The notes below the pieces were generated by a model that saw only the letters and a list, made by a program, of their open reading frames with translations, ran no database searches and was not told where the DNA came from. Positions 1-38,787 of a stretch of DNA of 38,787 bases are shown in pieces. The translations under genes and the position numbers were made by a program. The DNA lies in IMG/VR virus record IMGVR_UViG_3300030085_004377, positions 1 through 38,787 of that record; one strand, 5' to 3'. Origin of the DNA: a virus. Each line of letters starts with the position of its first letter. The first letter of the stretch is position 1.

Positions 1-278
1 ATCTCAACACATTCGTAAGCCCTACCACCTGAGAGCTTCCATTTGTATGTTTGTGTCCAATGAGATTTTCTTAGTCTTGGTTTTACCACTCTTCCACCAA
101 AAAATTCTGCAAATTTTTGTACTGAATCTTTATCACACATTTCAACAGAACATTGAAATGATTTTCTACCATTCCCTTTGCCCCACACACCGAAGCTTCC
201 TTCACCATCAAACAGTCCTGCAAGAAAAATTAACTTAAGCTTTTCCGGCAAGTTTTCGTAAGAGTTTTTTTCGTTCAC
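1..278 (-). CDS. LAGLIDADG homing endonuclease, C-terminus cut by window edge
   Basis: The leftward frame starts at a GTG (276-278) about 10 bases after an AAGGA box and stays open to the left edge, giving 92 codons. Residues about 18-30 read LIFLAGLFDGEGSFG, which is the LAGLIDADG motif with its catalytic acidic residue. It is followed by the usual beta-rich stretch and by EMCDKDSVQKFAEFFGG, the helix-and-FGG pattern of the family. Members cut DNA at long specific sites and spread their own gene. It is free-standing, downstream of the portal gene and overlapping the end of the 47-residue gene by 44 bases; no intron or intein is visible around it. The start is less certain than the family. 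Confidence 0.82.
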   Translation of the reverse strand, partial: MNEKNSYENLPEKLKLIFLAGLFDGEGSFGVWGKGNGRKSFQCSVEMCDKDSVQKFAEFFGGRVVKPRLRKSHWTQTYKWKLSGGRAYECVE

Positions 279-378
279 TTACTTTTATTCCTTGTGGGTT
301 AGGCCCTTTTTTAGGGGGCGGTCCATATCTTACTCCTCCACTAAGTCCCTTACGTTTTTTTTGTTTTTCTGATCGCAT
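235..378 (-). CDS. small conserved phage protein with PPPKKGPNPQG motif
   Basis: This is a 47-residue, very basic protein, too short for most gene finders. Its start ATG follows AGGA at good spacing. The middle reads YGPPPKKGPNPQGIKV; that proline/glycine motif recurs in small hypothetical proteins of many marine and other phages, from my general knowledge. It overlaps the gene before it by 29 bases and the homing endonuclease gene after it by 44 bases, as expected for a translationally coupled late operon. The function is unknown; the charge would suit nucleic-acid or head binding, but that is a guess. Confidence 0.7.
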   Translation of the reverse strand: MRSEKQKKRKGLSGGVRYGPPPKKGPNPQGIKVSERKKLLRKLAGKA

Positions 379-637
379 TTTTTCCTGCTTTAAATATTGA
401 TGCTACCTTTGATTTACCCATTACTTTAGCACGTTGTTCGCCCACTGTTAAGATCTGTATCTTTCTAGCAAATGGTTTGTTAATTCTTTTTACTTTAGCA
501 ACTGTTGCACTTGCATCTGCTGGTGTAGCAAATTTTATTCTTACTGTGTCTCTTGGATTCTCGTCAGTATAGAGTCTTCTTCCTGAACCTTTTGGTTTTT
601 TACCTGTGCCTACTTTTGGATCTTTATTTTTTTGCAA
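350..637 (-). CDS. small basic protein downstream of portal
   Basis: This 95-residue lysine/arginine-rich protein appears to start at TTG inside the last codons of the portal gene (14-base overlap), since no ATG or GTG is available nearby. The N-terminal third is low-complexity (KDPKVGTGKKPKGSGRR) and the rest is a mix of short strands and basic helices ending in KTKKT. Its position right after the portal suggests a head or packaging accessory role, but no domain is recognised. The TTG start rests only on the open frame and overlap. Confidence 0.65.
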   Translation of the reverse strand: MQKNKDPKVGTGKKPKGSGRRLYTDENPRDTVRIKFATPADASATVAKVKRINKPFARKIQILTVGEQRAKVMGKSKVASIFKAGKNAIRKTKKT

Positions 638-2954
638 TTTTTTCTCTAGCTACGTCTAATCTTTCATCTGATTGTGCAGCTTGCTCCGCAAGTTTATCGT
701 ATTGAAAATCTAATTTAGCTGCTTCTTGTTGCATATCCATCTCAGCTCTCATTTTTGTTTCTGCAGCTTTTCTTTGTAAGTCCATAGCTCTTAAATCTAT
801 TTCTTGTTGTTTCAATCTAACTAAAGGATCTTGTTTACCAGCTTGTGCTTGCATCTCACCTCTAACTAATTGTTCAGTTATCTCTGCAACTGCAGTTGCA
901 ACTGCTTTATCAAACTGAATTTGAAATTGTTGCGGGTCCTGTTGAGCTAACGCGGCCATATTCGGATCACCCATCAATTGTTCTTGCACTTCTATCTTCG
1001 CTTTGAAAGAAATATGGTCAGATATGTGTGATTGTAACAACGCATAGACTTGTGGATTGATTTGTACCATTCTTGATTGCATAAATGCCATGTGAGCAGC
1101 AATATGTGCATCATGATCTTGAAATTCAAACGCTGTAAGTAGTTGCATTTGTAATGCACGTGCATTTTCTTTCGCTGGATCCATTGGTTCGGGTTGTTTT
1201 GGTGCTGGTTTAAGCAAAGCTTCAATTTGTTTTGTACCTAACGCTTCATAAACACGTCTATAAGCTTCATGAATGTTATGAATTGCAGGATTTGAGCTTG
1301 CTACTTGTAATTGTGTCTGTGCAAGCATCACTCTTTGAGCCATACTCATGATATTCGGGTCTGCAACAGGTAAAATATCGACACGATTATCAAAATCCAT
1401 AGCTTTTATGAATCTTGGACCACCATAAACGTCATAAGGATACTCTGGTGGAAGTGATTCAGACATAATTCTTGCTAAAATCTTAAATTCCATCTTCATT
1501 GCATAGTAGCAACGCTTGTGAACACCACTCATTACCCTTGAACCACGCTCCATCATGGCCACAGTTGTGCCTACTGCTCTGTTTTGAGCATCATTTCCAA
1601 TATTGTTATCAGTAATCGCTGCAAATTTTTGCCCTGCTTGTACTAAAAAACCTAAAAGATTAAATAAAGTTACTGATGGTTCAGTAAACGGTAAGTTAAA
1701 AAACTGTTCTCTGATATTTCCACCTGGTGCATCCACATCTCTGAACTCTCCAGGCTGAATTGGTTGGTCATCATCCCTTACTCTGATACCTCTAGACTTA
1801 AATCCTGCTGGTAAATTTTTTAAAGTACCTGCATCAATCAATTGTCTTAGGGATTGTGTAGCCGCTTGAGATAAACCACCGATCATATGTGTAAGGCCAA
1901 AGCCATAAAAACCTAAACCAGGTAAAAATTTGTAATGAACAAAATATTCTATTCGTTTGTATGTTGGATCGTCTGGTCTATAGTTTCTATAGATTGATAA
2001 TATTTCACCACTGCCTTCGTCAATGGTGACCACGTAGGGAATTTTTATACTTTGTGCACGAGAATCAAACTTTTCGTAATCATCTAAATGTAAATCAACG
2101 TGCATTTCTAAGATAGTGTGAAGATCATCACTACCCGCTTTTTTCACACCTTCTAATTCGTTAATTTTTTTCTGAACTTCATCTGTGTCATCTACTGATC
2201 CTGTTAATTCTACCTCACGATAAAATCCTGCCGCCATTTGTTTCACGACTTCGTTTTCCGTTAGCCGTTGTACGTGAGTAATTCTATCTGTATCTTTAAG
2301 ATCAGACGCATAGTATGGCACCACTAAATCTTCTGCTGGGATAAATTTAGATACAGGCCGTTGCATTAATTCATCGTAATAGATTTTTTTAAAAGTGCTA
2401 CCGGACAATGGTAAATAGAATAACATCTGATCCATATCAGTTGTGTACTCTTCCATTTTTTCCATGAGCATATAGTTCATGTAATCTTTTACTCTATCTG
2501 CTTGTTGTTCAATTGGCGGGGTTTGTAATCCTACTATTTGTGTTCTAACCGGGCCATCGCTGGGTACTAATTCTTTATATGCTTGAGCTTGGAATTGTGT
2601 AACACTTTCCGCGAGCAACGGATGAGTGACATTTGAAGCTCCTTTAAATGGTCTACTTACTTCTCTGTACTTAACCCCTAAAAGATCTAAACCTTTTATG
2701 TAAGCGTCTTCCCATTCTTTTCTAGATTCTTTATCTTTTTTATAATCTTGTACTAATTCACTGGCCATACGAGATAATGTTCTCTCGTCCATTGTTTCTG
2801 CAAGATTAGCATTAAAATCGTCTTGAGGTCTTAATTGTTCTTCAGGTTCCTCCCCTTCAACAGAAACTTCTAATTCTTCTTCAATCTCATTGTTCTCAGG
2901 ATCTGTAACTTTTAATTCTTCTTCGACAGTAGTTTCGTTTTTTTCAACAGCCAT
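624..2954 (-). CDS. portal protein (P22-type head-to-tail connector)
   Basis: This 776-residue protein would form the dodecameric ring at one capsid vertex through which DNA enters and leaves, and on which the tail assembles. It has an acidic disordered N-terminus (residues 1-45), then a conserved core with SRPFKGASNVTHPLLAE near 100-120, the PDDPTYKRIEYFVHYKF region, and a glycine-rich LGFYGFGLTHMIGGLSQAATQ stretch typical of podovirus portals. The C-terminal third is a long glutamine/alanine-rich helical region, like the barrel of P22-type portals. The start follows AAAGGAT. It lies downstream of TerL and the EF-hand-like protein in the same leftward operon. The length is within the usual range for long portals of marine podoviruses. 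Confidence 0.92.
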   Translation of the reverse strand: MAVEKNETTVEEELKVTDPENNEIEEELEVSVEGEEPEEQLRPQDDFNANLAETMDERTLSRMASELVQDYKKDKESRKEWEDAYIKGLDLLGVKYREVSRPFKGASNVTHPLLAESVTQFQAQAYKELVPSDGPVRTQIVGLQTPPIEQQADRVKDYMNYMLMEKMEEYTTDMDQMLFYLPLSGSTFKKIYYDELMQRPVSKFIPAEDLVVPYYASDLKDTDRITHVQRLTENEVVKQMAAGFYREVELTGSVDDTDEVQKKINELEGVKKAGSDDLHTILEMHVDLHLDDYEKFDSRAQSIKIPYVVTIDEGSGEILSIYRNYRPDDPTYKRIEYFVHYKFLPGLGFYGFGLTHMIGGLSQAATQSLRQLIDAGTLKNLPAGFKSRGIRVRDDDQPIQPGEFRDVDAPGGNIREQFFNLPFTEPSVTLFNLLGFLVQAGQKFAAITDNNIGNDAQNRAVGTTVAMMERGSRVMSGVHKRCYYAMKMEFKILARIMSESLPPEYPYDVYGGPRFIKAMDFDNRVDILPVADPNIMSMAQRVMLAQTQLQVASSNPAIHNIHEAYRRVYEALGTKQIEALLKPAPKQPEPMDPAKENARALQMQLLTAFEFQDHDAHIAAHMAFMQSRMVQINPQVYALLQSHISDHISFKAKIEVQEQLMGDPNMAALAQQDPQQFQIQFDKAVATAVAEITEQLVRGEMQAQAGKQDPLVRLKQQEIDLRAMDLQRKAAETKMRAEMDMQQEAAKLDFQYDKLAEQAAQSDERLDVAREKIAKK

Positions 2955-2994
2955 ATATTTTTATCCTTTTAGCCTTGTCATGGCTGAATATCAA

Positions 2995-4017
2995 CTACAT
3001 TATTTTAGTTGCTTTTTTTCTGCCAAGTTTACAACCTCTAGCCATAACAGATGTTCCTGACTTATAACCCATAGGTTTCATCATCATGCCACCACCCATT
3101 TTTTTAGAAATATTTTCACCTATTTTTCTAGCAATAGGACCTGCTGCTCCTGCTGGAGTTAATGATCTTCCAGCAGCTCCTAATTTTCTTAAAGCATCCG
3201 TAAACATTTTTCTTCTTCTTGCTTTTGCACCTTCTCTAAGTCTATCTCTTTTCATTGGGTTTTGAGAAAATAAAGTAGATATTACTGCTTGTCCTCTTGG
3301 GCTTTTCTTAGGAAAAGCTTTTTTAACTCTTTCGTCTCTAGTTCTTGGATCTTTTTTTACTGCTTTACCTATTTTAGCTTTTAAAGGTTTCATTGGTCCT
3401 CTTTCTGGAGCTTGAAGCTTTGGTCTTTTTGGTGCTTTACGTCCACCAATTGTTTTTAACATTCTGTTAACTCTTTTTAATTTATTTGTAGCAACACCTA
3501 TTCTACTTTTAAGTTCACCTTCTTTGCCTGTGTCAGCACCACCACCTTTATTGTATTTCATCATACCTCCCGATTTAACTGCAATACCTTTTTTCTTTTC
3601 AGAAATTTTTTGTTTATCTTTTTCCATTTGTTTTTTTCTTTCTTGCATTTTTCTTTGAGTATCTATCGCATCTCTCATTTTGTTATATGTATCAAATTCT
3701 TTATCAGGTAACGCAGGTATTCCTTGTCTTCTTGTTTTTGCGAACTTACCTCTTTTAGCACCCATAGCTTTTTCAATGGCCATGCCTCTTTTCTTTTCGT
3801 AACCGGAAAGTTTTCCGTCTTTATCTAAATCTGCTTTACCTGGGTTTTTGAGCATAGCTCCTCCTGTTCTTTTTTTTAATGCTGATCTTCCTACTAAAAG
3901 ACCTTGAATATTTTTAAGACCTCTAATACCTAAAACTTTTCTTGGATTAACTAATTTTTTTGTTGTGGCTTCTTTTAAACCTTTTAAATATTTTTTATAA
4001 TCTTTAGCTTCTTCCAT
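2995..4017 (-). CDS. lysine-rich phage protein with EF-hand-like loop
   Basis: This 340-residue, extremely basic protein lies between TerL and the portal. Residues 63-74 read DLDKDGKLSGYE, a canonical 12-residue calcium-binding loop (D at 1, 3 and 5, G at 6, hydrophobic at 8, E at 12), followed by KKRGMAIEKAM; the same loop and tail recur in marine phage proteins. Residues 37-46 (IQGLLVGRSA) almost repeat a segment of the large virion protein at 30619-33249. The C-terminus is methionine/glycine-rich (MGGGMMMKPMGYKSG). The start follows TAGGATTC, which contains the TerL stop codon. A structural or DNA-condensing role is plausible from position and charge; the real function is unknown. Confidence 0.8.
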   Translation of the reverse strand: MEEAKDYKKYLKGLKEATTKKLVNPRKVLGIRGLKNIQGLLVGRSALKKRTGGAMLKNPGKADLDKDGKLSGYEKKRGMAIEKAMGAKRGKFAKTRRQGIPALPDKEFDTYNKMRDAIDTQRKMQERKKQMEKDKQKISEKKKGIAVKSGGMMKYNKGGGADTGKEGELKSRIGVATNKLKRVNRMLKTIGGRKAPKRPKLQAPERGPMKPLKAKIGKAVKKDPRTRDERVKKAFPKKSPRGQAVISTLFSQNPMKRDRLREGAKARRRKMFTDALRKLGAAGRSLTPAGAAGPIARKIGENISKKMGGGMMMKPMGYKSGTSVMARGCKLGRKKATKIM

Positions 4018-4025
4018 ATTGAATC

Positions 4026-5504
4026 CTAATAATATTTATACTCGCGTTCTAATTTTATTGGCGGGTCGTCCCAATCGTCCGAGTACGTTGAAACAAATCC
4101 ACCTTGCCGATATCTTAACACAGCTTGTGTCATGGAATCAACATAGTCATCGTATTGTCCGTTGGGAAAAGCAGCACATTCTTCAACAACGTCTTGTGCA
4201 AACTTCTCATCTATAGGAGCCCAAACCATTCCAGACTCAAACACCGGTGCACAGCTATTTATTCTAGTATGCTTATCTCTACCTTTTGCAGGAACAAAAT
4301 CTATAACAGGAATACCAGCTCGTCTTAGCTCATGAATTAAGGGTTGTCCTGATGCTTTGGCCTCAACGATAACTGTTTCAGGTTCCCAATAATGATATTG
4401 CTCTAAGGCCAGATTCTTCAAATCAGGAAAGTCATATCTTCCCTTGATAGCATCTAATAAAATTATATTATCCTCATATCCTTCAACAGGTTGAAATATT
4501 CCCCATGTTGTAATCGCTGAGTAATCTGCAGATTCTTTTGCACTGAATGCAGTATCATAACTTTGTATGACGTGTAGCAATTTAGGGAGGTATTCTTTAT
4601 CGTAGTTGTTCCACCATTCTCTTTTGATGATTGCTCCTTCTTCTGACGTTGGGTCCTGCATATATTGTGCGTTCCAGTTCTTCGTGGACACCGATGCTTT
4701 GACCGCTTCTAAATCTTTTATATTCCAATACTCAGGCCAAACAGGTTTACCCGATGGCATGATTGCAGGAAACTCAATAACTCTCCACTTGTCCGCTTTT
4801 GGTTCTGATTGAGCCTTTACTAATCTTCCTGTTAGGTCGTCTGTGGCCCAACGAGTCATTACCACTACAATTCTTCCGCCTGGTTGTAAACGTTGTCGTG
4901 GTCCTGAACTGTACCACTCGTATGCACGATCCATCGCTGAGTCTGACATTGAGTCTTGTTCAGTATGTGGATCATCGATAATTAGCAAATCGGCCCCTCG
5001 ACCAGTTATTGATCCGCCCACACCCGCTGCAAAGTATTCACCACCGTGATTGGTTTCCCACCTACCTTTTGCTTTACTATCTTCTCTTAGTTTAACATCT
5101 CCAAATATCATTTTGTATTCTTCGGTTTCCATTAAGTTTCTAACTTTGCTACCGAACCTTGTTGCAAGTTCTGCGTTGTGCGAAACCTGCATCAATTTCA
5201 TTTTAGGATTACGGCCAATCATCCACGCAGGAAATAAATATGAAGCAAACTCTGACTTAGTATGCCTAGGAGGCATGTTGATGATCAATCTTTTTTCTTT
5301 GTTGTTTGCAATGTTTTCAAATGACTTTGCAATTATTTGATGGTGCCCATATTTTTTTGGGTCCTTTGTTTTACGGTAAATAAAATCAGGCCAAACTGCT
5401 TTTGCAAAAGCCAAGAAATCATCTTGGCAAATTTTAATATATTCTAATTGCTTCTTTAAAACTAAATCCTTTAGTTCTTCATCTGTTAATTGATCTAAAT
5501 TCAT
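4026..5504 (-). CDS. terL: terminase large subunit
   Basis: This packaging ATPase and nuclease pumps DNA into the prohead through the portal and cuts the concatemer. I start it at the second ATG (492 residues, MNLDQLTDEEL) because it follows AAAGGGGCACC; the first possible ATG six codons upstream has no such site. The Walker A variant MPPRHTKS is at 77-84, Walker B LLIIDDP at 173-179, and the coupling motif VVVMTRWA near 213-220. The C-terminal RNaseH-fold nuclease begins with IQSYDTAFSAKESADYS (Asp about 317) and has further acidic residues at IVEAKASGQ and near the C-terminus. The length is normal for the family. The small subunit is unusually far away, near 12.4 kb. Confidence 0.95.
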   Translation of the reverse strand: MNLDQLTDEELKDLVLKKQLEYIKICQDDFLAFAKAVWPDFIYRKTKDPKKYGHHQIIAKSFENIANNKEKRLIINMPPRHTKSEFASYLFPAWMIGRNPKMKLMQVSHNAELATRFGSKVRNLMETEEYKMIFGDVKLREDSKAKGRWETNHGGEYFAAGVGGSITGRGADLLIIDDPHTEQDSMSDSAMDRAYEWYSSGPRQRLQPGGRIVVVMTRWATDDLTGRLVKAQSEPKADKWRVIEFPAIMPSGKPVWPEYWNIKDLEAVKASVSTKNWNAQYMQDPTSEEGAIIKREWWNNYDKEYLPKLLHVIQSYDTAFSAKESADYSAITTWGIFQPVEGYEDNIILLDAIKGRYDFPDLKNLALEQYHYWEPETVIVEAKASGQPLIHELRRAGIPVIDFVPAKGRDKHTRINSCAPVFESGMVWAPIDEKFAQDVVEECAAFPNGQYDDYVDSMTQAVLRYRQGGFVSTYSDDWDDPPIKLEREYKYY

Positions 5505-5608
5505 GGTGCCCCTTTTCAACATAGACTAATACAAAAACACTTTCAACTATTCCATTTCATTTGGGTCCCCTGTGCATGTATTCGACTTAGCTCTAGCTAG
5601 CCTTAACA

Positions 5609-5641
5609 AAGTACCTAGTCGCGTGCGAGGTGCTTTTTTTT
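5609..5641 (+). terminator. rho-independent terminator, rightward
   Basis: AAGTACCT and AGGTGCTT form an 8-base-pair stem (one G-U) with a small CGC/GCG stem in the loop, followed by eight T residues on the plus strand. In this direction it would stop rightward transcripts, which here would be antisense to terL's neighbour. On the minus strand the hairpin is followed only by CTTTGTT, so it would be a weaker stop for the VRR-NUC gene. Confidence 0.5.
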
Positions 5642-5666
5642 AAATGCAACGTGTTTCGTTTTGCGC

Positions 5667-5785
5667 TGGCCAATGAGCCTTGTAAATGGCCAATGGTTAA
5701 CGGTCAACGGTGCGTTGTGCGTGGTCAGTTAATCGGTCAACACCATGCGCGTAAAATGGTCAACGAACAACGGCCATCGGATCGG
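5667..5785. repeat. degenerate GGTCAACGG/TGGCCAATG repeat cluster
   Basis: This short stretch is richer in G and C than its surroundings. TGGCCAATG occurs twice (5667 and 5687), then GGTTAACGG and GGTCAACGG overlap in tandem (5695-5710), with further copies near 5723, 5735 and 5757. The stretch 5757-5780 matches, at 19 of 24 positions, the reverse complement of a repeat inside the gene at 13334. The last codons of the VRR-NUC gene run into the cluster, giving the odd ending WPLFVDHFTRMVLTD. The remainder of 5505-5728 holds no gene I can support. Confidence 0.6.
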
Positions 5786-6124
5786 AATTTTAATAACAAA
5801 ATCAGGCTTAAGGGCGCGCGGATCAGTGAAAAAAGATCGAACTCTATAAATTTTAAGGGCTTTCTCTTTGAAGGCCTTAACTAAGATCAACACCGTTGCG
5901 CCATGTTTAACGGCTCTATTGATCCATACGATTTGATATTTATTTAATGTCGGATAATTGACCTGATTTGATTTTAATTCACACCAAAAAGATTTGCCTT
6001 TATATATTCCAAAAACATCAGGAACACCCGAGACAGTCAGGGTTTCAATTCTAGTTAAAAAATATCCCTGATCACTGAGAGCATTTTTAACTTGTTTCCA
6101 TAGTTGCGCTTCAGATCCTGACAT
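5729..6124 (-). CDS. VRR-NUC domain nuclease
   Basis: This 131-residue protein is nearly all one VRR-NUC domain of the PD-(D/E)XK superfamily, known in phages as a Holliday-junction or structure-specific nuclease. SEAQLWKQV starts the first helix, GVPDVFG gives the first catalytic Asp (36), and FWCELKS gives the Glu (49) and Lys (51), followed by the conserved KYQIVWINR helix with Gln 64. It probably resolves branched DNA before packaging. The last 15 or so residues come from the repeat cluster downstream and look added on. It stands alone on the minus strand between terL and the divergent early promoter, with palindromic operator sites just upstream of its start. Confidence 0.85.
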   Translation of the reverse strand: MSGSEAQLWKQVKNALSDQGYFLTRIETLTVSGVPDVFGIYKGKSFWCELKSNQVNYPTLNKYQIVWINRAVKHGATVLILVKAFKEKALKIYRVRSFFTDPRALKPDFVIKIPIRWPLFVDHFTRMVLTD

Positions 6125-6133
6125 GTGATTTAA

Positions 6134-6165
6134 TTACAACATCTGTTGTAAAAATACAACACAAC
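6134..6165. promoter_or_regulatory. palindromic operator array (TACAAC/GTTGTA)
   Basis: TTACAAC-ATCT-GTTGTAA is a perfect inverted repeat with 7-base arms (6134-6151). The right arm pairs again with the next TACAAC (6155-6160) across AAAA, so three half-sites alternate in direction. It lies in the leader of the VRR-NUC gene and about 35 bases behind the rightward early promoter, as expected for a dimeric repressor controlling both directions. A similar palindrome precedes the promoter at 7954. Confidence 0.5.
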
Positions 6166-6186
6166 TTATACGCGAAATTAATTTGG

Positions 6187-6237
6187 GGGTGCGACACTTT
6201 TGACAGTATAAAAAAATATTGTCTTATAATATCTTAT
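6187..6237 (+). promoter_or_regulatory. early rightward promoter
   Basis: TTGACA (6200-6205) and TATAAT (6225-6230) are perfect sigma-70 boxes, though the 19-base spacing is long. GGGTGCGACA sits just upstream (6187-6196) and is repeated exactly before the promoter at 7954. The segment GTCTTATAATATCTTAT (6221-6237) recurs with one change at 10208-10224. It would drive the small-gene operon that begins at 6278. Confidence 0.65.
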
Positions 6238-6277
6238 CATTATGAGAAATAATAAAACAAACAACACAGAGGAAACA

Positions 6278-6433
6278 ATGTACGATTACGATAAAGAAGC
6301 TTATAAATCTTATAGAAAATATCTAGCCCAAAAATTAAGAGCTGAAAGATATGAAGATAAGATTATTAAAAAACAACTAAAAGAAATTGCTGAAGAACAG
6401 AGACAAGCACAAAAAGAATTGGATAACCAATAA
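6278..6433 (+). CDS. small charged helical protein, first gene of early operon
   Basis: I start at the ATG after CAGAGGAAACA, giving 51 residues (MYDYDKEAYKSYRKYLA); an in-frame ATG 12 codons earlier has no ribosome site and sits too close to the promoter. The protein is almost entirely charged and helical (KLRAERYEDKIIKKQLKEI), probably one long helix or coiled coil. As the first gene after the strong promoter it should be made early and in quantity. No family is recognised. Confidence 0.65.
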   Translation: MYDYDKEAYKSYRKYLAQKLRAERYEDKIIKKQLKEIAEEQRQAQKELDNQ

Positions 6434-6453
6434 TACAACTAATAGGAGAAAAT

Positions 6454-6924
6454 ATGAAAAAACTAACATTAAAAAAACTAGAAAAAATAATGATCAAACT
6501 AGTTAAAGACAATCAAGAACACGCTGAAAATATCAGGGTACAAAAAATAGATGACAAAAGATTTTATGTACTTTGCGATATTAGATACCCAGATTTTATA
6601 GCTAAAGAAGATTATAAAAAATGGGAAGAAAGCCCAGAATACACGGGTTGGATTGAATGGAAAAAAGGGGACAACCTAAAACAAGACGATGAATTCAATG
6701 TCAAATGGGTTCAGTTTGGAATTGATCAGAATGAAAGTAATAGATTTTTTTACTCAATAGACGGATTGCCTTCACAAGATTATTTTTTGGACAGTACGGG
6801 CTACGGGGTATTAAATAACGAAAAGGCTATTGAGGGTCTTCAAAAAGATATGGCTGAATATGGAATGATGTTTGAGCCGTATCACTCAATGACGGGTGTG
6901 TTAGATCACGCATACCAATTATAA
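6454..6924 (+). CDS. unknown early protein, 156 residues
   Basis: The gene starts after AATAGGAGAAAAT. The N-terminal 25 residues are a basic helix (MKKLTLKKLEKIMIKLVKDN) and the rest is acidic and aromatic-rich, with several tryptophans and a DYFLDSTGYGVL segment. I recognise no domain. It is second in the early operon and is followed by a strong hairpin at 6931. Confidence 0.7.
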   Translation: MKKLTLKKLEKIMIKLVKDNQEHAENIRVQKIDDKRFYVLCDIRYPDFIAKEDYKKWEESPEYTGWIEWKKGDNLKQDDEFNVKWVQFGIDQNESNRFFYSIDGLPSQDYFLDSTGYGVLNNEKAIEGLQKDMAEYGMMFEPYHSMTGVLDHAYQL

Positions 6925-6930
6925 ACCAAC

Positions 6931-6946
6931 GGGGGCGCAAGCCCCC
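6931..6946 (+). other. GC-rich intercistronic hairpin with GCAA tetraloop, copy 1
   Basis: GGGGGC-GCAA-GCCCCC is a perfect 6-base-pair stem closed by a GNRA tetraloop. No T-run follows, so it is not a standard terminator. It is followed by an A-rich stretch and the ribosome site of the next gene. The same 16 bases occur at 8330-8345 in an equivalent place. mRNA stabilisation or processing within the polycistronic message is the simplest guess. Confidence 0.7.
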
Positions 6947-6968
6947 ACAACAAAAAAGGGAAAAGACG

Positions 6969-7463
6969 ATGAAAAATATAAGTTATAAAAACTACTTAAG
7001 ATCAACTAGAAATCTCTACTACAGAGACGAGGACGGGATAAGAATTTTTTATTCTTACAGTACGCCCGTTGCATTTATAGATAGTGACAATACATTAGTT
7101 ATTTCAGAAAATGTATGGTCAGTGACTACGGCAAAGCACTTGAATTGGATTGAGGATTTTTGCGGGGTAGAGAGAAAACAATCAAGAACAAAAAACTCAG
7201 TCTTTAAAGACAGTCTAAAATTTAGACAATCAAAAGACGGTCAGGATATGACAGAGGCAAGACAAGACAATCATTTGAAAACAACGGCTATGGTTTCAAA
7301 ATTGTTTGGATTATTATCAACGGGGGATGAGCGAGCGATTGAACAGAAAAAAAGATTTTTCGAAATCGCGGGCTTAACGTTTCCTGAGGATTGGTACAGT
7401 CTAAGTCTTGAAGAAAAAACAAAAAGAATAAACTTAGCAGAACGATTTGGAATGGGGGAATAA
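6969..7463 (+). CDS. conserved phage protein, DUF8033-like N-terminus
   Basis: This 164-residue protein starts after AAAGGGAAAAGACG. Residues about 20-70 (RIFYSYSTPVAFIDSD and VWSVTTAKHLNWI) match the pattern I associate with DUF8033, a short phage domain seen in many marine phages: a strand pair followed by an S/T-T-x-K/R-H motif. The C-terminal part (AGLTFPEDWYSLSLEEKTKRI) is helical. The family has no known function. Its stop overlaps the start of the next gene (TAATG). The domain name is a recognition by eye. Confidence 0.65.
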   Translation: MKNISYKNYLRSTRNLYYRDEDGIRIFYSYSTPVAFIDSDNTLVISENVWSVTTAKHLNWIEDFCGVERKQSRTKNSVFKDSLKFRQSKDGQDMTEARQDNHLKTTAMVSKLFGLLSTGDERAIEQKKRFFEIAGLTFPEDWYSLSLEEKTKRINLAERFGMGE

Positions 7464-7711
7464 TGAAAATAAATAAAGATTTACATTTTTTAAAACTACA
7501 ATGTCAAAAACTTAAAATGTCGAGAAGAAATAGACATGTCTATTTTAAAAATTGTCGAGAAGATTTCGCAAATAATGATTTTATAGATTGGCATTTAAAA
7601 AGTTTAGCGGGTCAGGTGTCTTATGACAGTTCAACTGTAGGTTGTAATGTTGGATATCATCCTGAGCCGTTGCCGTCACTAAGTCAAATTGAAGGGACAT
7701 TTGAGGGGTAA
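7463..7711 (+). CDS. small unknown early protein
   Basis: The 82-residue protein is coupled to the gene before it by a TAATG overlap. It has a basic first half (KMSRRNRHVYFKN) and a polar second half with GCNVGYHPEPLPSLSQ. No domain or membrane segment is visible. The next gene begins three bases after its stop. Confidence 0.6.
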   Translation: MKINKDLHFLKLQCQKLKMSRRNRHVYFKNCREDFANNDFIDWHLKSLAGQVSYDSSTVGCNVGYHPEPLPSLSQIEGTFEG

Positions 7712-7713
7712 CT

Positions 7714-7893
7714 ATGGAAGATGGACAAGCAGAGATAAAAATAAGATTAAAAAAAGGTAAGATCACAGTATTACATCCTGAGGGTAATTTTAAACTTGCA
7801 GAATGGATCGCGAGCAAAGGGGATTGGAATAGACTTTGGGATGTGATCGATAAGATGGTTAAGGACAATCGAGGTATTCGAGCGGGTAAGTAG
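7714..7893 (+). CDS. short unknown early protein, 59 residues
   Basis: A short frame starts at the ATG right after TTGAGGGGTAAC, reading MEDGQAEIKIRLKKGK and ending GIRAGK. It looks like a small alpha/beta protein with a strand (ITVLHPEG) and an amphipathic helix (FKLAEWIASKGDWNRLWDVID). Spacing, ribosome site and codon use match its neighbours. It ends the first segment of the operon, before a second promoter region. Confidence 0.6.
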   Translation: MEDGQAEIKIRLKKGKITVLHPEGNFKLAEWIASKGDWNRLWDVIDKMVKDNRGIRAGK

Positions 7894-7916
7894 ATTGGAA
7901 TGATTCTAATTAACTA

Positions 7917-7982
7917 CAACCTAAGGTTGAATATGGGTGCGACAATAATGTCGTTGATTATCTTATTTACATGGGATATAGT
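7917..7982 (+). promoter_or_regulatory. second early promoter with palindromic operator
   Basis: CAACCT-A-AGGTTG (7917-7929) is a perfect palindrome preceded by TA, so it shares the TACAAC half-site seen at 6134. It is followed by GGGTGCGACA (7935-7944), identical to the element at 6187, and then by TTGATT (7954-7959) and TATAGT (7977-7982) at the ideal 17-base spacing. The arrangement parallels the promoter at 6187 and would drive genes from 8030 onwards. Confidence 0.65.
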
Positions 7983-8029
7983 GGGTTATGTTTAATAAAT
8001 TAATAAATATAAATATAGGAGAAGATACA

Positions 8030-8311
8030 ATGAGTGAAAAATTAAACTTAAAAGAACACTATGGAAGACCTTCAGAATTTGCTTTATCGGTAGCAATGGA
8101 AGGTATCAAAAACGAGATCATCAAAATTAAAGAGCAGATCGATAATGATGAAATTGTTGGAGATAAGAAAAAATATTTACAAGCGTTATTTGATTTCAAT
8201 AATAAACTTGTTGATCAATACGCTCGTAAAGGTGGGGACGCTTCGGGTTATTGGTTAGAATTCGAAGAAGATAAAAATGATCCATATAAGATATGGAATT
8301 TTATCTATTAA
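8030..8311 (+). CDS. unknown early protein, 93 residues
   Basis: I start at the ATG after ATAGGAGAAGATACA (MSEKLNLKEHYGRPSEFAL), not at an upstream in-frame ATG that lacks a ribosome site. The protein is acidic and helical: KEQIDNDEIVGDKKKYLQALFDFNNKLVDQYARK looks like a coiled helix pair, and the end is aromatic (GYWLEFEEDKNDPYKIWNFIY). Function unknown. It is the first gene after the promoter at 7954. Confidence 0.65.
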   Translation: MSEKLNLKEHYGRPSEFALSVAMEGIKNEIIKIKEQIDNDEIVGDKKKYLQALFDFNNKLVDQYARKGGDASGYWLEFEEDKNDPYKIWNFIY

Positions 8312-8329
8312 TAATAAACAATGGAGGCG

Positions 8330-8345
8330 GGGGGCGCAAGCCCCC
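8330..8345 (+). other. GC-rich intercistronic hairpin with GCAA tetraloop, copy 2
   Basis: The same GGGGGC-GCAA-GCCCCC hairpin as at 6931, again between a stop codon and a purine-rich ribosome site (here AAAGAGGAAAAG). An extra G on the 5' side leaves the stem unchanged. No T-run follows. Confidence 0.7.
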
Positions 8346-8364
8346 AAACAACAAAGAGGAAAAG

Positions 8365-8505
8365 ATGAACATAAAACAAATTGAAAAAGAAATAATAAAA
8401 GCAATAAAGATCGAGGCCGAAATACCTTTACAAAGTGCAGAAGGTTATAAGGACTTAATCAAGTTTGTAAAAAAACTATTCAAAGAATACAGAGAGGGGC
8501 AATAA
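8365..8505 (+). CDS. very small helical protein, 46 residues
   Basis: The start ATG follows AAAGAGGAAAAG directly downstream of hairpin copy 2; the longer in-frame reading would translate the hairpin itself and is rejected. The product (MNIKQIEKEIIKAIKIEAEI) is a lysine/glutamate-rich helix. Its stop overlaps the next start (TAATG). Function unknown. Confidence 0.6.
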   Translation: MNIKQIEKEIIKAIKIEAEIPLQSAEGYKDLIKFVKKLFKEYREGQ

Positions 8506-8690
8506 TGATTGATAAAAAAATTAATTTAATAAGAAAGATGAGAGTTGAATTAGATCAAATAACAACTGATTGTTTTGATAAACAATATCCAAGTTATATT
8601 TCTAATAATTTAACCACAGTTTTAAGTATCTTAGATAAAACTATCACAAATTTATCAGAACACAAAAAAGGGGGCAATCATGATAACTGA
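8505..8690 (+). CDS. small unknown early protein, 61 residues
   Basis: Coupled to the preceding gene by a TAATG overlap and to the next by an 11-base overlap. The sequence (MIDKKINLIRKMRVELDQI) suggests two helices separated by a polar loop. No recognised family. Confidence 0.6.
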   Translation: MIDKKINLIRKMRVELDQITTDCFDKQYPSYISNNLTTVLSILDKTITNLSEHKKGGNHDN

Positions 8691-8913
8691 TCAAGAATGC
8701 GAAAACGCCCTTAAATTATTTAACTCAGGCCAATGGCTTCAATTAGAGGGATCTGTCGGCAGATGGGTTGATGATTTTGTGCAATCAGAAATAATTGTAC
8801 AAGATGAAAAAAACGGCACTGTTTCAATCATAGACGGCTACGGTAGACCCGTTAGCTACAACAAAGGGCATATCGATTGGGACAGAGTTTCAACAATACA
8901 GATGGAGGGATAA
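8680..8913 (+). CDS. small unknown early protein, 77 residues
   Basis: The start follows AAAGGGGGCAATC within the end of the preceding gene. A helical N-terminus (DQECENALKLFNSGQWLQL) leads into a strand-rich part (SEIIVQDEKNGTVSIIDGYG). It looks like a compact alpha/beta fold, but I cannot name it. Confidence 0.65.
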   Translation: MITDQECENALKLFNSGQWLQLEGSVGRWVDDFVQSEIIVQDEKNGTVSIIDGYGRPVSYNKGHIDWDRVSTIQMEG

Positions 8914-8917
8914 GACA

Positions 8918-9343
8918 ATGATGGATATAGATACTATTGTTGCATTAAATAAAGAGGCGGGTAATAAAGCAAAAAGACACGGAATGAAACCTACGACTTT
9001 CACAGAGAGTGGTATTTCAAAAATTAAAGATGGTCAGATCGAATGCTTGAGGGATATTGTAAATATCGGAAACTATACCCCAAAAGGTTGGAGACGGTTT
9101 GATGTTAATAAATGGGTTGAAGAGTGGGATCTACCTTATTCATTTAAATTTTTGGATAAAGGGGGTCTATTTGTTGATAGTTCGGGGTTTGGTTCAGACA
9201 ATGAACCCGCGCTAACGGTGGATCAATTATTAGATGTGATGGCTCAATTACTAACTCAGAGATCAGATTTAGGCTTTGGCATTATATCAGAGGGGCAATT
9301 TCAAATTACAATAGGAGTATTTGAAAATGTCAGAGTTAATTGA
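8918..9343 (+). CDS. unknown early protein, 141 residues
   Basis: Starts after GGAGGGATAAGACA; a second ATG follows immediately and could be used instead. The middle (NIGNYTPKGWRRFDVNKWVEEWDLP) is tryptophan-rich, and the C-terminal half looks like a helix plus strand pair (LTVDQLLDVMAQLLTQ, GFGIISEGQFQITIGVF). No catalytic motif is visible. It overlaps the start of the small membrane protein gene. Confidence 0.65.
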   Translation: MMDIDTIVALNKEAGNKAKRHGMKPTTFTESGISKIKDGQIECLRDIVNIGNYTPKGWRRFDVNKWVEEWDLPYSFKFLDKGGLFVDSSGFGSDNEPALTVDQLLDVMAQLLTQRSDLGFGIISEGQFQITIGVFENVRVN

Positions 9344-9503
9344 AATGTTTTTTGGATTTGTAGCGTTCATAATTTTTGTAATTCTTCTTGTAGCCTATTT
9401 GGGCTACAAGGGAGTTGAGGAGGTTATCGAGCAGAAAAATTTAGAATATCAAATACGTTTAAAAAAATCTTTTGATAAACAAAAAGAAAGAGAGGGAAAA
9501 TGA
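9327..9503 (+). CDS. small single-pass membrane protein
   Basis: I use the ATG nine bases after ATAGGAG (58 residues). Residues about 8-28 (FFGFVAFIIFVILLVAYLGY) form one clear transmembrane helix, followed by a charged tail (KKSFDKQKEREGK) that should face the cytoplasm. As an early phage membrane peptide it could affect superinfection, the host envelope or lysis timing; nothing in the sequence decides this. Its stop overlaps the next ATG. Confidence 0.65.
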   Translation: MSELIEMFFGFVAFIIFVILLVAYLGYKGVEEVIEQKNLEYQIRLKKSFDKQKEREGK

Positions 9504-9748
9504 AAAAAAAATATCTAGTAAAATTTAATTGTATCATAGGAGAGTATGAACATTTAGACAGCTATGTTTTCGATAAAAAAATGTCAGAGTATGGATATTG
9601 CAAAAAATTTTGGGGTTTAACAAAAAAGAATGAATTAAAAACAAATGTTTTTTGGGATGACTTTGAAATGAATGCAATTAAAGTTTATTCAGAAAAAGAA
9701 ATAACAAGTCAACAAGCAGATTTATTAAATGAATTGGGGGTAGCATGA
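9500..9748 (+). CDS. small unknown early protein, 82 residues
   Basis: Starts within ATGA overlapping the preceding stop, after AGAGAGGGAAA. The protein begins with a basic strand (MKKKYLVKFNCIIGEYEHL), has a central aromatic stretch (GYCKKFWGLTKKNELKTN), and ends with a short helix (SQQADLLNELGVA). Function unknown. Confidence 0.6.
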   Translation: MKKKYLVKFNCIIGEYEHLDSYVFDKKMSEYGYCKKFWGLTKKNELKTNVFWDDFEMNAIKVYSEKEITSQQADLLNELGVA

Positions 9749-9915
9749 AAAAATTTAGAGTATCATTACAAGTAGATCAAAGTTGGGTTGATAATTTTGA
9801 TTTAGTTTTTGAAGCAGAGGACTACTCAGACGCAGAAGCGCAAGCGTTTGTTCAAATAAAACAAAATTTGGGAGATTACTTTCACGCAGTTATAGATGAA
9901 GAGGAGGGAAAATAA
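9745..9915 (+). CDS. short acidic early protein, 56 residues
   Basis: ATGA overlap with the preceding stop and a GGGGGTAGC region just upstream support this short gene. The product, MKKFRVSLQVDQSWVDNFDL..., continues with FEAEDYSDAEAQAFVQ and ends EEEGK. It is a strand-helix-strand pattern typical of small phage alpha/beta proteins. The next gene's ribosome site lies in its last codons. Confidence 0.6.
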   Translation: MKKFRVSLQVDQSWVDNFDLVFEAEDYSDAEAQAFVQIKQNLGDYFHAVIDEEEGK

Positions 9916-9916
9916 A

Positions 9917-10141
9917 ATGCAAAATAAATTATATATTCATTTATTAAATAGTGAGGATGAAAAAAAACTTGAATGGGCAGAAGAAATTAGAAACAGAAGA
10001 CACGATTTTAATTGTTGGAACCCAGAAGAGCCAGATTGTCCAAATCATCAACACGCAGATCACCGTTTAATTGATGTTGATGAAGGTGAACGACAATATC
10101 CAATGTGTAAAACTTGTTATGAAAGTTGGATAATGGGATGA
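9917..10141 (+). CDS. small cysteine/histidine protein, possible zinc binder
   Basis: Starts one base after the previous stop, behind GAGGAGGGAAAATAA. The 74-residue protein has a helix (SEDEKKLEWAEEIRNRRHDF) and then CWNPEEPDCPNHQHADHR and YPMCKTCYESW. Four cysteines and several histidines in this spacing could hold one zinc ion. No known finger class fits exactly. It ends the second segment of the early operon. Confidence 0.6.
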   Translation: MQNKLYIHLLNSEDEKKLEWAEEIRNRRHDFNCWNPEEPDCPNHQHADHRLIDVDEGERQYPMCKTCYESWIMG

Positions 10142-10207
10142 AAAAATACAAAATAATAACATAGAAGGGGATGGAATAACGCTAAAAAAATAGTTTGCAA
10201 TTTTAGT

Positions 10208-10224
10208 GTCTTATGATATCTTAT
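10208..10224 (+). promoter_or_regulatory. third early promoter element
   Basis: GTCTTATGATATCTTAT matches 16 of 17 bases of the element overlapping the -10 of the promoter at 6225. TATGAT (10212-10217) can serve as -10. No good -35 is seen at 17 bases, so an activator or the shared 17-base element itself may matter. It lies in a 100-base gap and ends just before GGGAGGAGG. Confidence 0.45.
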
Positions 10225-10241
10225 GGGAGGAGGAAAAGAAA

Positions 10242-10547
10242 ATGAAACATAAAATAAGCGTAACTCAAAAAGATATAGAAAATGGTGAACCAGGAAATTG
10301 TCAAAAATGTGCAGTTGCTTTAGCGGTGCAAAGAGAATTTCCGTCAAAGCAAATAGAGGTAAGAGCAGTTGAAAATGATAATAATGGTTTTGAAGAAACA
10401 AAAGGGGGAATGATATATATTGCTTTAGATGACAAATTATATCATTTTGATGATGATATTGTGAATGATAAACTTTATACCTTTATAGACAGATTTGATG
10501 GAGAATACGGAGTAGATCCTTTTGAATTTGAATTGGAGGTTCGATAA
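10242..10547 (+). CDS. early protein of tandem pair, copy A
   Basis: Start chosen after GGGAGGAGGAAAAGAAA (101 residues). The N-terminus MKHKISVTQKDIENGEPGNC leads into QKCAVALAVQREF and aligns with the next gene's product along its first 35 residues (DI-NG-P-NC--CA-A--R-F). A similar 'I-x-G-x-x-x-x-C-P-x-A-x-A' opening occurs in small proteins of other phages, from general knowledge. The C-terminal half is strongly acidic. Function unknown. Confidence 0.7.
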   Translation: MKHKISVTQKDIENGEPGNCQKCAVALAVQREFPSKQIEVRAVENDNNGFEETKGGMIYIALDDKLYHFDDDIVNDKLYTFIDRFDGEYGVDPFEFELEVR

Positions 10548-10858
10548 TGAAATATAAAATCAATGTTAATGAAGAAGATATAAAAAACGGAATTCCATCT
10601 AATTGCAATGCTTGTGCAATCTCTCAGGCATTGAGGAGGAAATTTAATACTGATGAAACTTATACGATGATTGATGACGCAACGGGAGACGTGTCTATAC
10701 AAATAGATGACAGAGAATTTCAAGTTAATCATATGCACGAAAGTGATGTTGCAGATTTTATCTATGACTTTGATAATTATGCAAATGATCATTTTAACAA
10801 TTTAGATCCTGAGGAGTTAAAACCAATAACTTTTGAAATTATAGAGAGGTCAGCATGA
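10547..10858 (+). CDS. early protein of tandem pair, copy B
   Basis: Overlaps copy A by one base (TAATG). MKYKINVNEEDIKNGIPSNC followed by NACAISQALRRKF repeats the opening of copy A, with both cysteines kept, and both proteins end in a similar acidic region (YDFDNYANDHFNNLDPEEL here, FIDRFDGEYGVDPFEF there). The pair most likely arose by tandem duplication. DNA identity is too low for a recent event. Confidence 0.7.
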   Translation: MKYKINVNEEDIKNGIPSNCNACAISQALRRKFNTDETYTMIDDATGDVSIQIDDREFQVNHMHESDVADFIYDFDNYANDHFNNLDPEELKPITFEIIERSA

Positions 10859-11028
10859 TGAAATATAAATGCACAAAATGTAAAAGCGAATTAGAGTGGG
10901 ATGAAAATTGTAACATCGAGGAGGCTTTAGGTTATTACTATTGTTCTAATAATGATTGCGAAAGTAATAGTTTTAGTGGTAGCGCACACAAAGTTTATTA
11001 CCCTACGGGAGAGGTTTGGTATGAGTGA
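10855..11028 (+). CDS. small zinc-ribbon-like protein
   Basis: A 57-residue protein starting at one of two consecutive ATGs overlapping the previous stop. CTKC near residues 6-9 and CSNNDC near 35-40 form two cysteine pairs about 27 residues apart, the layout of a small zinc ribbon. It may bind nucleic acid or a host protein. The next gene starts inside its last codons. Confidence 0.65.
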   Translation: MMKYKCTKCKSELEWDENCNIEEALGYYYCSNNDCESNSFSGSAHKVYYPTGEVWYE

Positions 11029-11209
11029 TCAAACAAAATGGAGAATACCTGAGGTCATATCGGAAAATCACGCAAAGAGATATGAAAACGAAACACGGAA
11101 AAAATTTCAAACATGGTTGGAGGAGTGTCCCGTCATGTTTGCAAGTAGGGAAACGGACGACCCTAATTTTGTCCAATACATATTTAACTTACAAAGAAGG
11201 AGGAAATAA
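11021..11209 (+). CDS. small unknown early protein, 62 residues
   Basis: I use the ATG after CGGGAGAGGTTTGGT (MSDQTKWRIPEVISENHAKR); a longer in-frame start would overlap the zinc-ribbon gene deeply and lacks a ribosome site. The protein is mostly charged, with LEECPVMFASRETDDPNF in the middle. No family recognised. Confidence 0.6.
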   Translation: MSDQTKWRIPEVISENHAKRYENETRKKFQTWLEECPVMFASRETDDPNFVQYIFNLQRRRK

Positions 11210-11211
11210 AT

Positions 11212-11412
11212 ATGTTTTTAATAATAAGAGAGCAAACTTTTAGTAATATGGAAAGCAGTTTTAGGATTGTAGGACAATACAAGACTAAAGAAATAGCAGA
11301 AGAAAAAAGAACGGCCTTCAGAGTAATTGAAGATAAGGGGAATGTATTTTTTTACATTTGTGAAACCCCGTTGCGATTAACTGAGGAGGTTGAAAATGTC
11401 GACAAGGAGTAA
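11212..11412 (+). CDS. small unknown early protein, 66 residues
   Basis: Preceded by a perfect AAGGAGG two bases after the prior stop. It has a strand-helix-strand pattern (MFLIIREQTFS, KTKEIAEEKRTAFRVI, NVFFYICETP) and an acidic end. It overlaps the next gene by 17 bases. Function unknown. Confidence 0.65.
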   Translation: MFLIIREQTFSNMESSFRIVGQYKTKEIAEEKRTAFRVIEDKGNVFFYICETPLRLTEEVENVDKE

Positions 11413-11938
11413 TGTAGCAGTTGAAGATCCAAACACAAAAGAAATAAAAGTCATTTATGTACACTCAGATGGATATCCTGATGGTGTTGGAGATGTGCTT
11501 TTAAAACATTATAACGATTATGATAGTGCTTCCATGTTGGTAAATAGGGGGAGTGCTTCTTACATTGCAGAAACTTTAAATGAATGTAATTTTTATGAAA
11601 CTAAAGAAGACAGTTTCATAAAACATAATAACGAATATTGTTGGATGTATGATATGCGGGGAGAGATCATGATTGAGTATCTTTATCTTTTCAAAAATAA
11701 TAAATGGTACGTTTCAGAAATGAAAACCATGAAAAGAAAACCAAAAGATTGTTATGATAATTATATTGTTTATCACACAAAATATATACCAATAGAAGAA
11801 CATGAGGATTATTCTTATCCGAAACAATTAAAACATACAGAGGTACAGATGGTTTCTCAGATTGGAAAAATGTTAAAGAAAAATTTTGGGGAGGATAATA
11901 TTTTGGTTCAAGGTAGAAAAACTAAGAAAATGAATTAA
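11396..11938 (+). CDS. conserved phage protein with TRSNVAV / HSDGYPDGVG motif
   Basis: Start taken at the ATG after GAGGAGGTTGAAA (180 residues). The opening MSTRSNVAVEDPNTKEI and VIYVHSDGYPDGVGDVLLKHY define a protein family widespread in phages of many hosts, in which TRS-N and the H-x-DGYP-x-x-VG motif are kept. No function has been established that I know of. The C-terminus is basic (GRKTKKMN). It is the last gene of the early operon. Confidence 0.8.
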   Translation: MSTRSNVAVEDPNTKEIKVIYVHSDGYPDGVGDVLLKHYNDYDSASMLVNRGSASYIAETLNECNFYETKEDSFIKHNNEYCWMYDMRGEIMIEYLYLFKNNKWYVSEMKTMKRKPKDCYDNYIVYHTKYIPIEEHEDYSYPKQLKHTEVQMVSQIGKMLKKNFGEDNILVQGRKTKKMN

Positions 11939-11961
11939 ACGAATTGGCTTAGGCGGGGAGG

Positions 11962-11987
11962 TCTGGTGATGATCCTGATCACCTAGA
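11962..11987. terminator. hairpin ending the early operon
   Basis: TCTGGTGAT and ATCACCTAGA pair as a 9-base-pair stem with one bulge and a 7-base loop. It lies 24 bases after the last rightward stop and about 70 bases before the end of the leftward gene at 12060, where a convergent terminator is expected. It lacks a T-run, so termination could need rho. Confidence 0.4.
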
Positions 11988-12059
11988 AAAGTTCGGTTGT
12001 TAGTAATTTATTTAGTTCGCATTGGTACTCTAACAGTTGTAAGCAAACTTTTCACCCCG

Positions 12060-12353
12060 TCAAATCTTTTTAATATTCACAATTACACTATTTGGAATAA
12101 TTGTTGTATTACCTATTTCTTCAATTTCCCCTTTTTCATTTGCAGAGTAATCCCCAAAAATTCTTGTAACACCTTTTGTTTGAGAAAGTAAGTGGCCTTT
12201 AGTAACACAAGTTGCTAAATCTAATTTCATTAAACTATCAATAGATTGCCATGAACTATCACTCAAAATATCTTTCCATGTTACAGAAACCATTGGATAA
12301 CGGTCTTGCCAATTTTTTGATTTTTTATTTACTGTTATTTTTCGTTTTAACAT
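12060..12353 (-). CDS. conserved small phage protein (VSVTWKDI type)
   Basis: This 97-residue protein has VSVTWKDILSDSSWQSI, then VTKGHLLSQT and a late IIPNSVIVNIKKI. This pattern of a W-x-DI opening, a central V-x-x-G-x-L and a final IP-x-x-x-I-x-x-I occurs in small conserved phage proteins of marine phages. No ribosome site precedes the first ATG clearly; Met 21 is an alternative start. It follows terS on the same strand after a 71-base gap. Confidence 0.65.
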   Translation of the reverse strand: MLKRKITVNKKSKNWQDRYPMVSVTWKDILSDSSWQSIDSLMKLDLATCVTKGHLLSQTKGVTRIFGDYSANEKGEIEEIGNTTIIPNSVIVNIKKI

Positions 12354-12424
12354 TTACTTGACCAATTTTTGTTTCCAAATGTTTATTATGTATTTTATTA
12401 AATACTTTTATAAACTCACTAAAA

Positions 12425-12949
12425 CTAGACGTTTTCAATTTTTTTTGTTTCAACCGTTTCGGCTTCGATAGTCTTTGCATTGTATCCGTCTATTTTATTT
12501 GATAATTCTTTTAGTTTATTTTCTAATTCTTCTCTACTCATACCTTCAAGGCCTGAAACTTTTACCTCTCTCTTATCGACATATAGCCCCGCTAATTGCC
12601 CGGATCTATATTCAGCCTGAACGGATACATTAAATTGTTTATTTTTTTCAGCTTCTTTAGATAATTTATCTAAACGTCTAAATCTTTTTAATTTATCTTT
12701 TGAAAATTTATTTACTTCTTCTTCGTATTTTTTATCGAGGTATTTTGCTATGTGAGGATTTAATCTTCGATTTAACAATCTAGAAGCTATGGCGGAATAA
12801 TCTGTAGGATTTTTGCACTCATACTTTGCTTGTTTGCAAGCTTCAGCATATGAAATTTCACCCCAATTTGCAACGAGAATGTCAACAAACAATCTTTGCT
12901 TAGGTGTTAAGTCTTTTTCGGATCTGTCTGTTTTTTTAATTTGAGCCAT
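12425..12949 (-). CDS. terS: terminase small subunit
   Basis: This DNA-recognition subunit marks the packaging start and activates TerL. LTPKQRLFVDILVANWG followed by YAEACKQAKY (residues 14-42) is the N-terminal helix-turn-helix pattern of the family. A helical middle (70-110) would oligomerise, and AEYRSGQLAGLYVDKREVKV with SGLEGMSREELENKL (112-147) is the common ending of phage TerS proteins. 174 residues is normal. Its gene lies about 7 kb from terL, separated by the opposite-strand early operon. A repeat-rich non-coding region directly upstream may hold its binding site (inference). Confidence 0.8.
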   Translation of the reverse strand: MAQIKKTDRSEKDLTPKQRLFVDILVANWGEISYAEACKQAKYECKNPTDYSAIASRLLNRRLNPHIAKYLDKKYEEEVNKFSKDKLKRFRRLDKLSKEAEKNKQFNVSVQAEYRSGQLAGLYVDKREVKVSGLEGMSREELENKLKELSNKIDGYNAKTIEAETVETKKIENV

Positions 12950-13034
12950 TTTTCTACTATATAGATTATTTTAACACATTAAAATAGTTCAAAATAGTTA
13001 CGGAGGGTATCTATATTAGCAATATTATTGTTTA

Positions 13035-13141
13035 GGTGTCCCTGAGGGACACCATAGGGACACCATAGGGACACCATAAAAACGTCTTAAAAGGTTGTTA
13101 TTACTATCTTTTTTGTCTTTAGGGACACGAGGGACACCATA
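13035..13141. repeat. iteron-like GGGACACCATA repeats with palindrome
   Basis: GGGACACCATA is repeated three times in perfect tandem at 13046-13078, with a partial copy at 13122 and another full copy at 13131-13141. The first copy is the right arm of the palindrome GGTGTCCC-TGA-GGGACACC (13035-13053). Direct repeats plus a palindrome next to terS fit a TerS binding site or origin iterons. Confidence 0.75.
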
Positions 13142-13202
13142 TTGACCCCTGAGGGTATTTTTTTATTAGTGGAGGTCTAGATAATCTATATAGATAAAAT
13201 TC

Positions 13203-13257
13203 CGGGCTTCAGGGAGGATCTCGGGCTTCGGGGAGGATATTAGTTTACGGAACTAAT
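13203..13257. repeat. 19-base tandem repeat followed by an inverted repeat
   Basis: CGGGCTTCAGGGAGGAT (13203-13219) and CGGGCTTCGGGGAGGAT (13222-13238) differ at one base and are spaced 19 bases apart. The inverted repeat ATTAGTT-TACGG-AACTAAT (13239-13257) follows at once. The GC-rich repeats stand out in AT-rich surroundings. Confidence 0.7.
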
Positions 13258-13333
13258 TATTTTTGGTAAAATTAATGAAATAGTGTTTTTCATTATTTGC
13301 TCTCTTAACCCCTGAGGTTTTTAGTTGTTATAA

Positions 13334-13771
13334 TTATATTTTTTCCTCGGGGGTTTTCTTTAGTCCCCCAATACTTTTAATCTCTTTAAGTATTTTTCTA
13401 CGCTCAGCTTTGTCGTGGCTTTGTCTATATTGCTTATATAACCATCTATACCTAAGCCATTTCAATTGAATTTTGGTATACCTTATTGTCTTATTTGATA
13501 TTAACTCATTGAATTTGCTTCTAATTATATCAGGCTCAAAGCTAGCAAACCAACAAATATTGGTAAAATTTTGTGTATCATTTGTAAACCAATTATAACT
13601 ATCTTGCTTCGCATAAGCGTCATGTTTGTGTTGACCCATGTTCAGTGCGTCTTCAAACGCTTGCAATATTATGGCCTGAAACAACCGTTCTTCCGGTGTC
13701 CGTTGTCCGTTTATCAGTTCCCGTGATATACTAATGCCCAAAATTTTTAACAAGTTTAACGAATAATTCAC
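13334..13771 (-). CDS. conserved phage protein with RLFQAIILQAFEDA motif
   Basis: This 145-residue protein starts at GTG seven bases after AAGG and overlaps the preceding gene by 41 bases. Its core, PEERLFQAIILQAFEDALN then SYNWF and a conserved aromatic/cysteine stretch (FTNICWFASFEPDIIRSKF), belongs to a family I know from many marine phages, with no proven role. A basic helix follows (RYRWLYKQYRQSHDKAERRK). Residues just before the core, INGQRTPEE, are encoded by a GC-rich repeat also found in the helicase gene. Confidence 0.65.
   Translation of the reverse strand: MNYSLNLLKILGISISRELINGQRTPEERLFQAIILQAFEDALNMGQHKHDAYAKQDSYNWFTNDTQNFTNICWFASFEPDIIRSKFNELISNKTIRYTKIQLKWLRYRWLYKQYRQSHDKAERRKILKEIKSIGGLKKTPEEKI
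13693..13711. repeat. dispersed repeat, copy in gene 13334-13771
   Basis: CCGGTGTCCGTTGTCCGTT matches the helicase-gene copy at 22190-22208 at 18 of 19 bases. It is translated on the minus strand as NGQRTP. Confidence 0.65.
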
Positions 13772-13922
13772 GATAATACCTTAATACTTTCGGTGCAGTG
13801 ACTACGTTCATCGCAAAATAATAATCGTCTAAGTGGCTTTGAATAAAATCAGATCGGTCTTCGCCCTCTAAATTTTTACAGATTTCGATGTTTTCTTGAG
13901 CAAGCTCAGTTAAGTGTTTCAT
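13731..13922 (-). CDS. small unknown protein, 63 residues
   Basis: The product (MKHLTELAQENIEICKNLEG) is acidic and helical, with a conserved-looking YYFAMNVVTAPKVLRYYREL. No Shine-Dalgarno site precedes the ATG. Instead, a long 9-base-pair hairpin ends six bases upstream, which might control translation. It is the first gene of the leftward terS segment. Confidence 0.55.
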   Translation of the reverse strand: MKHLTELAQENIEICKNLEGEDRSDFIQSHLDDYYFAMNVVTAPKVLRYYRELFVKLVKNFGH

Positions 13923-14235
13923 AGTTCACGTGCGGAGAGGGAAAAGATATGGAATGGATACTCCGCACGCAAATTTTTCACATATATGCCGTGAAATATG
14001 TCTAAAACAAAAAATACCGTATTCATACCTAACCTCAAATTTAAAGTTAATTAACTAATTTTCGCGGTTCATGAAGATAAAGAGCTTAACCCCTCTTTTT
14101 CATTAAGGTAATGGAATACGATATCAAATACTTATAGGATTATAATATGTAATGCAACAAATTTTTTGGTACAATTTTGCAAAAAAATCACATATGTAAG
14201 TGAGGGCGGTTAGGTTCCCGATTAACTAACCGCTC
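13923..14235. other. 313-base non-coding region between two leftward segments
   Basis: No gene is seen. The region holds the long hairpin at 13929-13969, the 12-base palindrome AGTTAATTAACT (14045-14056), an AT-rich stretch that includes TATAAT-like sequences near 14140 in both directions, and the double hairpin terminator at 14181-14237. A leftward promoter for the 13922-to-12060 segment is probably here, but no pair of boxes is convincing. Confidence 0.5.
13929..13969 (-). promoter_or_regulatory. long leader hairpin upstream of the 63-residue gene
   Basis: CGTGCGGAG (13929-13937) and CTCCGCACG (13961-13969) are perfect 9-base complements around a 23-base loop. On the minus-strand transcript the stem ends just before the start codon at 13922, so folding could control translation. 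It could also be a DNA-level protein site. The GC-rich arms are conspicuous in AT-rich surroundings. Confidence 0.5.
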
Positions 14236-14237
14236 TT
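14181..14237 (-). terminator. double hairpin terminator after the 2OG oxygenase gene
   Basis: On the minus strand a 12-base-pair stem (GCGGTTAG/CTAACCGC plus flanking pairs, two of them G-U, 14202-14237) overlaps the stop codon. It is followed by a smaller TCAC/GTGA hairpin and seven T residues (14181-14187). The second element is a standard rho-independent stop; the first may be a processing or bidirectional hairpin. Confidence 0.6.
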
Positions 14238-14769
14238 AAATAACGGGAATTGAAACGGCTTCAACCACAATATTTACATTTAATCTAAAATTATCTTTCG
14301 TTGGCCCTACACCTCTGTGTAGAATTTTACTAGGAAATATTTTAGCTTCATCAATCTTATCAAATATTTTTTCATTTTCTAATTCAAGATAGCCATCATT
14401 TGTATTCAAAGAATATAAAATAGTATAAAAATTGTCTTTTGTTTCATCAACATGAAAGTTGCCAAATTCACCTTTTTTGTAAAAATTCCACATAAGTCTA
14501 TGAATTTTTATTATTTTTAAATTTGAATGTTTACAGACTATTTGTGCAATTATAAAACCAAAATCATTTAATCTTGTCTCTGTTTCACCGATTGGATGTT
14601 CATTTGTAACTCTACTCATTCCTTGAAAATGCAAATCTTTTTTAAATAAATTATTAAAATATTCGTCACTATCATGAGCAATTCTAAAATTTAATCTTTT
14701 AACAATATCTAAAAGGTATTTGACCACATCAGGTGGTAGTATATTTTTAATAATACGATAAGAATTCAT
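14236..14769 (-). CDS. 2-oxoglutarate/Fe(II)-dependent oxygenase
   Basis: This 177-residue protein has the double-stranded beta-helix fingerprint of the 2OG-Fe(II) family: H106-x-D108 (in GNFHVDET), distal H151 (SKILHRGVGP), and R162 ten residues later to hold 2-oxoglutarate. LNTNDGYLELEN supplies the G-x-L-x-L strand. Such enzymes hydroxylate protein side chains or nucleobases; the substrate cannot be told here. It ends the leftward segment that also encodes the ParB-like protein. No strong ribosome site precedes the start. It is the first of three family members in the window. Confidence 0.8.
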   Translation of the reverse strand: MNSYRIIKNILPPDVVKYLLDIVKRLNFRIAHDSDEYFNNLFKKDLHFQGMSRVTNEHPIGETETRLNDFGFIIAQIVCKHSNLKIIKIHRLMWNFYKKGEFGNFHVDETKDNFYTILYSLNTNDGYLELENEKIFDKIDEAKIFPSKILHRGVGPTKDNFRLNVNIVVEAVSIPVI

Positions 14770-14785
14770 TTAATAAATTTTTCTA

Positions 14786-14811
14786 ACAAGGCCCACGCTA
14801 GCGGGCCTTGT
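14786..14811 (-). terminator. GC-rich hairpin between genes, leftward
   Basis: ACAAGGCCC and GGGCCTTGT form a perfect 9-base-pair stem with an 8-base loop. On the minus strand it is followed by TAGAAAAATTTATT, a weak U-tract. It would partly terminate or stabilise the message between the 71-residue gene and the oxygenase gene. Confidence 0.5.
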
Positions 14812-14823
14812 CGCGCTGATCAG

Positions 14824-15039
14824 CTATTTACCCTTCAAAAGCTTTCGGCCTTGAGACAGTAAATTCTCTTTTGTTTTTTCATAAGGTTGGTTCTGCTTCT
14901 TTGCAATTTTCTTGACCTCATCATCAGTAATTTTTGCAATCATTGAAGCGGGTTTCCTGAAGCCGTGACTACCCATCGCACGTAAAATGCAATAGGTATC
15001 AATGTCAACGGCACAGGATTTCCATTTACTTATGTCCAT
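14824..15039 (-). CDS. small KWKS-type protein, possibly ribbon-helix-helix
   Basis: Starts after AGAGAGGACAAAGAAAG. MDISKWKSCAVDIDTYCILR is the strand-then-helix opening of small phage proteins (KWKS-V-AV-x-x-x-x-Y) that resemble ribbon-helix-helix DNA-binding proteins, and a second helix follows (RKPASMIAKI). The C-terminus is basic. A transcription-regulator role is possible. It is coupled to the ParB-like gene just upstream, with an 18-base gap. Confidence 0.6.
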   Translation of the reverse strand: MDISKWKSCAVDIDTYCILRAMGSHGFRKPASMIAKITDDEVKKIAKKQNQPYEKTKENLLSQGRKLLKGK

Positions 15040-15057
15040 CTTTCTTTGTCCTCTCTA

Positions 15058-15840
15058 TTAATTGTTATTTTCCTCGTCCTCTTGATACTCACGGTCAATA
15101 AAATATCGAATGAAATTTATTTTATTATGCACGTTACCGTTATAGATTTTATCGAACACTCTAACAAAATCTTCCGTGTTAGTACCCCGCAATAACAACG
15201 CAGATTTAGATTTTAACGCAGTTTTAAAACGATCCCATTTAAATTTAGGATGTTCAGAAACAACCGCATACGCAGTAATAAAAGATCGAGTTAATTTAAT
15301 GTTGAAATTATTTTTCATGAACATCAAATCAGATCCGATTTCATTACATCGTTGCAACGTTTTGATTTTAAATTTACCTTGTTTAAAATCATTTCTTGTT
15401 TCTCTCCACATTGAGTATCCGCCTGCAAGTAAAAATATTGCGCACTCCAACGGTAAAGAATATTGTTTCGTCATTGCTTTAACGATTTGATAATCTTTTT
15501 TTCCGTTTTCAATATGAAAATCAAGATAACCCTTCATCGACCAATTTTTTCTATTGGCGTTCATAATGGCAACATCGAATTCATTTTCGAATTTGCCTCT
15601 TATATATCGAATGGGTTTACCTAGTTCTTTTCGAGCTTGCAAAGTATGTTGACCATCAACTACCTCGTCATTCTCATTTATATAAATAGGTAGATCAAGA
15701 TCCCTTCTCTTCATCTCCCTAATTAGTTTTTGTACGTGGCCTTTATCGATTTCTCGATTGCCTTTTACAGTTTTAAACATACTGTAATCACGAGTGATAT
15801 GAATTATATTCTGCTCGTTTTTCTTTTTAGTTTTAGACAT
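15058..15840 (-). CDS. ParB-like domain protein
   Basis: Residues about 20-80 match the ParB N-terminal/sulfiredoxin-like fold: FKTVKGNREIDKGHVQKLI, then LPIYINENDEVVDGQHTLQA (VDGQH at 61-65) and RKELGKPI. This fold binds nucleotides in ParB and acts as a nuclease in some phage and plasmid proteins. The remaining 180 residues are helical and basic, with no second domain I can name. With 260 residues and no partner ParA in sight, a role in phage DNA metabolism or host takeover is more likely than partition. Its ATG overlaps the stop of the preceding gene. Confidence 0.75.
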   Translation of the reverse strand: MSKTKKKNEQNIIHITRDYSMFKTVKGNREIDKGHVQKLIREMKRRDLDLPIYINENDEVVDGQHTLQARKELGKPIRYIRGKFENEFDVAIMNANRKNWSMKGYLDFHIENGKKDYQIVKAMTKQYSLPLECAIFLLAGGYSMWRETRNDFKQGKFKIKTLQRCNEIGSDLMFMKNNFNIKLTRSFITAYAVVSEHPKFKWDRFKTALKSKSALLLRGTNTEDFVRVFDKIYNGNVHNKINFIRYFIDREYQEDEENNN

Positions 15841-16091
15841 TATTCTAACTCCGTATTTTTTGCATCAATTTCACTATGGACTAAATCAGAAGCAGTCCAA
15901 TCATTAAGTGGATAAACTGCCTGACCATCTAGGACTAGCGGAATTTTTGCAAGATTTTTAGTTTGTGTTTTAAAATGATCATCGGATGATTCCATCGGTT
16001 GACCATCTATTGTTAAGTTTTGAGTTTCAGAAAGTACCTTGTCCATTTCTTTAACCCAATCTCTGAAAGCTTCGGAATGTGATTTAATCAT
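15840..16091 (-). CDS. small unknown acidic protein, 83 residues
   Basis: Overlaps its neighbours at both ends (TAATG with the ParB-like gene, eight bases with the gene before). The sequence starts MIKSHSEAFRDWVKEMDKVL and has two copies of a DGQ-containing turn (LTIDGQPM and LVLDGQAV). No domain recognised. Confidence 0.6.
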   Translation of the reverse strand: MIKSHSEAFRDWVKEMDKVLSETQNLTIDGQPMESSDDHFKTQTKNLAKIPLVLDGQAVYPLNDWTASDLVHSEIDAKNTELE

Positions 16092-16257
16092 TTTCCCCCG
16101 CTTTCACTTGTTTTAACGCATGACTTAATTTACGCGCTAAATTTTTTTCATCATCATCTAAATTATCTGATAGCATACCTATAGAAAATCTATTTAAGAT
16201 GTTCATAATTTCATCCTCCGTTAAAATTACGGGGACTTTATTTTTATTTTTTGGCAT
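16084..16257 (-). CDS. small unknown protein, first gene of leftward segment
   Basis: I start at Met (MPKNKNKVPVILTEDEIMNI) after AGAGACAAT, giving 57 residues; an in-frame ATG at 16311 lies at the predicted transcription start and would be leaderless. The protein is a basic tail followed by a helix-turn-helix-sized helical part (EDEIMNILNRFSIGML, NLARKLSHALKQVKAG). Function unknown. Confidence 0.55.
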   Translation of the reverse strand: MPKNKNKVPVILTEDEIMNILNRFSIGMLSDNLDDDEKNLARKLSHALKQVKAGEND

Positions 16258-16316
16258 ATTGTCTCTGTGTTTGTTTTTTGTTTTTAATCGTGCTACTCTT
16301 ATTATTTGCATCTCTA

Positions 16317-16370
16317 ACTATATAATTATTTTAATGGGATTTGCAAGGAAAAAATGTTATGGGATGTTAT
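16317..16370. promoter_or_regulatory. divergent promoter pair sharing one TTGCAA box
   Basis: TTGCAA (16341-16346) is its own reverse complement. Leftward it pairs with TATAGT (16317-16322) at 18 bases; rightward it pairs with TGTTAT (16365-16370), also at 18 bases. One palindromic -35 box could therefore serve both the leftward segment ending at 14236 and the rightward segment from 16379, though not at the same instant. Confidence 0.5.
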
Positions 16371-16378
16371 AGGATTTT

Positions 16379-16657
16379 ATGACCAAATTTATGTTAGTTT
16401 TACACCTTTGTAGTGTTGTTGCAATGAAATGCACGGACGCTACTTATACGGGTTTGATGTTTGATGATCACTATACTTGTGCTTTAGGAGGCTACAGAAT
16501 GGGTTATGAGACTTTTAAAAGACTAGAAACAGACGATTACTATGGCTTAGATCGTATAAATAAAGAAAAAATAGCTATAAAATTTGAATGTTTAGAGATG
16601 GAAAGCCCACAAGAAAAGCTATTAGTACCGCCAAAAAAGCCAAAAATTACAACATAG
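16379..16657 (+). CDS. small protein with hydrophobic N-terminus
   Basis: The ATG lies four bases after AGGA and within ten bases of a -10 box. MTKFMLVLHLCSVVAMKC is a short hydrophobic stretch like a signal sequence, and a cysteine-containing body follows (YTCALGGYRMGYETF, AIKFECLEM). Four cysteines would suit an exported or envelope-facing protein. This type of small protein is common in marine phages; no function is known to me. Confidence 0.6.
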   Translation: MTKFMLVLHLCSVVAMKCTDATYTGLMFDDHYTCALGGYRMGYETFKRLETDDYYGLDRINKEKIAIKFECLEMESPQEKLLVPPKKPKITT

Positions 16658-16687
16658 TTGCATTTATATCACATTTTGATATATAAT
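16658..16687 (+). promoter_or_regulatory. rightward sigma-70 promoter
   Basis: TTGCAT (16658-16663) and TATAAT (16682-16687) are spaced 18 bases. The predicted start of transcription coincides with the ATG at 16693, implying a leaderless message or a message whose first well-translated gene is the one at 16883. Confidence 0.6.
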
Positions 16688-16692
16688 CTTGC

Positions 16693-16971
16693 ATGAAGCT
16701 TTATCGCGTCCAAGCAAACTATAAGAATATATATATTGATGAGACGCTTGAGGCCGAGAACGATAAAGCCGTGCTTGAGGATTTTGTAAAGAAGGTTGCC
16801 TCAGGCAATGTAACAGAAAGAGAAGGCCCAGGATTTTATAATCCTGACCATTTATTCTTAACCTTCGAGGAGGTTGACCGAGATGCAACTACAAAAGTTA
16901 ATATCGGAGAAACTCCAATTGGAATCAAAGTGGGCCAACCAAGCTTTGAGCCAAGGAAGAGTAACGACTGA
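16693..16971 (+). CDS. small unknown protein, leaderless start likely
   Basis: The 92-residue product (MKLYRVQANYKNIYIDETLE) begins with two strands and a helix (NDKAVLEDFVKKVASG). It starts five bases after a perfect -10 box with no room for a ribosome site. Its last 89 bases overlap the next gene in another frame, so the C-terminal part may be dispensable. No family recognised. Confidence 0.55.
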   Translation: MKLYRVQANYKNIYIDETLEAENDKAVLEDFVKKVASGNVTEREGPGFYNPDHLFLTFEEVDRDATTKVNIGETPIGIKVGQPSFEPRKSND

Positions 16972-17071
16972 TATGAAATGGATAGATATCAAGATCAAGG
17001 ATCTTAAAAAGAGGATTAATGATCAGAGTGTCGAAGACGCAAAAAAAGGTCTTTTAGACATCGCTAGTTAA
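16883..17071 (+). CDS. small conserved helical protein
   Basis: The ATG follows CGAGGAGG at good spacing (62 residues). KLISEKLQLESKWANQALSQG followed by RVTTDMKWIDIKIKDLKKRI is a two-helix pattern seen in small conserved phage proteins. It overlaps the gene before by 89 bases in another frame and ends inside the stem of a strong terminator. Function unknown. Confidence 0.65.
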   Translation: MQLQKLISEKLQLESKWANQALSQGRVTTDMKWIDIKIKDLKKRINDQSVEDAKKGLLDIAS

Positions 17072-17092
17072 AAACTAGTATTTTTTTATTTT
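17063..17092 (+). terminator. rho-independent terminator
   Basis: CTAGTT-AAA-AACTAG is a perfect 6-base-pair stem (17063-17077) followed by TATTTTTTTATTTTT. It overlaps the stop codon of the gene at 16883 and should end the short rightward unit. Confidence 0.8.
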
Positions 17093-17115
17093 TCATATAA
17101 ATTCGTAGGCTATTT

Positions 17116-17595
17116 ATGTCTTCAAATTATTTCACTAAGTATAAATGTGAAAGTTTTAATTATATTAAAAAAGATTTAATTGAATTAATTTATAAAGATA
17201 AAAATGGTAAGTCTGATAAAACTATTTCTAAGACAGATTATTTTTCAAAGCAAAAAGGTGAATGGTTTAATTTATTTAAAGATAAAGTTTTAAAACAATT
17301 TAGTCTTTGGTTTATGAAAGAACATGAAGCAGAAAATTTTTTTTGCGAACATTGTTGGTATCAAATTTATAAAAAAAATGATTTTCATGAAACCCATACT
17401 CATAGAGGCACCAATTTTACAAATATTTTTTATCTACAATTACCAAATTCTAATTCTAAAACCTATATAAAAAATTTCGATTTGAATGTAGAGGAAGGTG
17501 AACTAATTTCATTTCCTGCTTTTATTCCGCATGGTTCAAAAATTAATTTGAGTGATAAAGATAAAATAATAATTTCTTTTAATAGCTCGATATAA
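17116..17595 (+). CDS. 2-oxoglutarate/Fe(II)-dependent oxygenase-like protein
   Basis: This 159-residue protein carries a second version of the 2OG-Fe(II) fold. WYQIYKKNDFHETHTHRGTN supplies H94-x-H96 as two metal ligands (His in place of the usual Asp, though H91 and H94 could be used instead), NIFYLQLPN is the next strand, and GELISFPAFIPHGSKIN gives the distal H139. The usual arginine before SFN is a lysine (K150). This layout resembles the family of putative 2OG oxygenases in T4-like and marine phages. It lies after a terminator with only a weak TAGG ribosome site. Substrate unknown. Confidence 0.7.
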   Translation: MSSNYFTKYKCESFNYIKKDLIELIYKDKNGKSDKTISKTDYFSKQKGEWFNLFKDKVLKQFSLWFMKEHEAENFFCEHCWYQIYKKNDFHETHTHRGTNFTNIFYLQLPNSNSKTYIKNFDLNVEEGELISFPAFIPHGSKINLSDKDKIIISFNSSI

Positions 17596-17835
17596 ATTAA
17601 AATTTATAAATCCCACAAAATCCCAGAAAGTTGCAAATTGTCGCATCTATAATCTAACACCCTAAAATGCGATTGCTCTAGAATTCAATAAAAAATATTT
17701 TTCGCCTAAAAAGTGCAAAACCAAATTTAGTATAATGTCATTATAAAAATTTTTATGAGAAATTTTTATTAGTGATAAGAAAAGTCACTTAGCTATTAAA
17801 CATCGTGAATATGGTCAAGTAACAAGGAGAGCAAC
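17596..17835. other. 240-base non-coding leader
   Basis: No gene is seen. Two TATAAT boxes (17648-17653 and 17731-17736) face right but neither has a good -35 at normal distance. The sequence AAATTTTTAT is repeated twice near 17750-17770. The region leads into CAAGGAGAGCAAC before the gene at 17836. Confidence 0.4.
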
Positions 17836-18486
17836 ATGAGTGAAAAATCAGTCAGTCAAACTCTAACCAAGTTAGACTCAATGATGGCATCGTTAGATGT
17901 CAAATTTAATACCATGAAAAAATATCGAGATTGCAATTCAACATTGCCCGATGTTCTTCCATACATAACTAAAGAAGAAGCTCAACGAGCATATAGACTT
18001 TTAGTTAGAAAGTTTGGAAGAAAAACAAAAGCATATCCTCGTGGAAACATTGCTTACCAAAACTATCAATGGAAGAATGTTAAAATGAGAGTAAGAGAGG
18101 TAAGACCTTTTGGAAAAAAAGCGTTTGAAACTTTTACAAGAAGATGTTGGATCTGTTTATCCGGTGATCCGTCAACTTTACATAATGGATGGAGAAGATT
18201 AATCCATGATGTATCGCACATGGTTCATAAATGGTTAAGGCCAAACATGAACCATCATTGCTACCAACAAGCTGAACTAGAATTGGACATGATTAAGTAT
18301 GTACAGTTCAAAGGTTGGTTAAATGGTACTTTGAAGAAAAAGAAAATTGTTCTCTCGCCTGAAGATAAAAAGCTGAAGAAGATAAAACACTTTGAAGCTT
18401 TGGTAAAAAAGTGGGAAACAAAAAATAAAACAACTTTGACTTACTTGAAAAAGTATAAAGCAAAGTTAAAACGTTTAAATAAATAA
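17836..18486 (+). CDS. unknown phage protein with HDxxH motif
   Basis: This 216-residue basic protein starts after CAAGGAGAGCAAC. The central segment WRRLIHDVSHMVHKWLRP (about 119-136) followed by NHHCYQQAELELDMI contains H124-D-x-x-H128, more histidines (131, 140, 141) and glutamates 147 and 149. The arrangement resembles a zincin-like helix in which the E of HExxH is D; this could be a metal site or coincidence. The C-terminal 60 residues are a lysine-rich helix (KKLKKIKHFEALVKKW), likely to bind nucleic acid. The family recurs in marine phages but has no known role. Confidence 0.7.
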   Translation: MSEKSVSQTLTKLDSMMASLDVKFNTMKKYRDCNSTLPDVLPYITKEEAQRAYRLLVRKFGRKTKAYPRGNIAYQNYQWKNVKMRVREVRPFGKKAFETFTRRCWICLSGDPSTLHNGWRRLIHDVSHMVHKWLRPNMNHHCYQQAELELDMIKYVQFKGWLNGTLKKKKIVLSPEDKKLKKIKHFEALVKKWETKNKTTLTYLKKYKAKLKRLNK

Positions 18487-18531
18487 CAACAACCTTGACC
18501 ATATTCACAAATTAATTAAAAGGAAAAAGAT

Positions 18532-18669
18532 ATGTCATTTGAATGGAAACACCCGAACTACTATAAAGAACTTAAAAAAATCCAAGAGAGCGAAAGTAAG
18601 AAGGAGTTGGAGAACAATGAGGACAAGGAGATGAATGAAGAATCTCAAGATCCTCAATCACAAGATTAA
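18532..18669 (+). CDS. very small acidic protein, 45 residues
   Basis: Starts after AAAAGGAAAAAGAT. MSFEWKHPNYYKELKKIQES is followed by a highly acidic, glutamine-rich tail ending QDPQSQD. It could be an early inhibitor peptide mimicking acidic surfaces, but nothing shows that directly. Its stop codon lies in the loop of a hairpin. Confidence 0.6.
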   Translation: MSFEWKHPNYYKELKKIQESESKKELENNEDKEMNEESQDPQSQD

Positions 18670-18677
18670 CTCTTGTG
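18659..18677. terminator. hairpin between convergent genes
   Basis: CACAAGA-TTAAC-TCTTGTG is a perfect 7-base-pair stem with a 5-base loop placed between the rightward gene ending at 18669 and the polymerase gene ending at 18699. There is only a weak U-tract on the plus side (TTGTT), so bidirectional or rho-aided termination is likely. Confidence 0.5.
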
Positions 18678-18698
18678 TTGTTACAGTGATTGCAATTA

Positions 18699-20567
18699 TT
18701 ATTCCTTAGCTTCTCCCCAGGATCGTCCGAGGGCAATATCAACTTTGGAAGGTACTTTGAGACTGTCGACTGCATTTTCCATCTTTTCTTTTATTGTTTT
18801 AATTTCATTTTCATTTCCTATTGAAAAACATAATTCATCGTGGATTTGTAGTAAAGGCATAAATCCCGCTTTGTAGCAATCAATCATAGCTTGTTTAGTT
18901 TGATCGGCCGCTGATCCTTGTATCAATCTATTTAAAGCTTTGTAAGTATAGGCCCTTCTGATGTTATTTCCATAAATGGCCTTAGCCTCCTCGTAGTGCA
19001 TAGCTTTATTCATTCCGAAGGTAGATGGCTCCCACATGTCAAATCGGCATTTACGGCCCTTTAACGTTCGAATAAAGCCATATTTTGAGGCACTGTTAGT
19101 CACCTCTACAGCTAATTTTTTAACAAATGGCACTCTGTCATTATAAGTTATCAAAAGCCTTTCAGCAGAGTCTTTATCTATACCTAACTCTTTAGCTAAT
19201 TTGGCCTTACCCATACCATAGAATAATCCAAGGTTAATTGTTTTAGCTTGAGTTCTTGATATGCCTGCCATGTCAGCCACTATTTGATGAAAGTCAGCCT
19301 CTTCGTTTTCGTAAGCTTGAATAAATTCGTCAGCCCCCGGAAATTGTTTTGCAACTGAGGCCGCGTAATGAGCCACAAGTCTAGGCTCTTGTTGTGAATA
19401 ATCAAAGCTACCCCATTGTCTTCCTTCTTCAGCTAAAAATAATCCACGAATTTTATCTCCAAACTCTTTGTTTCTTGCGGGAATTTGTTGTAAGTTCGGA
19501 TTTGAATATGATAAACGCCCCGAAACAGTTCCACCCTGATCGGATCTTAATTGATTTATCTCAGAGTGAATTCTACCTTTGTGGGTATATCTTAAAATGG
19601 AGTCTATAAATGTTGAATGGAATTTATTTATTTCTCTTGCTTCTCTTATTAGTTGCGCTATCGGGTTATTACAGTTCATTAGCCAATTTTGCGTGAAGCT
19701 AGGTTCTTCGGTTTTCGTTGTCCGTGGGTACTCAACACCAATACGATCAAACACTTGCGCAACAGATCTAGCCGCCCAAATATCTACATTGATAGTAGTT
19801 TCATCTTTTATTTTTTTAAGAACAATGGACTCTTTTTCTTTGAACTCTTTTTTTAATGAGTGAGCTTTTGCTTCATCCACCCTTATTCCCCGTTGTCTCA
19901 TTTTAATTAAGATAGGAAGCAATTCCATTTCCATTTCCCAAACATCGTGAAGATCTTGTTTTATAATTTCTTGTTTTAGTCTTTGCCAAAGCCTTAGGGT
20001 TAACCCTGCATCTTGCTCAGCATAGAAGCCTACGTAGCCCGCAGGCAGTCTCCAGAGATCAGCTTTAGGGTCAATTCCCCATTCTTTAGCTTTTTCGTTG
20101 AGAAACGTTTCATTTTTAATTTCACCTAAATAGTCTTTTGCACAAGCATTTAAACTAAAACTGTATCTGTTTTCATTTACAATCGCGGCCGCAACCATCG
20201 TGTCAACTATCTTCCCATTTATTTCAAAACCATTTACTAACAACCAACCTACATCATAGCTTGCATTGTGAAAAATTTTAGTTGCAGGAGTTTTTAAAAT
20301 ATCTTGAAACCATGCGCATGTTATCGACAAATCCATGTTACCACCCGCATCATGTTGAATTGGAAAATACCATTGTTGATCAAAGGCCGCTACAGCAAAG
20401 CCAACAATTCCTCCATCAAATGTGGCCCACCCTGATCCTTTTGTTTTAATGTTAGGATCTTTTGTTTCTAAGTCAATTGCTATTTCTTTTGCTTGAGATA
20501 AGTCTGGGTATTCTGAGGGACAGATCCAATCACTGTCGTTGTATATAAAATTAAGTTGATGTGTCAT
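18699..20567 (-). CDS. polA: family A DNA polymerase with 3'-5' exonuclease
   Basis: This is the replicative polymerase, 622 residues. Exonuclease motifs: AIDLETKDP (D32, E34), FHNASYD (D105) and FYAEQDAG (Y182, D186). Polymerase motifs: TVSGRLSYSNPNLQQIP near 350, motif A GSFDYSQQEPR (D389), motif B R438-x3-K442-x3-L446-x3-Y450, and motif C IHDE (H576-D577-E578). No 5'-nuclease domain is present, as usual in phages. Position 446 corresponds to E. coli residue 762 and is leucine, not phenylalanine or tyrosine. It starts after GAAGAAGGTAA and follows the DUF3310 and helicase genes in the leftward replication operon. Confidence 0.96.
   Translation of the reverse strand: MTHQLNFIYNDSDWICPSEYPDLSQAKEIAIDLETKDPNIKTKGSGWATFDGGIVGFAVAAFDQQWYFPIQHDAGGNMDLSITCAWFQDILKTPATKIFHNASYDVGWLLVNGFEINGKIVDTMVAAAIVNENRYSFSLNACAKDYLGEIKNETFLNEKAKEWGIDPKADLWRLPAGYVGFYAEQDAGLTLRLWQRLKQEIIKQDLHDVWEMEMELLPILIKMRQRGIRVDEAKAHSLKKEFKEKESIVLKKIKDETTINVDIWAARSVAQVFDRIGVEYPRTTKTEEPSFTQNWLMNCNNPIAQLIREAREINKFHSTFIDSILRYTHKGRIHSEINQLRSDQGGTVSGRLSYSNPNLQQIPARNKEFGDKIRGLFLAEEGRQWGSFDYSQQEPRLVAHYAASVAKQFPGADEFIQAYENEEADFHQIVADMAGISRTQAKTINLGLFYGMGKAKLAKELGIDKDSAERLLITYNDRVPFVKKLAVEVTNSASKYGFIRTLKGRKCRFDMWEPSTFGMNKAMHYEEAKAIYGNNIRRAYTYKALNRLIQGSAADQTKQAMIDCYKAGFMPLLQIHDELCFSIGNENEIKTIKEKMENAVDSLKVPSKVDIALGRSWGEAKE
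19709..19725. repeat. possible dispersed-repeat copy inside polA
   Basis: CGGTTTTCGTTGTCCGT matches the repeat at 13694-13710 at 15 of 17 bases, including the exact core CGTTGTCCGT. It is translated as RTTKTE (residues 282-287) in a variable stretch of the polymerase. Confidence 0.4.
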
Positions 20568-20688
20568 TTACCTTCTTCTTTCTATTTTCTTTTTTTTCTT
20601 TATACCATTTTGTTTCTCTGCCATTTTTTTTGCACCATTCATAATGGTTTTTTAAAAGTTTTTTTGATAATCTTTTATCTTCAATCAT
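20551..20688 (-). CDS. very small lysine-rich protein, 45 residues
   Basis: An ATGA overlap with the DUF3310 stop and a 17-base overlap with the polymerase start fill the only gap in this operon. The product MIEDKRLSKKLLKNHYEWCK ends in a lysine-rich helix (EKKENRKKKVNDTST). Coupled spacing supports it; the function is unknown. Confidence 0.6.
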   Translation of the reverse strand: MIEDKRLSKKLLKNHYEWCKKNGRETKWYKEKKENRKKKVNDTST

Positions 20689-20930
20689 TTCTTTTTAGCG
20701 TCTTTTAATTTTTTTATTTCTAAATCACAATAATGTTTTATTTTTTCTAAATCTTCAATTCCATTTTTATGCTTATATCTACAAACATATTTAACAACAT
20801 TACCTTGAAAAAACGATAAATCATTTTTTGCAATGAACTCATACGGTTGAATGTCAAAAAATTTATAGTGGCTCCCTCCAATCTGCTTATCTTGTGGAAA
20901 AGCTTCATCAAACATATCTTTATCACTCAT
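20685..20930 (-). CDS. DUF3310 protein (SaV-like)
   Basis: This 81-residue protein contains QIGGSHYKFFDIQPYEFI followed by NVVKYVCRYKHKNGIEDLEK, the full pattern of DUF3310, a small domain next to nucleotide and replication genes in very many phages. Its role is not established; a link with nucleotide metabolism has been proposed. It sits directly before polA in the leftward operon. Its ATG overlaps the stop of the preceding gene. Confidence 0.9.
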   Translation of the reverse strand: MSDKDMFDEAFPQDKQIGGSHYKFFDIQPYEFIAKNDLSFFQGNVVKYVCRYKHKNGIEDLEKIKHYCDLEIKKLKDAKKK

Positions 20931-21130
20931 AGTTTATACTCCTGCAAAACTTTTATTTTCTCTTCAGCATTTGCAATCTTTTCAATTAATTTGTCTACCT
21001 CATCTACATGTTGAGGATGTTCTCCTATTCCAACCGGTTGTTCTAAATAAATTTTTATTGTTGCTTCAGCTTCAGAAATTTGTGCATTGTACCTATCCTC
21101 CAAAGCTTGAATTATTACTCTTTTAAACAT
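20927..21130 (-). CDS. small conserved protein with VGIGEHPQ motif
   Basis: This 67-residue helical protein has ISEAEATIKIYLEQPVGIGEHPQ followed by VDEVDKLIEKIANAEEK, a pattern known to me from small proteins next to replication genes in marine and cyanobacterial phages. It probably forms a helical hairpin and may assist a replication enzyme. It overlaps the helicase gene by eight bases and the next gene by four. Confidence 0.7.
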   Translation of the reverse strand: MFKRVIIQALEDRYNAQISEAEATIKIYLEQPVGIGEHPQHVDEVDKLIEKIANAEEKIKVLQEYKL

Positions 21131-22733
21131 AATTAGCCTCGTATAATTTATAATATTTTCCTAACGGAAAATTATATTGATGATGAGTGCCTAACAAATG
21201 TAATGTCCCTTTAGATCTGGTAGCACCCGTATACCAAACCCGAAGCTCTTTAATCTTTTCAGATAAATTTTTCTTTTCATAATGAGATGGAAAGTTACAT
21301 TTACTTGATAAAACAACGTTGTCTGCCTCTCCACCTTTTACTTGATGTATAGTATCTATTATAATTTTAGGCGGTTGAGATAAATCCACCCCCTCTTTTA
21401 TCATCTTTAAAAAATATTGTTTATCTTTTTCTTTAAATTTTCTTTTAAACACTTTTAACCATGATCCTTTTTCATCTCTCATACCACATCTGAGATGTAA
21501 TTCATCAAAATTAAACACTTGATTAGGATGAGCAAAAGACCATTTTTTGCTTTCTTGAGATCTAAATCCGTGGTCTATATTCAATAGATACTCATACATT
21601 ATACAAGCTTCTTCTCTTGTAATGCTTCCGCCCTCACAAACTTTTTCCCAATATTGAATTGCTTGAAACTGATTGATATCAAAAGATTTGTTGCCTTTTA
21701 CATCTTGATAATACAAAGATAAATTTTTAGCTTCTTCTTGTAGTTCTTTTTTTACATCATTAATTCTTGCAAGGACTAACCAAGTTCCTTCTGTTTTCCA
21801 AGGAACCTTTTTTAAACTATTCCAATAATGGATACTCCCCTCTTTATCATTAGAATAAAACTCTTTTTCTACTCTGTTGTTTTTCATTCCTTGCAATAAA
21901 CATTTAGAAAAGAAATGCACATTTTTATTTAATCTCACTGATTTTTTTAAAATAATATTTCTACCTGGAAAGCTTTGAAAGTATTCTACCTCTGCCCCGT
22001 TCCACTCATAGATAGCTTGATCGTCATCTCCTGCAATGTAAACTCTCCAAACATTCTTTGCAATTTTAACAACCATATCCCACTGCAACGGTGTGAGATC
22101 TTGAGCTTCATCGACCATCAATACTTTTATTGGTAGATTGCCTGCATCATCGATAAACTTTTTTACCATGTCAGTAAAATCTAAACGATCCGGTGTCCGT
22201 TGGCCGTTCTCCGTTTCCATTGTTTTGAACTCCTCGTAGCCTGCAATAATAGATTTGAACTGTTGTAGACGCACCGCTTTTCTAGGTTGTTGTTTATACA
22301 AAACTATCGGATCTATTTTCATGTTTCTTGCACGGTCGTATATCTGTAAAGACCAATTGTTATAAACTTTAGCCTCATCATATTCGTTTTTAAAATTTAT
22401 TTTTACAGTGCCGTATTGAGTATGGAACATTAATAAATCTGCTCTAGGATCTAATACGGGAATTTCAGCAAACTGTTGTCGGGCCAAAGAATGTAATGTT
22501 CGAAAGTATACAAAATCATCCTCATCATATTCTTTAAATTTTTTTCTAACTCTACTAACGCATTCATCAACGGCTTTATTTGTAAAAGATATGTAACATA
22601 TTTCGGACGGTGATATTCCTTGCTTGAGATACCTTTGAACTCTTTTGAGTAAGTTTTCAGTCTTACCCGTTCCAGGAGGCCCAAAAATTTTAATTGTCTT
22701 CCCACGCAGCTTTTTGTTTAACGAATTTGACAT
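21123..22733 (-). CDS. superfamily 1 (UvrD/Rep-like) DNA helicase
   Basis: This 536-residue helicase would unwind DNA 3' to 5' during replication or recombination. Motif I is GPPGTGKT (18-25), motif Ia ICYISFTNKAVDE, motif II VLMVDEAQDLTPLQW, motif III IAGDDDQAIYEWNGA, motif V DTIHQVKGGEADNVVL, and motif VI LRVWYTGATRSKG. It is shorter than bacterial UvrD, as is usual for phage versions. A short insert, ENGQRTPDR, between motifs Ia and II is encoded by a GC-rich dispersed repeat. It overlaps the primase gene by 44 bases, which suggests coupled translation. Confidence 0.93.
   Translation of the reverse strand: MSNSLNKKLRGKTIKIFGPPGTGKTENLLKRVQRYLKQGISPSEICYISFTNKAVDECVSRVRKKFKEYDEDDFVYFRTLHSLARQQFAEIPVLDPRADLLMFHTQYGTVKINFKNEYDEAKVYNNWSLQIYDRARNMKIDPIVLYKQQPRKAVRLQQFKSIIAGYEEFKTMETENGQRTPDRLDFTDMVKKFIDDAGNLPIKVLMVDEAQDLTPLQWDMVVKIAKNVWRVYIAGDDDQAIYEWNGAEVEYFQSFPGRNIILKKSVRLNKNVHFFSKCLLQGMKNNRVEKEFYSNDKEGSIHYWNSLKKVPWKTEGTWLVLARINDVKKELQEEAKNLSLYYQDVKGNKSFDINQFQAIQYWEKVCEGGSITREEACIMYEYLLNIDHGFRSQESKKWSFAHPNQVFNFDELHLRCGMRDEKGSWLKVFKRKFKEKDKQYFLKMIKEGVDLSQPPKIIIDTIHQVKGGEADNVVLSSKCNFPSHYEKKNLSEKIKELRVWYTGATRSKGTLHLLGTHHQYNFPLGKYYKLYEANYV
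22190..22208. repeat. dispersed repeat, copy in the helicase gene
   Basis: CCGGTGTCCGTTGGCCGTT differs at one base from the copy at 13693-13711. It is read on the minus strand as NGQRTP, just before the conserved DRLDFTDMVKK segment. Confidence 0.65.
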
Positions 22734-24264
22734 CTTTATTTTTATGCTCTGTTTGTTTTGGTAAACTTACAACCCAATGACGTGTGTCAATGTTTTGGAA
22801 TTTCTTTTTAGGTATTGCCCCTCCCGCTTCTAAAAATTTAGTACAATCTTTTTCTGACCAATTATACCCCATTTTTTTCATAAACTTTCTAAACGTTTCT
22901 AACTTAAATCTCATTTCAACTTTATCAATCCAAATGTTACCAGAATCGATTTGATCGAACTCTGTTGTGTCCTCCACGTCCTCAAGAAATTGTGATAGCC
23001 TAGAATTAAAGACATCACTTTGTTCTTCATGTGCATCAAAACCTTCCATGTCTTGTTTGTTAGATACTAACTCCTCCAACCAATCTCTGTAAGGATCAGG
23101 ATCACGTTTAGATGGTTTAAGAGGTCGCCAAACTATATCGTAATTTAATAATTGCTCTCCAAGCAGTTGTTGTTGGTACAATTGTTTTGTAGATAAACGA
23201 ACCGACTTACCTTGTATTGGTAAAATCCAATATGGTTCTGGGTATGAGTTTACTTTGATTAATTTACCCACCTCAGGAATTGCTTCATTCAAACCTATTC
23301 CGTATTTTCTTCTTACACATGTACTAGATACACAATGTACTCTTGCAATAGATGTTTTACATTTATAAGCATAGTCCTTGTTCTCAACCCCTCTAAAAAT
23401 ATTTTCTAATTCTTTTGGATGTAATTCCTCACTACAAACCTTGTTCATCATTTTTCTTGTCCAATCTTGATACATGACGGGATCAGGGTTTATTTTTTTG
23501 CTTAATACTGCAACATTGAACATTGCATCGTTACGGCCTTCTCCTTTTTTAACTTTGTTTTTCATAAAGTTGATTACGCAAGGAGGATAATCTTTTGTTT
23601 CATCGTCTTGAAATATTTTTAATTTTTTAAATTGTTCAGGTGTCAATCTGTGCTGAGATACAAATTCGTATAAGTTTTCTAATTTTATTCCGTTAGCATT
23701 ATCATCCATCGCTAACCTAGTTGTCATGTGTGCTTTTTGATACGGTAGATTAACAAAGCTACCTTTGTGTTTGTCGTCCCACTTTTCCGGGGTTAGATCA
23801 ACTTGATCTTGTGCTGGATAAATATCTGTTGTTGAATCATTGATTCCTAAATCAGAAGCAAGTTCAATTAATTTTTTTCGCATTGATGATGCTTCAACTA
23901 CACCATCTATAAATAGTATTAAATGTAATCCATTAGATTTAGATCTAAATGGAATTAATGGGTATTTCCTTTTCCGTATAATCGATATAATTTCCTTATG
24001 CTGTATATTATAACGATCAACATCGATGACCCCCCAACTGCATGTATTATCATCTCTGATAGGGACAGATCCATAGTAAGCTTCTCCTTTTAAATGTTGT
24101 AACCAATGTTCTTTGGTCATTGGATTAGGCTCAACCCAATGTCTGAACTCTTGCTTACCGTCTCGACTACGTGTTTGTCCTAGAGGTTTGGAAGCTCCAA
24201 AATATGTATTTGAACCCTGGAAGAGTTCTACAAACTCCCCCAGGGTTTTGTCAAGTATGTCCAT
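22690..24264 (-). CDS. archaeo-eukaryotic-type primase (TOTE/phage AEP family)
   Basis: The N-terminal 200 residues carry the primase catalytic pattern: WGVIDVDRYN (D-x-D), PLIPFRSKSNGLHLILFID (S-x-G-x-H), and a later SFVNLPY. This is the archaeo-eukaryotic primase fold of phage and TOTE-type proteins, which makes primers for the polymerase. A cysteine cluster (CKTSIARVHCVSSTC near 320) probably binds zinc, and the C-terminal 200 residues are helical without helicase motifs. The helicase is instead supplied by the next gene, which overlaps. 524 residues is within the family's range. No ribosome site is obvious; the start follows the stop of the preceding gene. Confidence 0.85.
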   Translation of the reverse strand: MDILDKTLGEFVELFQGSNTYFGASKPLGQTRSRDGKQEFRHWVEPNPMTKEHWLQHLKGEAYYGSVPIRDDNTCSWGVIDVDRYNIQHKEIISIIRKRKYPLIPFRSKSNGLHLILFIDGVVEASSMRKKLIELASDLGINDSTTDIYPAQDQVDLTPEKWDDKHKGSFVNLPYQKAHMTTRLAMDDNANGIKLENLYEFVSQHRLTPEQFKKLKIFQDDETKDYPPCVINFMKNKVKKGEGRNDAMFNVAVLSKKINPDPVMYQDWTRKMMNKVCSEELHPKELENIFRGVENKDYAYKCKTSIARVHCVSSTCVRRKYGIGLNEAIPEVGKLIKVNSYPEPYWILPIQGKSVRLSTKQLYQQQLLGEQLLNYDIVWRPLKPSKRDPDPYRDWLEELVSNKQDMEGFDAHEEQSDVFNSRLSQFLEDVEDTTEFDQIDSGNIWIDKVEMRFKLETFRKFMKKMGYNWSEKDCTKFLEAGGAIPKKKFQNIDTRHWVVSLPKQTEHKNKDVKFVKQKAAWEDN

Positions 24265-24265
24265 A

Positions 24266-25057
24266 TTAGAATGGTGTTTTTTCTACGGACTCTTCTTTAT
24301 CGTGATTAACTTTTACAGCCCCTTGTTTACAGCTGTTGTAAAAAGTATAAGCCGCTTCCAAGACATCTTTCGATTGAATTGTACCTTGATGTTCAATCTC
24401 CCAACCATACCAAGAACCAAGATTGTTCTTTTCTAGTACCGTTTTAAGTGTGTACATCTGAGTAAATGGTGCTGGTTTAAAATAACCAGACCCATCTTTT
24501 TTCTTCTCTCGAACTGACATCATCATAGAATTCCACTTCTTAGACTTTTTTCTTTGAGTAGATTTCATTGTCATCATTGCAGTGCTAGACACATCTTTAT
24601 CTTCAACAATTAAAACATAATGAGAAGCAGTCTCTTCGACATAGTTTCCGTTCTCAAGTCTGTCTTTATTTTTGTCGTCTCTAGTTGTCTTTGACATGAT
24701 ATCACTGTCTGAAGGATAGATATTCACTGGTGCAGAACTACCTTCCTGACCTCTATCTCTCCATTCAATATACTCAAGCTTATAAAAACAAGGAACTACT
24801 GAAATTCCTTTTTGGCCATCATATAATTGATTTGTGACTGTGTTAAAAATCATACCAGGTCTTGCCTCAGGTATGAATTGAGAATCTCCTTGCGTTACTT
24901 GTGGAGATAGTTGACCAAGTATTTTTAAGAAAGGTAATGCAAGACTCTTTGAGTCTACGTTCTCAAAACCTTGATCTGCAAATTGTTCCAAATTAATATT
25001 TGCAACAGCACCACCAGCTTCTCTAGTAGCGACTTCTTTTTTATCGTTTAACTTCAT
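24266..25057 (-). CDS. ssDNA-binding-like replication protein
   Basis: This 263-residue protein belongs to a family very common beside phage replication genes. It has LALPFLKILGQLSPQV, then ARPGMIFNTVTNQLYDG, GISVVPCFYKLEYIEWRDRG, and a glutamine/lysine-rich acidic end. The strand-rich core and position between primase and a coiled-coil partner fit a single-stranded DNA-binding protein. The assignment is by context and pattern, not by a proven motif. It starts after CGGAGTAACT. Confidence 0.65.
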   Translation of the reverse strand: MKLNDKKEVATREAGGAVANINLEQFADQGFENVDSKSLALPFLKILGQLSPQVTQGDSQFIPEARPGMIFNTVTNQLYDGQKGISVVPCFYKLEYIEWRDRGQEGSSAPVNIYPSDSDIMSKTTRDDKNKDRLENGNYVEETASHYVLIVEDKDVSSTAMMTMKSTQRKKSKKWNSMMMSVREKKKDGSGYFKPAPFTQMYTLKTVLEKNNLGSWYGWEIEHQGTIQSKDVLEAAYTFYNSCKQGAVKVNHDKEESVEKTPF

Positions 25058-25070
25058 AGTTACTCCGTTA

Positions 25071-25619
25071 TTATTTGTTCGTTATTTTCGTCTTGTTAGC
25101 AATATATACTCCAAACATATCAAATGGAACCTGCTCCCCCTTTTCCACTTGCTCTTTAACAAATGCTTTTAAGGTCATAGGTTCTACTTTTTGTTTTTGA
25201 GTGTAGGCAAAACCAAGTTGTTCACAAATTCTTACGAGTTCGGAAACTTGATTATCTTGCCCTTTATCTATATTTGCCGTCAAGACATTTTTGATCATGT
25301 CGCCATGACCGTTATCTCTAAGCCAACCAAAAGCCTCATCGTTTCTTGACTCAGGAATTTTTGCGGCATAAAAAGGTTTTACCTCAACCTTAGTGCCGTC
25401 AGCTAGTTCTAGTTTAGACACACCAGCTTCCTGCATCATATCAGGAATTGTTCGTTCCTCATACTCTTTAGCTTTTTTCTTTAACTCAGAAATCTCTTTA
25501 TCTTTATCTTCAATTTCTTTATGAAGATTTTTAAGTTCATTACATTTATCAGAAATAGACTTTACGTCATCTTTACTTAATTCAATGTTCGAGAACTTTT
25601 CGATGTCTAGATTTTCCAT
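25071..25619 (-). CDS. coiled-coil protein at the head of the replication operon
   Basis: The first 60 residues are a strong coiled coil (KSISDKCNELKNLHKEIEDK, then EISELKKKAKEYEE). A compact domain follows (ADGTKVEVKPFYAAKIPE, EAFGWLRDNGHGDMIKN) of a type that commonly precedes the ssDNA-binding-like protein in marine phages. It has a perfect AGGAGG ribosome site and starts the operon, so it should be abundant. Function unknown; a partner of the ssDNA-binding protein is likely. Confidence 0.65.
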   Translation of the reverse strand: MENLDIEKFSNIELSKDDVKSISDKCNELKNLHKEIEDKDKEISELKKKAKEYEERTIPDMMQEAGVSKLELADGTKVEVKPFYAAKIPESRNDEAFGWLRDNGHGDMIKNVLTANIDKGQDNQVSELVRICEQLGFAYTQKQKVEPMTLKAFVKEQVEKGEQVPFDMFGVYIANKTKITNK

Positions 25620-25637
25620 ATATTTCCTCCTAATCTG

Positions 25638-25665
25638 TCTATAATTATTTTCTTGATTAATGCAA
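25638..25665 (-). promoter_or_regulatory. leftward promoter of the replication operon
   Basis: On the minus strand TTGCAT (25660-25665) and TATAGA (25638-25643) are 16 bases apart, just ahead of AGGAGG. The -35 overlaps the start codon of the rightward SNF2 gene. A rightward TATAAT lies at 25640-25645, so the two -10 boxes overlap. Confidence 0.55.
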
Positions 25666-27117
25666 GAAAAAAAATATAAATATTTTATGGAATGGAAATA
25701 CCCTTACAAGACGAAACCGTTTGATCACCAAAGAACTGCCTTAAATAAATCAGCTCACTCTTTAGCTTATGCTTATTTTATGGAGATGGGTACGGGTAAA
25801 ACAAAAACTGCGATTGATAATATTGGTTATCTATATTTAAAAAAAGAAATAGATACTGTCCTAATAGTGGCACCTAAATCTGTATACACTATATGGAGTA
25901 AAGAAATAGAAGCACACCTACCAGATATAGTGCAAAGAGATATATTTCAATGGAAGGTTGATAAACCTAAAATGTGGGATAAGTTTTTAAAAAGTGAGAA
26001 ACTAAAGATATTTCTTATGAATGTTGAAGCTTTAAGTGGTAAAACGGGATTTAAAGAAGCTGAGTCTTTTTTGAAAAAATTTCCGCAGAACTTTGTTGTT
26101 ATTGATGAATCTACCACAATTAAGAACCCTAAGGCCAAAAGAACTAAATATATACTATCTTTAACAAAACATATTAAATATAGAAGAATACTAACAGGAT
26201 CTCCTGTAACTAAATCTCCCCTTGATTTATACTCACAGTGTTATTTCTTAGACCCTAAATTATTAGGATATGAAAGTTATTACGCTTTCAGAAACAGATA
26301 TGCAGAAATGCAACAGATTCAGATGGGTGCAAATAGATATATATCTATTCCAAAGTTTTATAAAAATATAGAGGAGCTAGAACACAAACTAGATGTTTTT
26401 TCTTTTAGAGTGCGTAAAGATGAATGTTTAGATCTTGAGCCAAAAGTAAGACAGAAAAGAGTTGTGCACATGTCAACAGAGCAAGGTGTTCTTTATGAAA
26501 AACTTAGAAGGCGAGCCTTAGCTATTGTAAACGATTCGACTATATCCTTCAGCAACAAATTGACTGAAATGATAAAATTACATCAACTTACAAATGGTTT
26601 TTGTAAAGATGATGATGGTAACATTCTTGAATTTGGAAAACAAAAGATAAATGCTCTAGAAGAAATTATCGAAGAAACTGATGACAAGATTATTATATGG
26701 GCTAATTACATATATAATATAGAACAGATTAAAAATTTTCTTACAACTAAATATGGTAAAGATTCTTTTGTTGAAATTTATGGGGCTACTAAAGTTAAGG
26801 ATAGACAAAAGGCCATAGAATCTTTTCAAAATGATCCTAAGGTTAGATTTTTTGTTAGTAATCCTACAACGGGTGGTTATGGTTTAACTCTTACTGCCGC
26901 AAACACAGTGGTTTATTTTTCTAACAATTATAATTTAGAAGTAAGAAAACAATCAGAGGATAGAGCGCATCGATCAGGACAGACCGGCACGGTAGTGATC
27001 ATAGATATAATTACAGAAAACACCATTGATGAAAAGATAATGAAAGCTTTAACTAAAAAAGGCCAGATCGCAGCAAAGACTTTGGGTGAAGAAGAACTTA
27101 AAGATTGGTTATTGTAA
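25660..27117 (+). CDS. SNF2-type superfamily 2 helicase/translocase
   Basis: This 485-residue ATPase moves along duplex DNA; phage members probably help replication, recombination or clearing of bound proteins. Motif I is MEMGTGKT (GTGKT at 44-48), motif Ia LIVAPKSV, motif II VIDESTTIKN (DES instead of DEAH, common in SNF2 relatives), motif III LTGSPVTKSP, and motif VI QSEDRAHRSGQ. It is complete. It is alone on the plus strand within leftward genes, starts about 8 bases after the predicted transcription start with no ribosome site, and its end overlaps the opposite-strand nuclease gene by nine bases. Confidence 0.93.
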   Translation: MQEKKYKYFMEWKYPYKTKPFDHQRTALNKSAHSLAYAYFMEMGTGKTKTAIDNIGYLYLKKEIDTVLIVAPKSVYTIWSKEIEAHLPDIVQRDIFQWKVDKPKMWDKFLKSEKLKIFLMNVEALSGKTGFKEAESFLKKFPQNFVVIDESTTIKNPKAKRTKYILSLTKHIKYRRILTGSPVTKSPLDLYSQCYFLDPKLLGYESYYAFRNRYAEMQQIQMGANRYISIPKFYKNIEELEHKLDVFSFRVRKDECLDLEPKVRQKRVVHMSTEQGVLYEKLRRRALAIVNDSTISFSNKLTEMIKLHQLTNGFCKDDDGNILEFGKQKINALEEIIEETDDKIIIWANYIYNIEQIKNFLTTKYGKDSFVEIYGATKVKDRQKAIESFQNDPKVRFFVSNPTTGGYGLTLTAANTVVYFSNNYNLEVRKQSEDRAHRSGQTGTVVIIDIITENTIDEKIMKALTKKGQIAAKTLGEEELKDWLL

Positions 27118-27765
27118 TTTTTTAAACTGTTCAACTCTTTCTAAAAACTTATCTCCATATTCAGATAGTTCAGCTTCGTTCAATTTAAATTCTTGGTATT
27201 GTAAGCCTCGTGTGCAAATACTTATTACACCTTGTTCTATTGGTCCGTAATTTTTTTTATGTGCAAGATAGTATGCACCGAGTTGAAGTTTATAATCATC
27301 AACCCATTCTTCTCTCTTAGGTTTGTTTGCTTGTTTAAAATCTATAATAGATGGTTTACCGTAGGCGATTGCAACTAAATCTGTTGTGCCTGCGTATTGG
27401 TTTTCATATTCTAATGATACCTCGTTACCCCAAACCTCTTCTATATCCAAATTATCTAAAATAATTTTGGCCATCATCCGTGGTTGTTTACCCGATTCAC
27501 TTGCATTAAAATAGCCCTCCCCATTGTAAGCGTATTCTAATACTTGGTGCATTTCTGTACCAATCGTAGATGCTTGTTGCATAATTCGATCCGCTTCTTC
27601 ATTCCCAACTTTTCTACGCCAATTATCTAAAAATCTTTTGTCCTTCGTAGCTGATAAAATTGTGGTAACGCTTGGAACTTTAGCCTCTCCTACAAGATAT
27701 TTTCTTCCTGTAGTATCTGAAAATCTATTATAATGTTTATATGGATATTTACGAATCCGTTTCAT
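27109..27765 (-). CDS. PD-(D/E)XK exonuclease (RecB/Cas4-like)
   Basis: I start at the Met before KRIRKYPYKHYNRF (218 residues), the usual family opening. VPSVTTILSATKD and GTEMHQVLEYAY supply the first conserved His, YAGTTDLVAI the catalytic Asp, and SIIDFKQANKPK the Asp-x-Lys of the PD-(D/E)XK site, followed by the Q-L-x-x-Y helix (YKLQLGAYYLA). Such nucleases degrade host DNA or process phage ends. It is the last leftward gene before the SNF2 gene and overlaps the 57-residue gene by 17 bases. Confidence 0.85.
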   Translation of the reverse strand: MKRIRKYPYKHYNRFSDTTGRKYLVGEAKVPSVTTILSATKDKRFLDNWRRKVGNEEADRIMQQASTIGTEMHQVLEYAYNGEGYFNASESGKQPRMMAKIILDNLDIEEVWGNEVSLEYENQYAGTTDLVAIAYGKPSIIDFKQANKPKREEWVDDYKLQLGAYYLAHKKNYGPIEQGVISICTRGLQYQEFKLNEAELSEYGDKFLERVEQFKKLQ

Positions 27766-27922
27766 CTTTATTTTTAACAAAAGAAACATCTACTTCTTTT
27801 GTTTTTTTATCTTTATTCTCACCCTCTACAGCTTTTAATATTGCAAGATCAATTTCAGATAAAGGTTTACCTGCTTTTTGATCAGCTTTTATTAAATCGT
27901 ATACACCTTTTACAGTAGCCAT
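27749..27922 (-). CDS. small unknown protein, 57 residues
   Basis: A short gene after GGAAGGATTATTA, joined to the big gene before it by TAATG and overlapping the nuclease gene. MATVKGVYDLIKADQKAGKP reads on into LSEIDLAILKAVEGEN, two helices with a lysine-rich acidic tail. It has the look of a conserved phage protein, but I cannot name it. Confidence 0.6.
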   Translation of the reverse strand: MATVKGVYDLIKADQKAGKPLSEIDLAILKAVEGENKDKKTKEVDVSFVKNKDETDS

Positions 27923-30426
27923 TAATAATCCTTCCCTTTTGTATATAGTTTAGTGTTATAAAACTTAATTTTTGGTTTGTCTAGTTTTTTTAACCCACTG
28001 TTTTCTGATAATCCTTCAATGTTTTGATAAATAGCATTTATTCTTTTTCTAGCATCCACGTTAGATAAATTTGAAAATTCTGGTAAATTTATTTGTCTTA
28101 AACCAGTAAACGTTTTTCCAACAATATCTGTCGCTTTAAATTTTCTATAAATATCATTAGCATTGGCCTCTTCACCATTTACTTCATAAAAAGCTTCATT
28201 TGGTAATCTTAATTTTTGTTTTCTTAAATCTATTCCTTTTGTTCCACCCCTATATTGTTCTGTTCCAAAACCCCCTCTAAAAAAATCTTCATCTCCTGGC
28301 ATTGTTATACTTACAATCATTGAATCATATTTATCTCTGTTTTGATTATATTCATCAGTTAATTTTTTTATTTGAGTAGTTGTAGGTTTTCCTGCAAATT
28401 CGGCATATAATCTATTTTGATTTCCTGTAACTCTAACCCCACCTGTTTTTAACATCCAATCATACATAGGTCCAAAGTCAATACCGTTATACCCTTCTGT
28501 AGTTAAGAATGCGACTCTTCTGTGTTCTGTGTCTCTAAAATTTCCACCTCTTAAATTAAAATTTAACATTTTACCATCAGGCATAATAAATCCTGCGTCT
28601 CTTATATCTTCGGTAGTTCCAAATTTTTTAATTGATTTTTGTATTAGTTCTAAATCTTTTTCTGTTTGGGGAAGATAAATTGATGAACCTGACGAATCTA
28701 AATTTTTTACTTTGAAGGTAAAACCATCTACTGTTGCTGTTTCATTTACTAAATTTGCAAAGTTAATAGCATCCTGCATTTTTAAATCAGAACCAAAATC
28801 CATTTCAAAACCAATATTCGCACCTTCAAAATCACTTGGGACTGTTTCTGCCACGAAGGCAGCATCTTGATTGAATTCTTTTGCTCTTTCTTTTATGACA
28901 TCGCCAAATTTATCTAAATTAAAATTTGATTTAACATTAGCTTCTATATCTAAACTTCTTTCCACTGTTTCTGCGTAAGAGCCAACTGTATCTGCTATTT
29001 TGTAGTTAACTACATCAGGAGTGCTTTCGAAAAAATTTTTAATTGGAACTGCTAATTTTCCTTGTTCTAACAACTCTGGAATATCTTCCCGTTGCGCTGA
29101 AATCCCTGCTGTTATTTCTTTTCCTCCCTCTTGAGCTTTTGGATAAAATCTTGTTTGTTCAGTTGTTTTAGTTCCTGCTACTGCAGGGGCTTTTATTTGT
29201 TGGTCAATTTTACCAAGATCTAAAACTAAATTTTTTTGAACGGCTACTCTTCCGTTTGGTCTTCTTATTTTTTTACCTTTAAATTTTTTCAATTCTTTAG
29301 TAGTGGTTGGTTTGAAACCTCTTTTTTTCATAGCCTCTAAGGCTTCAGGACTAGTCAAATCCTCTGCTACAACAAATCTTCTACCTTCATCCCTAGCTTT
29401 TTGAATAATATCATTAAAAAGTTGATCACCAGCATCTCTAAAAACACTTCCAGCCTCAACTATTACTAAAGCATCTTTACTGTTTACATCACTTTGATTT
29501 ACTCTCCCAGACCCAGGCAAAGCTATTTTTGCGCCTGCTATTGGAAGCCCATCTTCATCCACGACAAGCAAAGAATCTTTTTCTTTTGTACCAATAGTAT
29601 CGTAAGCAACTGACGTAATATATTCAATTGCACCCAATCTTTTGTTGTAAGTGTTTATTAATTCTTGTTGTCTTTCTTTTGATGTGTTTTCAGGAGTTTC
29701 TCCTTCTGGATATTCGTGTATTCTATATTTTTCAAAAAGTTTATTTTGTAATTCCATTTCCATTTTAGCTTTTGTAGAGGCAGGCATAGGTGCCATAGGG
29801 CCACTCATTTTTTTCTTAAAACCCTCTATTCCACCTCTCATTACTAATAAATCATTCATTAATTTATCATCTAAAAAATTTTGAGTTGTTAAAGTTTTTT
29901 CTTTTTCTTCTTCTTTTGGTTCTTCTATTGCTTCAGGTGGGTTATTATCTCCTATACCTCTTTGTTCAAATATGGTCGGAAGTTGTTCAGGAATTTCTGA
30001 TCCACCAGTTGTTACAGGTAGTTTTTCTTCAGGCAGGGGAAAAGTTTCTGTTGTATCTATTTTAGGTGGTTCAGAGCCACCAGTTGTTAATGGTATATCT
30101 ATTTTTTTTGTCTCTCCTGGTTTTAAATTTTTTTCTACATCTTGTCTTACTTTCTCCATCTCGTCTGCATCAGGTGCAAGGACTCCTGGTACCTTTAAAC
30201 CAAACTCAGAAATATTTTTTTTTAATCCTGAGGCTACAGCTTGAGTTGGCATAAATAATGCCCTTAACATTTTTAATTCTGAGCTATCCATATCTTTCGG
30301 AGATGCTTTTAGCTTTTTTATAAGTGGTTGTAAATCTTTTTGTGCTTTATATCCTACCGCTCCACCAACACCAATAGTGGCTATTGCTTTTAATAATGCG
30401 GGTAAACCAAGGACAGGAGCGACCAT
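27922..30426 (-). CDS. large virion-associated protein with an acetyltransferase-like domain
   Basis: This 834-residue protein has a hydrophobic glycine-rich N-terminus (residues 1-28), a proline/threonine linker with two TTGGSE repeats (114 and 139) and an IGDNNPPE motif (158-165) of a type common in alphaproteobacterial phage proteins. A GNAT-like domain follows at about 255-405 (SLLVVDEDGLPIAGAKI, LFNDIIQKARDEGRRF, ALEAMKKRGFKPT). The large C-terminal part is strand-rich and unassigned. Its place after other internal virion proteins suggests it is packed in the head and ejected with DNA. It starts after CAAGGATATGAT. Confidence 0.65.
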   Translation of the reverse strand: MVAPVLGLPALLKAIATIGVGGAVGYKAQKDLQPLIKKLKASPKDMDSSELKMLRALFMPTQAVASGLKKNISEFGLKVPGVLAPDADEMEKVRQDVEKNLKPGETKKIDIPLTTGGSEPPKIDTTETFPLPEEKLPVTTGGSEIPEQLPTIFEQRGIGDNNPPEAIEEPKEEEKEKTLTTQNFLDDKLMNDLLVMRGGIEGFKKKMSGPMAPMPASTKAKMEMELQNKLFEKYRIHEYPEGETPENTSKERQQELINTYNKRLGAIEYITSVAYDTIGTKEKDSLLVVDEDGLPIAGAKIALPGSGRVNQSDVNSKDALVIVEAGSVFRDAGDQLFNDIIQKARDEGRRFVVAEDLTSPEALEAMKKRGFKPTTTKELKKFKGKKIRRPNGRVAVQKNLVLDLGKIDQQIKAPAVAGTKTTEQTRFYPKAQEGGKEITAGISAQREDIPELLEQGKLAVPIKNFFESTPDVVNYKIADTVGSYAETVERSLDIEANVKSNFNLDKFGDVIKERAKEFNQDAAFVAETVPSDFEGANIGFEMDFGSDLKMQDAINFANLVNETATVDGFTFKVKNLDSSGSSIYLPQTEKDLELIQKSIKKFGTTEDIRDAGFIMPDGKMLNFNLRGGNFRDTEHRRVAFLTTEGYNGIDFGPMYDWMLKTGGVRVTGNQNRLYAEFAGKPTTTQIKKLTDEYNQNRDKYDSMIVSITMPGDEDFFRGGFGTEQYRGGTKGIDLRKQKLRLPNEAFYEVNGEEANANDIYRKFKATDIVGKTFTGLRQINLPEFSNLSNVDARKRINAIYQNIEGLSENSGLKKLDKPKIKFYNTKLYTKGKDY

Positions 30427-30427
30427 A

Positions 30428-30619
30428 TCATATCCTTGTTACTAATTCTAAAATTATGTATCCCATGCCTACTAATAATCCACCAGCACATCCAATTAAA
30501 ATTCTTTCTATTCTTGTAATAGATCCTTCAATTCTATGTATTCTATCATGCGTTTGTTTTTGCATGATACGACAAAGTTTTTCGTGAGATTCTATTCTTT
30601 CAAGTGCTGACTTAGACAT
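30428..30619 (-). CDS. small single-pass membrane protein, holin-like (XhlA type)
   Basis: This 63-residue protein has a polar coiled helix (HEKLCRIMQKQTHDRIHRIE) then one transmembrane helix (IERILIGCAGGLLVGMGYII). The order is the same as in XhlA-type haemolysin/holin accessory proteins. If this is the holin, its endolysin partner is not next to it. It overlaps the stop of the large gene before it by one base (TAATG). The call is structural only. Confidence 0.5.
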   Translation of the reverse strand: MSKSALERIESHEKLCRIMQKQTHDRIHRIEGSITRIERILIGCAGGLLVGMGYIILELVTRI

Positions 30620-33249
30620 TAAACAGTTCTCCTTTGAGCTATCGCAGCCCCTAAAGTATCATCAGGAAATAGATTGTCATAATTTTGTGCAGTTAGTTGC
30701 TCAATACCTTGTCTTACTGGTGATGGTAAAGAAACTCGATCATCTTGTTTTGGTTTGAAAGGATTTGGTAATGGCCCGATATCCTTTATAACACCCTCTT
30801 TACTTTTTGGTTCAGGTAAAGCTTCCTCAACAGCTGAAAACTGAGCTGCATCAATACCACCTTTAGGTATATTTTGACCGTAAGCTTGGTTAACAATAGC
30901 AACTGTTGATGCGAGTTTTCTTCCTGTTCCTGTAGCTTGGTTCATAGTTTGAAGCCACCCTGGCTTATCGCCACCAAATTCTTTATTAATTAATTTTTTT
31001 GCTGCTCTTTGTTCAAATACATCTTTTGCATTATCGAAAGCACTTCTTCCTAATAATAAACCTTGAATATTTGCTAATTTAAAACCAATTATACCAACTA
31101 ATTGTCTTGCACCTCTTTGAAATATTCTACTTATACCAGCCGCTGTGTTAGATGGATTTACTAAGTCAGCGGGTTTTAAAGTTTTTCTAACCTCATTTAC
31201 GAAATTTTTTAAAGTAGTAATTTCAGTTGGGTCAAATAACGATCTTGCAAAATCAGGGTTTTTTTCAAAAATGTAATCAAAATTTCTTACCATGGCAGCA
31301 GGATTAAATTTACCGTTTCTTATCGAATCATTAAACATTTTTTCAATCATCCCGCCTCTTAGCTTAGCAAAATCATTATTTTTTAAAGCTGCTGCTTTAG
31401 GAGATAATTTATCTACACCAAAAACAGTTTTTAATCTGTTTATTATTTGAGCACCATCTTTTTTTCTCCCTACAGTTCCTAAACCATAAATATAATTTAT
31501 AGCTTTCATTCCTGTCACATCTGGATCTAATAATATTTTTTGAATTGCATTCCCTGCTGTATCTTGAACAGTAACATTACCTTTTTTAATTGGGTTATTT
31601 TTAAATGTTTGTTCTTTATAACGAAAAGCCTCTCTGGCTTTTATTAAATTATTTTTAATTACTTCATCGCCTTCTTTTCCAGCAAACAATAAATTATCCA
31701 TTGTATCGTTATATAATTTATCGAATTCTTGTTTGATAGCGATAGCAGTTTTTTTATCAGTATCATTTTTAGCAGCACCAATAAAATTGGCTAATTTTTT
31801 TCTCATAATTTCAAAATCATTTAAAGTTTTAGGAGGTACTTTTTTTTGACTTTTTTTCTTCTTAAAACTATTAACAAATGCTTTTATTTCTTTAAAAGCT
31901 TGAGTAGAAGCTGGTGTAAGTTTTGTATCTAAAATACCAGTGGCTTCATCGATAGCTTTTAAAAAATTGTATGGTTGTTTTGTTTCATCCTTAATTGTTT
32001 TTTTTACTGAATTAGTTAACAATTGTATGTTAGATGCTTCACCATTAAATATAGCATCTTTATCTACTAGGTTGTAAGCATCATCAACTTTTTTAGATGC
32101 TACGTCAAAAGCTTCTTCAATAGTATTAATTAATCCTTGACCAATATCTTCTACACCTTCTTCAATAACATTACCTTCATTGAATTTTTTTATCATAGCT
32201 TTTAATCCAAGACCAATATCGATTTCTTGTTTTCTTAAAAACTCTAATGCTTTTTTTTGCACGTCAGGACCAAATGCACCTTTTGCAGCTTCATATAACG
32301 CAGCAATACCTTCTTCATTTCTTTTCGCTTGTGATTGTGAAAGTTCAAATCCAAAATCTCCTGCACCTGCTTGTACAGCAGCAACTTCATTATCAAAACC
32401 TTTGGCGATTTGATTAAAGAAATTTTCAGCAAACTCTGGTGTCATTTTTTCCGTATTTATACCTGCTGCCTTTAATGCTTTTTCACCTGCAGGTGTAATT
32501 TCTATTCTTCTTACCTTTTCGCCATCAACAGTTTCTGTAATTAACTTATAATAATTAGGGTTACTTCTAAACATTTTAAGAACCCCTCTACCGACAGGGC
32601 CAAGTACACCTTCAAATCCTAATGTTATAGCACCAGTTATACCTACTCTTCCTAAATCAAAATCACCCCCAAGTGCTACTGCACCTGCTTCTTGAGCAGC
32701 GGTAACAACTCCTGCTTGTCCAGTTTGTGCAAGGGATCTTTTTAAAATATTTCCTGCATATTTTTTTGCAATTGTGGAGTATCCTGGAATGTATTGTAAA
32801 ATTTGTGAAGTAGTTTGAATAAAATCTTGAAAAGAAGCACCAGGTCTATTTAAATAAAAAGATTGACCGTCTGGCATTACAGCGATTGGATTACCAAACT
32901 TGTCTTCCATTATATTACTTCCTGGTATTTGTTCCATTATTATTTGTGCTTGTGTTCTTATATTAGGTGTAATACTCATACCCAAGGCAACTTTACCAGC
33001 ACCTTCACCTACATATTCACCAATTTCAGGCATATCAGAAAACTCAGTAGATTTTGTTCCTGAAAAAAATTCGTAAATAGATTCACCAACTCCAGATAAA
33101 AAATTTTTTTCTTTTTTATCTAATCTTATTTCATCTAATTCTTTTATTTTAATTTCATCAGTTATAGCGTTATCATTAATGCCTAACTTTTTTTTTCGTA
33201 TTTCATCGAGTTCTTTTATTTTATCAGGATCTGTAACTTTAGTAACCAT
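30619..33249 (-). CDS. large internal virion / DNA ejection protein
   Basis: I start at MVTKVTDPDKIKELDEI after CCGGAGAACTAAA (876 residues), not at an earlier in-frame ATG. The N-terminus repeats a short KIKELDEIR unit. A glycine-rich hydrophobic region follows (VVTAAQEAGAVALGGDFDLG, GVLGPVGRGVL), then long amphipathic helices. This resembles internal proteins that form the channel through the cell envelope in short-tailed phages. Residues 728-737 (IQGLLLGRSA) nearly repeat a segment of the basic protein at 2995-4017. No lytic transglycosylase or peptidase motif is visible. Confidence 0.65.
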   Translation of the reverse strand: MVTKVTDPDKIKELDEIRKKKLGINDNAITDEIKIKELDEIRLDKKEKNFLSGVGESIYEFFSGTKSTEFSDMPEIGEYVGEGAGKVALGMSITPNIRTQAQIIMEQIPGSNIMEDKFGNPIAVMPDGQSFYLNRPGASFQDFIQTTSQILQYIPGYSTIAKKYAGNILKRSLAQTGQAGVVTAAQEAGAVALGGDFDLGRVGITGAITLGFEGVLGPVGRGVLKMFRSNPNYYKLITETVDGEKVRRIEITPAGEKALKAAGINTEKMTPEFAENFFNQIAKGFDNEVAAVQAGAGDFGFELSQSQAKRNEEGIAALYEAAKGAFGPDVQKKALEFLRKQEIDIGLGLKAMIKKFNEGNVIEEGVEDIGQGLINTIEEAFDVASKKVDDAYNLVDKDAIFNGEASNIQLLTNSVKKTIKDETKQPYNFLKAIDEATGILDTKLTPASTQAFKEIKAFVNSFKKKKSQKKVPPKTLNDFEIMRKKLANFIGAAKNDTDKKTAIAIKQEFDKLYNDTMDNLLFAGKEGDEVIKNNLIKAREAFRYKEQTFKNNPIKKGNVTVQDTAGNAIQKILLDPDVTGMKAINYIYGLGTVGRKKDGAQIINRLKTVFGVDKLSPKAAALKNNDFAKLRGGMIEKMFNDSIRNGKFNPAAMVRNFDYIFEKNPDFARSLFDPTEITTLKNFVNEVRKTLKPADLVNPSNTAAGISRIFQRGARQLVGIIGFKLANIQGLLLGRSAFDNAKDVFEQRAAKKLINKEFGGDKPGWLQTMNQATGTGRKLASTVAIVNQAYGQNIPKGGIDAAQFSAVEEALPEPKSKEGVIKDIGPLPNPFKPKQDDRVSLPSPVRQGIEQLTAQNYDNLFPDDTLGAAIAQRRTV

Positions 33250-33250
33250 T

Positions 33251-34480
33251 TTAGTTCTCCGGGTTATAAGGTATGTACTGACCACCTACATATATATATT
33301 GATTTCCTTCACTATCTGTAATTATATTTTCTGCAAACTCTGGATCAACTTTGTTCATATTTAAATTTATTTGTTTTTGTATATCTTCTGTAATTAATGG
33401 ATTATTTTTATGAAATTCTGCTTTCATTTGTCCATAAGTTTTACCTTCATATCTTCCTTGTAATCCCTTGTTAGCAGCCATGAAAGGTTCTACAACTTCT
33501 AAAAAGAATTTTTTATTTATTTCGTTTGCTCTTCTTGTTAATGCTGTGTTAAGTAGAATACCATCTTTAGACATACTTAATCCTGGAGTTACATTAGCAA
33601 CAAAACTTAATTCTTTATTTGATATAGCTCCTTTAAAACCTTGAAGGTTATCTATTGTTAATTTACCTCCTACAGTTCTTAAAACTTCTGCCAAAGGAAC
33701 ATTTTGGAAGTTAGCTTCAATACCAAACTCATTTAAAAATTTAGTAGCAGATAATCTAAATTCCCCTAAAGCACCTGTCTTCAATTCATCGTCAGGTAAC
33801 TTTGCAAGTATATTTAATTGTTCTAATATATTATCTAATTGAACAGCACTATTAAAAGTTTTTCTAACACTTCCAAATTCTTCTGCATCAGCTTTTCCTA
33901 ACTCCTCACCAATTTTTTTTGTATAAGGATCTATTTCTCCACCTACATTTACAGTAGTTCCAGATTTACCAAGTATGTCAATTTTATCTGTAACTAAATT
34001 TTTTTGATATAGCAAATCAGAATTATAGGCTTGGCCAAATTCTGCACTAGCTTCTTCAGGTGTTAGTATTTTAAACTTATCTTTTGCTTTTTCTTCTTTC
34101 TCTCTTCCTATTTTTTCAAGTTTCATTGTTGTAAGGTTTCTTTGATAAGCTCCCTTACCTTGTAATTCAGGCGGTAAATCTTCGTCTGCTACTAATTCAT
34201 ATTGATCTACTTCTTCATCGTCATCTTCTAAATCTCTTATCTGTGAGGCAACTGTAGGAACTGCCGCCATACCTTGACCAAGAGTTCTAGCTAATGCTCC
34301 TAATTCAGATTCTCCAGGTGCTTTTCTTGCTTGTAATAAAGCTGAAGTTATAGGTGTAAGTAATAAGTTTCTTCGTTCTACTTCAGATAAACCACCAACT
34401 TTAAATTTCTTAACATCTAATTTTTTTTCTTTTTTTAGATAAGCATCTCTAAAAAGGGGTCTTAATAAAACCTTATTCAT
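33251..34480 (-). CDS. putative ejection/internal virion protein
   Basis: This 409-residue protein starts after GGAGGGTAA. The N-terminal 100 residues are alanine-rich and acidic (LEDDDEEVDQYELVADEDL). The C-terminal half contains GAISNKELSFVANVTPGLSM, a pattern shared with internal proteins of marine short-tailed phages, then FLEVVEPFMAANKGLQGRY and a final short strand pair. No enzyme motif is seen. It lies between two other ejection-type genes in the late operon. Confidence 0.6.
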   Translation of the reverse strand: MNKVLLRPLFRDAYLKKEKKLDVKKFKVGGLSEVERRNLLLTPITSALLQARKAPGESELGALARTLGQGMAAVPTVASQIRDLEDDDEEVDQYELVADEDLPPELQGKGAYQRNLTTMKLEKIGREKEEKAKDKFKILTPEEASAEFGQAYNSDLLYQKNLVTDKIDILGKSGTTVNVGGEIDPYTKKIGEELGKADAEEFGSVRKTFNSAVQLDNILEQLNILAKLPDDELKTGALGEFRLSATKFLNEFGIEANFQNVPLAEVLRTVGGKLTIDNLQGFKGAISNKELSFVANVTPGLSMSKDGILLNTALTRRANEINKKFFLEVVEPFMAANKGLQGRYEGKTYGQMKAEFHKNNPLITEDIQKQINLNMNKVDPEFAENIITDSEGNQYIYVGGQYIPYNPEN

Positions 34481-35326
34481 TTACCCTCCTATTCCTGAAA
34501 ATGCTTGGAAAGCTCCTAATCCTGTTCCTATAGATTGTGCTAATGGTGCTGCTGTTGGTGCAGTAGACATTGTTATTTGTGATTGACTTGTTGGCCCTGC
34601 AGCGTAAATGTTTTTTAAGAACTCTGCTCTTTGGAATGGTTCATAAGCCTGTTGTAATTGTGTTGCTCTTTGAGCATCCAGAGCTTGTTGTGCTAATTGT
34701 CTTTCTAAACCACCAGCCGCTAATAATTGATTAATATCTTGTCTTGCCATATCTTGTTGCTGTTGTCCAAGAGCACCTAATTGTTGTCCAGCCGCTAAAC
34801 CAACTCTTTGTTGATTTTGTGCCGCTCCTAATGCAGTTTGAAAACCTTGTGCTTGTGATCTACCAATTGCTTCTAATCTTCTTAAATCTTGTTCAGCTCT
34901 TTGCACACCTTCTCTTCCACCACCAAAAGCACCTGATCTAACAGCTTGTGCAGATAATTTATTTTGTCCCATTTGTGCTTGTCTGTTAATTTCATCAGTT
35001 ACATATTGTTGGTAAGGATTAAAAAACTGAGATATGTTTGGTGCTTGAGCCGCAGATAGTATTTGTCCTATTCCTGCAGATGTTGTCGGTGATCCGATGC
35101 CCGTTGTCCCTGCAGTTTGAATACCTCTTTGTTCTAAAACTGATAATGGTGCTGTTTGTACATCAGGAATGTTTACTGGCTGTTGCGCTACTTGACGCGC
35201 AATATCCATCAATTCTAATTTTCTTTCTTCAATACCAGGAGCTTCTCTTACATATTGTGTTTGAGATGCTGGAGTTGATTGAGGTGCACCTCCGCCACCA
35301 CCAAATATATTACTTATAAAACTCAT
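34481..35326 (-). CDS. glutamine/alanine-rich ejection protein
   Basis: This 281-residue protein starts MSFISNIFGGGGG, a short hydrophobic head followed by glycine, and continues with FFNPYQQYVTDEINRQAQMG then AFGGGREGVQRAE, a pattern typical of P22 gp7/gp20-like injection proteins in marine phages. The rest is long glutamine/alanine-rich helix. It should travel into the host cell with DNA. It is coupled to the gene before by ATGA. A possible extra copy of the dispersed repeat lies at 35094-35109. Confidence 0.7.
   Translation of the reverse strand: MSFISNIFGGGGGAPQSTPASQTQYVREAPGIEERKLELMDIARQVAQQPVNIPDVQTAPLSVLEQRGIQTAGTTGIGSPTTSAGIGQILSAAQAPNISQFFNPYQQYVTDEINRQAQMGQNKLSAQAVRSGAFGGGREGVQRAEQDLRRLEAIGRSQAQGFQTALGAAQNQQRVGLAAGQQLGALGQQQQDMARQDINQLLAAGGLERQLAQQALDAQRATQLQQAYEPFQRAEFLKNIYAAGPTSQSQITMSTAPTAAPLAQSIGTGLGAFQAFSGIGG
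35094..35109. repeat. possible dispersed-repeat copy in ejection gene
   Basis: CCGATGCCCGTTGTCC agrees with the repeat consensus (CCG-A/G-TG-x-CCGTTGTCC) at all fixed positions. In context it codes for ordinary glycine/threonine residues, so chance is possible. Confidence 0.35.
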
Positions 35327-35787
35327 TTACTTATCCACTTCTCTAGTTGCACATGTTTCTTTTGCCATCCCCATTTTTTTGAGACTTTCTCCCAACCAGG
35401 TCTAGCCCAAAGACTTAAACGTTTGCATCCATTATTTTTTGCAAACTTAGTTATTGTATCAACAAATTGATCCTCCCATAAGTCCCTTCTTTTTCCTGTA
35501 CAGATAACAATCTCTAATTGTTGATAGTTTGGCATTTCAGATATTCTAGTTATCCCAACACCAAAAACTTTGTTTTCTTCTAATTCATCAGAGCCAAACA
35601 TAAGAAAACACTGCATCATATCTTTTTTAAGATAATCATATATGTGTTTGGCATCAGCATATTTACCAGAATATTTCAAAGCCTCACTAACCATAAACTC
35701 AGCTAAAGGCCAGAACCTTTCTATGTCTTTAGGCTCGACAGAAATAACCTGTACTAAAGGTTTAATTTTTTTTCTTGTTTGTCTCAT
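35323..35787 (-). CDS. GNAT-like acetyltransferase fold protein in virion operon
   Basis: Start set at the ATG after CCAGGATGCTA (154 residues); one codon pair upstream is also an ATG. VISVEPKDIERFWPLAEFMV, then FGVGITRISEMPNYQQLEIV (strand pair), KRRDLWEDQFVDTI (acetyl-CoA-type loop and helix) and LWARPGWEKVSKKWGWQKK match the GNAT order. Small GNAT-like proteins at this place are known from T7-like and marine podoviruses, in which they may be internal virion proteins with no proven enzyme activity. It overlaps both neighbours. Confidence 0.65.
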   Translation of the reverse strand: MRQTRKKIKPLVQVISVEPKDIERFWPLAEFMVSEALKYSGKYADAKHIYDYLKKDMMQCFLMFGSDELEENKVFGVGITRISEMPNYQQLEIVICTGKRRDLWEDQFVDTITKFAKNNGCKRLSLWARPGWEKVSKKWGWQKKHVQLEKWISK

Positions 35788-36751
35788 TAGCATCCTGGAT
35801 TATGTCAAATACTCTTTTATATCTCTTTTGTTGTTCATAAAAATACTGAGCACCTTTTTCTCTCATATCTTTAACACTATTAGGATTAGCACCCGCTATA
35901 ATACCTGCTCCCAATACACCATCTGCTCTCGTTACAAACTCTCCGTCAGCTAATTGTGCTAACATTGTATCTTCATCTTTATCTCCAACACCTGAACCAT
36001 CTTCTACATATCCCGATGCTCTAACGTAATTGTTAGCATCGTTTTCATCGTGAGACATTTTTGAAGGGAGATAATTAACACCACCTTCATTAAATTTTTT
36101 TATCTCAGCTAAACCACCAGTGTTAAATCTATTTCTTGAAATTTCATATGGACCTAATCTTTCAGCATCTGCTGGTCGATCTTGTTCTGGTATGTAAATT
36201 TTTTCATATGTTTTTTCTTGACCTGTGCTTGGATCTATATATTTAAAGTCTGGTCTTTTTTGTGCAAAGTCACCATAAGCAACATTGTAAGTTGGTTGAA
36301 ACAAGTCCACTGGTTTTTGTTTAAATGCTCCTGATAAATAAGCTAATGCTCCTGCACCGATACCCGCTTTCATAGGATCTATTTCTCTTTCGCCTTTAAT
36401 AATACTACCGTCCTCAACTCTTTGTCTTGTAAAAAAATCTAAGATGCTTTTCTTTTTAACTTCATCATCTAAAGTTTTTTTTGCGGCTCTTTTTGCAAAA
36501 GCTTCAGAAAGTTGAGCAGGCATAAATGATGATTGAGTGAAAGGAGTAAATGCTGTTTGTGCGGCTGAAAAACCTGGAAGACCTAATTGTGCTCCACCTG
36601 CTAGTCCCGCTTTACCACCAAAATATCCTAAAGTGGCCCCTGTAACACCACCTAATATCCTGTTAATACCAGATGCCCCTGCATCTTTGTTGGCTTTGTA
36701 ACCCTTATAACCACCATATGCTGCAAGTGCGTAAGGTAAAAATTGTAGCAT
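35762..36751 (-). CDS. conserved virion protein with glycine-rich N-terminus
   Basis: This 329-residue protein begins with a hydrophobic, glycine-rich region (LPYALAAYGGYKGYKANKDA, GGVTGATLGYFGGKAGLAGG) resembling a membrane-inserting segment. It ends with a conserved module (NYVRASGYVEDGSGVGDKDE, DTMLAQLADGEFVTRADGVL, GAGIIAGANPNSVKDMREKG) that recurs in marine phage virion proteins. It starts after AAAAGGAGAATTTAAATA. A role in the tail or in ejection is likely from position. Confidence 0.65.
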   Translation of the reverse strand: MLQFLPYALAAYGGYKGYKANKDAGASGINRILGGVTGATLGYFGGKAGLAGGAQLGLPGFSAAQTAFTPFTQSSFMPAQLSEAFAKRAAKKTLDDEVKKKSILDFFTRQRVEDGSIIKGEREIDPMKAGIGAGALAYLSGAFKQKPVDLFQPTYNVAYGDFAQKRPDFKYIDPSTGQEKTYEKIYIPEQDRPADAERLGPYEISRNRFNTGGLAEIKKFNEGGVNYLPSKMSHDENDANNYVRASGYVEDGSGVGDKDEDTMLAQLADGEFVTRADGVLGAGIIAGANPNSVKDMREKGAQYFYEQQKRYKRVFDIIQDANETNKKKN

Positions 36752-36796
36752 TATTTAAATTCTCCTTTTAGATCTAAAGTCTCTAATATTACCATT

Positions 36797-37672
36797 TTAC
36801 TTAGTTGATATCAACTCATCATAAAACTTGCCTTGATATTGGTGTTCTCCTATATGCACGATCGCGTCATTGACATAGGCATAGCACTTACCACCTAGAT
36901 CTCTCCATAGCTTACAAAAAGCAAAATCTTCACCGTTATATGTCTTTTCCTTTGGATCATGAAGGGTATCAAAAAAGTTCCACATATTAGGTTTATTGAC
37001 ATACTTTCCATTAATAACAGTCTTTTGAACTATTTCTTTATCAGGATATTTTTTAATCATTTTCTCTATAACTTCTCTTTTAATTAACATACATCCAGTT
37101 GGTGAATCAGTGACTTCCATAACTCCTTTTTCAAGCTTAATATTATTAGGATCAGGAACTTTCATAGGATAAGTATGTAAAGCTCTTCTAATATCATCAG
37201 GTGATTTTATTCTACCTTCTTGCATTTTAGTAAAAGCTTTTTCCCACATTAAAGTTTTTAATGGATATGGTACAGATATAATATGTTTATCTGCCTTAAG
37301 CATGGCAAATATAGACTTACCTTGAAAATAAATATCTGAATCAATAAATAATAAGTGCGTTGCTTTTGATTCTAAAAATCCTGCAACGGATAAGTTTCTT
37401 CCTTGTGTGACTAAAGATGATTTAATTAAGTGAAAAGATACCTTAAGTTTTTTCTTAAAACACTCTTGTTGAAATTCTATCAAAGCTTGGGTGTAGTGTA
37501 TTGAAACTTCACTGTGTACAGGTGTTGCAACAAACACCTCTATATCTTTATATTGATTAGGATCTTCTTTCCATAAAGGTTCTGTAGCTTTTTCATAATC
37601 AGATTGTGTTTCTATACTGACTTCTTGTAATGTTTGATATGTATCTTCATTAATATATTTACTGCTTGACAC
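36797..37672 (-). CDS. glycosyltransferase, GT-A type
   Basis: Starts at GTG after AAAGGAGCCCTAA (291 residues). VFVATPVHSEVSIHYTQAL is the nucleotide-sugar end, HLLFIDSDIYF contains the DxD metal motif, and a late segment (TYNGEDFAFCKLWRDLGGKC) holds an E-D pair as base, followed by HIGEHQYQG. It would transfer a sugar from an activated donor. Neighbouring genes encode a second glycosyltransferase and a 2OG oxygenase, so a common substrate such as a virion protein, DNA or host surface sugar is likely. Confidence 0.8.
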   Translation of the reverse strand: MSSSKYINEDTYQTLQEVSIETQSDYEKATEPLWKEDPNQYKDIEVFVATPVHSEVSIHYTQALIEFQQECFKKKLKVSFHLIKSSLVTQGRNLSVAGFLESKATHLLFIDSDIYFQGKSIFAMLKADKHIISVPYPLKTLMWEKAFTKMQEGRIKSPDDIRRALHTYPMKVPDPNNIKLEKGVMEVTDSPTGCMLIKREVIEKMIKKYPDKEIVQKTVINGKYVNKPNMWNFFDTLHDPKEKTYNGEDFAFCKLWRDLGGKCYAYVNDAIVHIGEHQYQGKFYDELISTK

Positions 37673-38588
37673 TTAGGGCTCCTTTCAAAAAGTTTGTCCA
37701 TTCTATAGCTTTTTTATCCCAGCTATAAAAATTTTTATAGTATTTTTGTTGTTCATCTAAATGATTTTGTATTGAATCTGTGTGCAAGTATTGTGCACTT
37801 ATATCTATTGCTCCTGCTATGCTTCCTGCTAACAATTCTAAATTTTTTGTGTAATTAACATAGACAGGCCATTCAGCGCAAGTTTCAGGCAAAGCACCAA
37901 AATTAGTCGTGATGACATGTAATCCTGCAGCTAAAGCTTCTAAAGCTGAAGCACAAAATGTTTCTTCAAATATAGATGGATATACAAATAAATCATAATC
38001 TGTTATATGCTCCAATATATATTCATTAGGTTTATAACCAATGTAATTTACATTAGGTAATTTTTTAGCTTGTTCAAATAATCCTTCTGTATCTTTGTTC
38101 GCTTTATCAGAAAATTCTTTACCGTAAACTTCATTAGAACTATACACATCTAAAGTAATATTTTTATTTTGTATAAGTTGCATAGCTAACAACAATACGT
38201 TTAGTCCTCTCCAAGGGGTGCAGTGGTGCATGATTCTAATTGGTTCACCTTGTTTGTATATTTTTCTTTTAGGAAAATGATGTGCGCCATTCTTAATTAC
38301 AACAGATCTGTCTTCTGGTATTTGAAAAAAATATCTGAATTTTTCATAACACCAATGTGAATTAAAAACATACCAATCGTATTCGTGGTGCCTATCTTTA
38401 TTTCTAAAAAAGCTTTGTAAATTTGGTTGATCCCAAGAATTCTTTTGCCAAAGAATATTTATTTTACTGGGATCTAGTGGCACTTTTCCTGGAATAGATG
38501 TGCATATTTGAAATTTATTTAACAAGTCTTTATCAACATATTTTTCAAGCAACTCATGTTGAAGTTCAGTTGCGCCTCTAGGTTTCAT
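37659..38588 (-). CDS. glycosyltransferase, GT-B type (GT4-like)
   Basis: I start at the ATG (MKPRGATELQHELL, 309 residues); a TTG six codons earlier is possible. YPSIFEETFCASALEALAAG followed by LHVITTNFGALPETC (about 205-240) is the donor-binding E-x7-E pattern of GT4 enzymes, and IRIMHHCTPWRGLNVLLLAM is the loop and helix before it. It overlaps the GT-A gene by 14 bases and the partial oxygenase gene by 11, so the three genes are translated together. Confidence 0.85.
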   Translation of the reverse strand: MKPRGATELQHELLEKYVDKDLLNKFQICTSIPGKVPLDPSKINILWQKNSWDQPNLQSFFRNKDRHHEYDWYVFNSHWCYEKFRYFFQIPEDRSVVIKNGAHHFPKRKIYKQGEPIRIMHHCTPWRGLNVLLLAMQLIQNKNITLDVYSSNEVYGKEFSDKANKDTEGLFEQAKKLPNVNYIGYKPNEYILEHITDYDLFVYPSIFEETFCASALEALAAGLHVITTNFGALPETCAEWPVYVNYTKNLELLAGSIAGAIDISAQYLHTDSIQNHLDEQQKYYKNFYSWDKKAIEWTNFLKGALSVKQ

Positions 38589-38787
38589 CGTACAATTCAA
38601 TATCAAAATTTCCTGATATAGTCAAACCATCTTTGGTATAACATACCATGTGATCTAAATACCCTGGGAATATCACTAAATCATTTTGCACAACATCTAA
38701 TTTATGTCCAGTGTTGAAAATACTATTTTTGTTTACTGATCCTATTAAGTCATGAGCAGGATGAAAAAAAACAGTTTGAGGTTTAGA
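38578..38787 (-). CDS. 2-oxoglutarate/Fe(II) oxygenase, N-terminus cut by window edge
   Basis: The frame is open from the right edge and ends at TAG (38578), giving the last 69 residues. NDLVIFPGYLDHMVCYTKDG followed by LTISGNFDIELYDET is the end of the double-stranded beta-helix: G/N-x-L-x-x-FP-x-x-x-x-H with the distal metal His, then the last strand, in which leucine replaces the usual 2-oxoglutarate-binding arginine (the loop K may serve). The first H-x-D pair lies outside the window. It overlaps the GT-B gene. Confidence 0.7.
   Translation of the reverse strand, partial: SKPQTVFFHPAHDLIGSVNKNSIFNTGHKLDVVQNDLVIFPGYLDHMVCYTKDGLTISGNFDIELYDET

Follow-up and report, generated by a model that had tools for sequence, protein, structure and literature searches.

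The window and the shared word

The stretch of DNA analysed here (the window) is 38,787 bases long, corresponds to a complete IMG/VR record and has a GC content of 33.6%. It carries terS, terL and portal genes, together with genes for a DNA polymerase A, an AEP-type primase, and UvrD-like and SNF2-like helicases. The word CCGGTGTCCGTTG[T/G]CCGTT occurs in it at 13693 and 22190, with one difference between the copies, and is read in both cases as NGQRTP (Table 1). Pelagibacter phage HTVC023P is the nearest named relative for the three proteins that host the word (26-41% identity), and IMG/VR holds many relatives closer than this phage.

Table 1. Positions of the word, the heptamer arrays and the neighbouring features in the window
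Feature	Position	Strand	Remarks
Conserved 7-mer AAGGCTC, immediately downstream of the array	5675..5681	-	130-225 nt upstream of terL in most relatives
Non-coding degenerate array CCGTTGA CCGTTAA CCATTGG CCATTTA	5683..5710	-	After the VRR-NUC stop codon, before terL
VRR-NUC/Hjc-like gene, 3' end (WPLFVD)	5757..5780	-	Weak match, accounted for by protein conservation
terS	12425-12949	minus	
145-aa protein, related to HTVC023P gp19	13334..13771	-	No Pfam or PHROG match
NGQRTP codons; + strand CCGGTGT CCGTTGT CCGTT, two to three heptads	13690..13712	-	Arrived at through point substitutions
Copy 1, CCGGTGTCCGTTGTCCGTT	13693-13711	minus	NGQRTP in the 145-aa protein, no assigned family
UvrD/PcrA-like superfamily 1 helicase gene, 536 aa, carrying the loop	21123..22733	-	Pfam UvrD-helicase 6.9e-34; PcrA/UvrD/Rep structures
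Copy 2, CCGGTGTCCGTTGGCCGTT	22190-22208	minus	NGQRTP in the UvrD-like helicase
Helicase heptads, four degenerate units GAAACGG AGAACGG CCAACGG ACACCGG	22190..22217	-	Lag 7, heptads of relatives, loop absence

The preliminary description of this DNA had reported the two copies, their single difference and their reading in two unrelated proteins, and all of this was confirmed; dinucleotide shuffles of the window gave no match to the word, nor did a reversed-pattern control. At the protein level the sharing is unsurprising alone, as six 6-residue peptides are shared between two proteins of the window against 2.7 expected among its 42 proteins. A GC-rich match of 18/19 nucleotides between genes, on the other hand, was never reproduced when the codons were resampled synonymously 60 times, because CGG and CCG, which both copies use, are rare codons (CGG makes up 20 of the 509 arginine codons of the window). 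The shared rare codons and the resampling result therefore imply something at the DNA level, as had been proposed.

The weaker copies that had been listed beside these two have a simpler explanation. The one placed at 5757-5780 is a weaker match (16/19 at 5762-5780) and encodes the conserved protein stretch WPLFVD. Those in polA (19707) and at 35093, and a further one at 2250, with the portal protein among the hosts, fall where the alignments to homologues contain no gaps, and most of the four stretches (VRR-NUC, polA, portal and the protein at 35094) are gap-free in HTVC023P too. Judged from these alignments, the four copies are ordinary conserved protein for which no repeat is needed.

Heptamers at three loci

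The word falls into sevens, CCGGTGT CCGTTGT CCGTT, giving a degenerate unit that reads CCGKTNN on the plus strand and NNANCGG on the coding strand. Neither this period nor the best array, located in the spacer at 5683-5710, had been mentioned in the preliminary description, although its label of an NGQR-type repeat fits well, as the heptamer AACGGAC yields NGQRTTD in different phases whatever the frame. A scan for GC-rich self-matching segments at lags 4 to 21, covering the window, nine relatives and HTVC023P (~460 kb), found lag-7 segments only in the helicase loop, the 145-residue protein and the spacer between VRR-NUC and terL, each with at least two tandem units, and Tandem Repeats Finder reported period 7 at 13692-13711. 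When tandem GKTGDCC was compared with 250 permuted heptamers, the window showed three independent sites besides the helicase against 0.14 expected, a number reached by 2 of the 250 controls; the top-scoring controls were mostly close variants of the GKTGDCC unit itself. HTVC023P had no tandem GKTGDCC.

In the helicase, four heptads encode most of a loop insertion of 8-9 residues that runs into NGQRTP; the corresponding heptads of relative L033 are GAGACGG ACACCGG ACAACGG ACACCGG. Over the first 239 codons of 58 unique helicase sequences, lag-7 identity, which averaged 0.29 (sd 0.10), rose to 0.74 at codon 174; its next best value elsewhere was 0.46. Lag 7 outscored every other lag between 3 and 21, and a weaker peak at lag 14 fell on codon 174 too. 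The segment occupies the same place without indels in ~75 relatives (77-100% identity), whereas the 8-9 residues are missing from the helicases of L083 (51-52% identity), 023Pt_psg01, HTVC027P, ct3Et533 and Pan1, and HTVC023P, which lacks five of them, has a partial loop. Because the distant homologues lack these residues and the ~75 relatives all carry the segment, the loop is a lineage-specific insertion, old and fixed, and the in-frame insertion into coding sequence that had been suggested holds for the helicase when set against these distant homologues. An AlphaFold2 model (mean pLDDT 63, loop ~57-63) shows the loop as a turn between two short strands and is too weak for firm placement; the loop is presumably exposed.

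The same kind of alignment gave a different picture for the 145-residue protein, so that the proposed comparison with repeat-free homologues revealed an insertion in the helicase but none here. The alignment is gap-free, and relatives show NEKRTP, KGNRLP and REQRLP in the columns of NGQRTP. These gap-free variants show that the word arose in this gene through point changes, next to the conserved stretch R[TL]PEERLF.

The repeat is at its clearest outside coding sequence. In the spacer, (CGTTGAC)n is present in 2-4 copies among relatives, which show GTGACCGTTGACCGTTGACCGTT and similar sequences, two to four units long, after the VRR-NUC stop codon. Copy number varies here by whole units among close relatives: between L198 and L200, whose flanks are nearly identical, the difference is a single 7-bp heptamer. 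In L196, L197, L199 and L201 the spacer reads CCGGTGTCCGTTGACC, the start of the word described earlier with one base changed. The array lies ~160-205 nt upstream of terL, and an Rfam search at the spacer matched no known RNA family.

Other features were observed around this spacer. More distant relatives (L124-L182; window 5500-5680) carry at the array site a hairpin with compensating changes in its stems, CCAATGGCG...CGCCATTGG and CCTATAGCCC...GGGCTATAGG, followed by AAGGCTC, a promoter-like TTTACA-N17-TATACT, GGG[T/A]CCC and terL; the window has TTGAAA-N17-TATGTT in place of the promoter-like element. An AT-rich imperfect hairpin, TTACTAGTGATAACTTTTCTTATCGTTAGTAA, adjoins the heptamer array after the VRR-NUC stop codon in L188, L194, L195, L199, L201 and L203 and is absent from the window.

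A separate block of GGTGTCCC repeats lies directly upstream of terS (12975-13190), with three repeats at 11-bp spacing that end in a palindrome (13035-13075) and another at 13131. The block also contains a hairpin-like stretch, ACCCTCAGGGGT, and CTATATAG motifs at both ends. This arrangement is kept in G001, G003, G005, G002, G014 and G007, whereas the corresponding place in HTVC023P is occupied by several copies of another repeat, ACTAGGAAAA. The block is a candidate terminase-binding (packaging) site or operator. It shares with the heptad word only the 7-mer GGTGTCC, which we take as a coincidence. A Chi-like or other over-represented word was also rejected as an explanation of the heptad word: the most over-represented 8-mer of the window, AGGGACAC, comes from this block, and CCGTTGTC is prominent in relative G001 only. 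Elsewhere, a GC-rich hairpin, GGGGGCGCAAGCCCCC, occurs twice on the plus strand (6931-6946 and 8330-8345) in a cluster of small rightward genes, and ACAAGGCCCACGCTAGCGGGCCTTGT at 14786-14811 forms a strong hairpin whose counterparts in G001 and G003 are changed but still paired, and which is probably a terminator.

Origin of the word

Taking these data together, we consider it probable that the word belongs to a degenerate heptanucleotide simple-sequence repeat of the slippage type, (CCGKTNN)n, characteristic of one group of HTVC023P-like marine phages and translated where the frame allows. The gain and loss of whole 7-bp units in the spacer is what strand slippage during replication is expected to produce, and slippage would be the generating step. 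An array of four units would have grown, in the group's ancestor, at a turn in the helicase gene, giving rise to the loop of 8-9 residues. Such an array could be translated because every frame of the coding strand stays open through the heptamer: the unit creates no stop codon, and 7 has no factor in common with 3. The helicase array would afterwards have been inherited and worn by point mutation, and the match in the 145-residue protein would have come from point changes next to a conserved R-[TL]-P stretch, in which CGG and CCG codons are used. We infer slippage inside the genes, as no coding copy was seen to change length by heptamers among the relatives; the size of the loop, 24-27 nt, is not exactly the 28 of four units.

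The preliminary description had instead favoured a small mobile or recombinogenic element, similar to the Rickettsia palindromic elements, that inserts in frame into phage genes. The insertion seen in the helicase against distant homologues, and the 18/19 nucleotides with rare codons shared by two unrelated proteins, would agree with such an element, but a mobile element would show other sites, and the word does not. Among the 2.9 million viral contigs of IMG/VR, CCGGTGTCCGTTGNCCGTT has 66 exact copies, all at three loci of one phage group: 63 in the helicase, which are copies by descent, two in the spacer and one in the 145-residue hypothetical protein. That the three copies outside the helicase all belong to the same group could reflect sequence copying between loci. 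Scanned for perfect hairpins with arms of at least 9, the window has none at 13693 or 22190, no conserved element boundary was found at the copies of the word, and the coding copies show no presence/absence polymorphism among close relatives. Rickettsia palindromic elements are palindromic, have longer units and occur scattered through many genes. They have in common with the phage word that short DNA is read in frame inside unrelated proteins; the phage unit is unlike them because it is a 7-bp tandem unit at three loci with no palindromic stable structure, boundary or coding polymorphism, and clean insertions at many unrelated sites were not found. With the 145-residue protein free of any insertion and the weak copies attributable to conserved protein, the exact-motif scan and the gap-free alignments mostly refute a mobile element, which we now regard as very improbable.

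The low synonymous variation of the coding copies, which neutral decay does not predict, counts against a slippage repeat. In rank tests that were post hoc and made on related sequences, synonymous variation at the helicase GQRT was 0.22 of the amino-acid class mean, which puts it at rank 13 of 529 windows (most of those ranking above it belong to the part that overlaps the primase gene), and that at NGQRTP of the 145-residue protein was 0.09 of the class mean (rank 1 of 125). In addition, Thr-180 of the helicase, covered by 67 unique sequences, has the codon ACA in every one of them. These values leave room for constraint at the DNA or RNA level, or for homogenisation between units. Accordingly, the heptad word might be a putative DNA or RNA recognition site for packaging, replication, recombination or regulation, selected in the spacer and the coding copies, an explanation that we find unlikely. 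It would account for the enrichment of the word in the phage group, its absence from HTVC023P and the presence of the spacer copy in the region upstream of terL, but not easily for the small number of sites per genome, the erosion of the 145-residue copy in relatives, or a spacer array that L112 lacks and whose place is taken by a hairpin in other relatives. Similarly improbable is a functional DNA site that selection would keep both in the spacer before terL and at synonymous sites within two genes, for instance for the binding of a phage packaging or recombination protein.

Coincidence combined with ordinary protein conservation, the heptad being accidental at each site, is quite improbable as a general explanation. 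A shared six-residue peptide is indeed expected at this genome size, and R[TL]PEERLF and WPLFVD are conserved protein stretches; the lag-7 signal in the 58 helicases and the change in tandem copy number in the spacer nevertheless count strongly against coincidence at these two loci. The enrichment over permuted heptamers and the confinement of the extra exact copies to one phage group also speak against it. Coincidence may hold for the 145-residue protein alone.

A slippage-type heptamer repeat has counterparts outside phages. Heptameric repeats are over-represented in bacterial genomes, such as GGGAATC in Xanthomonas and GGGGA[T/C]T in Nostoc, and polymerase slippage has been proposed as their cause (PMC4692102). 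The phage repeat shares with them degenerate 7-bp units, a mostly intergenic location and a copy number that varies between close relatives, and differs in its unit sequence, which has no run of three or more G, in its few sites per genome and in having one array translated as a loop. In Beggiatoaceae, cyanobacteria and Bacteroidetes, TAACTGA heptamers are repeated directly two to six times, mostly in spacers as in the phage, and have been discussed as translatable in one orientation (PMC4679880). In contrast to those repeats, which in up to 169 sets lie a short way before start codons (PMC4679880), CGTTGAC occurs at three loci in the phage, none of them directly before a start codon, as the spacer array is well upstream of terL and the others are inside genes. 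Three tandem phage units in a row were found in 35 viral contigs and in at least 120 stretches of bacterial genomes, many of them from Bacteroidetes and cyanobacteria. A literature search for heptanucleotide repeats in phages returned nothing on point, and the papers searched contained no report from a pelagiphage.

In summary, the word is a tidy example, ordinary in kind, of a simple-sequence repeat built from heptamers, one array of which is translated within a loop of a helicase. It also carries a caution, since dispersed repeats spotted by eye in phage genomes can consist of simple-sequence repeats together with protein conservation. Furthermore, the growth of a heptamer array that is then frozen, as in the helicase, may be a plain route by which phage proteins gain loops.
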